From NCBI RefSeq assembly GCF_018860345.1, contig NZ_JAHKPJ010000006.1:30223-94222 (forward strand): a stretch of 64,000 nt of DNA, given 5' to 3'. The translations under genes were made by a program, and so were the position numbers. Within the stretch, counting starts at the first letter, position 1, and each line of letters begins with the position of its first letter. Under the pieces are notes generated by a model. The model was not told the origin of the DNA and did not search any database. It saw only the letters and a list, made by a program, of their open reading frames with translations. Origin of the DNA: Psychrosphaera sp. F3M07. Its GTDB lineage: Bacteria > Pseudomonadota > Gammaproteobacteria > Enterobacterales > Alteromonadaceae. Below, in pieces: positions 1 through 64,000 of the stretch.

Positions 1-960
1 ACAGAAACAGAAACAGAAACAGACGTTGTAACCGAAGAAAAGAAAATTGGCTTTTTTGAACGCCTTAAAAAAGGGTTATCAAAAACTCGCCAGCAAATCG
101 GTGGTGGTTTTATTTCTTTGTTTAAAGGCAAAGCCATTGACGATGACTTATACGAAGAATTAGAAACACAACTATTAATGGCTGATGTGGGCATGGATAC
201 CACAGTAAAGTTAATTAATAGGTTAACGGAACATGCGGATAGAAAAGATTTAAAAGACGCCGATGCTCTTTATGGTTTATTAAAATCAGAGATGACCGAT
301 ATCTTAAAAAAATCTGATCAACCTTTAGTGGCTAAAGCGGACAATGGCCCATTTGTTATATTAATGGTTGGTGTTAATGGTGTAGGTAAAACAACGACTA
401 TTGGCAAGATGGCAAAACAGTTTCAGCAACAAGGTAAGTCTGTGATGTTAGCAGCCGGAGATACATTTAGAGCGGCGGCCGTAGAGCAATTACAAGTTTG
501 GGGCGAACGTAATGACGTTCCCGTTATTGCTCAACATACCGGTGCTGACAGTGCGTCAGTTATTTTTGATGCTTATCAAGCGGCGAAAGCGAGAAACGCC
601 GATGTATTAATTGCTGACACGGCAGGGCGACTTCAAAATAAAGATAATTTAATGCAGGAACTAGAAAAGATTGTTCGTGTTTTGAAAAAATTCAATGCAG
701 AAGTGCCACATGAAATTATGTTAACCATAGACGCAACTACTGGCCAAAATGCAATTAGCCAAACAAAAATATTTAATGAAGCGGTAGGTTTAACCGGTTT
801 ATCACTGACTAAATTAGATGGAACAGCGAAAGGTGGAGTTATCTTTGCTGTGGCTGAACAGTTTGGTATTCCAATACGTTACATTGGTGTAGGTGAAGGC
901 GTTGATGATTTAAGAACGTTTGAACACAAAGCCTTTATTGATGCCTTATTTAGTGAATAA
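1..960 (+). CDS. ftsY: Signal recognition particle receptor FtsY (5' partial)
   Basis: GTPase receptor that docks SRP-ribosome complexes at the inner membrane for co-translational insertion of membrane proteins. The reading frame is open from base 1, so the true start lies upstream; 319 residues are visible. The visible N-terminus is an acidic Thr-Glu repeat, the usual end of the FtsY A domain, followed by the NG domain. G-domain motifs are clear: GVNGVGKTTT (P-loop), DTAGR and TKLDGTAKGG. It heads the conserved ftsY-ftsE-ftsX-rpoH block and is separated from ftsE by a terminator-like hairpin, so ftsEX may have its own promoter. A TTG at 118 is not the start, because conserved sequence continues upstream of it. 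Confidence 0.97.
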   Translation, partial: TETETETDVVTEEKKIGFFERLKKGLSKTRQQIGGGFISLFKGKAIDDDLYEELETQLLMADVGMDTTVKLINRLTEHADRKDLKDADALYGLLKSEMTDILKKSDQPLVAKADNGPFVILMVGVNGVGKTTTIGKMAKQFQQQGKSVMLAAGDTFRAAAVEQLQVWGERNDVPVIAQHTGADSASVIFDAYQAAKARNADVLIADTAGRLQNKDNLMQELEKIVRVLKKFNAEVPHEIMLTIDATTGQNAISQTKIFNEAVGLTGLSLTKLDGTAKGGVIFAVAEQFGIPIRYIGVGEGVDDLRTFEHKAFIDALFSE

Positions 961-991
961 TGAGTCCTAATAATTGTTCCTAATTATTAAC

Positions 992-1020
992 AAGCCAGAA
1001 AATTAACTTCTGGCTTTTTT
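992..1020 (+). terminator. Rho-independent terminator after ftsY
   Basis: A 9-bp perfect stem (992-1000 with 1008-1016) and a 7-base loop are followed by a run of T. It lies 32 bases after the ftsY stop. Confidence 0.85.
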
Positions 1021-1086
1021 CTATCTGCTGCATGAGTTAATCTATTAGGATAATAAAAAATCCCATTTAAAATTGGAATGCGTTAA

Positions 1087-1797
1087 ATGATCAAGTTTGA
1101 GCAGGTAAGTAAAACTTATCCTGGTGGCTTTCGAGCTTTAGAAAGAGTGTCTTTTCATCTACAAAAAGGTGAGATGGCATTTTTAACTGGGCATTCAGGC
1201 GCAGGTAAAAGTACGTTATTAAAGTTGATCAGTATGATTGAACGACCATCGATTGGTAATGTATTTATTAATGGTAAAAATTTAAATCAAATATCCGCAA
1301 AACAAGTGCCGTTTGCACGACGTGATATTGGCATGATCTTCCAAAACCATAGATTATTACAAGAGCATAGTGTTTTTGATAATGTTGCTTTGCCACTAGT
1401 AATCGAAGGTATTTATACTCAAGGTGAAATCACCAAACGGGTACACGCAGCTTTAGATAAAGTTGGTTTGTTAAGTAAAGCCAAGTTATTTCCTAAAATT
1501 CTATCCGGTGGTGAGCAGCAGCGTGTTGGTATTGCCAGAGCGGTTGTGAATAAACCCCCTTTGTTATTGGCTGATGAGCCTACGGGTAATTTAGATCCTG
1601 AGTTATCCAAAGAAATAATCAATGTTTTTGAGCAGTTTAATGATGTTGGGGTCTCGGTATTAATTGCCACCCATGATTTAGGGTTAATCGCTAGGATGAA
1701 AAATAGAAGTCTCACTTTAAAACAGGGTCGTATGATTAACGACGGTTTAGCCCATGATGACGGCTTATCATCAACAGAAAGTGGGATATTATTATGA
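1087..1797 (+). CDS. ftsE: Cell division ABC transporter ATP-binding protein FtsE
   Basis: Cytoplasmic ATPase of the FtsEX complex, which transmits divisome state to periplasmic amidase activators (EnvC in E. coli) and so drives septal peptidoglycan splitting. Seen: Walker A GHSGAGKST near residue 36, the ABC signature LSGGEQQR, Walker B LLLADEPTGNLD and the H-loop ATHD. Its 236 residues include a short acidic C-terminal extension beyond the typical ~222. The stop overlaps the ftsX start by four bases (ATGA), so the two are translationally coupled. The probable partner gene envC is also in this window at 7126-8307. Confidence 0.96.
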   Translation: MIKFEQVSKTYPGGFRALERVSFHLQKGEMAFLTGHSGAGKSTLLKLISMIERPSIGNVFINGKNLNQISAKQVPFARRDIGMIFQNHRLLQEHSVFDNVALPLVIEGIYTQGEITKRVHAALDKVGLLSKAKLFPKILSGGEQQRVGIARAVVNKPPLLLADEPTGNLDPELSKEIINVFEQFNDVGVSVLIATHDLGLIARMKNRSLTLKQGRMINDGLAHDDGLSSTESGILL

Positions 1798-2780
1798 GTA
1801 TTCTGTTTTCAACCGACGCTTCAGGTGCACGTTCAAAATCAGTGAATCCAATTCAAAAGTTTATATATTTTTGGGTGCATAATTTACGTCAGATTGTAAC
1901 AAGTGTAGGTGAAATATGGCGCACGCCTGTTGCTTCTGCCATGACAATTGCGGTAATGGGGTTAAGTTTAACCTTACCTGCTACCCTTCATATCATAGTT
2001 AAAAATGTACAGTCGATAAACTTGGAGTGGGATAGTGCCTCAGAAATAAGTTTATTTTTAAATGACAGTTTATCCGAACAACAAATATCCAGTGCCATTC
2101 GTCGTATACGTAGTTACGACGAGGTAGAGGAATTACGCTATATCAGCAAAAAAGATGCTATTGCTGAATTTAAATCTTTATCTGGATTTGGTGAGGCGTT
2201 GGACTATTTAGAGTCAAACCCGTTACCAGCTTCATTTATAGTGACGCCAAATAAATATCACCGCCAAGCTGAACCCGCCAAATCATTATTAGCGAAACTA
2301 GAAAAAGAAAGAGAAGTTGATTTTGGTAAGTTAGATATTGACTGGTTAACTCGCCTCAACGCCATTGTTAGCATGTTAGAAGAAGCGGTTATTACGGTGG
2401 CGTTATTACTCATGGTCTCGGTTGTATTAATTATTGGTAATACTATTCGTCTATCTATCATTTCCCGTAAAGAAGAAATTGAAGTGATGAAACTGGTGGG
2501 TGCAACGGAAGGATTTATCCAACGTCCTTTTGTCTACACAGGCATTTGGTATGGTCTTATGGGAGGATTTGTTGCCTTTATTATAGTTACGTTTGTTATT
2601 TGGTGGATGCAGTCTGCAATTGTAGAAATATCAGGCTTGTACATGGCTGACTTTTTGATAGAAGGACTGACGTTATCCGAGTTCGGGGCTTTAATGTTAA
2701 TTGCCTCAGGGTTAGGGTTTTCGGGGGCGTTTTGGTCAGTGCATCGTCATATTAAAGAAATAGAACCAGACTTAGATTAA
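1794..2780 (+). CDS. ftsX: Cell division protein FtsX
   Basis: Membrane subunit of FtsEX. A cytoplasmic N-terminal tail of about 45 residues precedes TM1 (roughly 48-75). A periplasmic domain of about 120 residues follows, which in E. coli binds EnvC, and then three more membrane segments (roughly 195-220, 245-275, 295-315). The length of 328 residues fits the proteobacterial family. The start overlaps the ftsE stop. The next gene on this strand is rpoH, as in E. coli, but an EAL-HDOD gene on the opposite strand now separates them. Confidence 0.95.
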   Translation: MSILFSTDASGARSKSVNPIQKFIYFWVHNLRQIVTSVGEIWRTPVASAMTIAVMGLSLTLPATLHIIVKNVQSINLEWDSASEISLFLNDSLSEQQISSAIRRIRSYDEVEELRYISKKDAIAEFKSLSGFGEALDYLESNPLPASFIVTPNKYHRQAEPAKSLLAKLEKEREVDFGKLDIDWLTRLNAIVSMLEEAVITVALLLMVSVVLIIGNTIRLSIISRKEEIEVMKLVGATEGFIQRPFVYTGIWYGLMGGFVAFIIVTFVIWWMQSAIVEISGLYMADFLIEGLTLSEFGALMLIASGLGFSGAFWSVHRHIKEIEPDLD

Positions 2781-2827
2781 TTTAATTATTACTGGCAGAG
2801 TTAACTCATCGTTCACAATTTGATTGT

Positions 2828-4078
2828 TTAGTTTGAGTTACTTACTTTTCTTTCTCTTTTATCCTTAAGTAAGTATTCGTTTTGCCAGAGAAGGGCTTCA
2901 TGGTAAACCCTTCCAATGTCATCCTTATCTAAGCCTAATTTAGCAGCGGTTGAAGCAATAACATCCCAATCACCAATTTCGTAGGCTTCACATATCATCA
3001 GGTAAAGTCCAAGCGAACCTTTACGATGTAACAAGGCTATTTTCATTGTTTTATCAATTGGCAGTTTAGGCACAATGCTTTCTATTGGGATATTGATGAT
3101 AGGTGATATCAAGGATAATAAACCGGTTAAGTAAGCGCGCGGAACCGGTCCATTCTCATTGTTAAGATCTTCCAAAAACTCACAAAACTTACTCCTTAAA
3201 ATTGCCATATTGTGCAACTCCGGATTTGTGTGGGCTCCTAAATTGGCCAAAGCAATTAACGCGACAAACTTTTTAATTTCCTCAAAACCCAAATAGGTAA
3301 GAGCGTGTTTTACCGTGGTGACATCTTTGCCTGCCGCAAAAGCAGTCGATGATATATATCGTAATAAAGCAAAAGAAATACTGGCTTCTTTTTCGATAAT
3401 GCTGGCGACCTGATCGAAGGTAACCTCGGCATTTGCCATTAAACTGATTAATTTCAGTAATTTAATTTTGTCTGTAGAAAGGCCTGTTTGTTCAACCATT
3501 TCAGGTTGTGCGTAAAAGAATCCTTGAAATAATGTGAAGCCTAACTCTTTTAACATTCGAAGTTGATGCTCAGTCTCTACCCGTTCCCCTAATAAAATAA
3601 TATTGGGGTACGTTGCTTTTAATTTACGAGAGAATTTGGATATTTGAATAATATTAAGTTGTGAAATATCAACTTTTATAATTTCGGTATAAGGATAAAG
3701 CACTTCCCATTTTTCATTAAAGTCATGATCATCTAACGCCAGTTTGTAACCTTCCTCAAAGAGTTCTTTACATACCGCAACTAAGTCGTCGGTGACCGTA
3801 ACATCTTCTAATATCTCAATGACGGTTGTGTCTTTGTTTAAGGCGGTAGGGGTTTTATTTAACAGACTTAATTCATGGAAATTAACAAAGGCCAGCTTGT
3901 TTTGGCAAATTTGTTCTAACCCAAGTATGAGTTGGTTTTGAGTGATGATCTTAGACGTCGCTTCATTGGGGTCAATATGTGGAAAACTGTTATTTAAACT
4001 ATCTCTAAATAATAATTCAAAACCTATGGTTTCTTCATTTATGTTTAAAATTGGTTGCCTAGCCACATAAGCGCTCAT
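2828..4078 (-). CDS. EAL-HDOD (YuxH-type) signalling protein, probably not an active phosphodiesterase
   Basis: A 416-residue protein with an N-terminal EAL-like half (about 1-200) and a C-terminal HDOD half (about 205-400). The EAL signature is degenerate: ELLFR replaces EAL and LDDHD replaces DDFG, although an ERVET glutamate remains. Proteins of this family usually bind partners or c-di-GMP rather than cleave it; the loss of catalysis here is inferred from the motif. The HDOD half lacks the HD metal residues, as is normal for the domain. It sits alone on the minus strand between ftsX and rpoH, divergent from rpoH, so the 222-base gap carries both promoters. ATG start at 4078; a purine-rich AGGGAGG lies just upstream on the coding strand. 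Confidence 0.88.
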   Translation of the reverse strand: MSAYVARQPILNINEETIGFELLFRDSLNNSFPHIDPNEATSKIITQNQLILGLEQICQNKLAFVNFHELSLLNKTPTALNKDTTVIEILEDVTVTDDLVAVCKELFEEGYKLALDDHDFNEKWEVLYPYTEIIKVDISQLNIIQISKFSRKLKATYPNIILLGERVETEHQLRMLKELGFTLFQGFFYAQPEMVEQTGLSTDKIKLLKLISLMANAEVTFDQVASIIEKEASISFALLRYISSTAFAAGKDVTTVKHALTYLGFEEIKKFVALIALANLGAHTNPELHNMAILRSKFCEFLEDLNNENGPVPRAYLTGLLSLISPIINIPIESIVPKLPIDKTMKIALLHRKGSLGLYLMICEAYEIGDWDVIASTAAKLGLDKDDIGRVYHEALLWQNEYLLKDKRERKVSNSN

Positions 4079-4122
4079 TCATACCTCCCTTATTAAATAA
4101 CTTCCGATAAAACTACTTTAAC

Positions 4123-4151
4123 TTGGTTAATAATAAAACACTAATTGTAAA
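4123..4151 (+). promoter_or_regulatory. Possible sigma-70 promoter of rpoH
   Basis: TTGGTT (4123-4128), a 17-base spacer and TGTAAA (4146-4151). The match is moderate. It would give a leader of about 140 bases that contains the CIRCE element. Other promoters in this AT-rich gap cannot be excluded. Confidence 0.35.
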
Positions 4152-4171
4152 TACGATGTTTATTCGTATTT
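4149..4171. repeat. Operator-like inverted repeat
   Basis: AAATACGA, seven bases, then TCGTATTT: an 8-bp perfect inverted repeat in the divergent gap between the EAL-HDOD gene and rpoH. It overlaps the putative -10 of rpoH. It could be an operator or a leader hairpin. I do not recognise the motif. Confidence 0.4.
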
Positions 4172-4238
4172 AAATAAGGAAAAAAACTAAGCGAAATAAA
4201 AAATATAACTAAAAGATCTATAAAGCTCAAAAATAAAA

Positions 4239-4265
4239 TTAGCACTCTAACTTTGAGAGTGCTAG
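4239..4265. promoter_or_regulatory. CIRCE element (HrcA operator) upstream of rpoH
   Basis: TTAGCACTC, nine bases, GAGTGCTAG. The CIRCE consensus is TTAGCACTC-N9-GAGTGCTAA, so 17 of 18 arm positions match and the spacer length is exact. It ends 20 bases before the rpoH Shine-Dalgarno. HrcA binding here would couple sigma-32 synthesis to GroEL availability. Known: HrcA/CIRCE normally controls groESL or dnaK operons. Inferred: rpoH is an HrcA target in this organism. No hrcA gene lies in this window. Confidence 0.85.
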
Positions 4266-4300
4266 TATCGTTTCAACTTATTAAGAAGGAGTGATTGATC

Positions 4301-5167
4301 ATGTCGAAATTAAGTCAATCTATGGATTTAGCAGTAACACCTCATAGCGGTAGCATTGAGTCTTACGTGTCTACTGTCACTAGTATCAATATGTTAACTG
4401 CAGAAGAAGAGCGTGAACTCGCTTTTGATTTATATGAAAATGAAAATTTAGCTGCAGCAAAAAAATTAATAATGTCGCACCTGCGTTTTGTGGTGCACAT
4501 TGCAAGAAGTTATTCTGGTTATGGTTTACCTCAAGCGGATTTAATCCAAGAAGGTAACATCGGCCTTATGAAAGCAGTAAAACGTTTTAATCCTGAAGTT
4601 GGCGTACGATTAGTATCTTTTGCCGTTCATTGGATTAAAGCCGAAATACATGAGTTTGTACTTAAAAACTGGCGTATTGTTAAAGTTGCAACAACGAAAG
4701 CTCAACGTAAATTGTTTTTTAATTTACGTAAATCTAAAAAGCGTTTAGGTTGGTTCAGCAATGACGAAGTGTCAAATGTTGCAGAAACGTTAGGTGTTTC
4801 CAAAAAAGAAGTATTGGAAATGGAATCTCGTATGAGTAATTACGACATGGCATTTGACATGGGTAATGATGATGAAGACTCAGATTCAGCGGCATATTCG
4901 CCATCATTATATTTGGAGCGTGATAACTCAGACGTAGCTGAAAACGTTGCTAATAAACAGTGGGAAGAACATACAAATAAACGTCTTTTCTCTGCGATTA
5001 AAACGTTAGATGAACGTAGCCAAGACATTTTGCATAGCCGTTGGTTGGATGATAATAATAAAACCACTTTGCAAGAACTTGCCGACAAATACAGCGTTTC
5101 TGCTGAACGAGTTCGTCAGTTAGAAAAAAATGCAATGAAGAAAATTCAAGGTTTGTTAGCGGCATAA
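4301..5167 (+). CDS. rpoH: RNA polymerase sigma-32 (heat shock sigma factor)
   Basis: Alternative sigma factor for heat-shock genes, 288 residues. Seen: region 2 with [18 protein letters not shown] and a [20 protein letters not shown] segment, the RpoH-specific [10 protein letters not shown] stretch in region 2.4/3, and region 4 with [14 protein letters not shown]. Start chosen at ATG 4301, nine bases after AAGGAG (4286-4291); an in-frame TTG at 4295 is too close to that site. It ends the ftsYEX-rpoH block. A CIRCE element in the leader suggests HrcA repression in addition to the usual control by chaperones and translation. One likely target promoter, that of hslVU, is present at about 36280. 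Confidence 0.96.
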
Positions 5168-5185
5168 AGTTAACCGCCATTAAAG

Positions 5186-5209
5186 ACCAGCCAGAGTGCT
5201 GGTTTTTTT
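5186..5209 (+). terminator. Rho-independent terminator after rpoH
   Basis: ACCAGC (5186-5191) pairs with GCTGGT (5198-5203) across a 6-base loop and is followed by seven T. Confidence 0.85.
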
Positions 5210-5320
5210 ATGCAGAAAATTTAGAGATAAAGAATCTACAGATGAAAACTCAAATTCCACAATGGAATTTTGAGGCTCTGTGTTAAAGTTCATTTAGAGT
5301 TAATTAATAAGAATAATAAT

Positions 5321-6142
5321 ATGATCGGTTTTGTAAAAAAAATGGTTTCCAACTTGAATATGGAAACTGGAGAAGTAGATTATAAATTGCCAATTGGCGA
5401 TGAGTTGTTATCACTTAATGAGATAATAGGTAAACCGTTAACCTTAACTTATACGGGCAACATAAGTTGTTTGAATTGCCATAAAAAAACGAAAAAAAGT
5501 TTTTCTCAAGGGTTTTGTTTTCCATGCATGAGAAAACTCGCCGCTTGTGACATGTGTATTATGAAACCTGAAACTTGTCATTATGATCAAGGTACATGCA
5601 GAGAGCCTGAATGGGGCGAGAAAAATTGCATGATTGAACACTATGTATATTTAGCAAATACCTCAGGATTAAAAGTGGGGATCACGCGTCATACCCAAGT
5701 ACCTACCCGTTGGATAGATCAAGGCGCTACACAAGCATTACCAATCATAAAAGTTAAAACCCGATATCAATCCGGTTTAGTTGAAACTGCATTGGCTGAT
5801 TTTATTGCCGATAAAACAAATTGGCGAGCCATGTTAAAAGGAGGTAATGAAGCAATTGATTTAAAAGCGAAAGCCGCAGAATTATTGCCACAAATTACGG
5901 AACGCTTAACAGCTATAAAACTTGAATTTGGTGACGATTGTATCGAAATACTCGATGACGATGTTGTTAATATCGACTACCCGGTATTAAATTATCCAGT
6001 TAAAATTAGCTCTTATAACTTTGACAAAGAAGTGGGCGTATCGGGTGTATTACAAGGTATAAAAGGGCAGTATTTAATTTTTGATACAGGTGTCATTAAT
6101 ATAAGAAAATTCACGTCCTATGAGATTAGTGCTGAATATTAA
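5321..6142 (+). CDS. DUF2797 family protein
   Basis: A 273-residue protein of unknown function recognised as DUF2797. It carries eight or more cysteines in the first 120 residues arranged as zinc-ribbon-like pairs (CLNCHKK, CFPCMRK, CDMCIMK and later Cys). After these comes a segment resembling a GIY-YIG-like or nucleic-acid-binding fold (YLANTSGLKVGITRH). Zinc binding is inferred from the Cys spacing. Start chosen at ATG 5321, since MIGFVKK is a natural N-terminus and the upstream in-frame TTG/GTG codons lack a ribosome site. It is a single gene between the rpoH terminator and the convergent yibQ. Confidence 0.8.
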   Translation: MIGFVKKMVSNLNMETGEVDYKLPIGDELLSLNEIIGKPLTLTYTGNISCLNCHKKTKKSFSQGFCFPCMRKLAACDMCIMKPETCHYDQGTCREPEWGEKNCMIEHYVYLANTSGLKVGITRHTQVPTRWIDQGATQALPIIKVKTRYQSGLVETALADFIADKTNWRAMLKGGNEAIDLKAKAAELLPQITERLTAIKLEFGDDCIEILDDDVVNIDYPVLNYPVKISSYNFDKEVGVSGVLQGIKGQYLIFDTGVINIRKFTSYEISAEY

Positions 6143-6161
6143 TAAGCATTCTTAACAACAT

Positions 6162-7010
6162 TTATAGTGCACTTTCAGCTACTTTATTCGCAGTTGGTTT
6201 TATGAAATCAACTGCGATTTTACTTTTTGCTTTATGCTTAATTTCTTCTCCATCTCTTGTAGCCAAGTTATCCAGTATAGAAATATTACTAGGTAACAGC
6301 TTAGATAATGGCACTAACTCAACGCCCATACTAGCTAACAAAGGCAAATTCTGTTGCAATAGTTGGTAAGTTTCAGGGTAAGGGTGGCCTATTGCGATGG
6401 CTGAACCATACTCTCTAGCAATGTTAATAAGACGTTGAAATTGAAATGCCATAACCTCTGGTTTTCTAACGTGGTCTAAGAAAATATTGCGGTGTAATGC
6501 ATTCACACCATATTGATCAGCGATAGGCTCGACTTTGCTAAGGACGGTTGTTTTACTGTCTAAAAAGAACATATTATGTTGCCTTAACAATTCCATAGTC
6601 CATTGCATAGGCTGATCTAATCGAGTTAACAAGCTTCCCATATGGTTGTTTATGCCTACGGCATAGGGGACATCCTCAATAGCTGCAATTAAGGTTTGTT
6701 GAAATTGTTGCTTGGTCATGTCCATAGTTAATGCACCAGGCCCTAAATACTGGTTTCTTTTATTGGCCTGCATGGGTAAATGTATGATCACATCTCTTTT
6801 TTGTTCGGTCGCTTGTTTTGAGAATGCGGTGCTATAAGGCGTGTGAGGTAAAATAGCGAAGGTTAAGGCCTGATTTAATGTAAGTAATTTTTTATCACTT
6901 GCTTGATTACCAATGTCATCAATGACAATAGCAATTTTTCCAGCATGAGCATTACTTGCCGTCAAAACATAGGTTATTAAAAAAATAGTTATTAGTCTTA
7001 AAGTTCGCAA
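6162..7010 (-). CDS. yibQ: Divergent polysaccharide deacetylase (YibQ family)
   Basis: Periplasmic protein of 282 residues with a signal peptide (about 1-23, ending SNAHA) and the family core beginning IAIVIDDIGNQ. NNHMGS and an IAIGHPYPET segment are further hallmarks. The family is related to polysaccharide deacetylases; its substrate is not established. It is the last gene of gpmI-envC-yibQ on the minus strand, the same order as in E. coli, which points to a role near peptidoglycan. The gap to envC is 115 bases. The C-terminus (about 235-282) is a lysine-rich tail. Confidence 0.88.
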   Translation of the reverse strand: MRTLRLITIFLITYVLTASNAHAGKIAIVIDDIGNQASDKKLLTLNQALTFAILPHTPYSTAFSKQATEQKRDVIIHLPMQANKRNQYLGPGALTMDMTKQQFQQTLIAAIEDVPYAVGINNHMGSLLTRLDQPMQWTMELLRQHNMFFLDSKTTVLSKVEPIADQYGVNALHRNIFLDHVRKPEVMAFQFQRLINIAREYGSAIAIGHPYPETYQLLQQNLPLLASMGVELVPLSKLLPSNISILDNLATRDGEEIKHKAKSKIAVDFIKPTANKVAESAL

Positions 7011-7125
7011 AATTGTCTTAATTGTTATTGAGTTAACAAATTCATGTTCAGTGATATTAAGCAGTATATCGACATGATCCGTGTTTGTACTGTCAATTAA
7101 CTGAAATATAAGTCAATTGCGTATT

Positions 7126-8307
7126 TTATCGACACCAGCGAGCAGGATTGACCGTTTTGCCTTTATAACGGATTTCAAAATACAATCCAGCTTCCGCTTG
7201 CCCACCACTTTGACCAACTAAGGCAATTGGTTCATTTGGTTCTACATAATCACCAGCACGTTTTAATAATGCTTGGTTATGTCCATATAAACTCATATAG
7301 CCTTTACCGTGGTCTATGACGGTCACCCAACCAAAGCCTTTTAACCAATCTGCGTATAAAATAATACCTTCGGCTATACTATTAACCCTATTGCCTAACG
7401 CGGAGTCAATCATCACCCCTTTCCAGCGTAACGCGCCATTACGTCTTTGACCAAACTTACTTTTTAATCTGCCTTTAGTTGGCCAAACTAATTTTTTCTT
7501 CAATGTATATAACCCAGCTAATTTTGCAGGGTCAACGGCCATTTTACTTTGTGCAGCGGCAATTGCATTAGTCAGTCTCTGTTGATTAGCTTGTAACTGT
7601 TTTAATTTGTCTTGATCGGATTTAATGTTTTTGTTGAGCTGACGTAATGCTGATTTTCGCTCTTTTTGAGAGAGAGCTAATTGTTGACGTTCATCTTTTT
7701 GATGTTTCTGTAATGCGAGCAAATCAATTTGTTGCTGCGCCAATTCTTGATCAATTTCACTTAATCTTGTTAATACTCTTTGTATATCTTCAAGTTGTTT
7801 AACCCTAGCGTCATTAATAGACTTGTAGTAAGTAATTAATCGCTCTAGCTGTGCAGGTTCGTTTTGATTGAGTAATAATTTGGTGTAGTCATGTTTGCCA
7901 TTTAAATAAGCAATTTTGACCATAGAAGCTAACAGAGTTTGTTGAATCTTTTTTTCTTTATTCAACTTATGTTGTTCTTGTTTTAGCTTAGATATCTTGT
8001 CGTTTACGTCATCTAACTGGTTATTAGTTTGTGTCAGTTGGATTGCAATTTCAGCGACTTTTAACTCTGCTGACTTAAATGAGTCTTCAAGATTTGATTT
8101 TTTGCTAATTTGTTTATCTAACGCTTCTCGTTGTTGCTTGATACTAAGTTGTACTTGTTTGAGCTTTTCATTATTTTTTGTAATGTTGTTATTTGAATCA
8201 TTACTAGGAGACGCTAAAACTGAGGCGCAGAAACATAAAGCGGCTGAGAATGAAATAACAGCCGACTTAATAAATAGATTTTTGATAATTTTAAAAGGTA
8301 GATTCAC
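7126..8307 (-). CDS. envC: Murein hydrolase activator EnvC
   Basis: Periplasmic activator of cell-separation amidases, recruited by FtsEX. It is 393 residues long: a signal peptide (about 1-32), a long coiled coil (about 40-255) and a C-terminal LytM/M23 domain (about 275-393). The LytM site is degenerate. The canonical HxxxD position reads MIDS and the HLHFE motif reads GLYFEIR, while YGHN is kept. This is expected for EnvC, which activates amidases rather than cutting murein itself. It lies 42 bases downstream of gpmI on the same strand. Confidence 0.94.
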   Translation of the reverse strand: MNLPFKIIKNLFIKSAVISFSAALCFCASVLASPSNDSNNNITKNNEKLKQVQLSIKQQREALDKQISKKSNLEDSFKSAELKVAEIAIQLTQTNNQLDDVNDKISKLKQEQHKLNKEKKIQQTLLASMVKIAYLNGKHDYTKLLLNQNEPAQLERLITYYKSINDARVKQLEDIQRVLTRLSEIDQELAQQQIDLLALQKHQKDERQQLALSQKERKSALRQLNKNIKSDQDKLKQLQANQQRLTNAIAAAQSKMAVDPAKLAGLYTLKKKLVWPTKGRLKSKFGQRRNGALRWKGVMIDSALGNRVNSIAEGIILYADWLKGFGWVTVIDHGKGYMSLYGHNQALLKRAGDYVEPNEPIALVGQSGGQAEAGLYFEIRYKGKTVNPARWCR

Positions 8308-8349
8308 AGTTCTTCTGATAATTTAAACATCCCTGTCTATCTAATCAGA

Positions 8350-9879
8350 TTAATCAACTAACATCAAAGGTTTACCAGACATTTCTGCTGGTAACTCCAT
8401 ACCTATCAAATTAAGGATGGTTGGTGCGACATCACTTAGCTTACCCCCTTCAACGACTTTGGCGTCTCGACCAACGTAGATGAATGGTACTGGTTCACTA
8501 GTATGTGCCGTGTGCGCTTGGCCCGTTTCAACATTAGCCATTTTTTCTGCATTACCATGGTCAGCGGTGATTAAACATTCTCCGCCCACTTTTTCCAGAG
8601 CCGTAACAATACGTCCAATACAATGATCGACAGCTTCACATGCTTTCACTGCAGCATCAAATACACCGGTATGGCCGACCATATCACCATTTGGGTAGTT
8701 AACAACGATGAAGTCAAACTCTTTAGACTCAATAGCCGCAACTAATTTATCGGTTAATAGCTCAGAGTTCATTTCTGGTTGAAGGTCGTAAGTAGCCACT
8801 TGTGGAGATGGTATTAATTCACGTTTTTCACCTATAAATAAGTCTTCACGGCCACCAGAAAAGAAGAAAGTTACATGAGCGTATTTTTCTGTTTCAGATA
8901 TACGTAACTGTGTTTTCCCATGTTTTTCTAGCCATTCACCAAGTACATTATTCAATGGTGTTGGAGGGAAAGCCGCTGTGGTATTTATATCCGCAGCGTA
9001 TTGGGTCAACATGACAAAGTCAGTTAGTTTAGGTGCATGTTTACGCTTAAAACCTGAGAAGTCGTTATCTACAAAACTACGAGTTAATTCGCGTGCTCTG
9101 TCTGCTCTAAAGTTCATAAAAATAACAGCGTCACCATCAACCATAGGTACGGCATCACCTATGATAGTCGGTTTAACAAACTCGTCATTTTCATCACGTG
9201 CATAGGCATCTTCTAACCCTTTTATTGCTGAATCAGCAGTAAATTCACCTTGAGCAGAGGTTAACAAGTCATATGCTTTTTCTACACGATCCCATCGATT
9301 ATCTCGGTCCATGGCATAATAACGACCAATTAGCGAAGCAACTTTACCTTTACCAGAAGTAGCAAAGTGTTGTTCAAACGTTTCTAAAACGTTTTTTGCA
9401 CTGCGTGGTGGCGTATCACGTCCATCAAGAAAAGCATGTACATAAACTTTATTACAACCCTGCTGTTCAGCCATTTTTACCATAGCTAAAATATGTTCGT
9501 CGTGACTATGTACGCCACCTGGAGACATAAGCCCCATAATATGAACCGCTTTATCGTGTTGTACTGCAGAATCCACCGCATTAACTAACGCTGGGTTTTG
9601 ATTAAATGAACCATCTTCAATGGCTTTCGTAATACGAGTGAAATCTTGATAAACAATACGACCGGCGCCTAAGTTTACATGACCCACTTCAGAGTTGCCC
9701 ATTTGACCGTCTGGTAATCCAACATCAAAGCCACTGCCAGAAATTAGTGTACGTGGTTTGGTATTCCAAAGGTTATCTAAGTTAGGCGTATTAGCCGCGG
9801 CAATAGCATTGTTTTCTGTTGAGACACGATGACCCCAACCATCCATAATAACTAAAACAAATGGTTTTTTATCCGACAT
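8350..9879 (-). CDS. gpmI: 2,3-bisphosphoglycerate-independent phosphoglycerate mutase
   Basis: Glycolytic and gluconeogenic enzyme interconverting 3- and 2-phosphoglycerate through a phosphoserine intermediate with two Mn2+. It is 509 residues, full length. Seen: the alkaline-phosphatase-like metal site VIMDGWGH at the N-terminus, catalytic Ser in [17 protein letters not shown], and the second metal site ADHGNAEKM. It is the first gene of gpmI-envC-yibQ, divergent from yibN-grxC-secB-gpsA across a 191-base gap, an arrangement conserved in enterobacteria. Confidence 0.97.
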
Positions 9880-9980
9880 GAAGGTTTCCGTATTTTTGAG
9901 TTAATGCGATGATGTATGTCAAGATTCTAACCTGTTTTAAACTCAGTGTTTAACAATTTTTAAGATCATCTTATAAGCTT

Positions 9981-10009
9981 TTGGTATCTTTAGATTAAGC
10001 AGGTATAAT
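9981..10009 (+). promoter_or_regulatory. Sigma-70 promoter of yibN-grxC-secB-gpsA
   Basis: TTGGTA (9981-9986), a 17-base spacer and a perfect TATAAT (10004-10009). It lies about 60 bases upstream of yibN with no competing gene. Confidence 0.7.
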
Positions 10010-10070
10010 CCCGCCACTTCAAAACAAATTCTGAATACATTTCAGAGAATAATAATTAGGTAATTTATCT

Positions 10071-10499
10071 ATGGAACAGTTTGTTGAGTTTATTGGCAAC
10101 CACTATATGTTAGGAGCTGCGTGGGCTCTATTATTTTTAATGTTAGTCATGAGTTGGTTATCTGGTGCAACATCTAGTGTTAAGTCTATCTCAAGCCATG
10201 ATCTAACTATGTTAGTAAATCGTTCAAATGGTCATGTGGTTGATATCCGTTCAGTTGCGGATTTTAATAAAGGTCGCATTACGGATTCGGTTAACCTACC
10301 AATGGATAAAATAACAAGTGGCCAATTTGGAGCGCTTGAAAATAAAAAGGCTGACCCCATAGTAGTTGTTTGCAACGCTGGAATGACGGCTAAAAGTGCA
10401 GCTAAATTAATGCATAAAGCGGGTTTCGAGCAAGTATCAGTATTGCAAGGTGGTATTCAAAGTTGGATAAGTGCAAGCTTACCCGTTGTTAAAAAGTAA
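10071..10499 (+). CDS. yibN: Membrane-anchored rhodanese-like protein YibN
   Basis: A 142-residue protein with one N-terminal membrane segment (about 11-30) and a cytoplasmic rhodanese domain (about 38-140). The active-site loop is VVCNAGMTAKSA, with the sulfur-carrying Cys intact, so sulfurtransferase activity is possible; the physiological acceptor is not known. It is the first gene of the yibN-grxC-secB-gpsA operon, 15 bases before grxC. Confidence 0.9.
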   Translation: MEQFVEFIGNHYMLGAAWALLFLMLVMSWLSGATSSVKSISSHDLTMLVNRSNGHVVDIRSVADFNKGRITDSVNLPMDKITSGQFGALENKKADPIVVVCNAGMTAKSAAKLMHKAGFEQVSVLQGGIQSWISASLPVVKK

Positions 10500-10514
10500 A
10501 TAAGACTCTTATAT

Positions 10515-10772
10515 ATGGCTAAAATCGATATTTACACAAAGGCTTATTGTCCTTTTTGTGTCAGAGCACTTGGTTTATTAAAAATGAAACAAGTTGAATT
10601 TACTGAAATAAAAATAGACGAACATCCAGAATTACGAGCGCCAATGATAGCTCGAACGAAAGGCGCGTACACCGTTCCTCAGATTTTCATTGGCGACCAG
10701 CATATTGGCGGATGTGACGACTTAATGGCTCTAGAGCGTGCAAATAAACTAGACACGCTGTTATCAAAATAA
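10515..10772 (+). CDS. grxC: Glutaredoxin 3
   Basis: Small cytoplasmic thiol-disulfide oxidoreductase of 85 residues that reduces proteins with glutathione. The dithiol active site CPFC is at residues 12-15 (the E. coli protein has CPYC). TVPQIFIG, with the cis-Pro, and GGCDDL, which binds glutathione, are present. The operon position between yibN and secB is conserved. Confidence 0.96.
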   Translation: MAKIDIYTKAYCPFCVRALGLLKMKQVEFTEIKIDEHPELRAPMIARTKGAYTVPQIFIGDQHIGGCDDLMALERANKLDTLLSK

Positions 10773-10794
10773 ATAATATTCAGGAATAATTAAA

Positions 10795-11283
10795 ATGACA
10801 GAACAAGCAGCAACTCCAACAAACGAAGCAACGGCTCAATTTTCAATCCAAAGAATTTACGTAAAAGACATTTCGTTTGAAACGCCTAACTCTCCGGCTA
10901 TTTTTACTAAAGAATGGAAACCTGAAGTAAAATTAGACTTAGATAATAAAAGTGTAAAATTAGAAGATGGTGTTTATGACGTTACTTTGTCAGTGACGGT
11001 AACTGCTACAGTTGAAGGTCAGACTGCATTTTTATGTGAAGTTCAGCAAGCTGGTGTTTTTGTAATCGGCAACATGCCTGAAGGTCAAATTGCACATATG
11101 TTAGGTGCTTTCTGTCCAAATACATTATTCCCATATGCACGTGAAACAATCTCTAACTTAGTTAACCGTGGTACTTTCCCAGCGTTAAACCTTTCTCCTG
11201 TTAACTTTGATGCGTTGTTTGCCCAGTATATGCAACAGGCACAAGCCCAAGCAAAAAGTGAAGGTCAAAAGTTAGACGCGTAA
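10795..11283 (+). CDS. secB: Protein-export chaperone SecB
   Basis: Tetrameric cytosolic chaperone that keeps preproteins unfolded and delivers them to SecA. It is 162 residues. Seen: the [15 protein letters not shown]-terminal core, LFPYARE and a hydrophobic [13 protein letters not shown]-terminal segment. It follows grxC by 22 bases and precedes gpsA by 46. The large exported proteins in this window (for example the 3702-residue lipoprotein) are plausible clients, which is inference. Confidence 0.97.
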
Positions 11284-11329
11284 GTTTATAACTTGTTATA
11301 AACTTTTTGTCGCTTAAAGTGGAGACAAT

Positions 11330-12340
11330 ATGAGTTCTGATAAAAAATTCAGAATTGCAATTTTAGGGGCGGGCTCTTATGGCACCGCCCTCGCTTTTTG
11401 TTTTGCTCGTAATGGACATGATGTGATCATGTGGGGACGAGACAAAGAACAAATGGCTGATATGCAATTACATCGTCAAAACCGTAAGTACTTACCTGGG
11501 GCTGATTTCCCAGATACGCTTCATGTTACTGACGATCTCAATCAAGCAGTCACGCAATCCGAGTTGCATTTAGTGGTTGTACCTAGTCATGTATTTTCCA
11601 ATGTATTAACTCAAATAAAACCATTACTGCCTAATAAACCTAAAATTTGTTGGGCAACTAAGGGATTAGATCCTAATACTGGACGTTTATTACATACGGT
11701 AGCAAGAGATATACTTGGCGATGAGGCTTCTTTAGCTGTGTTGTCTGGTCCTACATTTGCTAAAGAAATGGTGCAAGGTTTACCGACGGCAATCTCGTTG
11801 TCATCTGATGACCAAGCGTTTGTTGATACCATAAGTAAATTATTGCATTGTGAAAGGAAGTTCCGAGTTTATACCAACTCAGACTTTGTTGCGGTGCAAC
11901 TGGGTGGTGCAGTTAAAAATGTAATCGCTATCGGTGCGGGTATGGCTGATGGTATTGGATATGGTGCCAATGCAAGAACGGCGTTGATCACTCGTGGATT
12001 AGCAGAAATGATGCGATTAGGGATGGCATTAGGTGCCGAACCTCAATCGTTAATGGGAATGGCTGGACTTGGTGACTTAGTATTAACCTGTACCGACAAT
12101 CAATCTCGTAATCGTCGTTTTGGTTTGGCATTAGGCCAAGGTAAATCAGTAGAAACGGCAATGGAAGAGATTGGTCAGGTTGTTGAAGGGTATCGTAATA
12201 CCAAAGAAGTTCACATGTTGGCTAATGAAAATCATGTTGAAATGCCGATAACCGAACAAATTTTTGAAGTTCTATATAAAGGAAAGTCAGCCCATGATGC
12301 GGCTTTGGCTTTATTAGCTAGAGATCCAAAATCAGAGTAG
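11330..12340 (+). CDS. gpsA: Glycerol-3-phosphate dehydrogenase [NAD(P)+]
   Basis: Reduces dihydroxyacetone phosphate to sn-glycerol-3-phosphate for phospholipid synthesis. It is 336 residues with an N-terminal Rossmann motif [12 protein letters not shown], the catalytic-lysine region [17 protein letters not shown] and the substrate-binding GLGDLVLTC. It is the last gene of the operon and is followed by a bidirectional terminator. Its product is also the substrate of the TagD-like cytidylyltransferase at 60469-60912. Confidence 0.97.
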
Positions 12341-12360
12341 TTGAGCTTGTTTTCAATAAG

Positions 12361-12391
12361 AAAAAAACCAGTTAACTTAACTGGTTTTTTT
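12361..12391. terminator. Bidirectional terminator between gpsA and ppnP
   Basis: A run of A, ACCAGTTAA, then TTAACTGGT and a run of T. It is nearly a perfect palindrome, serving the convergent gpsA and ppnP genes. Confidence 0.88.
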
Positions 12392-12411
12392 ATGGTTAAA
12401 AATAACGGACT

Positions 12412-12723
12412 TTATTTTATATAGTGACAAGTATAGTCAGTTATTTCGATTACTTTTACTTGAAAAGATGAGTTAGCTGGTACGCCAAAACTTTCACCGC
12501 CAACGATGGTTTGCCACTCTGAACCTGGTAATAATAACTCTAACTTTCCTGAAACTATTTCCATTAACTCTTCTTCATTGGCGCCAAACTCATAGTCACC
12601 CGGTAACATGACGCCTAGCGATTTAGTGGTGCCATCTGAAAAGGTCAAGCTACGACTTGTTACTTTGCCGTCAAAGTATATGTTGGCACTTTGTTTTATA
12701 GACACATTGTCAAATTGTGACAT
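12412..12723 (-). CDS. ppnP: Pyrimidine/purine nucleoside phosphorylase PpnP
   Basis: A 103-residue cupin-fold protein of the DUF1255/YaiE family. Characterised members phosphorolyse several nucleosides to the base and ribose-1-phosphate. Seen: the N-terminal NVSIKQSANIYFDGKV and the cupin segment LGVMLPGDYEFG, with EIVSGKLELLLPG and ESFGVPANSSFQV. It is a stand-alone gene, convergent with gpsA. Confidence 0.93.
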   Translation of the reverse strand: MSQFDNVSIKQSANIYFDGKVTSRSLTFSDGTTKSLGVMLPGDYEFGANEEELMEIVSGKLELLLPGSEWQTIVGGESFGVPANSSFQVKVIEITDYTCHYIK

Positions 12724-12841
12724 TTAGGTAAGTCCTTATAGTATTGATATTAATTAAAATAATACGGAGTTTTGCAAAAGTAAAAAGCTTAAATGGCTAT
12801 ATAACATATCAATTGGTTACACGTTTATAAAATAATTGGGT

Positions 12842-14707
12842 TTACTTTCCGCATAACCTATTTCGGCCAGATTTTTTAGCATCATAAAGAGCCGTATCTG
12901 CTCGTTGGATTATATCTGTTTGATAAGCGTCGTTTATAGAGGCTTCTGATAGACCTAAACTGATCGTGACTGGCTGAACTAGCCCTGGAATATCCAAGTC
13001 TTCAATCGCTAGCCTAAATTCTTCTAATTGAGCATGCGCTGCTTGATAACTTTTGGAATTCAATATGATTAAGAACTCTTCGCCGCCATATCGGCCAACG
13101 GGTTGCGCTTCACCAAATATATTGATTGCGCAGTCCGCAATATGTTTTAAAACGGCATCTCCCATCACATGACCAAATTGGTCATTAATGTTTTTGAACA
13201 AATCTAAATCAAACATACACACATACAAGGATTGTTTTGATTTTTTAAAGTCGTTGAATCTTTGAGATAAAATAGCCATTATTTTTCTGCGATTATATAA
13301 GCCGGTTAAATCATCTGTGGTGGCGAGTTTATCCAGCTGTTTCTGTAATCGAATATTGCGTGACAGAATAAAAGTCACAAAAATAGCAATGCAGATTGAA
13401 AATAGAGACGTCAATATTAATAAATCTGTTTGTTTCTTATGTTTATCTAGCTCCACTTTCTTAAGCTGATTTTCTAATATTAATAATTGGTTATCTTTAG
13501 CATAAATCGAGTTTTTAAGTTTCTCAAAAACGGATTCTCTAGAAATTTCTAATTGTTGTTTATGGTAAGACCTAAGTTGATCTATATAGTTTTGTTGCAC
13601 TTGATAGGCTTCTTTTATTTTGCCTAATGCAAAAAAGACATTAGCTTGAGTTTCAGCCGACTGCACATAAGTTTCAAACGACCTTTCTGTTTTATATGGT
13701 TTAAGCGCTTCTAATTTGGCTAAAGAGTCTTGTGCGTCTTCATACATTTTTAAGTTTAATTGTACGCTAGCGAGATCGCCGTATATTTGAATTAAATTTC
13801 CGATATGATTCTCAGGTAAAAAACGTTGTTTTGCATCTAATAAAACCGTTAAGGCTTGATCGTATTGCTTGGCGTGTAAATAACTGCGCCCCATCCCCAT
13901 ATACGCATAAGCAATACCTATAATATCTCCGCTATTACGGCTGTAACGTTCTGAATTTTTATATGCGTTTATAGCTTGTTCATAGTCTTCGGTTTGGATA
14001 TAAATATCCGCTAAGTTGTAGTAAGCCACGGAGAGTTGTTGTGTGTTTTCAGTTAACATCACATATTCAATTGATTTTAACATGGCTTCGATAGCACCAT
14101 CCGGGTGACCCGTTTGTAAATAAATGGTACACAAGGCATTGTACATAGTGGATAAAGCATCTGGGCTGGATACATTATCGACTAGTTCATATGACTGAGT
14201 CATATAATCCATCGCTTGATCAACCCGATTATTACTCGCTAACGTACCACTATAAACCGATAACATTTCAACGATAAGCTCTGGATCTTCCGTCTTTTTA
14301 GCGTAATCAATGGCTTGTTCTAAATACTCATACTGCTGCGGTATGTTCTGTTTGAATTGGGAGTAGTAAGCCAAGGTTAAGTACATGTAGGTTTTATCGT
14401 GGGCAGATATATTTAACTCAAGTGCATTGGTGGCATATTTATAACCAAGTTCAAACTCAGAATATATAGGATATAAACGGGCTAACCAATAAATGACTTT
14501 GGCATTCTCTGGGAATTCGACGGATAACTCTTTCGCTAAGTTTAATGCTTGCTGGCTATCCGATTTATATACTGACTCAATATCCTGTAACTTGGATGAA
14601 AGCGAAGAGGCTGGGTTACTAGCTAATGCAGAAAAAGCCGTAACTAAAAAGAAACTTATTAATAAAATAATATGTGATGTTTTGCTATTTGATACTTTAA
14701 ATTTCAT
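12842..14707 (-). CDS. Periplasmic-TPR diguanylate cyclase (GGDEF)
   Basis: A 621-residue membrane protein. A signal peptide (about 1-29) is followed by tetratricopeptide repeats (about 40-370) predicted to be periplasmic, a coiled coil (about 375-420), one membrane segment (about 430-450) and a cytoplasmic GGDEF domain (about 455-621). The active site reads GGEEF near residue 540, with FDLDLFKNIND and the DDLTGLYNRR start also intact, so it should make c-di-GMP. The inhibitory RxxD I-site five residues before GGEEF is absent (the sequence there is GEAQPVGRY). It is 16 bases after the HD-GYP gene and last in the seven-gene run. The signal sensed by the TPRs is unknown. Confidence 0.92.
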   Translation of the reverse strand: MKFKVSNSKTSHIILLISFFLVTAFSALASNPASSLSSKLQDIESVYKSDSQQALNLAKELSVEFPENAKVIYWLARLYPIYSEFELGYKYATNALELNISAHDKTYMYLTLAYYSQFKQNIPQQYEYLEQAIDYAKKTEDPELIVEMLSVYSGTLASNNRVDQAMDYMTQSYELVDNVSSPDALSTMYNALCTIYLQTGHPDGAIEAMLKSIEYVMLTENTQQLSVAYYNLADIYIQTEDYEQAINAYKNSERYSRNSGDIIGIAYAYMGMGRSYLHAKQYDQALTVLLDAKQRFLPENHIGNLIQIYGDLASVQLNLKMYEDAQDSLAKLEALKPYKTERSFETYVQSAETQANVFFALGKIKEAYQVQQNYIDQLRSYHKQQLEISRESVFEKLKNSIYAKDNQLLILENQLKKVELDKHKKQTDLLILTSLFSICIAIFVTFILSRNIRLQKQLDKLATTDDLTGLYNRRKIMAILSQRFNDFKKSKQSLYVCMFDLDLFKNINDQFGHVMGDAVLKHIADCAINIFGEAQPVGRYGGEEFLIILNSKSYQAAHAQLEEFRLAIEDLDIPGLVQPVTISLGLSEASINDAYQTDIIQRADTALYDAKKSGRNRLCGK

Positions 14708-14723
14708 TATTGTTATTCATATC

Positions 14724-16373
14724 CTATGAATGATAACTTTTTTTAGTTATCTTTTCCCTTTTGTCGGGTAATACGTACCCTGGAATTATACTTTTGTCGA
14801 TCTCATCGATTTGGTCTCTTGATAAGTATTGTTGAGCATATTGCATATAAACTTCTTCATCTATAAATACGTCAAATAAATCTGGATCTATGTGTTTATC
14901 GAGTTTCATGAATCCCATTATTCTTAAACATTCACTCAACATTTTCGCTGGTTTATATGGTCTATCTGCTGCAGTTAATGCTTCAAATATATCAGCAATC
15001 GCCATCATTCTAGCGGGAACAGACATTTGTTCACGTGTTAAACCGTTGGGGTAGCCAGTACCATCCATTTTTTCATGATGGCCTCCAGCATATTCAGGTA
15101 CATTGCGTAAGTGTTTAGGGAACGGGAGTGACTCCAACATGTCAATGGTTACCACCATATGGTTGTTAATAATCTCTCGTTCTTCTGGTAATAGTGTGCC
15201 TTTAGCAATTTCCAGATTACATACTTCATTCGCCGAAAGTAAAGGTTGTTTCACACCCGCAATGGTCACTTGATGTTTTGCTGCAATATCATGTACACGT
15301 TGTTGATCATCAGGTTTCATGAACTCTCCACCAACATTCGCTTTACATAAAAACAATCTGTCTTGTTCAAGCTCTTCGATTAAACTGGGTAACTCACTTT
15401 CCAGTTTTGTAATGTCTTTGCCTTGTTTTAATTGATCAATTATTTTTTGCTGATGGGCATTTTTAATTTCATTAATGGCTAATTCAATTCGGCATTCAAC
15501 TAAAGCAATTCGATCGAAAATCGTTTCTAGTTTCGATGCTTTATCCATCACATATTCTGGCGTCGCAATTTTTCCGCAGTCATGTAACCAGCCTGCAACA
15601 GAAAGCTCATATTTTTGATTTTCGTCTAGGTAAAAGTCCGCTAATGGACCTGATTTGGTATGACAAACGGCGTCGGCGATTAACATGGTTAATTCTGGAA
15701 CACGATTACAGTGACCACCTGTATAGGGGGATTTTTCATCGATTGCGCGAGCGATTAGGCGAGTGAGAGATTTAAATAACGCTTCCATGCCATCAATCAG
15801 TTGTCTATTGGTAAGGGCAACAGCGGCCATAGACGTTAATGAGCGAATAATCTCCTCTAATGCCGGAGGGAAATCAACGACTTGCTCATCATGTTGAGCG
15901 TTAATCAGTTGTAATACACCAATCAGCTCTTTTTCATGGTTCTTCATGGGGATTGTTAATACGGACTTAGTACGATACCCCGTTTTCTCATCCATTTTAC
16001 GAGCGGCACTCATGTCATAGTTGCCAGATTCGTAAGCGTCTGAAATATTAATGACTTGATCGGTTGCGGCTGCGTATGCGACTAAAGCGTTGTAATTTGG
16101 CTCGCCATCGACAAACATTGGAATTTCAGGGAAAGGTATAGGTTTGCCAGAAGTGCCACCCATATACATATTAAGAGTGTCATTTAATAGTGTTTCGAAT
16201 TTAAGACAATTTTTTTCGGTAATAGAATATATCGTTCCGCCGTCAGCTTGCGAAAGTTGTTTAGCGCTTAGAAGAATATTCTCTAATAGTTTTGTAGTGT
16301 CTTCTTCAGTTGATAATTCCACACCCACATTAATTAAATGTTTAAGTGCTGAGTCACTAAAATCCGTTGTCAT
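14724..16373 (-). CDS. GAF-HD-GYP cyclic-di-GMP phosphodiesterase with internal insertion
   Basis: A cytoplasmic protein of 549 residues with a GAF sensor domain (about 10-190) and an HD-GYP hydrolase domain (about 200-500). Active-site residues are present: HCNRV (about 220), HDCGK (about 265) and HHEKMDGTGYP (about 430). It is therefore likely to hydrolyse c-di-GMP. HDxGK and GYP are about 165 residues apart, against roughly 75-80 in standard HD-GYP domains. The extra stretch (about 285-390) is charged and coiled-coil-like. The gene is paired with the diguanylate cyclase just downstream. A 108-base gap without a clear terminator separates it from MBL1 upstream. Confidence 0.92.
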   Translation of the reverse strand: MTTDFSDSALKHLINVGVELSTEEDTTKLLENILLSAKQLSQADGGTIYSITEKNCLKFETLLNDTLNMYMGGTSGKPIPFPEIPMFVDGEPNYNALVAYAAATDQVINISDAYESGNYDMSAARKMDEKTGYRTKSVLTIPMKNHEKELIGVLQLINAQHDEQVVDFPPALEEIIRSLTSMAAVALTNRQLIDGMEALFKSLTRLIARAIDEKSPYTGGHCNRVPELTMLIADAVCHTKSGPLADFYLDENQKYELSVAGWLHDCGKIATPEYVMDKASKLETIFDRIALVECRIELAINEIKNAHQQKIIDQLKQGKDITKLESELPSLIEELEQDRLFLCKANVGGEFMKPDDQQRVHDIAAKHQVTIAGVKQPLLSANEVCNLEIAKGTLLPEEREIINNHMVVTIDMLESLPFPKHLRNVPEYAGGHHEKMDGTGYPNGLTREQMSVPARMMAIADIFEALTAADRPYKPAKMLSECLRIMGFMKLDKHIDPDLFDVFIDEEVYMQYAQQYLSRDQIDEIDKSIIPGYVLPDKREKITKKSYHS

Positions 16374-16481
16374 TATTATTCTCTATTACTGTTGGTGATC
16401 AAAATAGTTAACCAACATTGGCGTAATTACTAATTAGTATATGGTGTTTTAATATTCAATGCGAGTGATGATTATTTGTGC

Positions 16482-17309
16482 TTAAAGTTGAATAATCTGT
16501 TGTTCTTTCGCAAAAAATATATTGCAGTCTAATTGCATTTCATTAATTTTTTGTTGCCACTTATCAATGTCATCGTCAGTTCTGTCTGGATCATGACTGT
16601 AAATAGCTAATTGTTTTATATGGCTACACTTAGCTAAATCAACGGCTTCAACTATGAGTGAATGACCCCAACCATGTTTAAGAGGCATATCTGAGTCAGT
16701 GTATTGACCATCATGGATTACTAAATCAACCCCTAATAAAAACTCTTTCCACTCATAAGAACTGGTCTTAGGCGCAGTTGGTGGTGCCAATTCATTATCT
16801 GTGACATAAGCAACCTTTTTACCAGCACTCTCAATTATATACGCAGAACCACCATTTGGATGGTTAATCGTTCGTCTATATACTCGAAAGCCATTAATTG
16901 TAACTGGCTGTATATCCCAATTAGGCTGTTTAAAGTTCAAGTTGGCTAATAACTCATCCTCATCTAATGGAAAGAAACTGCCATTAATCTGCTCAACAAT
17001 GGCTCTTGGCTGATTAGGGGTTGTCTCACTTGGATAAATATATATATTACGATTTTTTTGATAAATAGGCTTAAAAAAAGGAAAACCTTGTATATGGTCG
17101 TAATGATTATGGGACAATAATATGTAGACATCTTCTCGATGTTTCACAAATTCATCACCTATAACACGAATACCTGTGCCTGCATCTAGTATTAGTTTTT
17201 GACCACCTTCAGATTCAATTAAAACACAAGCGGTATTACCACCGTATTTTAATGTTAAAGGGCCTGGAGTAGGGCAAGAACCGCGTGTGCCGTAAAAAGT
17301 AACTTTCAT
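16482..17309 (-). CDS. MBL-fold metallohydrolase 1
   Basis: A 275-residue metallo-beta-lactamase-fold hydrolase without a signal peptide, so cytoplasmic. Metal ligands are seen: HNHYDH at about 66-71, NHPNGGSAY near 151 and ATG/SHDPDRTDDD near 240. It belongs to the large group of small phosphodiesterase-like MBL enzymes (PhnP/RNase Z-like relatives) that start MKVTFYGTRGS; the substrate is unknown. The ATG follows the stop codon of the giant lipoprotein gene with no spacing (TAA then ATG), so translation is probably coupled. It is a clear paralogue of the enzyme at 31225-32064 at the other end of the cluster. Confidence 0.88.
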   Translation of the reverse strand: MKVTFYGTRGSCPTPGPLTLKYGGNTACVLIESEGGQKLILDAGTGIRVIGDEFVKHREDVYILLSHNHYDHIQGFPFFKPIYQKNRNIYIYPSETTPNQPRAIVEQINGSFFPLDEDELLANLNFKQPNWDIQPVTINGFRVYRRTINHPNGGSAYIIESAGKKVAYVTDNELAPPTAPKTSSYEWKEFLLGVDLVIHDGQYTDSDMPLKHGWGHSLIVEAVDLAKCSHIKQLAIYSHDPDRTDDDIDKWQQKINEMQLDCNIFFAKEQQIIQL

Positions 17310-20300
17310 TTATGGTGGAGATCCGACGTAGATTGAGTATGGATTTGCCGTATCATCGAATTGCTCTATGAATTTCAAAATAACACTGTTTACTGAATTT
17401 TCTAGAGAATCTTCTAATATTGCATTAATAATTATTGAGCCGTCGTTTGTAAGTGAAATATTATCATAACCCACGATGTCACACAGCTTACTTTCAGTCG
17501 TTCCAGGAGGTGGACCATTCATCATAGAATCTAAATATGAACATTGGATTCTACCATTTGGTACTAAATAACCAGGTAATGAATTAGCCCCAAAAGTATC
17601 ATGGGGTGCACCATTTAGACCATTCAATTTAGCAATAAAACCAGTCGGTTCGTAATCAAAATATGCATTGCCGACAGCGATAATTTCATCATTTGAGTTA
17701 ACTTTTAAATCTCGTATCTCTACTTGGGGTGGTGACGAGAAAGTAGCTAAACCCGACATATCGACGGTAATAATTCCACTTGCGCCAAGGGAGGTGCCAA
17801 AACTTGTATCGACAGCGTATTTTTGGGCATCTACCCCGTTAGAAAGATCTGCATCAGTTAACTTTATCAAGAAAGACTGTTCATAATCTATCGCAGAATA
17901 TATTACTGAAGAGTCTGATAATTGCACTAATTTGCCAGAGGTTACTTGGCCTATAGCCGAAATTTCGACAGATAAAATATCATCGTTTGCATCATCAGAT
18001 GCTAAATCGTCAAAAGTACTATCAATACTACCATCTGCTTTAACTCTTAATAAAAAAGTTACTCTATCTTGAGTGGAGGCTAATTCACCTGTGCCAAGGG
18101 CAATAACAGAGCCATCGTCTTGTAATATACCTGCAGTTAAATAATTATCGTTGCTACTTAAACCAACTAAACCTGATAAGTCTATTTCGTTGATAACAAC
18201 ATTTTCAGGCGCGTTGTCTGCTAAATCTACAAGGACTATATGATTTATTGCTACTTCACTTCCGGATTGACCAAACAGTGCGATTGTATTCAACGAGCTA
18301 TTATAAGCAATACTACTTACTAGCGTAACTACTGGCATAACTATGTTTGGATATTCCGTAATTATATAACCGTGTGCATCTATTTTTTGTAATTTTAGAT
18401 GAGAATTATTAACATCCTCATTAACTATTTCAGCTGAAATAACATAATTATCACCGTTTGCATCGGTTTCATTGATTTCGACTAAACCTGTGCCTAACAC
18501 AGATATATAGCTCGATGAGTCAGCATCAGAATGTATTATAACGGGACTTTGTTGTCCGTTATTTAAGTCGTGAGACGTAATGGTTTGACCTATTATTCCG
18601 TAGTTAGTGTTATCACGTGCTGTTGAGGTAATAACTCTTCCTGAAGAATGAACCAGATTGCCGAAGAAATATTGACTCTCTGTTGGTTGAAATTCGAACA
18701 TAATTCGCTCATCAATTGCTTCAATTTGCTCTACCATAAAGTCAGGGTGGAATTGCTGATAATAGATTTCTAACTCAGTGTTATAAACTTCAGGGCTAGT
18801 GGCCAAATTCATATTTTGAGTTTCGACTGAGCTAAATATATTAATGTAGTTATCCGTGTCATCTGAATCAAACAGTACAACCGCGTGGATATCATCGTCA
18901 GAATTAATCCCTAAACCTGATGTATTAGAGAGGTCTTTATCTATGAGATCTTCTGTATCTAAAATAATACCAAGTGAACTTAAAGTACCGTTAGCACTAA
19001 GCTGGTAAGGAATTAAATTGACAGCGCCGCTAATTGGGTTGGACTTTGTAATGTAAGTTATATTGCCGGCAGAATCGATTCCTAGACTAATAACTTCTTC
19101 ATCATCAACTAAAGCTGTACCAACACCAATATAATGACCATCTACGCCACCAAACGAGGTATCCAATAAAAGTGTAGAAATATTCAACTTGGCAATTAAC
19201 TGTTCTTGTTCAGAAATATTTAGGTTCGCACTCGACCCACCTAAAATTACATTGTCGCTATCAAGTTTTTGATACGTATTAAGTTTATTTATTGCGCTAA
19301 TTCCGCCAATACTTGACACAAAAGTATTAAGTACATTGGATAAGTTGGCTATTTCAATTTCAGCTGCGAATAGCTGAGTGTCTAATAGAACCTCTACAGA
19401 ACCTAAAGCGACTAGATTACCGGCCGTATTCTGTACCAAGCCTATGATAGTTTCATCATTGGTTGACAATCCTTCTAGGTTATATGTATATGTTTGTGTA
19501 GATAAAATGCCATCTGGATCAATTTCGTCTAGTTTAAAAGATTTGGTAGTAGAACTAGTGGAACGGCTTGAACTCGCTAAATACAACATTCCATTGGTGT
19601 GTAGCACTAGGTCGACCGCTTCAGAATGGTCATTTGTAGAAAGGCCTGTATGTACAAACTTACCATCATAATCAAATGTGTTGTCTATCGAACCATCTGA
19701 GTTTAAGCGTAATAAAAATGGGCTTTCTTCACCGGCACCGTTATATTGATAACCAAGTACATAGATATAATTATTGCCACTTACTTCATCAATGATTAAT
19801 TTAGTTGGTTTAAATTTATCTAATGAACCGCTGTCATCAAACATATCAACATTAGGATCATTCAAATATTCAAAGTTAAGGTGTTTACGCCCATTGTTAC
19901 CAAAATCAGGATTTATGCTGCCGTCTGAATACAGTTTTGCAATGGTATATACATAATCAGTACCGTTAGGATTCGCCGTATAAGCCAACACAAAACGATT
20001 ATGAGCAGCATCCATTGTTGCATCCACTAAATAATCGTCGTACTCAGTGTCGGCGTAAGTATTAAATTGAGATATACCATTGTCTGCAAAAGTCGTGTCT
20101 AAAACATATTCTGAATTTTCAATAATGTTATTTATTGCAACAGCCACAGCCAGAGAACTTGTCAGTGACGTATCGTCAGTGACGGTAATGGTAAAGTTAA
20201 AGCTTGGTGTTGTTTCAAAATTTAATAAATAAGGATCATAAACCGTTACTTCACCGGTGGTTGAATTTATATCAAAAGCCCCACTTGGATCATTTAAACT

Positions 20301-23300
20301 AAATGTATGGGTTGCACCAGAGTCAGGATCAACCACAGTCGGCGTATATACACTGACACCAAAAGGTGTGTTTTCATTTAATGTAATATTAGAAGCACTA
20401 GTAAACTGAGGCGCATCATTTACAGCGGTAACACTCACGATGAAGTTCTCAGTAAATGCAGTAGCACCATCTTCACCACCATCGGTTACAACAATAGAAA
20501 CGGTATCGGAAGTTAATACCCCTTCAAGCGGTGTCCATGTCACTTCACCTGTCGCTGAAATCGTCATACCCGCAGGGGCGTTTACTAAACTCCAAATTAA
20601 ATCAGAGCCGTTGTTGGCATCGTCTTCATCAATTACTGTGGGTGTATAAGTATAAATTAGGTCTTCGGTTGCACTGGCTGGTGCGGAACTTGAAATCGAT
20701 GGGCTGTCATTTATGTCATTTAAAGTAAGAGATATTGAGTGAGTATCCCAAAGTCCATCCTCATCAGTTACTACGATGTCAAAGGTAAAGTTTGGTGTTG
20801 TTTCAAAATTTAACAGGCTTTCATTTGCTACAAAAACTAATCCATTTTGTGTGTCTATTGTGAATGCACCACTTGAATCAAATAAACTGAATGTATGGCT
20901 CTGGCCTGTATCTGGATCGATTATGACAGGTGAATAAACTAATGAGCCTGATTTACTATTTTCATCTAACGTAATGTTATTTGAGCTCGTGAATTCAGGA
21001 GCATCGTTCACGCTAGTCACTGTTACAGTAAAAGTTTCTGAATAAGGTATAGAATTATCTTCACCTCCATCCGAAACTGTCAGGGTGACTAAGCCTGAAG
21101 TATAAACGCCTTCGAGTGGCGTCCAAGTAACTTCGCCAGTAGAAGATATAACCATGCCCGCGGGTTCATCGGTTAAAGTCCAGATTAAATCTGAGCCATT
21201 ATTAACATCGTCTAAATCAACAACGGTGGGGATGTAGGTATATAAAATATCCTCAGTGGCATTAGTTGGCGCAGAACTAGTGATTTGAGGACTATCATTA
21301 ATTATAAGTTGATCAACACTAATATTATCAATAAAACCTGAATTATTTTCGCCTTGCCAATTTTGAAAATGCCATTCAATAAAATGTGACCCCGCTGACA
21401 ATAAATATGACATTTGTTGCCAAAGTTTATTTCCGTTTATTTGCGCCACCTGACTTCCATCCACATATAGTTGCAGTGAGCCATTGCTATTGTCAGAGTT
21501 TATTTTCCAGTCAAATGAAAGCGTAGCGCCATCATCCCCAGCATCAATATCAGTTGTTAAAATAGAGCGGTTATTATTTCTGACTGAACCGGATTGAAGT
21601 GCTGAACTACCAGTCGTGAAATTATCATTTTGTTCAAACCAACGGGCAAAGCCATCGGTAAATCCTGATGTAACTATGCTTTCAGAGTATTCAACAGCGT
21701 CTGCTAAATCAATTAATTCATGAACATCAACTTCATTTGGATAGGCATCATTTATATCTAATACGCCATCGCCATCATCATCAGAATCAATGTCGTTGAA
21801 TTCACCATCGCCGTCTATATCTTCCAAAAAGTCAAAAATACCGTTTGCGTTGTTATCCGGCGCTTCATAGATGGTCATGCCATTGTTGTACAAATCAAAC
21901 AATATTCCATTTTCAATAGTTCCAAAAGTAGGAACGTTGGCGTGTAAATAACTTAAATTTGTAAATGAATATATCGGTGTAAGCTCAGTTATATTGGTAT
22001 AGCTGATGTTCAATTGATGTAAGGTATTTTGACTACCAGCTAAGTTATCAAAGTCATCAAAAGTGGTGTTGTTGGCCGTAAAATAGCCTAATTGTAAATT
22101 TTTAAGTGGAGTAAAGTCATAAACGTAAGTGTGATCTAATGCTAAAGAGCTTAGATTAGTTAACCCTTCTAACGATGAAATATTGCTTCCACTCGCTTGT
22201 AATGACCATAAAGTTTCAAGGTTGGTGATTAACGCCCAATTAGTCGGGTCTAAGTTTACATAATTAACATTTAACCCTGTTAAGTTAGTCATTTGTGAAA
22301 GTAAACTTACATCACTAAAATCAGTGTTAGAAACAGATAAATATTGTAAATCAAGTTGGCTTAAAACTAACCAGTCACTAATGTTATTGTTGGTTAACAG
22401 GAGACTGTCCAATTTGGACATATGCGTGACTAAATTTAAATCAGTAAAGTTACTGTCATCTAAATTTAGGTAACTTAAATCAAAGTCATATAAGAAGTCC
22501 CAAGAGGCAAGATTGACTCCGTATAAGGTGAGTGTTGATAGATTACTGTGATTTTGTAATAAGCTAAAGTCGTCAAAATTAGTATTACCATGCAAGCTAA
22601 AATTAAACAAATCTAACGCAATTAGAGCGGTCCAATCGTTAACCGTTGTTTCAGTAAAATTGACTTGGTTAAGATTTGGGAACCTAACAAGGTCAGTTAA
22701 GGTTTCAAATGTACCAGAACACGAAATATAATGAACATCGTTAACATCAGCATTTGTAAAACTATGGTTGTTCATAATACATTGGCCTAAATCAGGATCA
22801 TCCCAATTAATATTGGCCAACTTTTGATTTTCAGACAAAACAACATTGTCTATAAATCCAGCGTCATCGTAGTTGGAGTCTACGCTGTCATATTTAATAT
22901 AATGCCATTCAATTTCATGGGTACCAGGCGACAACTCAATGGTTTGATTATGCCAATCATGTTCACCGGTAATGGCATTCCAATGTTGTGCATCTACATA
23001 TAAAGCCAGTTGGGCGTTGTATTCTTGGGTGGAAACTTTCCAATCAAAAGACAAGGACGCCCCTTCAGAACCAGCATCAATAGTTGTTTTTAATATTGAA
23101 AACTGGTCTTTAGATATTGCACCAGATCTTAATGCAGACCCTCCGGCGGTATAATATTCAGACTGAGCGAACCAACTCGATGTGCTTTGCGTATAGGCCG
23201 AACTAATACTGAAATCACTCACTTCTACGTAAGAGTTTAACTCTACGAACGTGCTTTGTGTATTATCAAACGGATACGCATCACTGTTGTCACCAACACC

Positions 23301-26300
23301 ATCTAAATCGCTATCTGAGTGCTCAGAACTATCGTTAGGAAATAAATCGGTATTATCACCAACGCCGTCTGAATCAGAGTCTTCACTTTCTGACGCATCA
23401 AACGGGAACGCATCAGAGTTATCCCCTATACCATCTAAATCGCTATCTTGTTGTTCTGTATTGTCATTAGGGAAAGCATCTTTGTTATCACCAACGCCAT
23501 CAGAGTCCGTATCGGCGGATTCAGTATAATCGTATGGAAATGCATCTGAATCGTTGTGTATACCATCATTGTCTAAGTCATCGTCGCTATTGTCACCAAC
23601 ACCATCACGATCGTAATCACTCCACTCTGATGGATCGGTAGGGAAAACATCATTGTTATCAAAGTAACCATCATTGTCAGAGTCAATGACAGGTCCAAAG
23701 GTTAATTTGAAAGTTTCATCATAACCACCTCCGACCGTCAACCATAAGGTATAACTAGAAAAGTCGTAATTGAGTTTAATTTCAGCTCTGCTTTGTGTCT
23801 GTAATGGTAACTTGGAGTGAGCTAAAGGGATAAAGTCACCTACGTTAGTCACTTGATAAACTTCAATTGAAACAAAACCGGCTTCCGCGATTGAAACTAG
23901 AGCAAAACGTTTATCATCAATTTTTAAAAATGACTCATGTTCACCAGCGTTAATCGAGAATTCTGGCGTTATTGAAGGGGATATAAATGATTTAACGGTT
24001 TTTGAATCATTAAACAAAGTGACACCAATTGTCTCTGACCAAAAATTATCAGAATTGTAAAAACTGCTGTCCGTACTGCGAATATAATCGCCAATACCGT
24101 TAGTAATTTGGTACACACTTGTACCTAATGCCAGCGTATCATCGTCTAATCGTGCATCCATATTACGAATATCTAGAAACCCGTAAGCTGGAATAGCGGC
24201 ATAGACAGTTAAGCTATAATCATCTTCGATATTGTATATAGTTAAGCCGTAAGGAGACCCACCTAAACTTGAGTCATTTGAATGGTTATCGCTAATCTCA
24301 AAAGATAATATTTTATTATTATTAAGGCTTTTAACATAAATTACTCGATAGGTGGTTGAGCCAGTTCCTAGTGTATAACGTGTTGACTCTACAGTGTCGT
24401 CATCTAATAATTTATTGACCAACACTTCTGTACCCGCATAATGGGTTCCGGTATAACCCCCTTCGGTATTGTACATTTTGTCACCGAACAACATTGCCGT
24501 ATGTTCATCAACTAATATTGAGCCACGGAAATAAGATGTTAATTGTTCGGTATCTTCTGGCCACAATTCAGTGTGCTCTAAGTAACCGTGTCCGTTATCT
24601 CTGATTCTTTTGTAATTTGAACCATCGTTTAAACCAAGCAAGCTAAATTGAGATGAAACGCTGTTTGATGAAATCCTAGCTCCTTGATTGCCGAATTCAT
24701 TTTGGTTAAATTCATTTGTAATTAAAGGCAACGATGTACTGTAAAGTATTGATTCTTTTGACCAGTTGCTCCAATAAATGTAATTGTTTTGTGGATTAAA
24801 ACGAACATCCAAGGTAATGCTGTCTATAGTGGTTTGTCCAATCAGCTCTATATTGTTACCCAAAGAAAATTGGCTTAATTGATACTTACGACTTTCATCT
24901 TCATCAATAACTATTAACTTAGACTCATCATCATTGATGGACATGACATAAGCATTGGTCATATCAGAGCCATAATTTATTGATTGATGCTCAGATAACC
25001 GGCCATCACTCCCATTAATAGACATGACTTTGAGCACACCGAGATGGGCGACGTACATTTTGTTAGATGACGATGCTTTGATTGCGATGCTGTAAGGAAT
25101 ACTATCCGCTAAAGATTGAACTGTTGTAGAAACGACTAAACCGGTGTTGGTATCCGTTTTTAATATTGCAATTTTAGAGTCTTCATAGGCGTAATAAATA
25201 AATTTGCTGTCTGAAGAAATTGCAAAGTTATGCTCGTAATCTGGATACCCAAATGAGTTTAAATCAAATTCTCCGGCATAACTTAAGTGACCATTGGTTT
25301 GATCAATTTTGTAAATTAATAAGTAGTTTCCAGCAGAACTATAATGAACCGTTGTATATAAGAATTGACCGTTAGGTGAAAACTCAAATATTTCAGGCTG
25401 ATTCGATTCAGCAGCCGCATCCGCTTTTAACATAAGCGGCATAGTTTGAGATAATTTTGCTTCCCCCGTAATAGGGTCAACATTAAAGACTCTTATGCCA
25501 AAGGTTGCTTCACCATTTAATTCAATGATTGATGCCCAGTATAAATTACCGTCATCAGCAAATTTTATATAATTCCCTTGAGTCGAATTACGGTTACCTA
25601 GTTGGGTTGTTGTGAGTTGGTTAAAAGTACCCGTTACTGAACCATCGTCATTTAAGTCGGCAATCATAAGACCGTTATTTGAGCCTATATATGCATAACG
25701 ACCATTAGGATGAATAGCTAACGATTGAACATTATCTAACATTCCATTAGATATCATGCCTTTATTGGAAAAGCCTAAATGTGTGTCGCCGTCTGTAAAT
25801 TCAGCAACTAACGGATGGCTGTCAATGTTATCTAAGATACCGTCGTTATCGTCGTCAGTGTCAACTTCATTTGGTTGACCGTCGTTATCTGTGTCTTGTG
25901 CGCTAACCGTTATTTCAAATTGTTGATCGGTTGTCGAGTCAAGATCAGAAACGCTTAACGTAATTAATCCGGAGGTAGAAATATCGGTTGTCGGTATCCA
26001 AGTTATTTTACCAACCTCAGATATACTCATTCCAACAGGCGCATTGGTTAGCGTCCATGTTAACTCTGATTGAGTGTTGTTAGGATCGGATGCGGTTGGG
26101 GTGTATGAATAGAGTGTATTATGCTTCGCTGTTATAGGCGCTAAAGACGTGATAGTCGGTGCAACATTAGTTAAATTAACCTGAAGATAAAATGAAACCG
26201 TATATTCTTCTCCATCGATTAAATACACAATAGTTATTGTGTCAAAGCCACCGAAACCTTTTGTAGGAGTATAGGTGATGGTATCACCATCAATCGTTAT

Positions 26301-28418
26301 TTCGCCGTGTTCTGCGTTAATGTCATTGATTTCATAAAGAGTATCAAATCCATTCGTGAGTTCAGAAATACTGATCGTAATTGGACTTAGATCATCGGTC
26401 GTTGCGATAACTTCACTGACAAATAGTTGTACAGTGGCATCAACACTATTTAACTTACCGTCTGTAATTTTATAAGTAAAACTATCCGTTCCGATAAACT
26501 CTGAATTGGGGGTATAACTAAAACTACCGTCTTCTAATACGACTAAAGAGCCTGACGTTGGCTCAGAAACTGAGTCAAGTACTACAGAAATCTCATCATT
26601 ATCTACATCCTTATCATTGGCTAAAATTCCAAAAAAGGGCGGCAAATCATTTGGGCTATTCGCTTGGACTATATAACTATCGTTTAATGGCGTAGGAGCA
26701 TCGTTTTGAGCGATTACATTTATGGTAACAATCGCGGTTGCGGTATTGTTGTTATCATCGGTCAGGCTATAGCTAAACTGGTCGTTACCAAAATAATTTG
26801 AATTGGGTTGGTAAGTGAAACTGCCGTCGTCGGCAATGACTAAAGCGCCATTATTGGGTTCTGTTGTTACACTTAACGTTAATTCGTCCGTTGCATTATC
26901 TTCATCAAAGTCGTTGATTAAAATGCCTTTATCTTCAGATACAATTAGTTGTGCATCTTCATTAGTTTCATACGAATCGTTTATTGTTACCGGTGGATAC
27001 CCATTAAATTCTGGGCTTGTTATGGTTACCGTTGCAGATTGTGAGGAATCAGAACCATCGGTAATAGAGTATGTAAAGTTATCATAAGTGGTAAAGTTAA
27101 CTCCTTTTTTATACTCAAAGCTGCCATCAGCGTTGATGGTCACTTCACCAAATTTAGGTTGTTGTAGTAACTCGGTTATAACGGTTAGCGGATCATTATC
27201 TATATCCGTATCGTTGATTAACACACCTGGCGAAGTGATTGTTAATGTGTCGGCTTCAATCACAAAAGTGTCATTGATTGCTGAAGGTAAGTCATTTACT
27301 GCGTTTATTGTAATAGTGACGTTGTTGCTACTGGTTAAGCCATGAGAGTTTATGATGCTGTAACTAAATTGATCAGTTCCATTAAAGTTTTCATTTGGCG
27401 TGTAAGTAAAATCGCCATTTTCAGTAATGATAACCGTACCATTTGTTGGCAAAGTTACGGGGGTGGTAACCGCAACAATAATATCGCCTTCAGCGCTGTC
27501 ATTAAGTAATAAGTTATTGCTTAAGATTTGGTCTTCATCAGTCGAAAACGTATCTGCGGCGGCAATAGGCACAACCGATTTGTTGCCATTAATTAAAATT
27601 AGTTTGTCGCTAAATGCACTTTCTCCACTACCATCAATTCCCGTAACTAATATGTAATAGTCAGCAGTAACTGTTTTTTGTGTAAAAACAGTAGAGGTTT
27701 CCGTTAATGCTAATTTCGCTTCGCCACCGGTCAGATCAATATAATTTTGACCGGTTAGAGCCACGTCATTACTAACGTAAACATTATAACGTAAAGCCGT
27801 TGTTAACGGACTCCAGCTAATGGATAACTCCTCACTGTCTGGGTTTAACGTTGCTGAAACACCTGTTATAACTAATTCACGCCAATTGATATTTAGATTA
27901 TTTACTTGGGATAAGTTGCCGTCATTATCTTCAACCCATAGTGTTATTGTTTGTTCACCACTAGACAAGGCAAACAACTTAGGATTAATGCCGTTTACAA
28001 ATGCAGAAAATTCCGTTCCACAATCGATCTCACAAATTGGTAATGTCATATCAGAGCCAACAAAGCCAATCAATACTTGTTTGATTCCTTGTTCATCGGC
28101 GACATCTAGAGAAACCGATATGTTGCCTGAGAATTCAGTCGCTGCTGAAGGGTAGTTAAATCCGCCCGTAGCATTAAAAACACTCGCTGTAGCAACGGAA
28201 TTAGTTTGGTATACAACCCCAGCTACTTTGTGAGCAACCTTTTGTTGTACTAATGTAGCTTTGGATGCATCTATGACGTTGTCAGAGGTTTTATCTGTAT
28301 CAGACGTTGATTGCTCACCATCTGAATTGAACTTACCACAGGCCGCAGTAAGTAATATGCTCATAAACAAAATTAACGTTCTGTTTATTTTACTAATTTG
28401 ATATGTGGCTAATTTCAT
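17310..28418 (-). CDS. Giant (3702-residue) mosaic outer-membrane lipoprotein
   Basis: A signal peptide with a lipobox-like TAAC puts the acylated Cys at residue 27. Gly follows, so Lol sorting to the outer membrane is expected. Domains in order: cadherin-like tandem repeats (about 285-665); an Ig-like domain (about 750-835); a thrombospondin-3 Ca-binding motif (about 840-868); a beta-propeller-like region (about 885-1570); a TSP3 array of 22-residue units (about 1575-1725); a jelly-roll-like module (about 1726-1860); leucine-rich repeats (about 1875-2185); a second TSP3 motif and jelly roll (about 2200-2370); two copies of a roughly 194-residue Ig/cadherin unit (about 2374-2760); and delta-60-type repeats to the end. 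It resembles large surface adhesins. It lies eight bases after the FecR gene. Function is inferred; no catalytic domain was seen. Confidence 0.88.
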   Translation of the reverse strand: MKLATYQISKINRTLILFMSILLTAACGKFNSDGEQSTSDTDKTSDNVIDASKATLVQQKVAHKVAGVVYQTNSVATASVFNATGGFNYPSAATEFSGNISVSLDVADEQGIKQVLIGFVGSDMTLPICEIDCGTEFSAFVNGINPKLFALSSGEQTITLWVEDNDGNLSQVNNLNINWRELVITGVSATLNPDSEELSISWSPLTTALRYNVYVSNDVALTGQNYIDLTGGEAKLALTETSTVFTQKTVTADYYILVTGIDGSGESAFSDKLILINGNKSVVPIAAADTFSTDEDQILSNNLLLNDSAEGDIIVAVTTPVTLPTNGTVIITENGDFTYTPNENFNGTDQFSYSIINSHGLTSSNNVTITINAVNDLPSAINDTFVIEADTLTITSPGVLINDTDIDNDPLTVITELLQQPKFGEVTINADGSFEYKKGVNFTTYDNFTYSITDGSDSSQSATVTITSPEFNGYPPVTINDSYETNEDAQLIVSEDKGILINDFDEDNATDELTLSVTTEPNNGALVIADDGSFTYQPNSNYFGNDQFSYSLTDDNNNTATAIVTINVIAQNDAPTPLNDSYIVQANSPNDLPPFFGILANDKDVDNDEISVVLDSVSEPTSGSLVVLEDGSFSYTPNSEFIGTDSFTYKITDGKLNSVDATVQLFVSEVIATTDDLSPITISISELTNGFDTLYEINDINAEHGEITIDGDTITYTPTKGFGGFDTITIVYLIDGEEYTVSFYLQVNLTNVAPTITSLAPITAKHNTLYSYTPTASDPNNTQSELTWTLTNAPVGMSISEVGKITWIPTTDISTSGLITLSVSDLDSTTDQQFEITVSAQDTDNDGQPNEVDTDDDNDGILDNIDSHPLVAEFTDGDTHLGFSNKGMISNGMLDNVQSLAIHPNGRYAYIGSNNGLMIADLNDDGSVTGTFNQLTTTQLGNRNSTQGNYIKFADDGNLYWASIIELNGEATFGIRVFNVDPITGEAKLSQTMPLMLKADAAAESNQPEIFEFSPNGQFLYTTVHYSSAGNYLLIYKIDQTNGHLSYAGEFDLNSFGYPDYEHNFAISSDSKFIYYAYEDSKIAILKTDTNTGLVVSTTVQSLADSIPYSIAIKASSSNKMYVAHLGVLKVMSINGSDGRLSEHQSINYGSDMTNAYVMSINDDESKLIVIDEDESRKYQLSQFSLGNNIELIGQTTIDSITLDVRFNPQNNYIYWSNWSKESILYSTSLPLITNEFNQNEFGNQGARISSNSVSSQFSLLGLNDGSNYKRIRDNGHGYLEHTELWPEDTEQLTSYFRGSILVDEHTAMLFGDKMYNTEGGYTGTHYAGTEVLVNKLLDDDTVESTRYTLGTGSTTYRVIYVKSLNNNKILSFEISDNHSNDSSLGGSPYGLTIYNIEDDYSLTVYAAIPAYGFLDIRNMDARLDDDTLALGTSVYQITNGIGDYIRSTDSSFYNSDNFWSETIGVTLFNDSKTVKSFISPSITPEFSINAGEHESFLKIDDKRFALVSIAEAGFVSIEVYQVTNVGDFIPLAHSKLPLQTQSRAEIKLNYDFSSYTLWLTVGGGYDETFKLTFGPVIDSDNDGYFDNNDVFPTDPSEWSDYDRDGVGDNSDDDLDNDGIHNDSDAFPYDYTESADTDSDGVGDNKDAFPNDNTEQQDSDLDGIGDNSDAFPFDASESEDSDSDGVGDNTDLFPNDSSEHSDSDLDGVGDNSDAYPFDNTQSTFVELNSYVEVSDFSISSAYTQSTSSWFAQSEYYTAGGSALRSGAISKDQFSILKTTIDAGSEGASLSFDWKVSTQEYNAQLALYVDAQHWNAITGEHDWHNQTIELSPGTHEIEWHYIKYDSVDSNYDDAGFIDNVVLSENQKLANINWDDPDLGQCIMNNHSFTNADVNDVHYISCSGTFETLTDLVRFPNLNQVNFTETTVNDWTALIALDLFNFSLHGNTNFDDFSLLQNHSNLSTLTLYGVNLASWDFLYDFDLSYLNLDDSNFTDLNLVTHMSKLDSLLLTNNNISDWLVLSQLDLQYLSVSNTDFSDVSLLSQMTNLTGLNVNYVNLDPTNWALITNLETLWSLQASGSNISSLEGLTNLSSLALDHTYVYDFTPLKNLQLGYFTANNTTFDDFDNLAGSQNTLHQLNISYTNITELTPIYSFTNLSYLHANVPTFGTIENGILFDLYNNGMTIYEAPDNNANGIFDFLEDIDGDGEFNDIDSDDDGDGVLDINDAYPNEVDVHELIDLADAVEYSESIVTSGFTDGFARWFEQNDNFTTGSSALQSGSVRNNNRSILTTDIDAGDDGATLSFDWKINSDNSNGSLQLYVDGSQVAQINGNKLWQQMSYLLSAGSHFIEWHFQNWQGENNSGFIDNISVDQLIINDSPQITSSAPTNATEDILYTYIPTVVDLDDVNNGSDLIWTLTDEPAGMVISSTGEVTWTPLEGVYTSGLVTLTVSDGGEDNSIPYSETFTVTVTSVNDAPEFTSSNNITLDENSKSGSLVYSPVIIDPDTGQSHTFSLFDSSGAFTIDTQNGLVFVANESLLNFETTPNFTFDIVVTDEDGLWDTHSISLTLNDINDSPSISSSAPASATEDLIYTYTPTVIDEDDANNGSDLIWSLVNAPAGMTISATGEVTWTPLEGVLTSDTVSIVVTDGGEDGATAFTENFIVSVTAVNDAPQFTSASNITLNENTPFGVSVYTPTVVDPDSGATHTFSLNDPSGAFDINSTTGEVTVYDPYLLNFETTPSFNFTITVTDDTSLTSSLAVAVAINNIIENSEYVLDTTFADNGISQFNTYADTEYDDYLVDATMDAAHNRFVLAYTANPNGTDYVYTIAKLYSDGSINPDFGNNGRKHLNFEYLNDPNVDMFDDSGSLDKFKPTKLIIDEVSGNNYIYVLGYQYNGAGEESPFLLRLNSDGSIDNTFDYDGKFVHTGLSTNDHSEAVDLVLHTNGMLYLASSSRSTSSTTKSFKLDEIDPDGILSTQTYTYNLEGLSTNDETIIGLVQNTAGNLVALGSVEVLLDTQLFAAEIEIANLSNVLNTFVSSIGGISAINKLNTYQKLDSDNVILGGSSANLNISEQEQLIAKLNISTLLLDTSFGGVDGHYIGVGTALVDDEEVISLGIDSAGNITYITKSNPISGAVNLIPYQLSANGTLSSLGIILDTEDLIDKDLSNTSGLGINSDDDIHAVVLFDSDDTDNYINIFSSVETQNMNLATSPEVYNTELEIYYQQFHPDFMVEQIEAIDERIMFEFQPTESQYFFGNLVHSSGRVITSTARDNTNYGIIGQTITSHDLNNGQQSPVIIHSDADSSSYISVLGTGLVEINETDANGDNYVISAEIVNEDVNNSHLKLQKIDAHGYIITEYPNIVMPVVTLVSSIAYNSSLNTIALFGQSGSEVAINHIVLVDLADNAPENVVINEIDLSGLVGLSSNDNYLTAGILQDDGSVIALGTGELASTQDRVTFLLRVKADGSIDSTFDDLASDDANDDILSVEISAIGQVTSGKLVQLSDSSVIYSAIDYEQSFLIKLTDADLSNGVDAQKYAVDTSFGTSLGASGIITVDMSGLATFSSPPQVEIRDLKVNSNDEIIAVGNAYFDYEPTGFIAKLNGLNGAPHDTFGANSLPGYLVPNGRIQCSYLDSMMNGPPPGTTESKLCDIVGYDNISLTNDGSIIINAILEDSLENSVNSVILKFIEQFDDTANPYSIYVGSPP
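20130..21297 (-). repeat. Tandem duplication inside the giant lipoprotein gene
   Basis: Two diverged copies of a unit of about 582 bases (about 194 residues) run head to tail, each encoding one Ig-like domain plus one cadherin-like domain. Matching landmarks are TEDILYTY / TEDLIYTY, WTPLEGV in both, and LLNFETTP in both. They are protein-level repeats with diverged DNA, so the duplication is old. Confidence 0.8.
23260..23690 (-). repeat. Thrombospondin type 3 repeat array in the giant lipoprotein gene
   Basis: Imperfect tandem units of 66 bases encode 22-residue repeats of the form DxFPxDxxExxDSDxDGVGDN. The regularly spaced Asp residues are typical of calcium-binding TSP3 repeats, and the block probably works as a Ca-stiffened linker between the propeller-like and jelly-roll regions. 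Confidence 0.85.
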
Positions 28419-28426
28419 AATATTTA

Positions 28427-29857
28427 CTACTTAAGCAAGAAGCTGCCATTCACTTTATTATTGGGATTATGTATTTCATGGAAATCAAACTCTCCAACAA
28501 CAGAGTTTAAACCGTCAAAAAACGATGCGTTAATATCCCCATCAGCGAGGTTATTACCATGTGAAGCGAAACTTATATCTAAATTTAATTGATCAACTGA
28601 AATAATCCCACTGAAGGCCGCAAACCATTCTCCACCTGCATCATCAAAAGATATTTGACCAGTAGGGATTGTGCCATTATCAAAGTTAATGTTCATATTC
28701 ATATTGAAATTTGAAATTGCACCGGCGCTAGACGTCACTGAGAAACTTTCTACATTGTTGTAATTAAAGCTGCCACTGCGTTGTGATAATAATTCCTCAG
28801 TTGTTGAGGTATCAATTGAATTAAAGTCATCTTCTACCGTTGTTGGAGCGTTATCTTCAATTTGTTGGAACTCTTCAGATATGGTGCTGGTTACGAGCTC
28901 CGTTTGTTCAGATATAGCTACATCTTCTGCTACATTTTCAGGTTCTTCAAGAGTACTATTGTCACTTGTATCTACGGCAATCAAAGACCCTTCTGAATCA
29001 TCATTCTCTTCTGAATCTGAGGTGTCAGACGAATCAGTTTCTGATGCAATTTGGCTATTTTCATCAGATTCAGAGGAGCCTTCTTCATTTTCATCAGTCG
29101 CTTCATCGTTACTCTCATCTGAATTTTCTTCATTGCCTTCATCGTTATTTTCATCCGAGCTTTCTCCGTCTTCCGAATCACCTTCATCGTCGGTTGATTC
29201 AGAATTATTTGATTCAGACTCTTCATCTTCCTCTTCACTATCGTCTGTACTATGTCCTTCATTAAAGTTTTCAGGTGCTTCTAATAACTGAGTCACTTCA
29301 CCTTCTTCACTCACAACGCCAAATGAATAATCTTCACCATCACCAAAAGATACTGTGCTTTCACTTCCGCCAGTTTCAACTGTGACATCTATAGCACCGT
29401 CCCAAACTGCAAGAAACATATCACCTTCAATTAATTCAATTTCGTAATGGGTTCCTCGGATACCGATACTGCCTGTAGGTGTTTTTAAGTTGTAATCGCC
29501 GTTTTCAGCTTTTATAGCACCTGTGACTGAACGCAATCCACCTTTTACTAGCTCCATAACCACAGAACCTCTGCCATTTTCATCAGAAAAACGGTAATCG
29601 GAAATGAGTAGTTCCGTACTTTCTTTGAGGGCAATCATGCCTCCATCAGCCATACGAAGTTGGGCTTTACTTTTTTTACCTGTGGTAACCACATCGTTGT
29701 CATAAATGATGGAACGTCGTTTAAGCGCCCTGGTTTTATCATTGGCGATGGCACTTACTTTACCTTTAGAAATAAGTGTTTTTCCTGCGGTTGTTTGTGC
29801 ATTAACACTGTTTGCAGTGACAAGGCTGACGACTAGTACTATCTTATAAATATTCAT
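28427..29857 (-). CDS. FecR-domain periplasmic protein with acidic linker
   Basis: A 476-residue exported protein with a signal peptide (about 1-20, ending VNAQ) and a FecR domain (about 25-150). Hallmarks are ALKRRSIIYDNDVVTTG, ADGGMIALKESTEL and TPTGSIGIRGTHYEI. About 90 residues of almost only Asp, Glu, Ser and Asn follow (about 203-292). A C-terminal beta-rich domain (about 350-476) contains SFDDAGGEWFAAFSG and ends GSFLLK. FecR domains often sense or scaffold at the cell envelope; no sigma factor or TonB receptor gene is nearby, so this is not the classical FecIRA setup. It lies between the TPR-barrel and giant lipoprotein genes with eight-base gaps on both sides. Operon membership is therefore nearly certain. 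Confidence 0.88.
   Translation of the reverse strand: MNIYKIVLVVSLVTANSVNAQTTAGKTLISKGKVSAIANDKTRALKRRSIIYDNDVVTTGKKSKAQLRMADGGMIALKESTELLISDYRFSDENGRGSVVMELVKGGLRSVTGAIKAENGDYNLKTPTGSIGIRGTHYEIELIEGDMFLAVWDGAIDVTVETGGSESTVSFGDGEDYSFGVVSEEGEVTQLLEAPENFNEGHSTDDSEEEDEESESNNSESTDDEGDSEDGESSDENNDEGNEENSDESNDEATDENEEGSSESDENSQIASETDSSDTSDSEENDDSEGSLIAVDTSDNSTLEEPENVAEDVAISEQTELVTSTISEEFQQIEDNAPTTVEDDFNSIDTSTTEELLSQRSGSFNYNNVESFSVTSSAGAISNFNMNMNINFDNGTIPTGQISFDDAGGEWFAAFSGIISVDQLNLDISFASHGNNLADGDINASFFDGLNSVVGEFDFHEIHNPNNKVNGSFLLK
28980..29255 (-). repeat. Low-complexity acidic coding repeat in the FecR gene
   Basis: Dense GAA/GAT/TCA codon mixture encoding about 90 residues of Glu, Asp, Ser and Asn. 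The opposite strand is open in this stretch and would encode a Ser-rich shadow that is not a gene. Confidence 0.85.
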
Positions 29858-29865
29858 AAACTTCC

Positions 29866-31179
29866 CTACAGCTCATATTGCCAACTGGCACCAAGTTCAA
29901 CTCGGTCATAACTATATAATTTTATGTTACTGCTTTTATTCTGCACATTTAAATGCAGTTTTAAGTTCAATCTATCTGTGGAATTAAACATTAACTGAGA
30001 TGAAAACATCGACATTGTTTCATCACGCTCTTGCAAAAATAACGGATGAACGCCTTTATAGGTGTGCTGTTCAACCATAAACGAATTATTACTAATGACG
30101 GAATCTGTAATTGGCCAAGTTAATTGGTACATTGCGCCAATTACATCTTTATCATTAAACACATAACGCGAATCATCACTAACATCCTGTTGCCAATGAG
30201 CCATTATCGTGTGAACTTGGCTTGATTTTAAAAGGTATGAAACGGATAACTTGGTACGAGATAAGTCTAGTTCAGAATTTAATTCGTTGCTGATTACTGA
30301 ATAACTGAGGCTAGACATGATGCCACTACTTTTAGATAACTCACTTTGCCAATTAGAGCTTGCACCAGCTTCGGTTCGGTAATGTGTACCATTTAACCAT
30401 AAAGGACGAGCAAAGCCGGATACTGATAATGTGCCCACTTTAGATTTTTGTGCATAAGCTAAGTCAAAATTAACCATGTGTCTTTGGTATTCATTAAACT
30501 CTAAATAATCTACGTAATTTGCACCAATGTTGACTTTTAACCATTGGTTTTGGCTAATAGGGTGTTGATAGTTTGCTTTGTAATTAAACGAATATGTTAG
30601 GTCGCGCGTCTGTCTAGAGTTATCAAATAATTGAATTTCGCCTAAATTGGGAATGAATATCTGCTCTTCTGCAGTGCCGCTATTAATGTTATCGTCAAAT
30701 GCCATCATGCCAGATATAAAATGGCCCCACGTTTTATTTTTATTAAGAATGGTTTTATTAATTCGATTTAATAATTTTGTTGCACTGTCGCGCTGATTAT
30801 CTAATAGGGGTCTTTTAAGTAAACGGTTTAATTCAGCCACAGCCGCTTGTAGGTTATCTAACTTTTGGTAGGTTTGAGCTAGATAAAATCGTGCTAAATA
30901 AGAGTTAGGGACTTCGATTACTACTCGTTCAAATGCAAATACGGCCTCTTGGTATTGTTTATGTCCGTAAGCTGAAAAACCACTTAATAAGTCGAACTCA
31001 GGCAAGCCACCATATTCAAAGGTATATTCATCCGACAATTGGAACGCTTGTGCATACTGTTTGTTGGTTAATAAGACATTAAGCTGTTTTATAACGTCTG
31101 GATAGGGCATAACCTTGGCATAAGTTGTAAAACTTAGTATCAATAACAAACTTATTAAAAATGTGAAAATCCGGCTCAT
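29866..31179 (-). CDS. TPR plus outer-membrane beta-barrel protein (Slam-like layout)
   Basis: A 437-residue exported protein with a signal peptide (about 1-21), periplasmic tetratricopeptide repeats (about 28-150) and a C-terminal region (about 165-437) of alternating amphipathic strands. It ends in an aromatic-containing strand (WQYEL), fitting an outer-membrane barrel of about 12-14 strands. TPR followed by a barrel is the layout of Slam/type XI-type proteins that move lipoproteins to the cell surface. Family membership is inferred from layout, not from a search. It lies eight bases before the FecR gene and 45 bases after MBL2. Alternative: a structural OM protein with TPRs that contact FecR. 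Confidence 0.78.
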   Translation of the reverse strand: MSRIFTFLISLLLILSFTTYAKVMPYPDVIKQLNVLLTNKQYAQAFQLSDEYTFEYGGLPEFDLLSGFSAYGHKQYQEAVFAFERVVIEVPNSYLARFYLAQTYQKLDNLQAAVAELNRLLKRPLLDNQRDSATKLLNRINKTILNKNKTWGHFISGMMAFDDNINSGTAEEQIFIPNLGEIQLFDNSRQTRDLTYSFNYKANYQHPISQNQWLKVNIGANYVDYLEFNEYQRHMVNFDLAYAQKSKVGTLSVSGFARPLWLNGTHYRTEAGASSNWQSELSKSSGIMSSLSYSVISNELNSELDLSRTKLSVSYLLKSSQVHTIMAHWQQDVSDDSRYVFNDKDVIGAMYQLTWPITDSVISNNSFMVEQHTYKGVHPLFLQERDETMSMFSSQLMFNSTDRLNLKLHLNVQNKSSNIKLYSYDRVELGASWQYEL

Positions 31180-31224
31180 TTTTGTTTTAGTTCCTTTGGC
31201 GTACGCTTGGTATATAAAAGGGCA

Positions 31225-32064
31225 TTATTCTCTTAAAATTAAACTTTGACCTTCTTTAGCAAAAAAGAAACTGAAGTCAGGGTTTGTTTTTAATATTTTA
31301 GCAGTTAAATCATCAATTTCTTCGTCTGTTCTTAAAGGGTCATGACTAAACAAAGATAACATTTTAACATTTGCATTATGGGCTAAATTTAATGTCTCTG
31401 ATATAGAGGAATGTCCCCAACCGAATTTTTGTGTCATTTCATGATCTAAATATTGGGCATCATGTATTAATAAGTCGGCGTTAGCGCAAAACCCGGCCCA
31501 TTGTTGTACAGTGCGAAAATGATGACTCTCTGGGGCTACAAGTTCATGATCTGTCGCATAAACTAAGATTTGATTATCACACTTTATCCGATAAGCTGAG
31601 CCACCATCAGGGTGATTCATATCCATAGCTTGAATTATAAAGTCACCTACCTCAATACCTTCATCGACAGAAAAGTTGGTTTTCTTTAATGTAATGGTCG
31701 ACGGAAGCTGATGAAATTTTACTGGGAAATAACTTTTACTCATCTGATCTAAAATCGCAGTATCATGATTTAGAGTCGTACTTCCAGGGTAAATCGTTAT
31801 GTTTACTCCTTTTTTAAAAATAGGCGTGAAAAAAGGAAATCCCTGTAAATGGTCCCAATGGTGATGGCTTAATAAGATGTGGATGGTGTCGTTATAGTTT
31901 TCAAATTCTTTACTGGCAAGTCGTAAACCTGTGCCAGCATCTAAAATTAGCTTTTGACCACCATCGCTTTGTAATACAACACAAGGCGTATTACCCCCGT
32001 ATCTTGCAGTATCAGGTCCGGGTGTGGGGATGGAGCCTCTGACTCCGTAAAAGGTTACTTTCAT
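31225..32064 (-). CDS. MBL-fold metallohydrolase 2
   Basis: A 279-residue paralogue of the hydrolase at 16482-17309, sharing MKVTFYG.RGS.PTPGP, YGGNT, GGQKLILDAGTG and HxHxDH (HHHWDH, residues 66-71). NHPDGGSAY, ATDHE and SHDPLRTDEE are also conserved, so the metal site is intact. It is cytoplasmic with unknown substrate. Start chosen at ATG 32064, because the paralogue begins with the same MKVTFYG; an in-frame TTG three codons upstream is unlikely. It is the first gene of the seven-gene run. Confidence 0.88.
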   Translation of the reverse strand: MKVTFYGVRGSIPTPGPDTARYGGNTPCVVLQSDGGQKLILDAGTGLRLASKEFENYNDTIHILLSHHHWDHLQGFPFFTPIFKKGVNITIYPGSTTLNHDTAILDQMSKSYFPVKFHQLPSTITLKKTNFSVDEGIEVGDFIIQAMDMNHPDGGSAYRIKCDNQILVYATDHELVAPESHHFRTVQQWAGFCANADLLIHDAQYLDHEMTQKFGWGHSSISETLNLAHNANVKMLSLFSHDPLRTDEEIDDLTAKILKTNPDFSFFFAKEGQSLILRE

Positions 32065-32373
32065 GATGAACAACGTTGATTATTTATCATCCAGTTTTAT
32101 ACGTTAAATAAGCAAAATTTACAATTTATCAGTAAAAATAAGCAAGAACAAAATATGCAAGGTCCAATTTATTTGGTTTTGCTAGGATCATTTTTTGTAA
32201 ATACTAAATTTTCTATTACGCTTAGTGATAGGTATCTATAACTTTATGTAAATTAACAAGATAAAAAAAAAGAGTCACAAATCTAACTTGGTGGCCGATA
32301 ACTATATACATCTTTACCGTCGTGTATATTGCAGTGGAAAGTGAGTTTTCCTTTTAATTAAGTAGGATAAAAA
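32065..32373. other. Divergent intergenic region between MBL2 and the HBM chemoreceptor
   Basis: About 300 AT-rich bases without an ORF of note. It must contain the promoter of the seven-gene minus-strand run, but I could not call convincing -35/-10 boxes for it. It also holds the sigma-28-like site of the plus-strand chemoreceptor (32275-32301). No c-di-GMP riboswitch was recognised. Confidence 0.6.
32275..32301 (+). promoter_or_regulatory. Sigma-28 (FliA)-like promoter of chemoreceptor 1
   Basis: A perfect GCCGATAA -10 box (32294-32301) with TCACAAAT at the expected -35 spacing of 11 bases. The -35 is a poor match to TAAAGTTT but shares TCA with the site upstream of the second chemoreceptor. 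It lies 73 bases before the ATG. Confidence 0.55.
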
Positions 32374-34260
32374 ATGAAAATTTTAACAAATTTGACGATC
32401 AAAAATCGTTTGTTTGCTAATGCTATTGTTGTAGCAATTGCTCTATCAATTTTATTTGGCATGATGTTAGTGAACTCAAATGTCCTAAATACACTCGGTT
32501 TATCCTTAGCTAAAGTTGAAAAGTTGGAAGCGCAGGTGCTGACGTTACGAAAACATGAAAAAGACTTTTTAGCCCGAAAAGACATGAAGTACGTAAAAGA
32601 ATTTCAAAGTACGGTAAAAAAACTGCAAAAAAACACGATGGATTTACAACTGATAGCGGATGAGTTGAATTTTGAAGTTCCAGAGTTAAGCAACTTCGCT
32701 AAGGCAGTTAAAGATTATGCCATTCAATTTGATACGGTTAGTGCACTGCAAGTACAAATTGGTTTAACTCCGACCACGGGACTTTATGGTGAGTTAAGAA
32801 GTTCGGTGCATGAAGCAGAAGAAGAGTTAAAAAATAGTAATTCTTACAAATTATTAACTTACATGTTGCAATTGAGACGCGCAGAAAAAGATTTTATGTT
32901 GCGTAGAGATGTAAAATACCTAGATAAGTTTGATGCTGGAATGCAAACATTTAGGCAACAACTAATCCTGGAGTCTATGCCAGCGAGTGAATTGAGTAAT
33001 ATTCAGAGTTACTTAGCAATTTACGAGTCCAAGTTTAAGCAGCTTGCTAAAGCTGAAACCGATATTGGACTGGACGCTAAGTCAGGCGCATTAGGTAAGT
33101 TAAGGGCAACCATTCATCAAACGGAATCTTCATTAGACTCAATAATCAATAGTTTGGAAGTTGAGTTAGCAGAAAGAGTGGATTCAACCATTCGTAATGC
33201 CACAATCGTTTTCATTGTTGCCATGATTTTCACTTTATTCATTGTCTACACAACGAGTCGTAGCATATTAATGCCAATTTTAGCGGTCAGAAATGCAATT
33301 TCACATATACGTAGAAACAATGATTTAACTTGGTTAGTTAAATCAAAAGGTAAAGATGAGCTTGTTGAGTTATCCACCGATGTGAACTCATTAGTTGCCG
33401 ATTTCAGAAACTTAATAATGAACGTTAATACGGCACTTAACACCTTAGATAATTCTACTGATGAATTAGCCTCCAACACACAAAATACGCTAGAGGGTAT
33501 GGAGTTGCAGTTTAGTGAGAGTGATATGGTTGCTACCTCTGGTGCAGAGATGCAAGCAACGGTTGCGGATATTAGTCAGAATACACAACTTGCCACAGCG
33601 ACTGCGAATAAAACGGGTGAGATGGCTCAGGCTGGTGCTAAAGAGGTTGGGCAAACCGTTGCCAATATTAGTGAGTTAGCTAATCAGTTAAAAAATGCTT
33701 TAACTCAAATAGAGAAATTAGAAAAAGACAGCCAATTAATTGGAACCGTATCTGATGCGATTCGCGGAATTGCTGAACAAACTAATTTGTTAGCGCTAAA
33801 TGCTGCGATTGAGGCAGCTCGTGCTGGAGAGCAAGGTCGAGGTTTTGCGGTGGTTGCAGATGAAGTACGAAGTTTAGCTATGCGAACTCAAGAATCTACT
33901 AGTGAGATTGAAACGATTATTTCCTCATTGCAATCAAGTACTCAAACTATCGTTGATGTGGTTAATCAATGTTATAAAAATGGTATTGAATGTTCTGAAC
34001 AAGCACAAAGTGCGGGTGAGTCGTTAGGCCGGATTGCAAGCCATGTAGATGAAGTGGTTGGCATGAATAGCCAAATTTCAGCATCACTACAAGAGCAAGA
34101 TATGGTAGCGACAGAAATGAGTAAACATGTTATTAAAATTCGTGATATTGCGAGTGACTCACAAGAACGTGCTGCAATCAATGCCGATGCTAGCAGAGAC
34201 ATAGCGAAACAAGCGGCTATTTTACATCAAGAGATAGAACGTTATAAAACAGCTAGTTAA
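32374..34260 (+). CDS. Methyl-accepting chemotaxis protein with HBM sensor domain
   Basis: A 628-residue transmembrane chemoreceptor. TM1 (about 13-32) is followed by a periplasmic helical bimodular (HBM) sensor (about 40-270), TM2 (about 276-296), HAMP (about 298-350) and a cytoplasmic signalling region. The HBM signature occurs twice as [15 protein letters not shown] and [15 protein letters not shown]. The signalling tip is [18 protein letters not shown] (about 468). Known HBM receptors bind small organic acids; the ligand here is unknown. No C-terminal CheR-binding pentapeptide is present. ATG 32374 follows AGGA. A sigma-28-like box upstream fits flagellar co-regulation. It is convergent with hslVU, sharing a terminator. 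Confidence 0.93.
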
Positions 34261-34276
34261 GAGTAGGTTGTTACAT

Positions 34277-34316
34277 AAAAAAGCCCGTTTATGGTAAGTC
34301 ATAAACGGGCTTTTTT
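34277..34316. terminator. Bidirectional terminator between chemoreceptor 1 and hslU
   Basis: A 17-bp perfect stem (AAAAAAGCCCGTTTATG with its complement) around a 6-base loop. A and T tracts on both sides serve the convergent genes. Confidence 0.92.
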
Positions 34317-34350
34317 ATTTATTAATCAATAGGTTTGTACAAACCTATCG

Positions 34351-35685
34351 TTAAAGAATAAATTTACTCAAGTCTTCATCTTCGGCAATTTCATCCAGGT
34401 TTGCTTTCACAAAGCTCTGATCAATGATGACTGAGTTGCCACTGCTTTCTGAAGCTGTGAATGAAATCTCTTCCATTAGTCGTTCTAAAACGGTGTGTAA
34501 ACGTCTGGCTCCAATGTTTTCATTACGTTCGTTTACTTTAAAAGCTACCTGAGCAATCTCTTTAATTCCATCTTCTGTGAACTCAATAGCTAAACCTTCT
34601 GTTGCTAATAAAGCAATGTATTGTTCCGTTAACGATGCATTAGGTTCAGTTAGAATTCGTTCAAAGTCTTCTGGCGTTAATGCACTCAATTCAACACGAA
34701 TAGGTAGGCGGCCTTGTAACTCAGGAATTAAGTCTGATGGTTTGCTCATTTGGAATGCACCAGATGCGATGAATAACATATGATCCGTTTTTACCATACC
34801 GTATTTAGTTGATACCGTACTGCCTTCAACTAACGGCAATAAATCACGTTGTACACCTTCACGAGAAACATCTGCGCTATTGGCACCTTCACGTTTACAA
34901 ATTTTATCAATTTCATCGATAAAAACGATACCATTTTGTTCAACGGCTTCTAACGCTTTTTCTTTTAAGTCATCATTGTTGACTAATTTTGCTGACTCTT
35001 CATCGATTAGCATTTTAAGTGCAACTTTGACTTTTAATTTACGAGGTTTGGTTTTATCACCAGATAAGTTTTGGAACATACCTTGTAGTTGTGATGTCAT
35101 TTCTTCCATGCCAGGAGGTGCCATGATTTCAACACCAATTTCTTTTTGTGCAACGTCAATTTCAACTTCTTTGTCGTCTAACTCCCCTTGACGTAAACGT
35201 TTACGTAATACTTGACGGGTATTGCTTTCAGGTTCATCAGACTCAATTACTTGGCCATAGGTGTCTCTAGGTTTAGGTAATAAAGCATCTAATATACGCT
35301 CTTCAGCAGCTTCTTCAGCTCGGTGTTTGTTCTTTTCCATTGCCGCTTCGCGGGTTATCTTAATGGATATCTCAGTTAAATCCCTGATGATGGACTCAAC
35401 TTCTTTACCAACATAACCTACTTCGGTAAATTTGGTGGCTTCTACTTTGATAAAAGGGGCATTGGCCAATTTAGCCAATCTGCGAGCTATTTCGGTTTTG
35501 CCCACACCTGTTGGGCCAATCATTAAGATGTTTTTTGGTGTGACTTCAGCACGTAATTCAGCTTCAAGTTGCATACGACGCCATCTATTTCTAAGGGCGA
35601 TTGCGACGGCTCGTTTGGCATCATTTTGACCAATGATATGCTGATCTAATTCGTGAACAATTTCTCTTGGGGTCATTGCTGACAT
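34351..35685 (-). CDS. hslU: HslU, ATPase subunit of the HslVU protease
   Basis: AAA+ unfoldase that feeds substrates to the HslV peptidase during heat stress. It is 444 residues. Walker [10 protein letters not shown] is near residue 58, Walker B is IVFIDEID with sensor residues, the I-domain spans about 110-240, and the C-terminal DEDLSKFIL tail inserts into HslV to activate it. It lies 20 bases downstream of hslV. Sigma-32 control is expected and a matching -35 box lies upstream of hslV. Confidence 0.97.
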
Positions 35686-35705
35686 TTGATTACCTTTTAA
35701 AAATT

Positions 35706-36224
35706 CTATAATTCTTCGATGGTTAAATTGGTATTAGTGTAAACACAAATATTGCCTGCAATGTTTAAACTTTTTTCTACAATGTCTCGGGCTGATAATT
35801 CTGTGTTTTCTAACAAAGCGGTAGCGGAAGCTTGGGCATAAGGTCCACCAGAACCAATGGCGATTAAATCGTTTTCTGGCTGTATTACATCACCATTACC
35901 AGAAATAATGAGCGAAGCGGTTTCATCTGCTACGGCTAATAATGCTTCTAGCTTTCTTAACATTTTGTCGGTACGCCAATCTTTTGCTAATTCAACCGCA
36001 GCTTTGGTTAAATGACCCTGGTGCATCTCTAATTTAGCTTCAAATTTTTCAAATAAAGTAAAAGCGTCGGCGGTTCCACCGGCAAAACCAGCAATCACTT
36101 TGTTGCGATATAAACGTCTAACTTTTACGGCATTGCCTTTCATTACTGTGTTGCCAAGTGATACTTGACCATCTCCACCTAATACAACATTGTTACCACG
36201 ACGAACTGAGACTATAGTGGTCAT
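35706..36224 (-). CDS. hslV: HslV, peptidase subunit of the HslVU protease
   Basis: Proteasome-beta-like threonine peptidase, 172 residues. After removal of Met the N-terminal Thr-Thr (TTIVSVRRG) supplies the nucleophile. [14 protein letters not shown] and AIGSGGPYA are family hallmarks. It is first in the hslVU operon. AGGAG precedes the ATG at a good distance. Gene order hslUV-ftsN-priA-rpmE is conserved from E. coli, but here a chemoreceptor gene is inserted between hslV and ftsN. Confidence 0.97.
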
Positions 36225-36277
36225 TGTCCACTCCTAAAAACCTAGATTAACGTCTATGTAATGTTTTTTTCTATGAA

Positions 36278-36283
36278 TTCAAG
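36278..36283 (-). promoter_or_regulatory. Sigma-32-like -35 element upstream of hslVU
   Basis: CTTGAA on the minus strand, preceded by TCGGG, resembles the sigma-32 -35 consensus (TCnCCCTTGAA). The -10 (consensus CCCCATnT) is not convincing at standard spacing; only CATTA and CATAG fragments are seen. Its location 54 bases upstream of the hslV start fits. Confidence 0.45.
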
Positions 36284-36333
36284 CCCGAGTTTTTAATAGT
36301 TATGTATTATTAATTAATATGGTCGGTTTTAAT

Positions 36334-36360
36334 TCAATAAAAGTGACAGTATGCCGATAT
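36334..36360 (+). promoter_or_regulatory. Sigma-28 (FliA)-like promoter of chemoreceptor 2
   Basis: GCCGATAT (36353-36360), one mismatch to GCCGATAA, with TCAATAAA 11 bases upstream. The same arrangement is seen before chemoreceptor 1. Confidence 0.45.
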
Positions 36361-36445
36361 TAAATATAGGTGTTATGAAAGTTCTTTTCGTTATATTCGT
36401 TCTTCATAAGCGTAAGTTAAACACGTTAATACAAAAGGGTTGCCT

Positions 36446-38035
36446 TTGTTAAATTCAATTAGTAAAAAAGTGGTTGTTGGTTATTTATCAATTTTAATTG
36501 TTTTAGGTTTAACCACGAGTACCTTGTTTTCGAAATTAATCACTATTAAATCCATTAGCGATCAATTTGTTACTGATACGTTACCTACCTTACAGTCTGC
36601 TAATCAGGCCATTTCGAGTTTGAGTAAATTATCAATCGCGGCATATGGTTTATATGGTTACACCTTAACGGCGGATGAGTTTAGTTCAGAGGTCGATAGC
36701 GAATTGAAACGCTTGGCTGCGGCTTTACCAAAAGTAAGCCAACATCTAAATAAACCTAATATCAAATTAACGGAATTATCTGCACTTCTCACAGAGCTTA
36801 AAAATCAAATGACGGCTGATTCTGTTGATTGGGATGTGGCCAGAGATTTGTTAACAAAGTTACAAACTCAGTCTTTAAAAGTTGAATCAATATTAAATCA
36901 AGCAGAATCGTCAGTGTCTAACCAGGCAAATGAAAAAGTGAATCATGTCACTGTCAATATCGACAATATGCTGACTTGGTTAGTTTTGAGCATCATAATT
37001 ATCTTTGTGATTACATTACTGGCACTGTTATTGGCTAAAAATACAATTGTAAAACCTGTGAAATCCTTGTCATCTCAACTTGATTATATTGTTGATGCTC
37101 ATGATTTAAGTAAAGACGTCAGCATAAATAGTGGCGATGAGATCAATATCACAGCGAATAGTGTTAACCAATTATTAAGAGCATTTCGTAAAGTAAATGG
37201 TGAGATTAGCAATTCTGCCGACGTGTTATACCAATCAATTGAGCTCTTAAATCACAGTGCAGGTTTGTCAGACGAGCAAATAAGAAAGTTATCAGCCACT
37301 ATGGTAACTATGCTTAATAGCCTGTCTCAATTGGAACATAGCATTGGTGATGGTGCTAATCGTTCGCTGTCTGCGTCTGAACAAGCACGTTTAGGGGCAG
37401 AGCAAGTGGAGCAAGGGTCATCAGACATTCAGCAAACCGCTGACATTATTGCCGAGCTTTCTACCGATATCGATATTTCCTCAGACATGTTATTAAGTTT
37501 GAAACACTCAGGGGATAAAGTTAGTTCTGTGGTTAAAACGATTGCAGAGATCGCTGAACAAACGAATTTATTAGCACTTAATGCGGCGATAGAAGCCGCG
37601 AGAGCTGGTGAAACGGGCAGGGGCTTTGCTGTTGTTGCCGGTGAAGTTCGAACGTTGGCTTCCCGCACTCATGCGTCTACTTATGAAATTAATTCTATTT
37701 TAGCTGAAATTGTTAGTGCAATTTCGTTAACGGTAGAGTCAATGGAAACGAATAAGAGTAAAGCGAACGAAGCGGTAAATGCGGCAGAAGTTACGGTTCA
37801 ATCGTTAAATGAAATTAAATCTACCGTGATTAGGTTAAGTGATGAAAATAATCAATTAGCCGACTTTGGCAAAGCCAGTCAAAGTGATGTCTCTCAGATC
37901 CGTGCCGATATAGATGATATTAGTGGCTCTGTTGAACAAGTTAGACAAACCAGTGACGAAACCAGACAAGCGTCAAACTCACTGGGGCAATTGGTAACAG
38001 GACTAAATCAATTGTTAAAACAGTTTAAAACGTAA
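36446..38035 (+). CDS. Methyl-accepting chemotaxis protein 2
   Basis: A 529-residue chemoreceptor with TM1 (about 6-27), a helical periplasmic domain of about 145 residues that looks like a four-helix bundle, TM2 (about 177-199), HAMP (about 200-250) and a signalling tip [18 protein letters not shown] near residue 370. The ligand is unknown. There is no ATG near the start. TTG at 36446 is chosen because AAGGG (36435-36439) lies six bases upstream; the TTG at 36440 would leave no spacing. The gene interrupts the usual hslV-ftsN adjacency and faces away from both. Confidence 0.88.
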
Positions 38036-38075
38036 CAAGAATAGTTAGTTTTAAACTGTTTTGACCTAACTCAAT

Positions 38076-38609
38076 CTATCTAAACACACAACCGTGAATA
38101 TTATTACGTTTTAATTCGTGGCGTGTCTTTTCAGCCGTTCTTTTTTTCTCATATGGCCCAAGATCTACTCGGTACCAAATCCCTGATGTGCCTTGATACT
38201 CTTTAACTTCAGACTCGAAACCAGCAAAAGCAATTTTAGCTTTAAGGGCTTCAGCTCTATCTCTTGAACGTACCGTAGTACAACGTACAATAAAGGGACC
38301 CTTTGCTTCTAATTCTTCAGTGCTGACTTTTACTTGTTTATTTTCTAGCTCTTCAATAAATTGCCACTCTTCGTCATCAGGTGGTGGTGGCACCGATTGT
38401 TTGCTTTTCTTTTCAATTGGTTGTTTTTGGTCAACCGTATCAATAGTGGGTTGGTCACTTAATTGGGATAAAAAATAACCAAAACCAGAAGCCGCTAACA
38501 CAATAATCGCAAGCTTTAGCACAGGGAATGGTTTTTTCTCTTTGGTTTTGGTTGTTCGTCTTGGTTGTTTCTTATTTTTATTTTGACTTACATAATCTTT
38601 ATTTTTCAT
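38076..38609 (-). CDS. ftsN: SPOR-domain protein, FtsN-like
   Basis: A 177-residue bitopic inner-membrane protein with a basic cytoplasmic N-terminus (about 1-28), one membrane segment (about 29-47), a Pro/Glu-rich periplasmic linker (about 50-100) and a C-terminal SPOR domain (about 103-177) that binds denuded septal glycan. Its place between priA and hslVU is that of ftsN in E. coli, which supports the name. It is much shorter than E. coli FtsN (319 residues), mainly because the linker is reduced. Paralogous short SPOR proteins exist, so the exact role is less certain. Confidence 0.82.
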   Translation of the reverse strand: MKNKDYVSQNKNKKQPRRTTKTKEKKPFPVLKLAIIVLAASGFGYFLSQLSDQPTIDTVDQKQPIEKKSKQSVPPPPDDEEWQFIEELENKQVKVSTEELEAKGPFIVRCTTVRSRDRAEALKAKIAFAGFESEVKEYQGTSGIWYRVDLGPYEKKRTAEKTRHELKRNNIHGCVFR

Positions 38610-38640
38610 ATTGGGGTAGAGAACCTTAATTGTTTATACG

Positions 38641-40863
38641 TTAACTCAAATCCAAGGGATCGATGTCAATTGACCAGCGGATTCTATTATCCTTTTGCAC
38701 ACTATCCAAGTTTTCAATTAACCAATCGACGACTTTATGTAGATAAGGTCTAGATTTGCATTGAATAGTCAGCATATGACGGTATTTCCCAGCTTTTTTC
38801 ATCATAGGGGCTGGGCTTGGTCCTAATACTAATAAATCAGCAAACTGACTAAGGTGAGGACTGATAGACTGTAGCCATTGACTCGCGTAGTTTTCATTAG
38901 TCGCCTCAGCTCTTATCAAAGCTTGATGTGAGTATGGAGGAAGATTTAACATTTCACGCTCAGTTAATGCAAAGCTAGCAAAATCTGAATATTTATTATT
39001 GATGAGATCTTGGATCACCGGATGTTCTGGAAATTTAGTTTGTAACCATACTTCACCTTTTATACTTCCTCTACCGGCTCGCCCACTGACTTGAACAATT
39101 AATTGGGCTAGTTTTTCTGGAGCTCTAAAGTCGCTACTAAACAAGGAGCCATCAACATCAACAACACCTACTAAGCTAACATTTGGAAAATGATGCCCTT
39201 TAGCAACCATTTGAGTACCTACAACAATGGAAGGGTTCCCTTGATTGATTTGTTCGAGTATTGCTTCAAACTCGCCCTTTTTGCTTGTGCTATCTCTGTC
39301 TAATCTAATCACTGGATAATCAGGTATTGCGTCTTGCAAAGCTAAATGAAGCTGTTCGGTACCAACACCGACTGTGGATAAACGAGTCGAGCCACAACCT
39401 TTACACTGATGAATAGTTGGTTGTTGATCACCACAATGGTGACAGATGAGCTGATTTTTACTTTTATGAAATGTAGTATAGCTACTACATCGGCTGCATT
39501 CTGTTAACCAACGGCACTCTTCACACATAAGAACGGGAGCAAACCCTCTGCGATTGATAAACAACATAACTTGTTGACCCGCAGCTAAGCAGGACTTTAC
39601 TTTTTCAAGTAAAGGTTCACCTATACCAGAGTCAACACGGCATTGATTTAGGTCTAATAATTTCATTGCTGGCAGTTGGCTACCAGCTGCTCGACTTTTT
39701 AACTCTAAGTGATGAAATTTACCCACTAATGCATTCTGTAACGTTTCCAAACTGGGGGTTGCAGAGCCTAATATAACCGGGATATTTGCCACTTTAGCAC
39801 GATAAAGGGCTAATGAACGGCAATGGTATTTAAAGCCTTCCTGTTGCTTAAATGATGCATCATGTTCTTCATCTATAACTATCATGCCCAAACTGGCAAA
39901 CGGTAAAAATACCCCAGAACGAGTGGCGATGACTATTTTTGCTTGGCCACTGCGTGCCTTATACCAAGTATTAAATCTTTGTTTATCCGTCATACCAGAA
40001 TGCCAAAGTTCGACATCTAGGTTAAATCTTTGTTTAAAGCGACTAATGGTCTGTGGTGTTAACCCAATTTCTGGCACACAAACAAGCACCTGTTGCTGCT
40101 TTAATAGGGTATGTTCGATGGCTTGTAAATAAACTTCAGTTTTTCCACTGCCAGTGACACCATCGAGTAAAAAGCATCTGGGTAGGTTGTTATTATTGCT
40201 TGAACTGTTAATCGCGGAAACCGCAATTGCTTGTTCGGTATTAAGTGAAAGTTGCCCGGTAATATCGTCCGCCGTTACAGGTTTAATATAAATGGACGAG
40301 GTTTTCCAATTTGCCCAGCCTTCATCAACAAAACGTTTTATTGAGGTAGATTTCATGTCTTTGTTGGTTAATTCAGAGCGGGTATAAGACTGCTCCGATA
40401 ATAGTGATAATAACTTATGTAATTGCTTGGCATTTTTAGGTATTTTTTCATCTACATTGTGTATTTGACTGAGTGTCAATCTTTGCGGTGCAAGTTGACC
40501 AATGGTTTTATTTTCACGCAAAACACCGGGTAACGCCGCTGAAAATACTTCACCAATTGGATGTTTGTAATATTCTGCCGCCCAAAGTAATAGATTTAAT
40601 TGTTCTGAAGTGAAACTTGTCTCATTTTCTATTAACGCAATAATTGGTTTCAGTTTTTCTATTGGATATTCCGATTTATCGGTAATGTTTATCACGGTCC
40701 CAACCAGAGTTTGACGCCCAAAAGGAACGATAACTCTTTGACCTTGTTGAGGTTTATTGGTGATATCTATAATGTCAGTTGGTGCTATATATAGATAATC
40801 GAAGAGTTTTCTTAATGGTAGCGGTAAGGCTACTTGCAGAACTTGATGATTAAATAATGACAT
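38641..40863 (-). CDS. priA: Primosomal replication protein N' (PriA helicase)
   Basis: DNA helicase that recognises stalled forks and reloads the replisome. It is about 740 residues. The N-terminal DNA-binding region begins VALPLPLRKLFDYLY, Walker A is GVTGSGKTEVY, Walker B/DEEH is VIDEEHDASFK, and the eight-Cys zinc-binding region CEECRW...CKGCGS follows. GSATPS and QVSGRAGRG are helicase motifs. Start chosen at ATG 40863 (MSLFNHQ); an in-frame ATG at 40911 would add 16 residues not typical of the family. It is divergent from a small secreted-protein gene and rpmE. Confidence 0.96.
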   Translation of the reverse strand: MSLFNHQVLQVALPLPLRKLFDYLYIAPTDIIDITNKPQQGQRVIVPFGRQTLVGTVINITDKSEYPIEKLKPIIALIENETSFTSEQLNLLLWAAEYYKHPIGEVFSAALPGVLRENKTIGQLAPQRLTLSQIHNVDEKIPKNAKQLHKLLSLLSEQSYTRSELTNKDMKSTSIKRFVDEGWANWKTSSIYIKPVTADDITGQLSLNTEQAIAVSAINSSSNNNNLPRCFLLDGVTGSGKTEVYLQAIEHTLLKQQQVLVCVPEIGLTPQTISRFKQRFNLDVELWHSGMTDKQRFNTWYKARSGQAKIVIATRSGVFLPFASLGMIVIDEEHDASFKQQEGFKYHCRSLALYRAKVANIPVILGSATPSLETLQNALVGKFHHLELKSRAAGSQLPAMKLLDLNQCRVDSGIGEPLLEKVKSCLAAGQQVMLFINRRGFAPVLMCEECRWLTECSRCSSYTTFHKSKNQLICHHCGDQQPTIHQCKGCGSTRLSTVGVGTEQLHLALQDAIPDYPVIRLDRDSTSKKGEFEAILEQINQGNPSIVVGTQMVAKGHHFPNVSLVGVVDVDGSLFSSDFRAPEKLAQLIVQVSGRAGRGSIKGEVWLQTKFPEHPVIQDLINNKYSDFASFALTEREMLNLPPYSHQALIRAEATNENYASQWLQSISPHLSQFADLLVLGPSPAPMMKKAGKYRHMLTIQCKSRPYLHKVVDWLIENLDSVQKDNRIRWSIDIDPLDLS

Positions 40864-40963
40864 TAAACTCTGTGACCCATATGGATAAGTTGACAAAATG
40901 AAAGCAATCACTTACTTTTGTTAAGGCTTAAGTAACTATTAATATTAAAACTAGTAAAAACAG

Positions 40964-41314
40964 ATGAAATTGTGTTTACCCAAAATGTATAAGATTATAT
41001 TTTTCAGCTTAATGTTAAGCGTTAATATTAACATATTTGCAAAAGAAGCAAGAACCTATTCTACCGAAGGATATTGTATTCTGGCGTTTGAGCAAGTAGA
41101 CAATGATTACTTAAAACAATACGAAAGTCGACTTGGTTTTCGCCCAAAAGTTAAATTATGCAACCGAGTAAATCGCTTAGTAGCTGAGTTTCAACCAGCC
41201 AGTTGGAATTACCAATATGGTCAGCCTTACCCTGGCAGTAGTATTTATTTAAACCCCAATCAAGTTGAAAAAATTATCCAAGCGAGAGAAAAACATAGGC
41301 AAGTTCGTCGATAA
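40964..41314 (+). CDS. Small predicted secreted protein, unknown
   Basis: A 116-residue protein with an N-terminal hydrophobic segment (about 11-26, ending IFAKEA) that looks like a signal peptide. The mature part is basic and aromatic-rich with two cysteines (YCILAF and KLCNRV) and an SSIYLNPNQVEKI segment. I recognise no domain. An alternative start is the ATG at 40985, which gives a more standard signal peptide. It lies between priA (divergent) and rpmE, a place where E. coli has no gene. Confidence 0.62.
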   Translation: MKLCLPKMYKIIFFSLMLSVNINIFAKEARTYSTEGYCILAFEQVDNDYLKQYESRLGFRPKVKLCNRVNRLVAEFQPASWNYQYGQPYPGSSIYLNPNQVEKIIQAREKHRQVRR

Positions 41315-41347
41315 TTAAATTATCTTTTGAATTAATACTGTTATTGC

Positions 41348-41375
41348 TTGATCTTTAGTCGATACCGATTATAAT
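41348..41375 (+). promoter_or_regulatory. Sigma-70 promoter of rpmE
   Basis: TTGATC (41348-41353), a 16-base spacer and a perfect TATAAT (41370-41375), about 80 bases before the rpmE ATG. Confidence 0.72.
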
Positions 41376-41400
41376 TCGCGCCCTAAATTTATTTAAACTT

Positions 41401-41435
41401 CGTATGGTATTCGGCAATGACCGGATGGCGATACG
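41401..41435 (+). promoter_or_regulatory. Structured rpmE leader
   Basis: In the untranslated leader, CGTAT (41401-41405) can pair with ATACG (41431-41435), enclosing CGG (41412-41414) paired with CCG (41421-41423). Autogenous control of rpmE by L31 through its leader is described in enterobacteria. That this fold is the L31 site here is inference. Confidence 0.35.
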
Positions 41436-41453
41436 GCCTAATGAGGTAATCCC

Positions 41454-41666
41454 ATGCAAAAAGACATCCACCCACAGTATGAAGAAATTAACGTATCTTG
41501 TTCATGTGGTAACAAATTCGTAACTCGTTCAACAGTATGTAAAGACTTACACTTAGACGTATGTTCTGCTTGTCACCCTTTCTATACTGGTCAACAAAAA
41601 CAAGCTACTACTGGTGGCCGTGTTGACAAGTTCAAAAATCGTTTTGGCATGTTGGGCAAAAAGTAA
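41454..41666 (+). CDS. rpmE: 50S ribosomal protein L31 (zinc-binding type)
   Basis: A 70-residue ribosomal protein that forms the B1b intersubunit bridge. It carries the four Cys of the zinc form (CSC, TVC and CSAC), so it is the Zn-containing type rather than the zinc-free paralogue. [12 protein letters not shown] is the conserved C-terminal core. AGGT lies upstream of the ATG. It is followed by a strong terminator. Confidence 0.97.
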
Positions 41667-41682
41667 TAATTGCTTAATACGC

Positions 41683-41710
41683 AAAAAAAGCACCTTAGGG
41701 TGCTTTTTTT
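41683..41710 (+). terminator. Rho-independent terminator after rpmE
   Basis: A tract, AGCACC, TTAG, GGTGCT, T tract: a 12-bp stem with the flanking A/T pairs. Confidence 0.92.
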
Positions 41711-42113
41711 ATGCCTGTAATAAAAACAATTTATTTTTAATTTTGTTGTAAGTAATCAACGCATCAATTTACTCGTCTCTTTATAAAGTGTATTCAACAG
41801 GTCGAATCTGCTTTGATCTTTGTCAATTGCTTAAGAAATACACCTTAAATGTTTTCATCTATCATTTGGGTGATATTTTCAACTTTTTGTTCTTTGAGTC
41901 TAAATGTTGTTAAATTACATCTTACTGGTATGAACAGCATCAAACCTTATAACTTATTACACGCATGTGGTTTTTTATCTAAGACTTTAGTAGTACATTA
42001 ACTCTAATATACAGTCTCTTGATTGTTTAAATAAGTAGCTGAGTTTTAGCTATCAATTGCACTCAAGAGCCCACTTTATTGCTGTTAATAGCTAAATATC
42101 AGGAAGTAACTAA
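41711..42113. other. Long intergenic region before the malic enzyme gene
   Basis: About 400 AT-rich bases with no ORF, RNA gene or clear operator that I recognise. It presumably holds the malic enzyme promoter. GGAAG at about 42102 is the ribosome site. Confidence 0.5.
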
Positions 42114-43331
42114 ATGTCTGATTTAAAAAAACGAGCTTTGGAATATCACCAATATCCAAAGCCGGGGAAAATAGAAGTAGCTTTAACCACGTCGGCAGAG
42201 ACCGTTGATGATTTATCACTCGCTTATAGTCCAGGGGTTGCTGAACCAGTAAGAGAAATAGCGCTAGATCCAGATAATGCTTATAAATATACAGCCAAAG
42301 GAAATACAGTTGCCGTGATCAGTAATGGCACTGCCATCCTGGGCTTAGGTAATCTTGGACCGTTAGCTTCAAAACCGGTAATGGAAGGTAAAGCATTATT
42401 GTTTAAACGTTTCGCTAATATTGATTCGTTTGATATTGAAGTTACCCACAATACGACCGATGAGTTTATTAATACAGTTGCCAGTATTGCCGATTCGTTT
42501 GGCGGAATTAATTTAGAGGATATCAAAGCCCCAGAATGTTTTGAAATTGAAAAAGAATTAATCAGCCGTTGCAACATTCCTGTGTTTCATGATGACCAAC
42601 ATGGAACTGCAATCGTTACATCCGCTGGTATGTTAAATGCGTTGGAGATTCAAGGCAAGGCTTTGCACGATTGTACTATTGTATGTCTTGGTGCAGGTGC
42701 AGCAGCTATCGCGTGTATGGAGTTGTTGATTAAATGTGGTGCGCAACGAGAGCGAATATACATGTTAGACCGTCAAGGTGTCATTCACACTCGTCGCGAT
42801 GATTTGAATGAATATAAAATGCGTTTTGCTAATAATACGGACAAACGCACATTAGAAGAAGCAATCACAGGCGCTGATATATTTGTTGGTGTGTCAGGTG
42901 CCAATCTATTAACCGCGGAAGCGTTAAAGTTGATGGCCCCAAATCCTGTTGTTTTTGCGTGTTCTAATCCTGACCCAGAAATTCAGCCTGAATTAGCTAT
43001 GTCTGTTCGCGACGATTTAATTATGGCAACAGGCCGTTCAGATTATCCAAATCAAGTTAATAATGTTTTATGTTTTCCGTTTATATTTCGTGGAGCGCTC
43101 GATGTTAGGGCAACGGTGATAAATGACGAGATGAAAATTGCGGCAGTCGAAGCGATTAGACAATTAGCGAAAGAGCCGGTGCCTGAGAGTGTATTAAAAG
43201 CGGCCAATGTTAGCGAATTACATTTTGGTGCAGATTACATAATCCCAAAACCAATGGATCCTCGTTTACTAGAAAAGGTTTCAAAAGCCGTTGCTGATGC
43301 AGCAATTAAATCTGGGGTTTCAAGGATTTGA
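42114..43331 (+). CDS. Malic enzyme, short form
   Basis: Oxidative decarboxylation of malate to pyruvate with NAD or NADP. At 405 residues it has only the catalytic half of MaeB-type enzymes; the C-terminal phosphotransacetylase-like domain found in E. coli MaeB is missing. Seen: LAYSPGVAEPV, catalytic Lys in MEGKALLFK, the metal/substrate segment EDIKAPECFEIE with DDQHGTAIV, and the nucleotide fold IVCLGAGAAAIA. Cofactor preference cannot be told by eye. It is a stand-alone gene, convergent with metJ. Confidence 0.93.
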   Translation: MSDLKKRALEYHQYPKPGKIEVALTTSAETVDDLSLAYSPGVAEPVREIALDPDNAYKYTAKGNTVAVISNGTAILGLGNLGPLASKPVMEGKALLFKRFANIDSFDIEVTHNTTDEFINTVASIADSFGGINLEDIKAPECFEIEKELISRCNIPVFHDDQHGTAIVTSAGMLNALEIQGKALHDCTIVCLGAGAAAIACMELLIKCGAQRERIYMLDRQGVIHTRRDDLNEYKMRFANNTDKRTLEEAITGADIFVGVSGANLLTAEALKLMAPNPVVFACSNPDPEIQPELAMSVRDDLIMATGRSDYPNQVNNVLCFPFIFRGALDVRATVINDEMKIAAVEAIRQLAKEPVPESVLKAANVSELHFGADYIIPKPMDPRLLEKVSKAVADAAIKSGVSRI

Positions 43332-43355
43332 TTTAACCTAATTTATTAGAGCAAT

Positions 43356-43388
43356 AAAAAAACGCAGCTTAATGAGGCTGCGTTTTTT
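43356..43388. terminator. Bidirectional terminator between malic enzyme and metJ
   Basis: A tract, CGCAGC, 8-base loop, GCTGCG, T tract. Confidence 0.9.
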
Positions 43389-43425
43389 ATTTGAAAAATT
43401 AAATAAAAATGAAAATTAATTTATT

Positions 43426-43743
43426 TTATTCTTCAATAGTTGGTATTTCTTTACCCATTTTAATAAGAATGTTTCTTACTTCTTCTGGGATCTGCTCAGG
43501 ATTTTCTTTCGCTAAGTCATTATCTGCTGGTAATGGTTGACCTGTAAATGCATGTAAAAATGCTTCACACAGTAATTCACTATTTGTAGCGTGTCGCAGA
43601 TTTTGCACTTGACGGCGAGTTCGTTCGTCGGTCAACACCTTTAAAACATTGAGCGGTATAGATACTGTGATCTTTTTTACTTGCTCAGATTTTTTCCCAT
43701 GTTCTGCATATGGGTGAATATACTCACCGTTCCACTTTGCCAT
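43426..43743 (-). CDS. metJ: Methionine repressor MetJ
   Basis: A ribbon-helix-helix repressor of 105 residues that uses S-adenosylmethionine as corepressor and represses met genes. The N-terminus [20 protein letters not shown] and the DNA-contacting strand [19 protein letters not shown] are typical, as is [23 protein letters not shown]. Start chosen at ATG 43743, matching the family; upstream in-frame codons lack support. It is divergent from metB, with MET boxes in the shared region. Confidence 0.97.
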
Positions 43744-43865
43744 AACAAACCTATTTGTTGTGAATCCAGCTATTAATATTATTAACAACCAGGTACTAAA
43801 TTTTTGAGACTGTGAAATTGTATTGAATTTATTTATTTAGTCAAATTATCGCTTTCTAAAAGTTT

Positions 43866-43881
43866 AGACGTCTAGATGGTT
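43866..43881. promoter_or_regulatory. MET boxes, promoter-upstream pair
   Basis: AGACGTCT followed directly by AGATGGTT, eight-base tandem units. The first is a perfect MetJ consensus and the second matches at five positions. They overlap the -35 of the metB promoter. Confidence 0.8.
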
Positions 43882-43907
43882 GACAATACTAATAATCAGT
43901 TTATAGT
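43880..43907 (+). promoter_or_regulatory. Sigma-70 promoter of metB
   Basis: A perfect TTGACA (43880-43885), a 16-base spacer and TATAGT (43902-43907). It is bracketed by MET boxes on both sides. Confidence 0.8.
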
Positions 43908-43909
43908 TT

Positions 43910-43925
43910 AGCCATCTAAACGTGT
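43910..43925. promoter_or_regulatory. MET boxes, promoter-downstream pair
   Basis: AGCCATCT followed by AAACGTGT, tandem eight-base units with partial match to AGACGTCT. They lie just after the -10, where MetJ would block open-complex formation. Confidence 0.65.
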
Positions 43926-43942
43926 AAATGTCCGAGGGTGAT

Positions 43943-45214
43943 ATGTCAAACCAGTCAATAAATAACCTTGATGCTGAAACAATTGCAGTGCAATCCGGTT
44001 TAAATTCTGACCAAAGTCACAATTCAGTTGTTGCCCCTATTTATTTGGCAACCAACTTCGAATTTGACACGATTACTAACAAACCAAATTTTGATTATAG
44101 TCGTGGTGGTAATCCAACTAGAGATCTATTAGCCCAAGCACTTGCAGAATTAGAGCGTGGTAAAGGTGCAGTCGTTACATCTTCAGGCATGGCTGCTATT
44201 AATTTGGTTTTACAGTTACTCACGCCTAACGACACACTAGTGGCTCCTAAAGATTGTTATGGTGGAACTCATCGATTATTTACCAGTTTAGCTAAACGCG
44301 GTGGATTTAATTTAGTTTGGCTGGACTTTTACGCAGAAGACATTGAGAAACAGTTACTTCAAACAAAACCTCAAATGATCTGGTTAGAAACCCCAAGTAA
44401 TCCATTATTACGTTTAACTGATATTAAACAGTTTTGCCAAGTAGCAAAACAAGTTAATGCAAAAGTTGTTGTAGATAACACCTTTTTATCTCCACTAGGG
44501 CAATCACCAATTGCGTTAGGGGCTGATATAGTTGTTCATTCTTGTACTAAATATCTCAATGGTCACAGTGATGTTATTTCTGGCGCAGTTATTTCAGCGG
44601 ATGAAGAGACACACGAACAAATTAGTTGGTGGGCCAATAATACTGGCGTAACCGGAGCGCCATTTGATAGCTATTTGATTTTACGTGGTATCAGAACCTT
44701 ACCGATCCGAATAAAGCAGCATAGTGAAAATGCACTTGCTATTGCGGAGACCTTATTAGCGCACAAAAATGTAACGAGCGTTAACTACCCGGGGCTACCT
44801 CAGCACCCAGATCATCAATTAGCACTTCGCCAACATAAACAGCATGGTGGCATGGTGAGTTTTGAAATAAATGCAGATGACAGTCAAATTGATGCATTTG
44901 TGAAAAAGTTAAATTTATTTACTCTTGCTGAATCATTAGGTGGCACAGAAAGTTTAATTTGTCATCCAGCTAACATGACACATGCAGCTATGGACGCGGA
45001 AGCACAAAAAGAAGCGGGTATTACCCCACAATTAATTAGGTTGTCGGTGGGGATAGAAGCTAAACAAGACTTAATCAACGATTTAGTGCAAGCATTAGAC
45101 TCGTTAAATAGTTTAAAAGTTGCTTCCGCATTTTGTTCTGAAAATGAAACGTCAATAGAACTTGAAACCATCGCCACTTGCCGATTAAGTCCTGCTTTAG
45201 CAGCATTGTGGTAA
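43943..45214 (+). CDS. metB: Cystathionine gamma-synthase
   Basis: PLP enzyme joining O-succinylhomoserine (or another acylhomoserine) and cysteine to give cystathionine. It is 423 residues. Seen: SRGGNPTRD, SSGMAAI, DNTFLSP and the PLP lysine in HSCTKYLNGHSDV. Start chosen at ATG 43943, two bases after the purine-rich GAGGGTG; the upstream ATG at 43928 overlaps that site. It is about 35 residues longer at the C-terminus than E. coli MetB. It is the first gene of the metB-HSD-metF operon. Confidence 0.95.
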   Translation: MSNQSINNLDAETIAVQSGLNSDQSHNSVVAPIYLATNFEFDTITNKPNFDYSRGGNPTRDLLAQALAELERGKGAVVTSSGMAAINLVLQLLTPNDTLVAPKDCYGGTHRLFTSLAKRGGFNLVWLDFYAEDIEKQLLQTKPQMIWLETPSNPLLRLTDIKQFCQVAKQVNAKVVVDNTFLSPLGQSPIALGADIVVHSCTKYLNGHSDVISGAVISADEETHEQISWWANNTGVTGAPFDSYLILRGIRTLPIRIKQHSENALAIAETLLAHKNVTSVNYPGLPQHPDHQLALRQHKQHGGMVSFEINADDSQIDAFVKKLNLFTLAESLGGTESLICHPANMTHAAMDAEAQKEAGITPQLIRLSVGIEAKQDLINDLVQALDSLNSLKVASAFCSENETSIELETIATCRLSPALAALW

Positions 45215-45250
45215 CTATAGGTTTTATTAATAGGGAACGGAACGGTATAA

Positions 45251-47295
<2,045 letters not shown>

Positions 47296-47312
47296 CTTCC
47301 ATAAATCACTAG

Positions 47313-47349
47313 GGTGCTTAGCCTTTCTTAGTTTTATTCGCTAAGCACC
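47313..47349 (+). terminator. Inverted repeat after metF, possible terminator
   Basis: A 10-bp perfect stem (GGTGCTTAGC with GCTAAGCACC) around a 17-base loop. The following tract is only weakly T-rich, so termination strength is uncertain. Confidence 0.5.
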
Positions 47350-47462
47350 TTCAATATTTCCTGAGTTCTCCTTTCTGATAATTGTTATTTAATACTCCTC
47401 TTATTTGTTATAAGGTTTTACTGCCGATATTTATATGCAATATAGCTTATAAGGAATTAATA

Positions 47463-48311
47463 ATGGCGATTACGTTAGATGATCAATATGTATCGCAAAT
47501 AACAAAACTATTTGTGATACCGCCTCGCCCAGAGTTATTAACTGAGCTAAATGCATTAATGCAGCAAGAAGAGCCATCTTTGGTTGAGATGGGTAATATC
47601 ATAGCTAAAGATATTTCGATATCTGCAGCGGTGCTCAAATTGATCAACTCCCCCATATTTGGGATTGCTCGTACAGTGTCAAATATAAATCAAGCCGTTA
47701 TGTTTCTGGGCTTTGACCGTATATATGGATTAGTACAAGGGATTAAGTTAAAACAATCTTTTGCAGGAAAAAGCTCAATTAGTTTAGAGCGTTTTTGGGA
47801 TACATCAGAAGAGATTGCACAAGTTGCCTTATTCATAGGTAGCCAAATTAAAACTAAAGTGCCAGTTGAAAGTTTATACACATTAGGCTTGTTTCATGAT
47901 GCTGGCGTGCCACTAATGGCGATGAAGTTTCAAAATTACATTCATGTACTTGTTGAGTCCAACAAAAATTATGATCATTCGCTGGTGGAGTTGGAAGAAA
48001 AGTATTTCCAAACCAATCACGCGATTGTTGGGTATTTTTTAGCAAGCGGTTGGAATCTACCAAAAGAGCTTTGTACCTTAATTTTACGACACCATGATCT
48101 AACTTTCTTAGATAAAAAAGAATCATCGATAGAGCAAATGACCTTTTCAATCTTGAAAATGGCTGAAAATATTGTACATACCGAAAGACGATATGTAGCA
48201 GCACCAGATTGGGTATATTTGAAAGAGGCGGTATTAGATGTTCTTGGTATCACTAATTATGAATACAACGATATAAAAGAAGACGCTATTGAGTTAGTCA
48301 TTGGAAATTAA
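47463..48311 (+). CDS. HDOD-domain protein
   Basis: A 282-residue stand-alone HDOD protein (domain about 15-210), a regulatory relative of HD hydrolases that usually lacks catalytic residues. Seen: PPRPELLTELNALMQ, the IAKDISISAAVLKLINSP core, HDAGVPLMA and LRHHD. Known HDOD proteins act in signalling and motility control; the partner here is unknown. ATG 47463 follows AAGGA; an upstream TTG would add 27 poorly supported residues. It overlaps or abuts the DUF5665 gene. Confidence 0.9.
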   Translation: MAITLDDQYVSQITKLFVIPPRPELLTELNALMQQEEPSLVEMGNIIAKDISISAAVLKLINSPIFGIARTVSNINQAVMFLGFDRIYGLVQGIKLKQSFAGKSSISLERFWDTSEEIAQVALFIGSQIKTKVPVESLYTLGLFHDAGVPLMAMKFQNYIHVLVESNKNYDHSLVELEEKYFQTNHAIVGYFLASGWNLPKELCTLILRHHDLTFLDKKESSIEQMTFSILKMAENIVHTERRYVAAPDWVYLKEAVLDVLGITNYEYNDIKEDAIELVIGN

Positions 48312-48318
48312 ATTGGAT

Positions 48319-48636
48319 ATGAAAGAAAACACAGAAATCGATAAAATAGATAATAACCTTGAACGTATGGATGAGGTTATTGCGCAAACTCAGAAAATTA
48401 ATCATCAACTCGAAAAGTTAAACCATCACAAGTTAATAAAGGCATACAACTCAATTCCTCAGTTGTTGTGGTTTCATTTGTTGAAAGGCGTTGCATTTGG
48501 TTTAGGCAGTGTCTTAGGGGCTACGGTTGTGTTATCCGCGTTAGTGTATGTTTTGGCTCAGTTTGAGTTTATTCCTTATATTGGAGAGTGGGTGTCAGCC
48601 ATCATTGATGTAGTGAAAACCCCAACGACAGATTAA
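48319..48636 (+). CDS. DUF5665 membrane protein
   Basis: A 105-residue protein with a coiled-coil-like N-terminal half (about 5-45) and one hydrophobic segment (about 60-85) with FGLGSVLGATVVLSALVYVL. I place it in DUF5665 from this pattern; the function is unknown. ATG 48319 is eight bases after the HDOD stop; an in-frame TTG at 48301 would overlap that gene. It is probably co-transcribed with the HDOD gene. Confidence 0.72.
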   Translation: MKENTEIDKIDNNLERMDEVIAQTQKINHQLEKLNHHKLIKAYNSIPQLLWFHLLKGVAFGLGSVLGATVVLSALVYVLAQFEFIPYIGEWVSAIIDVVKTPTTD

Positions 48637-48651
48637 ATATAACGGAATTAA

Positions 48652-48692
48652 ATTAGCCTAAAAGTAACGTGGTACTTTAAATTTAGGCTAAT
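48652..48692. repeat. Long imperfect hairpin before phnA
   Basis: ATTAGCCTA (48652-48660) pairs with TAGGCTAAT (48684-48692), and AAAGTA (48661-48666) pairs with TACTTT (48673-48678), giving 15 bp with one 5-base bulge. No T tract follows. It could be a weak terminator or an RNA-stability element for the HDOD-DUF5665 transcript. Confidence 0.5.
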
Positions 48693-48759
48693 AATAGGCA
48701 TAATCCCGCACAAAATAAGTGGGTACTTTATCCAGTTATATTCACTCTAAGGAATATCA

Positions 48760-49341
48760 ATGACGATTGAAACTACATTAAAACAAAGAAGTAATGATGT
48801 GTGCGAATTATGTGGCGCTAAGGATGGATTAACAGTTCAACCTGTTGCACCAAAAGATGCCTCAAATTCAGATCATTGTGTTTTAGTCTGTAGTACTTGT
48901 GTTTCACAATTGAATGGCGATGAGCCTTTAAATATAACACATTGGCGCTGTTTAAATGACAGTATGTGGAGCACGACACCTGCGGTTCAAGTATTATCAT
49001 GGCAGCAGCTAACTGTGTTGACTAAAGCCGGTGAAACCTGGGCTCAAGACTTGTTAGATATGATGTACATGGAAGACGATGCTAAAGCATGGGCAGAGTC
49101 AGGTGTTGCACATTTATTGTCAGAAGATGATGCTGAAGCATTTGATTCAAACGGTGTAAAATTGTCAGCGGGTGATAATGTATACCTGATCAAAGACCTT
49201 CAAGTTAAAGGTGCTGGTTTTACCGCAAAACAAGGCACAACGGTTCGTGGAATTTCTTTAACTTCAAACCCTGAACATGTTGAAGGGCGTGTGAATGGTC
49301 AAAAAATAGTTATTTTAACTAAGTTCGTTAAAAAAGTTTAA
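48760..49341 (+). CDS. PhnA/YjdM-family protein
   Basis: A 193-residue protein with an N-terminal zinc-ribbon (CELCGAKDG and CSTC) and the PhnA C-terminal SH3-like region (SNGVKLSAGDNVYLIKDLQVKGAGFTAKQGT seen as its parts). Despite the name, the family is not shown to act in phosphonate breakdown. AAGGA precedes the ATG. It is a single gene with its own probable promoter (CATAAT near 48700). Confidence 0.88.
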   Translation: MTIETTLKQRSNDVCELCGAKDGLTVQPVAPKDASNSDHCVLVCSTCVSQLNGDEPLNITHWRCLNDSMWSTTPAVQVLSWQQLTVLTKAGETWAQDLLDMMYMEDDAKAWAESGVAHLLSEDDAEAFDSNGVKLSAGDNVYLIKDLQVKGAGFTAKQGTTVRGISLTSNPEHVEGRVNGQKIVILTKFVKKV

Positions 49342-49420
49342 ATCCATATTACTCTGGGTGGAATAATTATCCACCTAGAGGCCTCATATACAATAACCAG
49401 TTAACCCCACAGAGATCATT

Positions 49421-50113
49421 ATGATTGAAGGTAACTCCAGAAGTATTACGTCAAATCAATTAGGCGTTCACGATGATCTTGATAAAGTTGTAAAAAAACA
49501 CTTAAGCTCAGATTTTAAAAAACCATATGCTCCCCATTCACTGTCAGGTTTTGAGCAAATAAAGATGCGAGTTTCTGTGTTCTTGTTATCTAACTCAAAA
49601 GGCACAATTATTTTAGATTCGTGCTGTGGAGTGGGTGAAAGTACTTATCATTTAGCGGTTAATAATCCTGATGCTTTGGTTATTGGTATCGATAAATCTG
49701 AACACAGGATAGAAAAGTACGAACACCATCACCAACAAAAAATAGATAATTTTATTTTGATCCGTGGTGATTTAAATGATTTATGGCGTTTAATTGCAGA
49801 GGCAGATTGGCCAATTTCACACCACTATATTTTATATCCAAATCCGTGGCCTAAAAGCAAACACCTACAAAGACGTTGGCACGGAGCCCCCGTATTTAAA
49901 TACATACCTCAATTAAGTGAAAAGTTAACGGTGAGAAGTAACTGGGCTATATATATTGAAGAGTTTACTCAAGCGTTGACACATATGAATGTGAAAGCTG
50001 AAATATCTGATTATAAACGTGATACAGCGATGACGCCATTTGAACGAAAATATTGGGCGAGTGGTCAAAAAAGCACTGAGTTGAATGTAACTTTTAATAA
50101 TTTGAAGAGTTAA
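49421..50113 (+). CDS. TrmB-like SAM-dependent methyltransferase
   Basis: A 230-residue protein with a class I methyltransferase fold: the SAM loop DSCCGVGEST (about 67), GIDKSEHRI and a TrmB-like catalytic block YPNPWPKSKHLQRRWHG. TrmB methylates guanosine 46 of tRNA to m7G and normally reads PDPWxKxRHxKRR. Here Asn replaces the Asp and the basic cluster differs. It is thus a TrmB homologue, possibly a paralogue with another RNA target. The C-terminal MTPFERKYWASGQ resembles the TrmB TxFE motif (TPFE). Confidence 0.8.
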   Translation: MIEGNSRSITSNQLGVHDDLDKVVKKHLSSDFKKPYAPHSLSGFEQIKMRVSVFLLSNSKGTIILDSCCGVGESTYHLAVNNPDALVIGIDKSEHRIEKYEHHHQQKIDNFILIRGDLNDLWRLIAEADWPISHHYILYPNPWPKSKHLQRRWHGAPVFKYIPQLSEKLTVRSNWAIYIEEFTQALTHMNVKAEISDYKRDTAMTPFERKYWASGQKSTELNVTFNNLKS

Positions 50114-50133
50114 GTTTTACGAATTTAAATATG

Positions 50134-50169
50134 ACAACATAAGCTCTGTTAGATAAGAGCTTATGTTGT
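50134..50169. terminator. Bidirectional terminator between the TrmB-like gene and slmA
   Basis: A 14-bp perfect stem (ACAACATAAGCTCT with its complement) around an 8-base loop, followed on the plus strand after a few bases by TTTTTTT. It lies between convergent genes. Confidence 0.75.
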
Positions 50170-50181
50170 TGATGTCTTTTT

Positions 50182-50766
50182 TTACCAGAACAGTTGCCAG
50201 CCTTTCCACTGTGCATCAAATCCTTCCATTGGGCTTCGAGTAAAGCCTGAACGGACAAACTGATTCATCTTACCTTCGGTATAAGCTAATAACATATTAG
50301 CAAGGGCAGCTTCATCGATAGGGAAGTTTTTACCTTCACGTAATTTACGTTCACGTAATACCTGTTTAAATTGAGTCTCAAGTTTTTCAAACAGTGCGGC
50401 AACACGCTCTCTTAACCGATCGTGTTCACCCATTAATGCATCACCGGTGAGTATGGCGGTAATACCTCGGTTCATTTCGGCAAAACCTAAAATCAGCTTC
50501 ATAATATTAGAAATACGACCTTCGGTAGATTTATCTTTTTCTAATATTATATTGATGCGGGATAACAATGTGCCTTCGATGAACTCGATTAAACCTTCAT
50601 ACATTCTCGCTTTACTAGGAAAATGACGATATAAAGCTGCTTCAGACACACCTACTTTTTCAGCTAATTTAGCCGTTGTGATCCTTTGACCTGAATGACT
50701 TTCCAACATTTCCGCAAGGCATTGTAATATTTGCTCTTTACGGTTTCCTTTTTTACCTGCTGGCAT
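50182..50766 (-). CDS. slmA: Nucleoid occlusion factor SlmA
   Basis: TetR-family DNA-binding protein that blocks FtsZ assembly over the nucleoid. It is 194 residues. The helix-turn-helix is [27 protein letters not shown] and the C-terminal [19 protein letters not shown] is specific to SlmA. It lies 23 bases downstream of coaBC on the same strand, a neighbourhood (slmA-coaBC-radC) also found in E. coli. Confidence 0.96.
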
Positions 50767-50789
50767 AACTTTCCTCGAAATTTAAAGTT

Positions 50790-52019
50790 TTAGCGGTTAT
50801 ATGTTTGATGAATTAATGACAACAAATGTTTAGCTAAAACATTTTTGTTCTCAAGAGGTAAGTCCTTACTTCCATCATCCCAGTATACTTTAAGCGCATT
50901 TTGATCAGAATTAAAGCCTTGACCTGAAACTGATACGTCATTTGCACAAATCATATCCAAATTTTTTCGTAACATTTTTGATTTTGCATATTGTTCAACA
51001 TCTTGGGTTTCAGCCGCAAAACCAACAACAAACGGTCTATTTTCTGTTAAAGCGGCGACATCTTTTACAATATCTGGATTTTTGGTCATGGTGATCTGCA
51101 TGACATCATTATCTTTTTTTATCTTCTGTGTCGCGAGGTTATCTGGGCGATAATCAGCTACAGCGGCACAAGCAATAAACACATCAGATTGAGTTGCTAG
51201 ATTAAGACTGGCTAGGTGCATGTCGCACGCACTTACTACATCTGTTCTTGAAACATTATTTGGTGTAGTTAGATTTACAGGACCAGAAATCAAATTAACT
51301 TTAGCGCCTAACTGAGCCGCAGCTTGAGCAATAGCAAAGCCCATTTTACCGCTAGAGTGATTGGATATATATCTAACAGGATCTATACCTTCACGAGTAG
51401 GGCCTGCCGTAATGGTAATTGTCTTACCTTGCCAAATTGGCAATGCAGTGTCCAATAGATTGTCGAAGTGTTGCACACAAGTTGCAACTATTTCTGCAGG
51501 TTCAACCATACGTCCTAAACCTACATCACCACAAGCTTGTTCACCACTTGCCGGCCCACATAATGTAACACCACGTTGTGTTAATAATTTTAAGTTATCC
51601 TGTGTTGCTGGGTGAGCAAACATTTGTTGATTCATCGCAGGGCATACAATTACCGGAGCTGGGGTCGCTAATAATAAAGTTGTGGCTAAGTCATTGGCTA
51701 ATCCAGCTGCCATTTTCGCAATAATGTCTGCCGTCGCTGGGGCAACCACTACTAGGTCGGCCCATTTTGCAAACTCGATGTGGCCCATAGAAGCTTCCGC
51801 TTGAGGATCTAATAAATCCTCTGCTACCGGCTCACCACTTACCGCTTGTAATGTTAATGGAGTAATAAACGCCTTAGCACCGGATGTCATGACTACTTTG
51901 ACGTTAGCACCTTGTTCTTTAACACGGCGAACAAATTCAGGCATTTTATAAGCGGCAATTCCGCCGGTAATAATGAGCAAAATGTTTTTATTGGAATGGT
52001 CTTGTAACAGCATGGTCAT
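50790..52019 (-). CDS. coaBC: Bifunctional phosphopantothenoylcysteine decarboxylase / synthetase
   Basis: Two steps of coenzyme A synthesis in one protein of 409 residues. The N-terminal flavin domain CoaC (about 10-185) has [16 protein letters not shown]-like sequence and PAMNQQM. The C-terminal CoaB domain (about 195-405) has [25 protein letters not shown] and MTKNPDI. An ATG at 52013 is an equally possible start. It is divergent from radC. Confidence 0.96.
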
Positions 52020-52162
52020 ATCTTGTAGCCAAAATTGGTAAAAATGAAAACGAACACTATAATTTTTAGGCCTATACCTTAACGGTTTTCAGCAACGGAA
52101 ACCATTCTTAAACTAAATAATCTTGCTTAAAAGCAATCAATTTATTATTGCACGGAGGCAGT

Positions 52163-52837
52163 ATGTCACTAAACGATTGGCCGGAACATTTAAAACCTCG
52201 AGAAAAACTATTAACAAAAGGCGCAACATCGTTAACTGATGCGGAATTGTTAGCGATATTTTTGCGTACCGGCACCGCTGGGATGGACGTGGTTAAGTTG
52301 GCCACTCATCTGCTGGATCACTTTGGTTCGCTAAATAGATTGTTTAACGCGGATGTCATTTCTTTTTGCCAAACGAAAGGTATGGGCGAGGCCAAATATG
52401 CTCAATTACAAGCTGTATTAGAAATGTCCAAACGGTATTTTCAAGAATCTATGTTTAGGGAAAATGTATTAGATTCGCCGGGAGCGGTTAAAACCTATTT
52501 ACACCAGTTATTAAGAGATGAAACATACGAGAAATTTTTACTTATTCACTTGGATAATCAACACAGAGTCATTAACGATGAAGTTTTGTTTACCGGAACC
52601 ATTGATTCTGCCGCCGTGTACCCTAGAGTCGTAATAGATTCGGTTATAAAGCACAAAACAGCGGCTGTAATATTCGCCCATAATCATCCGTCGGGTATAT
52701 CGGAGCCTAGCCATGCGGACATCAACCTGACCAACAAGTTAAAACAAGCATTAACCCTAATCGATGTGAGAACATTGGATCATTTTGTGGTGGGTTATGA
52801 TCAGGTTGTTAGTTTTGCCGAGCGTGGCTTGTTATAA
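52163..52837 (+). CDS. radC: RadC family JAB/MPN-domain protein
   Basis: A 224-residue protein with an N-terminal helix-hairpin-helix-like region (about 1-95) and a JAMM metalloprotease-like domain (about 100-224). The metal motif is HNHPSGISEPSHAD and the Glu (NDEVLFTGT) is kept. The role in DNA repair is not well established. ATG 52163 follows GGAGG; an in-frame TTG at 52148 precedes the ribosome site. In relatives rpmB follows immediately; here about 8.9 kb of accessory genes intervene. Confidence 0.94.
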   Translation: MSLNDWPEHLKPREKLLTKGATSLTDAELLAIFLRTGTAGMDVVKLATHLLDHFGSLNRLFNADVISFCQTKGMGEAKYAQLQAVLEMSKRYFQESMFRENVLDSPGAVKTYLHQLLRDETYEKFLLIHLDNQHRVINDEVLFTGTIDSAAVYPRVVIDSVIKHKTAAVIFAHNHPSGISEPSHADINLTNKLKQALTLIDVRTLDHFVVGYDQVVSFAERGLL

Positions 52838-52848
52838 CAGTAAGTGTG

Positions 52849-53268
52849 TTAATCGGTTGTTTTACTACAAATAAACGCCCCCGCTAACATACTGACAATA
52901 AAGACTATGGTTTGACAATAACCATAGCTTATTGAGGCAATAGCTGGGCCTGGACAATAACCAACTAATCCCCAACCAATACCAAACATAGCCGAGCCGA
53001 TAACTAGTTTCCGATCAATTTTTATAAACGTTGGTAAATGAAATGACGAATCAAATAATGGCTGTTTGCGTTTTAATATCAAAGGAAAAACTACAATAGT
53101 GACAATCAAAGCTCCTAACATCACAAATATAAGACGACTGTCCCATAAACCAAATATATCTAAAAAGCCTTGTACTATTTTGGTGTCGTTCATACCTGAC
53201 AAGGCCAGTCCAATACCAAACAATAATCCTGCTAACAATACGATTAAATATTCTGCTAATTTAGTCAT
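52849..53268 (-). CDS. YeeE/YedE transporter, C-terminal half protein
   Basis: A 139-residue membrane protein with about four hydrophobic segments and the family signature GIGWGLVGYCPGPAIASI, including the conserved Cys. YeeE/YedE (TsuA) proteins import thiosulfate or related sulfur compounds. This half starts one base inside the stop of the upstream half (TAATG), so the pair is co-translated. The gene is convergent with radC. Confidence 0.88.
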   Translation of the reverse strand: MTKLAEYLIVLLAGLLFGIGLALSGMNDTKIVQGFLDIFGLWDSRLIFVMLGALIVTIVVFPLILKRKQPLFDSSFHLPTFIKIDRKLVIGSAMFGIGWGLVGYCPGPAIASISYGYCQTIVFIVSMLAGAFICSKTTD

Positions 53269-53702
53269 TAGAATCCCCCTACTTGTTTAAGTAAAAATAC
53301 GGAAATAAAGCCAAATAACATAAAAGTGATAGTCGCGACTATTGAGCGGGTAGAAAACCGAGCAATGCCACAGACGCCATGACCACTTGTACAGCCATTA
53401 CCCAACTTGGTACCAAAACCAGTAATAAGACCGGCAATGATCAATAAAGGCAAATTGTCAGTTGGCGCTTCAGGAATTGGTAAATTGTATACATGATGCA
53501 CGAGCATTGGGCCAAGTATTAAGCCAAGTAAGAATATCCAACGCCAAGGTTTTTTGACCTGATTAGGATCTAATAATGAAAAAGTAATACCACAGATGCC
53601 AGCGATTCGCCCAACAAATAACAGCATTAATACAGCAGACACACCAATAAAACAGCCGCCAATTATGGCTAACGTAAAGTCAGAGAAGGTCAATTCAACC
53701 AT
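53268..53702 (-). CDS. YeeE/YedE transporter, N-terminal half protein
   Basis: A 144-residue membrane protein with about four hydrophobic segments and the signature LGNGCTSGHGVCGIARFS with two conserved Cys. Together with the overlapping downstream gene it equals one full-length YeeE-type transporter, in the common two-gene format. The substrate is probably a sulfur compound, by family. No sulfurtransferase sits beside it, though YibN is elsewhere in the window. Confidence 0.88.
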   Translation of the reverse strand: MVELTFSDFTLAIIGGCFIGVSAVLMLLFVGRIAGICGITFSLLDPNQVKKPWRWIFLLGLILGPMLVHHVYNLPIPEAPTDNLPLLIIAGLITGFGTKLGNGCTSGHGVCGIARFSTRSIVATITFMLFGFISVFLLKQVGGF

Positions 53703-53787
53703 GTGTTAGTACCTAGCATAAATTATAAAAACGTATTTTAGCAGCTACTAACATACTGGTCTTATATCTAAGTTAAAGGATATATAA

Positions 53788-54891
53788 CTAAGGTTTTTGC
53801 TGGGCTAATTTTAGGTAATGCTCCACTGCGGCTTCCACTGAGAAGTTTTGTTTAATATGTAATAGGTCGATTTTGGGTGGGGTTTCTAGCGCTTGTATAA
53901 TTTTAATAGCAAGAGTTTCTGGGTCATTTACTGGAGTTAGGAAGTCGGCTTGTTCGCCAATTAAGATCTCACTTGGACCATAATCACAATTTGTGCTGAC
54001 AACGGGAGTTTGGCAAATCAGACTATCAATAATATTCATGCCCAATCCCTCAAATTCAGAACTTGAAATTAATAGCTGGGCCTTAGCAAGCCAATTATAA
54101 GGATTTTCTTGAAAACCAGGGGTGATAATTCGGTGTTCTACGCCATATTTTGCAGCAAGTTTTCGGGCTTTTTTGTCATATTTACAAAGTAATACAAGTT
54201 TAATGTCGGGCACTAAGGCGAGCGCTTGAAACAATATGTCATGTCGTTTTTGTTTAACAACTCTTCCTGCATGAATTAAGTATGGCTCTTCAGGAATATC
54301 GGGATTTAATACAGTTGCTAACTCTTGAACTGTTGTGATATCAGTTGGATTATAGATTCTAACCACAGATTTGGGGGTTATGTATTGTTTTGAGAGTGCT
54401 TCATTTTTGACACCTTCCGACACTGCTATCAAATTTTTATTGTTGTAGCTTTTTTTCTCTCTCAATTTACGCCAATACTTTAAAGGCCCTAGTCGGGCTT
54501 CGCGTTTTAGCTCTTGTGCCATTGCATTATGAAGGACATAAAATGTATTTACGAAATGACAACGAGATAATACTTTACTGCTAGGGTCTAAGTTGACTAG
54601 GTGTAAGTCAAATGAACCGGAATGAGCTGAGACTTCATTAACGAGAGTCTGCATATCTCTCGCCGTTTGTTTTATATTTAGCCAATTCGTACTTTTTCTG
54701 TGCTTGATATCGTTATATAGGATATGGACTGGGAACTCAGCCGGTGAATCGTATTCGATACGGGGCTCAAGTAAAAAGAAGTGAACGTTATTACCTACGT
54801 TTTGTAGTCCTATAGCTAAAGTCAACATGACTTTTTCAGCACCACCACCACCAAGACTATCAATAAATATCGCTATATTTTTACTCATCAT
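53788..54891 (-). CDS. Family 4-type glycosyltransferase
   Basis: A 367-residue GT-B glycosyltransferase, cytoplasmic. The N-terminus IDSLGGGGAEKVMLTLA is the GT4 acceptor-side glycine loop. The C-terminal domain has IHAGRVVKQKRHD and the nucleotide-sugar E-x7-E region SSSEFEGLGMNIIDSL. The sugar is unknown. It lies six bases after the barrel-protein gene, last of a three-gene minus-strand set with a Wzi-like protein, so surface polysaccharide assembly is the likely context. Confidence 0.9.
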   Translation of the reverse strand: MMSKNIAIFIDSLGGGGAEKVMLTLAIGLQNVGNNVHFFLLEPRIEYDSPAEFPVHILYNDIKHRKSTNWLNIKQTARDMQTLVNEVSAHSGSFDLHLVNLDPSSKVLSRCHFVNTFYVLHNAMAQELKREARLGPLKYWRKLREKKSYNNKNLIAVSEGVKNEALSKQYITPKSVVRIYNPTDITTVQELATVLNPDIPEEPYLIHAGRVVKQKRHDILFQALALVPDIKLVLLCKYDKKARKLAAKYGVEHRIITPGFQENPYNWLAKAQLLISSSEFEGLGMNIIDSLICQTPVVSTNCDYGPSEILIGEQADFLTPVNDPETLAIKIIQALETPPKIDLLHIKQNFSVEAAVEHYLKLAQQKP

Positions 54892-54896
54892 ATTGC

Positions 54897-55460
54897 CTAA
54901 AAATAGTAATTTACGCCGATAGAAATGGCTTGAAAATAGGTAAATGAATCAAGTCCATTATACTCTGCACCTGTAGGGTCTTCTGCAGTTAACTTATCTC
55001 TTGCTAACATATCAAAGTACTGGAATTCCGTTTGTAACCCCCAGTTACCCCACTCATTAGGTTGGTATAACATGCCAATCCCAGCACTATAACCATAGGC
55101 TGGGGTTCTAAATTGATAACGAGCAGCCCCAAGAAAAATATTAGTGGTGAATGATTTTGATAATGAGTATTGATAATCAATCGCTCTGACACTTAATAAA
55201 ACATGATCATTAAAGTTCTGTATATCTAACCTTGTACCTATGGAGCTTGTATCTGAAATAGGTTTATGTACGGCAATCGCTAAATATTGGCCCAGTTTTG
55301 CTGATTCATACTCAGGTATTGGTTCATTAATGGCTTCATATAACCGACCAAAAAAAATATTAGCTCCTGCATCTAATCTAAGTTGATATGAGTCAGCACT
55401 AAAACTATTGGCAGTAAAAAGAAATGCAACGAGATGTATGATTATAAGTATTTTGTTCAT
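54897..55460 (-). CDS. Small outer-membrane beta-barrel protein
   Basis: A 187-residue exported protein with a signal peptide (about 1-21, ending SFSA) and eight or so amphipathic strands. It ends in VNYYF, the terminal aromatic typical of barrel insertion. No specific family is recognised; it resembles OmpW- or PagL-sized barrels. It lies between the Wzi-like and GT4 genes with gaps of 7 and 5 bases. Confidence 0.75.
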   Translation of the reverse strand: MNKILIIIHLVAFLFTANSFSADSYQLRLDAGANIFFGRLYEAINEPIPEYESAKLGQYLAIAVHKPISDTSSIGTRLDIQNFNDHVLLSVRAIDYQYSLSKSFTTNIFLGAARYQFRTPAYGYSAGIGMLYQPNEWGNWGLQTEFQYFDMLARDKLTAEDPTGAEYNGLDSFTYFQAISIGVNYYF

Positions 55461-55467
55461 TGTGAGA

Positions 55468-56895
55468 TCACCAGCCTATCGAGGTCGAAATTGAATAATA
55501 AGACTCGTTAAAAATATCTTTACCATACTCAATAGAAGAGACCCATTGATATTCATTCATGATGGTAAACCATTCAGCTTTAACCTGATAACTAGTATGA
55601 TAATCGTAAGATGTATAGGATTCATTTTGAGTAACATTGGCTGAAAGGGTGATGTCATCTCCATTGCTCTGTAACCAATATAACTTTGCCATAGCGTTAT
55701 ACGCTCCAACACCATCACCAGAGAAAGAATTGTCACGATTTCTAGACTCTGCCGCCCAGTGACCTATTATACTTCCTTGATGAGTTAAACCATCGCCGTA
55801 AACATGATGCACATACCAAGCATTTTGCCATTCAGATAACTCTACGCGAAGACCAATATTGTCTGTTAAAGACGGAATATAAAGGCCTGCAGATAAAGCT
55901 GAGTTACCTAATTTGTAGTTAAAACCTCGACTTGTATCTTCTCCTGCATATTCAAAATATAAAGAAAATGGAGTATCACCTGAGAAGGTAAATTGGCTGA
56001 CTAATGAAGCTGCTTGATTGCCAAATTGTTCGTCTACGGATAAATCTGCGCTGGTATTATCGCTACCGCTAGGGTCAAAAAAAGCACCAATTAAATCACT
56101 GAATGAATTAGAACCTCGTTGACCTCCGCCAGACTGTAATATTCTATTAACGCCTAAACTAAACCCTTGCCAAGGAGAGACGGATAGATGAAAGCCAGTG
56201 ATAATCGGCTTCCCGCTAATGTATTCACCTTGATAATAAATATTGTCAGAATTTGATAGCTCACCGACAAAGAGTTCATAATTTACCCCAAAGTCAGTTA
56301 ATGGTATTGAATTGCTAATGGAGAGCGTTGGGAGTGTCGGAGCATGTGTACTAAGTAACATGGCGGAGTTTTCCATTGGTGATAACCAATGTGGTTTGGT
56401 GCCAATATCTAATTGCATCCAGTCAGTACCAACGGAAATATAGGTATTTTCTAATGATGTATCGCTGCCATTCAGTTGAGCACCAGCAGTCAAAGATAAA
56501 TATTCCGTTAGTTGGCTATATCCAGTGATATGGCCATAGACATTAGACTGGTATTCAATCCCTCTTTGGTTAGCTAAGGTAGAGTCTGTGCGGTCAGACA
56601 ATTGAACCGCGATACGCCCGTCCAATATACTCGCAGGTGATTGGTATTTTTTTATATGTGTTGTTATTTCAGTACAAAGAGGAGTAACACGAGTAAAACA
56701 GACTTTATTGAGTGCTTGTTTAACTTGACTAACAGAAAGCGGTTTTTTTAATGACGTCATATTCGCCATTAATAATAATTGGTCAATGTTCCGTTCAAGC
56801 TTTGCGGATTGTTTTAAAGGTAAATAACCAGATGTTCCAGCCAGTGCAGATGAGGATATGAAGAATAACAGTACTAGGTAATTTTTTATTATCAC
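55468..56895 (-). CDS. Wzi-like capsule assembly outer-membrane protein
   Basis: A 475-residue exported protein with a signal peptide (about 1-19), an N-terminal helical region (about 25-95) and a large barrel ending in a C-terminal Trp (TSIGW). The segment QLDIGTKPHWLSPMENSAML matches the Wzi family core, along with GFHLSVSPWQGFSLGVNRILQ. Wzi anchors group 1 capsule to the cell surface. It is first in the minus-strand glycan set, divergent from the KpsS-like gene. Confidence 0.85.
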   Translation of the reverse strand: MIIKNYLVLLFFISSSALAGTSGYLPLKQSAKLERNIDQLLLMANMTSLKKPLSVSQVKQALNKVCFTRVTPLCTEITTHIKKYQSPASILDGRIAVQLSDRTDSTLANQRGIEYQSNVYGHITGYSQLTEYLSLTAGAQLNGSDTSLENTYISVGTDWMQLDIGTKPHWLSPMENSAMLLSTHAPTLPTLSISNSIPLTDFGVNYELFVGELSNSDNIYYQGEYISGKPIITGFHLSVSPWQGFSLGVNRILQSGGGQRGSNSFSDLIGAFFDPSGSDNTSADLSVDEQFGNQAASLVSQFTFSGDTPFSLYFEYAGEDTSRGFNYKLGNSALSAGLYIPSLTDNIGLRVELSEWQNAWYVHHVYGDGLTHQGSIIGHWAAESRNRDNSFSGDGVGAYNAMAKLYWLQSNGDDITLSANVTQNESYTSYDYHTSYQVKAEWFTIMNEYQWVSSIEYGKDIFNESYYSISTSIGW

Positions 56896-57041
56896 AATAG
56901 ATGTTTAACGCTGTCTAAAAGTAGGCGTAGTGTAAAGGCTTTAAATTTGAAATTCACTATTTCATTAACTTTTCGATAATATCACTGTAACATTCTGAAG
57001 ATAAGGTGCTTCATAAAATTTAGGCAACAGGATTAGCTCAT

Positions 57042-58202
57042 TTGAAGTCAAATAATATTCAAAAGAAATTTTTATTTATATCTAGGAAGTCTTCACATTA
57101 TCGTTACTACCAAAAGTTAGTGGCGTTTATTGGAGGATCGGCTGAACTACATCAATTAAAATTGATATCTTTACCCCATATCGCATATTGGAAGCACCTA
57201 GAAAAATTGAATTTTGATGAGTTAGTTGATGTCCATGTGCGCCGAAAAATAGTTCGCCATCCATGGTTAGTTACGTTCAAACCATTACTCAGTGTTGTTA
57301 AATCTAGTTATATCTTATTGGAAAAGTTAAGAGCGAGTTATTACTTTAAGTTATTTCTAAACGGCGAGTATGACACGGTTATTTTATGGAATGGCATGAA
57401 GCAGCCTAATAAAACCCCATACCAAGTAGCTAAAGTTTGCGGGAAAAAAACCATGTTATTTGAGAATGGATTATTGCCAAATACGACCGTTTTAGATGCT
57501 AAAGGGGTAAATGCATTAAATTCAGTGCCACGAGAACCGCATTTTTATCGCGATATAAATATTGATGACAGTGAGATAACTAAAAAATTGGTTGTTAGAC
57601 AACCACATAAAAATCGAAAGTTAGATGAACAAAATGTGGTTTTGCCTGAATCGTTTATTTTCGTGCCATTTCAAGTGCCCAACGATACTCAAATAGTTTG
57701 TCACTCCCCTTGGATCGATTCAATGGAAGCATTTCACCAAGTATTGGAACAAGCATTGATCGAATTAGATTCTAAACCTGATTTATGTTTCGTTATTAAA
57801 GAGCACCCTTCATGGCCAAGAAGCTTTAAACATTTACATGATAAAAATCCTCGAATTATCTTCGCGAATAACATGAATACCCAAGACTTGGTAGAACGAT
57901 CGACAGCTGTCGTTACGATTAATTCCACCGTAGGGATAGAAGCGCTTTTGTTAAACAAAAAAGTGATCACATTAGGCAATACATTTTTTAATGTAGAAGG
58001 CTTGGTGTGGCACGCTGACAATCAACAAGAATTCACCAAGTTATTAGCCAATATTGATGATGTTATTGTAGATGAAACCTTTGTTCGTCAATTCTTAACT
58101 TATTTGAACTCTGAGTATTTAATTCCGGATGCTTGGCAAGATGTTAACGCATCCTCTTTTGCTCATTTAAATGAAGTTAAGCGTCGATTAGAGACGTTCT
58201 AG
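57042..58202 (+). CDS. KpsS/LipB-like capsule polysaccharide protein
   Basis: A 386-residue cytoplasmic protein of the capsule polysaccharide biosynthesis family: FLFISRKSSHYRYY N-terminus, VILWNGMKQPN and LFENGLLPNTTVLDAKGVN. KpsS-type enzymes build Kdo linkers of ABC-exported capsules, but no KpsC is nearby, so the exact linkage is open. There is no ATG near the start. TTG 57042 is chosen because AGG lies ten bases upstream and homology begins at once. Confidence 0.82.
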   Translation: MKSNNIQKKFLFISRKSSHYRYYQKLVAFIGGSAELHQLKLISLPHIAYWKHLEKLNFDELVDVHVRRKIVRHPWLVTFKPLLSVVKSSYILLEKLRASYYFKLFLNGEYDTVILWNGMKQPNKTPYQVAKVCGKKTMLFENGLLPNTTVLDAKGVNALNSVPREPHFYRDINIDDSEITKKLVVRQPHKNRKLDEQNVVLPESFIFVPFQVPNDTQIVCHSPWIDSMEAFHQVLEQALIELDSKPDLCFVIKEHPSWPRSFKHLHDKNPRIIFANNMNTQDLVERSTAVVTINSTVGIEALLLNKKVITLGNTFFNVEGLVWHADNQQEFTKLLANIDDVIVDETFVRQFLTYLNSEYLIPDAWQDVNASSFAHLNEVKRRLETF

Positions 58203-58216
58203 CTTTGTTTTTAGTT

Positions 58217-59239
58217 TTATAACTTCCAATAATTGAATTTCTTGCGCATTTTGATTTGTCTGATCAGGTTAAAAGGAAGTGCTTTAGGTGCTAATTTTCC
58301 GTTTATCACTCTTGATTTTACTGCCTCGTATACTCGCTGAGTTGCCTTTGCATCATGACTGGGGTGGTATTGTTCTCGATAAGCAGTTATCAACGCCATC
58401 CGTTCTGCCGTGGGGTTAAGTGCTGTATTTAATGCATCGTTAAGCTGCTCTGGCTCCGTTATGTTTATTAACGCTGACTCTGGAGAGGCATTGTTATAGG
58501 TAATGGCTGGTTTATTTAACAGCATAAATTCGGTAATGACAGAAGATGTGTCAGAGACAATGACATTCGATGTTTGTAATAATCCGCTTAAGTTTGAAGT
58601 TTCCAACACCACTAAGTGCTCATGCTGTAACTGCATATATTGCTCAATGATCTTTTTGTCCATCTTAGGGTGGAACTTGACTATCCAGTGAAATTTATTT
58701 TGTTTGCTTAATGCCACAATCTTATCTTTTAATTCAACCGCGCTTGATAACGAAGGGGAAAAGGTTGGGGCGTATAATACGATAGGCAAACCTAGGTTAT
58801 TAACCGGCATAGGTTCCGCGTTAAATAATTTATCTAATTTTGTCCAACCGGTTTCAACCACATCAAAAAATTGATGTTTTTCACTTAGCTTTGCAAATTT
58901 TTCAGTAAAAAATGGGCCTTGTGTACAATATAAGTCAAAACAACCTCTAATTTTAAAGTGTCCTTTTTTCTTCCATTCAAATCCATGAAACACTTGCACT
59001 TTTAAGCCTTGAATAAAACTAGGCACCACATTACCCGGAACAAATACGGCATCTGGCTTAAAGTTTTGCACTTCTTGAATACTGTCGGTAAAGGATTCGT
59101 TTGCTAAAAAGTATGATTGGTCAACGTTATTGCCATATAACATCCACATGACTTGGTCGTTATTTTTTAACGCGTATTCTTGAATGGGGCGCAAGATCTC
59201 AAATGAATAGTTTTGTGAGATGAAAAGCAAAATTCGCAT
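58217..59239 (-). CDS. CDP-glycerol glycerophosphotransferase-like protein A
   Basis: A 340-residue GT-B-like protein. Seen: LYAPTFSPS, the phosphate/nucleotide loop VKFHPKMDKK and VSDTSSVITEFMLLNKPAITY, the hallmarks of the CDP-glycerol glycerophosphotransferase (TagB/TagF) family. Such enzymes add glycerol-phosphate units to glycans or teichoic acids. It is on the minus strand, convergent with the KpsS-like gene and divergent from the related gene at 59381. A basic C-terminus (IRQIKMRKKFNYWKL) may touch the membrane. Confidence 0.83.
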   Translation of the reverse strand: MRILLFISQNYSFEILRPIQEYALKNNDQVMWMLYGNNVDQSYFLANESFTDSIQEVQNFKPDAVFVPGNVVPSFIQGLKVQVFHGFEWKKKGHFKIRGCFDLYCTQGPFFTEKFAKLSEKHQFFDVVETGWTKLDKLFNAEPMPVNNLGLPIVLYAPTFSPSLSSAVELKDKIVALSKQNKFHWIVKFHPKMDKKIIEQYMQLQHEHLVVLETSNLSGLLQTSNVIVSDTSSVITEFMLLNKPAITYNNASPESALINITEPEQLNDALNTALNPTAERMALITAYREQYHPSHDAKATQRVYEAVKSRVINGKLAPKALPFNLIRQIKMRKKFNYWKL

Positions 59240-59380
59240 TTGTCATTACCATAGTAAAATTAACCATCTAGCGCATTATTACATTAGTTTTACAATTTGA
59301 TGTAATTTTTACTACATATCCTTATAATCAAAAATTAATTTAGTACTTATCCTTTAATATGTTCCTTTAACTGGTTGGTT

Positions 59381-60451
59381 ATGAAAATAATTTTTGATGT
59401 TTTACATTTATACTACTTGCCACAATATTTACCAGTTAGGGATGAACTGATTAAAGCAGGGCACCAAGTTTATTTTGTTTTTTATAAAACGTCTGATCCA
59501 TCATTAAATGAAATTTGTCAATCCGTAATTAATAAAGAAAATTTAGACTGTTTTCTCGCCGATGATTGGTCGCAGGCGTTATCGTTTTACTTAGAACAAA
59601 AAGCGAGTTGGATTATATTTGGCAATGCGGTTGAGCAAATTGATGTCATCCACAGTGTCAGTAAAACCGCAATGATGTTGCATGGTATTGGGCCGAAAGC
59701 GGTATACTATGAAATGCCTAAAAAGCCAATGACAGTAAGGTTTGTCGAGGGAGAGTATCGTCTAAATAGACTTAAAGGTATGCACCCAAATGATAAGTTT
59801 ATCGATACCGGTTATGCCAAATTAGATCCTGCCATTCAGTCTGATAATAACGGCGTCAATTTAAGTGATTTAGGTTTAGACCCAAACAAAAAAACAATTT
59901 TGTATGCGCCGACGTTTTACCCTAGCTCATTAGAGTGCATGCCTAAAAATTTACCGCAGATGTTGTCTGAATATAATCTAATTATAAAACCTCATTTTTT
60001 TAGCTTAATTAAAAAAAAATACAAAAAACACAGTAAAATATTTAAACGTTGGCAACAAGCTGATAACCTCTATTTATGTGGTGTAGAAGATTATAATCTC
60101 GTCCCTTTTATGGGAGTGGCGGATGTTATGTTATCCGATGCTTCTTCGGCCATTTTCGAGTTTGCCGCGTTAAATAAACCTGTAATTTGGTGTGATTTTT
60201 ATAAATTACGTTGGAGTTATCGTGGGATATTTAGTTATCGATTTAAGCAACGCGTGGACTCAGATATACAATATTTTGAACAAGTTGGTTGGCGGATCCA
60301 GTCACCAACTGAATTAGTTGATACCTTAGTGGATTCATTAAAAGAGACTGACGCTAAAGTACAGCAAAGGGCTAAAGTCATTAGCCAACTCGCTGGTCGA
60401 GTCGATGGTCAATCAGCTAATCGTATCGTAAATTATTTAACAAACAATTAA
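59381..60451 (+). CDS. CDP-glycerol glycerophosphotransferase-like protein B
   Basis: A 356-residue second member of the family: LHGIGPKAVYYEMP, ILYAPTFYPSSLE, IIKPHFFSLI and LSDASSAIFEFAALNKPVIW. It probably transfers glycerol phosphate to a cell-surface glycan. ATG 59381 is chosen over the in-frame TTG at 59375. It lies 17 bases before the cytidylyltransferase gene, which would supply its CDP-glycerol donor. Confidence 0.85.
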   Translation: MKIIFDVLHLYYLPQYLPVRDELIKAGHQVYFVFYKTSDPSLNEICQSVINKENLDCFLADDWSQALSFYLEQKASWIIFGNAVEQIDVIHSVSKTAMMLHGIGPKAVYYEMPKKPMTVRFVEGEYRLNRLKGMHPNDKFIDTGYAKLDPAIQSDNNGVNLSDLGLDPNKKTILYAPTFYPSSLECMPKNLPQMLSEYNLIIKPHFFSLIKKKYKKHSKIFKRWQQADNLYLCGVEDYNLVPFMGVADVMLSDASSAIFEFAALNKPVIWCDFYKLRWSYRGIFSYRFKQRVDSDIQYFEQVGWRIQSPTELVDTLVDSLKETDAKVQQRAKVISQLAGRVDGQSANRIVNYLTNN

Positions 60452-60468
60452 TTAATGAGGTTATGGAA

Positions 60469-60912
60469 ATGAAACCTATAGTATATGTTTCTGGAACATT
60501 TGATTTATTTCACAGCAATCACTTAAAAATGATTGAATATGGGGCTGGGCTTGGCGGTACGCTCATTGTGGGTGTAAGCACTGACGATTTGGTGAGTACT
60601 TATAAAAATCCGCCTAGTGTGCCATTTGAAGAGCGTCAGGCCATAATTTCGGCTTTAAAGTATCCACATATTGTTATACCGCAGCGTTCTTTGGAGCATA
60701 CCCAAAGAGTGAAAGATTTGAATATTGATATCTTTGTCGTAGGTGATGACTGGCGTGGAAAGTATGATTATTTAAGAGACTTAGGTGTACAAGTTTTCTA
60801 TTTTCCTTACGGTGCAGGTGTTAGTAGTTCTAAATTAAAACAACAAATTACCAAACAATACTCTGAATTGAAGAAAACGGCCGATGATCATATCAATCCT
60901 GAGGTTGTGTAG
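60469..60912 (+). CDS. TagD-like glycerol-3-phosphate cytidylyltransferase
   Basis: A 147-residue nucleotidyltransferase predicted to make CDP-glycerol from CTP and glycerol-3-phosphate. The N-terminal core is YVSGTFDLFHSNHLKMIE and a C-terminal GVSSSKLK resembles the second CTP-binding motif. The HxGH motif reads HSNH, with Asn in place of Gly. Start ATG 60469 is eight bases after GAGG; ATG 60463 is only two bases away. The gene is in a run with the transferase before it and an SDR directly after (TAG then ATG). Confidence 0.85.
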   Translation: MKPIVYVSGTFDLFHSNHLKMIEYGAGLGGTLIVGVSTDDLVSTYKNPPSVPFEERQAIISALKYPHIVIPQRSLEHTQRVKDLNIDIFVVGDDWRGKYDYLRDLGVQVFYFPYGAGVSSSKLKQQITKQYSELKKTADDHINPEVV

Positions 60913-61518
60913 ATGTTAAAAATATTAATCACAGGTGGTGGTGGTGATTGGGCACAAAGCTTTAAACAAAACCACCAAGATACTTATGATATTCACACGC
61001 CGACTAGAGGCGAGTTAGATGTGACATCTGAGCCATCTGTCATTGCATATTTTGAACGTCAAACAACGCCATTTGATGTGGTCATCAATAATGCGGGATG
61101 TATCCACCCTAAGCGCATTTTAGAGTCGGATAGCAGTGCGTGGGTTAATGACATTAATGTCAATTTGATTGGAAGTTTTTATGTGAGCAAAGCTGCATTA
61201 CAATCAAATCGCAAAACAAAGTTAATACATATATCGTCAACGGCAGCGTACAACGCTTATGCGGATTGGTCTTCGTATTGTGCGTCTAAAGCTGGAGTGA
61301 AAACATTAGCCTTAAGTTTGGCTAATGATGGCTTTGATTCTTATTGTTTATGCCCTGGAGCCATAGATACAAAATTCAGAGATAAATTCGATATTGCCAA
61401 TAATAATGTGATGAGTTGTGCGGACTTAACAATTCATGTTTTGGACGTGATAAAAGGGAAATATCAAAGGGGTGATGTTTTGTTTATTCGCAGTAATGAA
61501 TTCACCCTAAATCCTTAG
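60913..61518 (+). CDS. Short-chain dehydrogenase/reductase
   Basis: A 201-residue SDR, shorter than the usual 250. NAD(P)-binding loop ITGGGGDWAQSF (a variant of TGxxxGxG), NNAG, catalytic Ser in HISSTAAY and YCASK are all present. The substrate is unknown; by location it may modify a sugar or polyol for the glycan. The ATG directly follows the cytidylyltransferase stop. It is the last gene of the accessory block before the rpmB promoter. Confidence 0.88.
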   Translation: MLKILITGGGGDWAQSFKQNHQDTYDIHTPTRGELDVTSEPSVIAYFERQTTPFDVVINNAGCIHPKRILESDSSAWVNDINVNLIGSFYVSKAALQSNRKTKLIHISSTAAYNAYADWSSYCASKAGVKTLALSLANDGFDSYCLCPGAIDTKFRDKFDIANNNVMSCADLTIHVLDVIKGKYQRGDVLFIRSNEFTLNP

Positions 61519-61583
61519 TTTGTACAAAAAACAAACTCAAATGAAAATAACTGGTAAAAAAACGTCTTATTTACAACAAAAAC

Positions 61584-61612
61584 TTGATCTTGACCCTCAA
61601 ATTCTGTATAAA
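61584..61612 (+). promoter_or_regulatory. Sigma-70 promoter of rpmB-rpmG
   Basis: TTGATC (61584-61589), a 17-base spacer and TATAAA (61607-61612), about 90 bases upstream of rpmB. A strong independent promoter is expected for ribosomal proteins. Confidence 0.65.
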
Positions 61613-61699
61613 TTGCGCCCTTTCGAATGCCCGGACAAATTAATTGGCCAATAGGGCTAATTAGATTGACGTCAGAATTTTTGTTTTGGAGTAAATGAC

Positions 61700-61936
61700 A
61701 TGGCTAAAGTTTGCCAAGTAACAGGTAAGCGCCCAACGGTTGGTAACAATCGTTCACACGCGCGTAACGCTACTAGACGTCGTTTCTTACCTAACCTACA
61801 AACACACCGTTTTTGGGTTGAAAGTGAGAAGCGATTTGTGAAATTACGTTTATCTACTAAAGGTATGCGTATAATTGATAAAAAAGGTATTGATACAGTG
61901 CTAGCAGATATGCGTGCAGCTGGTCAAAAAATCTAA
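61700..61936 (+). CDS. rpmB: 50S ribosomal protein L28
   Basis: A 78-residue ribosomal protein: [20 protein letters not shown] start, [16 protein letters not shown] core and a typical basic body. GGAG precedes the ATG. It is co-transcribed with rpmG 11 bases downstream. Confidence 0.98.
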
Positions 61937-61947
61937 GGAACTAAATC

Positions 61948-62103
61948 ATGCGTGATAAAATTCGTTTAGTTTCAACGGCTGGAACTGGTTATTTTTATAC
62001 TACTGATAAAAATAAGAAGCTAATGCCTGAAAAGATGGAAATCAAAAAATTTGATCCAAAGATCCGTAAACACGTGATCTTCAAAGAAGCTAAAATTAAG
62101 TAA
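61948..62103 (+). CDS. rpmG: 50S ribosomal protein L33
   Basis: A 51-residue ribosomal protein read directly from the sequence: [18 protein letters not shown], then [19 protein letters not shown] and a [12 protein letters not shown] end. It lacks the CxxC pairs of the zinc form. AAGGA precedes the ATG. It follows rpmB by 11 bases and is followed by a terminator. Confidence 0.97.
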
Positions 62104-62140
62104 GCTTTTTGAATTCTATTGAAACTTTTGCAAAAGTTTA

Positions 62141-62169
62141 AAAAACCTGGCTTATTAGTCAGGTTTTTT
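62141..62169 (+). terminator. Rho-independent terminator after rpmG
   Basis: AAAAACCTG and CAGGTTTTT form the stem around a loop of about 10 bases, followed by a T tract. Confidence 0.85.
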
Positions 62170-62258
62170 TATGTCCAAAATTCAATAACATTGATTAGCA
62201 CAATTAATCACTATAAATTGTAAAGCCACAGTTATACCAGTAGTTTGATAGGACTAGT

Positions 62259-62762
62259 ATGAAAACAGGGTTAACCCAACGAGGTTGGAATAACGTATTA
62301 ATTTTTGCATCGCTATTTATGATTGTATTGTTTAACAGTACACATCAACGATTTGTCTCCAACGACAATGACAAGATCAAACGTACGTTAATTGAATCAT
62401 CAAGTTTATTGCAGAATATAGACTTTAACGGTTTACGGTTTGAACGTATTGGGTCAGGGTGGCGCACGTTAACACAAGTAGACATTCAGACTAAAATGAG
62501 TCCTGAAACTATTATTCAACACTGGGCTGAACAGCCGATAGAAATATTGGAAAATGAACCTGCAATTAATAGCTCAAACAGTCGATTTCCAATATCCCTG
62601 GATATGATCGGCCAACAGCAAACCCAAGTGTTTGAATTTATTATCGATAACAATGCAGGTGTAGTTTACATTTTTGATCATAACATTGCGCAGTGGTTGA
62701 TAATCGATCAATCACAGTTAGCCTTGTTTATCCCTGCCGTTTTACTCAATCTAAATAATTAA
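62259..62762 (+). CDS. Hypothetical single-pass membrane protein upstream of mutM
   Basis: A 167-residue protein with one N-terminal membrane segment (about 12-26) and a soluble C-terminal part with few distinctive motifs. I recognise no family. It lies 10 bases before mutM, so the two are probably co-transcribed. A periplasmic location of the soluble part is likely. Confidence 0.72.
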
Positions 62763-62772
62763 GTTAACCATA

Positions 62773-63582
62773 ATGCCTGAATTACCAGAAGTAGAAGTAA
62801 GCCGTTTAGGTATTACTCCACATATTGAAAATCAAATAATCACTCAAGTTGTCGTTAGAAATGGTCAGTTGCGCTGGCCGGTTCCTGAAGAGGTTCAATT
62901 ATTAGTTGGTCAAACGGTAATGGGGGTGTCACGCAGAGCAAAATATTTGTTTATCGATACCCAAGCCGGCAGTGCTATTTTGCATTTGGGCATGTCTGGT
63001 AAATTATGTGTTGTTGATAAAGACGTAGCGCTTGTAAAACACGATCATATTGATATCGAGTTTAGTAACGGAAAAGTACTTAGATATAACGATCCTCGTC
63101 GCTTTGGGGCATTTTTATGGCAACAACCTAATACTACCCACGCCTTGTTAACAAAATTAGGCCCAGAGCCTTTAACGGACGAATTTGACTCTACTTGGTT
63201 ATTCGAAAAATCCAGAGGTAAATCTACAGTAGTTAAAAACTTTATTATGGATAACCATGTGGTGGTGGGCGTTGGCAATATATACGCTAATGAAAGTTTG
63301 TTTAAAGCGGGAATCGACCCAAGAAAACCAGCTGGGAAAATATCTAAACAAAAATATGTCGCTTTAACTGCGCATATCAAACAGACGTTAGCAGAGGCAA
63401 TCAAACAAGGAGGCACGACTTTAAAAGACTTTACCCAGTCAGATGGTAACCCTGGATATTTTGCTCAAGAATTATTGGTTTATGGCCGAGCAGGAAAAGC
63501 GTGTTTATCGTGTGACAGTATATTAAAGTCAATTAAAATTGGTCAAAGAAATTCATTTTATTGCCCAAGTTGCCAACATTAA
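62773..63582 (+). CDS. mutM: Formamidopyrimidine-DNA glycosylase (Fpg/MutM)
   Basis: Base-excision repair enzyme removing 8-oxoguanine and formamidopyrimidines, with AP lyase activity. It is 269 residues. The catalytic Pro-Glu is at the mature N-terminus ([13 protein letters not shown]) and the binding segment is [14 protein letters not shown]. The C-terminal zinc finger has C-x2-C (CLSCDS) and C-x2-C (CPSCQH). It ends the conserved radC-rpmB-rpmG-mutM order. Confidence 0.97.
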
Positions 63583-63632
63583 TAAATCAAGTTATCTTCG
63601 ATGCAGAAAATTCGTAGTTAAGGTTAATTAAA

Positions 63633-64000
63633 ATGGAATTCATTTCTCAATTAAGACACACATTTGCTAGTGGTAAAACTAAATCTTTAGAATGGCGCCA
63701 AGGCCAGTTGTTAGCGTTAAAGCAAATGTTGGAAGAAAATGAAAAGGCCATTTACAAAGCGCTGTTTGATGATTTAGGAAAATGCCAATTTGAATCCCAT
63801 GTTTCCGAATATGGCTTTGTATTAAAAGACATCGCTTTGTTTCTTAAGAAAACAAAACAATGGGCCAAACCAAGAAATGTAAAAACCCCTTTATTGTTAC
63901 AACCTGGTAAAAGCAAAATAACACCTGAGCCTTTAGGTACTGTGTTAATTATGGGGGCTTGGAATTATCCTCTGCAACTTGTGTTAAGCCCTATGGTGGC
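63633..64000 (+). CDS. Aldehyde dehydrogenase, N-terminal part (3' partial)
   Basis: The open frame runs past the window end; 122 residues are visible. MEFISQLRHTFASGKT, SLEWRQGQLLALKQML, LGKCQFESHVSEYG and ITPEPLGTVLIMGAWNYPLQL match class 3-type aldehyde dehydrogenases (NAD(P)-dependent fatty or aromatic aldehyde oxidation, coniferyl-aldehyde-dehydrogenase-like). The catalytic Cys lies beyond the window. The ATG is preceded by AAGG. Confidence 0.88.
   Translation, partial: MEFISQLRHTFASGKTKSLEWRQGQLLALKQMLEENEKAIYKALFDDLGKCQFESHVSEYGFVLKDIALFLKKTKQWAKPRNVKTPLLLQPGKSKITPEPLGTVLIMGAWNYPLQLVLSPMV

Follow-up and report, generated by a model that had tools for sequence, protein, structure and literature searches.

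What brings together an exporter-like barrel, a FecR-domain protein, a giant putative lipoprotein, two hydrolases and two cyclic-di-GMP enzymes in a single run of genes is the question raised by positions 12842 to 32064 of the window, i.e. the whole analysed stretch of 64,000 nucleotides from Psychrosphaera sp. F3M07. The run was originally predicted to be a regulated surface-display or adhesion system with c-di-GMP turnover at its end, an interpretation that was partly supported in the present analysis. We consider it somewhat more probable than even that the run encodes the outer part of a module for cell-surface signalling across the envelope, with a T11SS/Slam-family exporter as its basis and the FecR protein as the relay to cAMP. 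As such, it looks like the marine version of a widespread bacterial module, whereby an exporter, a relay and a cAMP sensor would report surface events inward.

Organization and conservation of the locus

All seven genes were found on the minus strand at their predicted sizes, with gaps of 45, 8, 8, 0, 108 and 16 bases, and Pfam backed the earlier label for every one of them. A consensus scan detected no terminator in the intergenic gaps, and promoter and terminator totals were close to the shuffled expectation.

To locate related loci, genomes were scanned with the C-terminal domain of the FecR protein alone, yielding 44 true loci, 34 of which lie outside those from which the query was built. 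A Planctomycete locus with a 30-residue match (L082) was left out of the 44; a locus in which the exporter and big-protein genes are in pieces (L069) was retained among them but entered neither the alignment of the barrels nor the count of lipoboxes. The order predicted for the core genes was the same in all 44 loci, with the TPR-barrel gene directly upstream of the FecR gene and a gene for a giant Ig/cadherin protein directly downstream. The run of seven genes is thus confirmed, whereas the unit that is conserved differs from the proposed one, MBL2 and, where it could be scored, the TPR-GGDEF gene being lineage-limited.

The most constant signalling partner in the related loci is a CHASE2-adenylate cyclase, encoded downstream in 38 of the 44. 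Among the six loci without it, three are from Psychrosphaera and have no cyclase in view and three are cut by locus ends; one of the latter (L041) still had none once extended. In the genome of the window, the CHASE2 cyclase gene is on another contig (C14) and, therefore, cannot appear in the window. For the second copy of the locus in one genome (L025 in G002), the 2.8 kb covered downstream of the big-protein gene contain neither cyclase nor MBL. Across 60 relatives, each of the 13 barrel-bearing genomes (E ≤ 8 × 10−27) also has FecR and the cyclase. Four cyclase residues, K530, D608, D490 and D534, are invariant in 23 sequences, and we take them to function in ATP and metal binding.

Conceivably, history alone could have placed these genes side by side without any shared function: the run is flanked by chemotaxis and housekeeping genes, and MBL2 and, to the extent that it could be scored, TPR-GGDEF are restricted to this lineage. 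However, the core order is kept in every one of the 44 loci across several genera, the ends of the barrel and FecR genes overlap in 29 of the 44 (with script-chosen starts), and barrel, FecR and cyclase are all absent, at the thresholds used, from two members of the genus (G004 and G007). This reading is strongly disfavoured, and we assign it very little probability.

The TPR-barrel protein and its candidate cargo

The 437-residue TPR-barrel protein (29866..31179, minus strand) scores 39.6 bits with SlipAM (PF04575), for which the cut-off is 22; this supports its earlier description as Slam-like and places it in the Slam/SlipAM (T11SS) family of outer-membrane proteins. The predicted barrel was recovered as well: the AlphaFold model (pLDDT 93.8) consists of 8 helices and 14 strands, with TPR helices in residues 26–147 (30739..31104, minus strand) and a 14-stranded barrel in residues 150–437 (29869..30732, minus strand). 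Slam barrels likewise have 14 strands. In structure comparison, the model matched OmpG/CymA with Z of about 22 and TPR proteins with Z of about 17, and no Slam structure was among its 50 listed PDB neighbours. In the wider family, PF04575 matched 14 of 44 members at E ≤ 0.01 and TPR_Slam (PF24575) matched 19. The protein is a candidate translocator of cargo across the outer membrane.

The adjacent FecR-domain protein (28427..29857, minus strand; PF04773, AlphaFold and an alignment of 45 sequences) starts with a Sec-type signal peptide, assigned by eye. Its FecR domain (Pfam residues 55–156; 29390..29695, minus strand; 55.5 bits) has as its closest solved fold the cell-surface signalling domain of PupR (6ovk; Z 15.0 over 138 residues, 3.1 Å). 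A disordered acidic linker follows (residues 201–349; 28811..29257, minus strand; pLDDT < 50, 40% D/E over 152 residues), leading to an 8-stranded C-terminal barrel (residues 352–476; 28430..28804, minus strand), in which the 10-residue pLDDT means are at least 91 from residue 361 and 82 for residues 351–360. The PDB matches of this barrel, obtained by re-alignment of Foldseek's own picks, include NHBA (5o1r, Z 11.8), HphA (8gmm, 10.6), TbpB (3ve2, 10.6) and fHbp (8up2, 10.3); ranks 4–50 are occupied by NHBA, hemophilin, TbpB, fHbp, HpuA or LbpB entries, with Z from 11.8 to 9.3. One of these entries, 3hoe, is titled only as a surface lipoprotein. The E-values of Foldseek itself were weak (0.014 for NHBA). 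NHBA, the top match, is a surface lipoprotein that is not firmly established as dependent on Slam. The TbpB/fHbp domains PF01298 and PF08794 matched none of the 45 close FecR proteins; among the distant relatives, two of the three tested gave weak matches below the cut-off (PF01298 at 0.0054 in L118 and PF08794 at 0.0021 in Shinella).

Because it ends in an 8-stranded barrel of the Slam/T11SS-substrate type, the FecR protein appears, by the model, to be a better candidate for the exporter's client than the lipoprotein. The possibility that the FecR protein of the window acts as an ECF anti-sigma protein was rejected since a signal-peptide-like start is followed by the FecR domain, with no anti-sigma part. 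There is no FecI-type sigma factor among the seven genes of the run, and a search of the FecR protein against plasmid records returned no match.

The giant probable lipoprotein

The giant protein (17310..28418, minus strand; 3702 aa) is very probably a lipoprotein, with a lipobox LTAAC read by eye and Cys27 as the lipidated position. A domain of about 230 aa at its N-terminus is conserved, and the protein also contains Ig/cadherin repeats (Big_9, Cadherin_4/5) and a propeller-type DUF5122 repeat. By pattern and reading, a lipobox was identified in 39 of the 43 scorable homologues, the other 4 having a plain signal peptide. In sequence search, the FecR-tail profile matched neither this protein nor 10 of its homologues, and the protein had no TbpB/fHbp Pfam match. 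The lipoprotein was, accordingly, rejected as an obvious Slam substrate, there being no substrate barrel by sequence. In the proposed pairing of a lipoprotein with a Slam-like exporter, the lipoprotein very probably holds, whereas a barrel of the Slam-substrate type was modelled on the FecR protein instead.

These features bear on a plain secretion reading, under which the TPR-barrel T11SS exporter would display the giant lipoprotein, as an adhesin, together with the FecR protein, and the cyclic-nucleotide enzymes would set only expression or activity. Membership of the TPR-barrel in the Slam family, the widespread lipobox and the adhesin-like repeats of the big protein are all consistent with this reading; however, the big protein shows no Slam-substrate barrel by sequence, the lipobox is missing in the 4 homologues, and so close an association with a single sensor cyclase is more than a mere exporter would need. 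We regard plain secretion as possible but doubtful.

Metallo-beta-lactamase-fold hydrolases and the c-di-GMP genes

The two MBL proteins, MBL2 (31225..32064, minus strand; ATG start codon at 32064; PF12706 43.9 bits; motif HHHWDH) and MBL1 (16482..17309, minus strand; PF12706 53.1 bits; HNHYDH), are both Lactamase_B_2 members with zinc motifs present and are 48% identical to each other, in agreement with their predicted paralogy. MBL2, the second copy, is upstream of the exporter in only 4 of the 44 loci, all from the genus of the window. An MBL gene lies between the big protein and the cyclase in 25 of the 38 cyclase-bearing loci. The MBL and cyclase genes overlap in alteromonads and Ensifer, and in G313 they are neighbours in divergent orientation. 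MBL1 is the predicted cAMP phosphodiesterase of the module. The model for cyclic nucleotide-degrading phosphodiesterases (NF041851) gave 44.1 bits for MBL2 and 35.6 bits for MBL1 against a cut-off of 400 and was outscored by RNase Z models (60.3 and 48.9 bits, respectively), which were also far below their own cut-offs. MBL1 had no match among PDB sequences.

The GAF-HD-GYP protein (14724..16373, minus strand; HD_5 145 bits, GAF; HDCGK and HHEKMDGTGYP present) is encoded on the same strand in 26 of the 44 loci and on the other strand in 6 more. The TPR-GGDEF gene (12842..14707, minus strand; GGDEF 123.5 bits; GGEEF present) could not be scored in most of the 44 loci because the stretches end inside the HD-GYP gene; it follows HD-GYP in the window, L038 and L039, and another gene occupies this place in G002, G005, G014 and G027. 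TPR-GGDEF is, apparently, a recent addition in the lineage of the window. The c-di-GMP component of the prediction thus survives in part: HD-GYP accompanies many of the loci and is retained in the module, but GGDEF is seen only in close relatives of the window and is, as far as seen, lineage-specific, so that the pair was rejected as the core output.

Relation to known systems

In signalling of the FecA/PupB type, the outer-membrane transporter is the receptor. The likeness to FecA-FecR-FecI and PupB-PupR lies in the FecR domain fold, for which PupR is the match given above. Unlike these systems, the FecR protein of the window shows no anti-sigma domain or inner-membrane helix, there is no sigma gene in the run, the proposed output is cAMP, and the transporter belongs to an exporter family. 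The Burkholderia BiofilmReg operon also encodes a FecR-domain protein beside a CHASE2 sensor, but this is a LysM-FecR protein with a histidine kinase, and no outer-membrane exporter is mentioned in the accessible part of the source (PMC5192318).

A close functional parallel is the NsrA system of Sinorhizobium meliloti, with the CHASE2 cyclases CyaK, CyaD1 and CyaD2, in which NsrA is reported to be the receptor at the outer membrane. According to the available portions of two papers (PMC7529298, PMC13001267), NsrA is an outer-membrane barrel that is needed, with a CHASE2 cyclase, for the cAMP response to an outside signal. A pSymB frame with FecR and TPR domains by Pfam, abutting a CHASE2 cyclase gene, was taken to be NsrA. 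The combination of FecR, TPR and an outer-membrane barrel beside a CHASE2 cyclase is shared with the 38 cyclase-bearing loci, the cyclase of the window genome being elsewhere. However, the frame taken to be NsrA encodes one chain of 1224 aa, in contrast to the separate barrel and FecR protein described here, with no giant lipoprotein and no Slam-substrate barrel found by Pfam. In hhalign, only the TPR part of NsrA aligned with the window-type barrel (probability 16), and no homology of the barrels emerged; the FecR part of NsrA aligned with the FecR of the module at probability 29 (E = 6 × 10−4).

With T11SS/Slam (DUF560, PF04575; cargo TbpB, fHbp, HpuA, LbpB and hemophilin), the locus shares a TPR plus 14-stranded barrel and, encoded next to it, a protein that starts with a Sec-type signal and ends in an 8-stranded barrel. 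Here, however, the putative cargo has a FecR signalling domain as its head, and a cyclase is linked to the locus. FecR, cyclase and CHASE are not mentioned in the main texts of two T11SS papers (PMC12282271, PMC8406197). In Campylobacterota, clusters that combine a CHASE2 cyclase, a cAMP phosphodiesterase, a FecR-domain outer-membrane protein and a TPR protein are described in PMC9239204, where, in the part available, they are not identified as a Slam-family exporter with a cargo-type barrel and no giant lipoprotein is mentioned. The original guess that the gene set was new therefore fails for the part that these clusters cover and, as far as that text extends, holds for the other half.

Proposed mechanism

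For the signalling module favoured here, the following sequence of steps can be envisaged. The TPR-barrel protein would, by its model, form a 14-stranded outer-membrane pore with the TPRs at its N-terminal side. The FecR protein, probably the client of this exporter because its C-terminal barrel is of the Slam-substrate type, would either dock in the pore or be passed through it, with the FecR domain facing the periplasm on its long acidic tether. The giant Ig/cadherin protein would act as a stalk on the cell surface, in contact with the environment. By genomic linkage and by analogy with NsrA-CyaK, the CHASE2 domain of the inner-membrane adenylate cyclase may read the outer complex, with cAMP made in response. 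The MBL would hydrolyse cAMP, resetting the system, and the HD-GYP protein, joined in this lineage by the diguanylate cyclase, may tie the response to c-di-GMP.

If this model is correct, it provides a function for environmental T11SS branches, for which little cargo is known. CHASE2 cyclases, with mostly unknown ligands, would likewise gain a defined periplasmic partner in FecR. NsrA would turn from an isolated symbiosis receptor into one case of widespread information transfer from the surface across two membranes, and what CHASE2 senses would become testable.

Class-wide distribution and possible exchange of exporters

Class-wide, the cyclase was detected in 48 of the 55 genomes with the barrel compared to 36 of the 314 without it, phylogeny being ignored; the thresholds were the points where the lists were cut, and the best few candidates per genome were scored. 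Among 132 typed FecR match rows, 66 are beside a Slam-type exporter, 16 beside a two-partner exporter (ShlB), none beside both, and 50 have neither exporter within 3.5 kb. For 56 of the 88 class-wide cyclases, none of the partners was found within 10 kb. One locus with neither FecR nor cyclase called in the stretch (L139) was left out of the exporter-free comparison, and one in which the cyclase was called but neither barrel nor FecR (L129 in G047) was left out of the 11 distant barrel loci.

Near CHASE2 cyclases, some FecR genes have a two-partner exporter, and in these the barrel tail was not found. This observation argues against the alternative that the FecR protein is itself a secreted or surface T11SS effector, with the FecR domain as a binding head, and that the cyclase cluster senses general envelope stress. 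The succession of head, linker and C-terminal barrel does correspond to the layout of T11SS cargo, as far as it is given in the available part of PMC12282271, but we consider this alternative unlikely. For the favoured signalling module, the same distribution suggests a tentative generalization, which we put at somewhat less than even: T11SS and two-partner exporters, i.e. at least two unrelated kinds, might act as the receptors of a single conserved relay, from the FecR domain to the CHASE2 adenylate cyclase to cAMP, with FecR re-tailed per exporter (a Slam-substrate barrel with the Slam type and none with the ShlB type), such that export or engagement of the giant surface protein would be read as a cAMP signal. 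Surface display or adhesion may still apply, as originally predicted, although surface sensing is what both the precedent of NsrA-CyaK and the alternative two-partner pairing point to. Neither the link between Slam and FecR nor the exporter swap was found in the open-licence literature; a paper on siderophores (PMC11233812) contains both FecR and surface lipoprotein assembly.

Gene run and conserved core

As the original prediction had it, the seven genes at 12842-32064 in the window all lie on one strand, here the (−) strand; the gaps are 45, 8, 8, 0, 108 and 16 bases, and a domain search of the window proteins returned the labels given to them: MBL2, TPR-barrel, FecR protein, 3702-residue lipoprotein (the big protein), MBL1, GAF-HD-GYP and TPR-GGDEF. 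The TPR-barrel is a member of PF04575 (SlipAM; 39.6 bits), HD-GYP and GGEEF motifs were found in the respective proteins, and the proposed paralogy of MBL1 and MBL2 holds (48% identity, a zinc motif in each). The divergent neighbour of the module is a methyl-accepting chemotaxis protein gene (32374-34260, +); a divergent chemotaxis gene also lies beside the module in the genomes G001, G003 and G006 and at the first copy of G002, but G005 and the second G002 copy lack one at this place.

In an alignment of relatives' FecR proteins, a C-terminal domain of ~110 residues was noticed. A scan with this domain alone, one genome per species, yielded 45 loci, one of which was a chance match; 10 of the remaining 44 had supplied the query, so that the query patterns lean towards them, and the other 34, including loci of Rheinheimera, Pseudoalteromonas, Paraglaciecola, Alteromonas, Bowmanella, Marinifaba, Thalassomonas and a Colwellia MAG, had not. 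The expected co-occurrence and gene order of the core were recovered, with the TPR-barrel directly upstream of FecR and a big Ig/cadherin protein directly downstream in 44/44 loci, including L069, where the exporter and big-protein genes are both in pieces, and L040, L041, L042 and L055, where the big gene runs beyond the stretch end. A downstream MBL was found in 27/44 loci, MBL2 upstream in 4/44 (all from the window's genus), and HD-GYP in 26/44 on the same strand and in a further 6 on the opposite one, several of the remaining loci ending before its expected place. The TPR-GGDEF gene was found in L038, L039 and the window, the position after HD-GYP being out of view in most loci; another gene occupies that place in G002, G005, G014 and G027, and a third match (L064, 87 bits) was rejected as a different GGDEF protein. 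Broken copies, due to decay or assembly error, occur in G005 (L027; FecR, big protein and cyclase in pieces) and G011 (L033/L069; exporter, big protein and HD-GYP in pieces). In L066, L070, L076 and L077, a plain signal peptide replaces the lipobox of the giant-lipoprotein homologue, so lipidation seems non-essential to the system.

Linkage to a CHASE2-adenylate cyclase

A CHASE2-adenylate cyclase of ~740 aa lies downstream in 38/44 loci. It is absent from the locus in L038 and L039 (Psychrosphaera) and was not found in the 2.8 kb visible at L055 (= L025); L040-L042 end at the locus boundary before its position, and the continuation of L041 holds MBL and HD-GYP without the cyclase. In the window genome, contig C14 encodes a full-length orthologue (740 aa, scoring 967 bits against the family profile), to which the copies of four module-bearing genus members are 82%, 81%, 70% and 64% identical; in a fifth, G005, the cyclase lies inside the locus, split in two pieces. 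The C-terminal tail is conserved (consensus DWDGSYTHTSK; L085:6979-9198, cyclase alignment A6), with W, G, H and the final K in 23/23 tails.

Among 60 relatives, the barrel (E ≤ 8e-27) was detected in 13 genomes, all 13 of which also have FecR (E ≤ 1e-30) and the cyclase (E ≤ 1e-60). Outside these, the cyclase occurs in 4/47 (G033, G047, G051 and G057), with a FecR match also in G047 and G051 and a weak barrel match in G051; G042 has a weak barrel match and neither FecR nor cyclase, and all three are missing at these thresholds in genus members G004 and G007.

A class-wide set of 369 evenly drawn Gammaproteobacteria, the window genome among them, was searched with the best few candidates per genome scored; 57/71 barrel matches (E ≤ 4e-30) have a same-strand FecR match within 3.5 kb. 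The cyclase (E ≤ 7.6e-177) is present in 48/55 barrel genomes (E ≤ 1.4e-40) vs. 36/314 without the barrel (Fisher test, 1e-29, ignoring descent); a weaker cyclase match was found in four of the seven barrel genomes that miss this threshold, and some of the 36 genomes counted as barrel-free have a weaker barrel match. Among distant barrel-FecR loci, 7/11 have the cyclase in the stretch; two of those without it (L119, L124, L126 and L128) end at contig ends.

Precedents

In Sinorhizobium meliloti, nsrA, for an outer-membrane receptor, lies immediately upstream of cyaK, for a CHASE2 cyclase. On pSymB, a 1224-aa reading frame with FecR (59 bits) and TPRs abuts a CHASE2 cyclase; we take it to be NsrA because its length suits the barrel at 600-1200 described in PMC7529298, where both genes are reported as needed for the signal response. 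According to portions of PMC5498481, CyaD1 produces cAMP constitutively once its CHASE2 domain is removed, and cAMP-regulated genes include a FecR-domain protein. Shinella encodes in a row a TPR-barrel protein (matched by hhalign with probability 97 and E 9e-12), a FecR protein of 849 aa and the cyclase, and FecR adjoins the cyclase also in Ensifer and Ruegeria. Already published are Campylobacterota clusters in which a CHASE2 cyclase is grouped with a cAMP phosphodiesterase and with FecR and TPR genes (excerpts of PMC9239204) and a Burkholderia FecR/CHASE2-kinase operon (excerpts of PMC5192318). The words FecR, cyclase and CHASE are absent from the main texts of the T11SS papers PMC12282271 and PMC8406197.

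Predicted structures and proposed function

The anticipated barrel appears in the TPR-barrel model (alignment of 44 sequences, pLDDT 93.8), which has eight helices and fourteen strands; structural comparison gives Z ~22 with OmpG and CymA and Z ~17 with TPR proteins. In the model of the FecR protein (45 sequences, mean pLDDT 73.7), the FecR domain resembles the PupR cell-surface signalling domain (6ovk; Z 15.0, 138 residues, 3.1 Å). The linker (residues 201-349) is predicted to be disordered, with acidic residues making up 40% of a 152-residue stretch (against 7-39% in 44 relatives, where it is shorter in all but one), and residues 352-476 form an 8-stranded barrel. Among the PDB matches listed, after three FecR-domain entries, the remaining 47 (Z 11.8 down to 9.3) are NHBA, hemophilin, TbpB, fHbp, LbpB or HpuA, one being titled "surface lipoprotein" and nothing more. 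Foldseek E-values are weak (NHBA 0.014, lipocalins ranked below), so the likeness to cargo rests on the second aligner and the uniform list. Slam substrates include TbpB, LbpB, HpuA and fHbp, and hemophilin-type proteins are T11SS cargo (sections of PMC8406197); NHBA, unlike those, is not counted as a Slam substrate.

By profile, the cargo-type domain was detected in 5/12 distant FecR relatives adjoining the same exporter, three with a second, weaker match, and 2/3 distant FecR proteins scanned weakly match the Pfam TbpB/fHbp barrel families. The profile was unmatched in the window lipoprotein and 10 homologues searched. In L120, L121 and L123, distant-family FecR proteins have paired cargo-type barrel matches, one per pair weak, a layout similar to the two lobes of TbpB.

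What is shown is the family of the exporter, the predicted cargo-type fold and the linkage of the genes. Plain secretion would be the rival to signalling; fold, linkage and precedent taken together make a cell-surface signalling pathway with the exporter as receptor the simplest account, which we hold to be somewhat probable, and plain secretion rather improbable. In the signalling pathway, the TPR-barrel would be pore and receptor, the FecR protein a cargo-like relay with its FecR domain probably in the periplasm, and the big protein a putative surface stalk; the signal would run inward to the CHASE2 cyclase, and MBL may be a cAMP hydrolase.

The window genome has a second T11SS-type locus (L037, G000:C26:310000-329999; genes at 1-7677, 7677-9188 and 9237-10607) with a SlipAM protein (23.2 bits, barely above cut-off), an adjoining protein of 503 aa that ends in a TbpB-type barrel (PF01298, 6.5e-5, below the family's threshold) and has no FecR domain, and a repeat protein whose length is 2558 aa or more.

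Exporter types

Among 132 typed FecR rows, to which some FecR genes contribute two, 66 have a Slam-type exporter within 3.5 kb, at least 16 have a ShlB-type two-partner exporter nearby and 50 have neither; none has both. FecR reading frames away from the Slam-type exporter are shorter (median 327 vs. 555 aa; 39 vs. 64 typed rows), and the cargo-type tail was detected by profile in 0/10 FecR proteins from stretches without it. FecR lies within 10 kb of 31/88 cyclases, 22 with the Slam-type exporter, at least 5 with ShlB and 4 with neither; one more cyclase has ShlB alone, and 56 have no partner nearby.

In L140-L143, FecR and CHASE2-cyclase clusters have a two-partner exporter (ShlB with POTRA, Pfam) instead of the Slam-type; a TPS secretion domain was found in 2/3 large neighbours scanned (L140 and L143), and the incomplete gene in L142 gave no Pfam match. 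In L130 (Ensifer) and L131 (Shinella), FecR and the CHASE2 cyclase adjoin genes annotated as NHLP bacteriocin-type ABC exporter, possibly a third exporter partner, and cyclic-nucleotide-binding protein.
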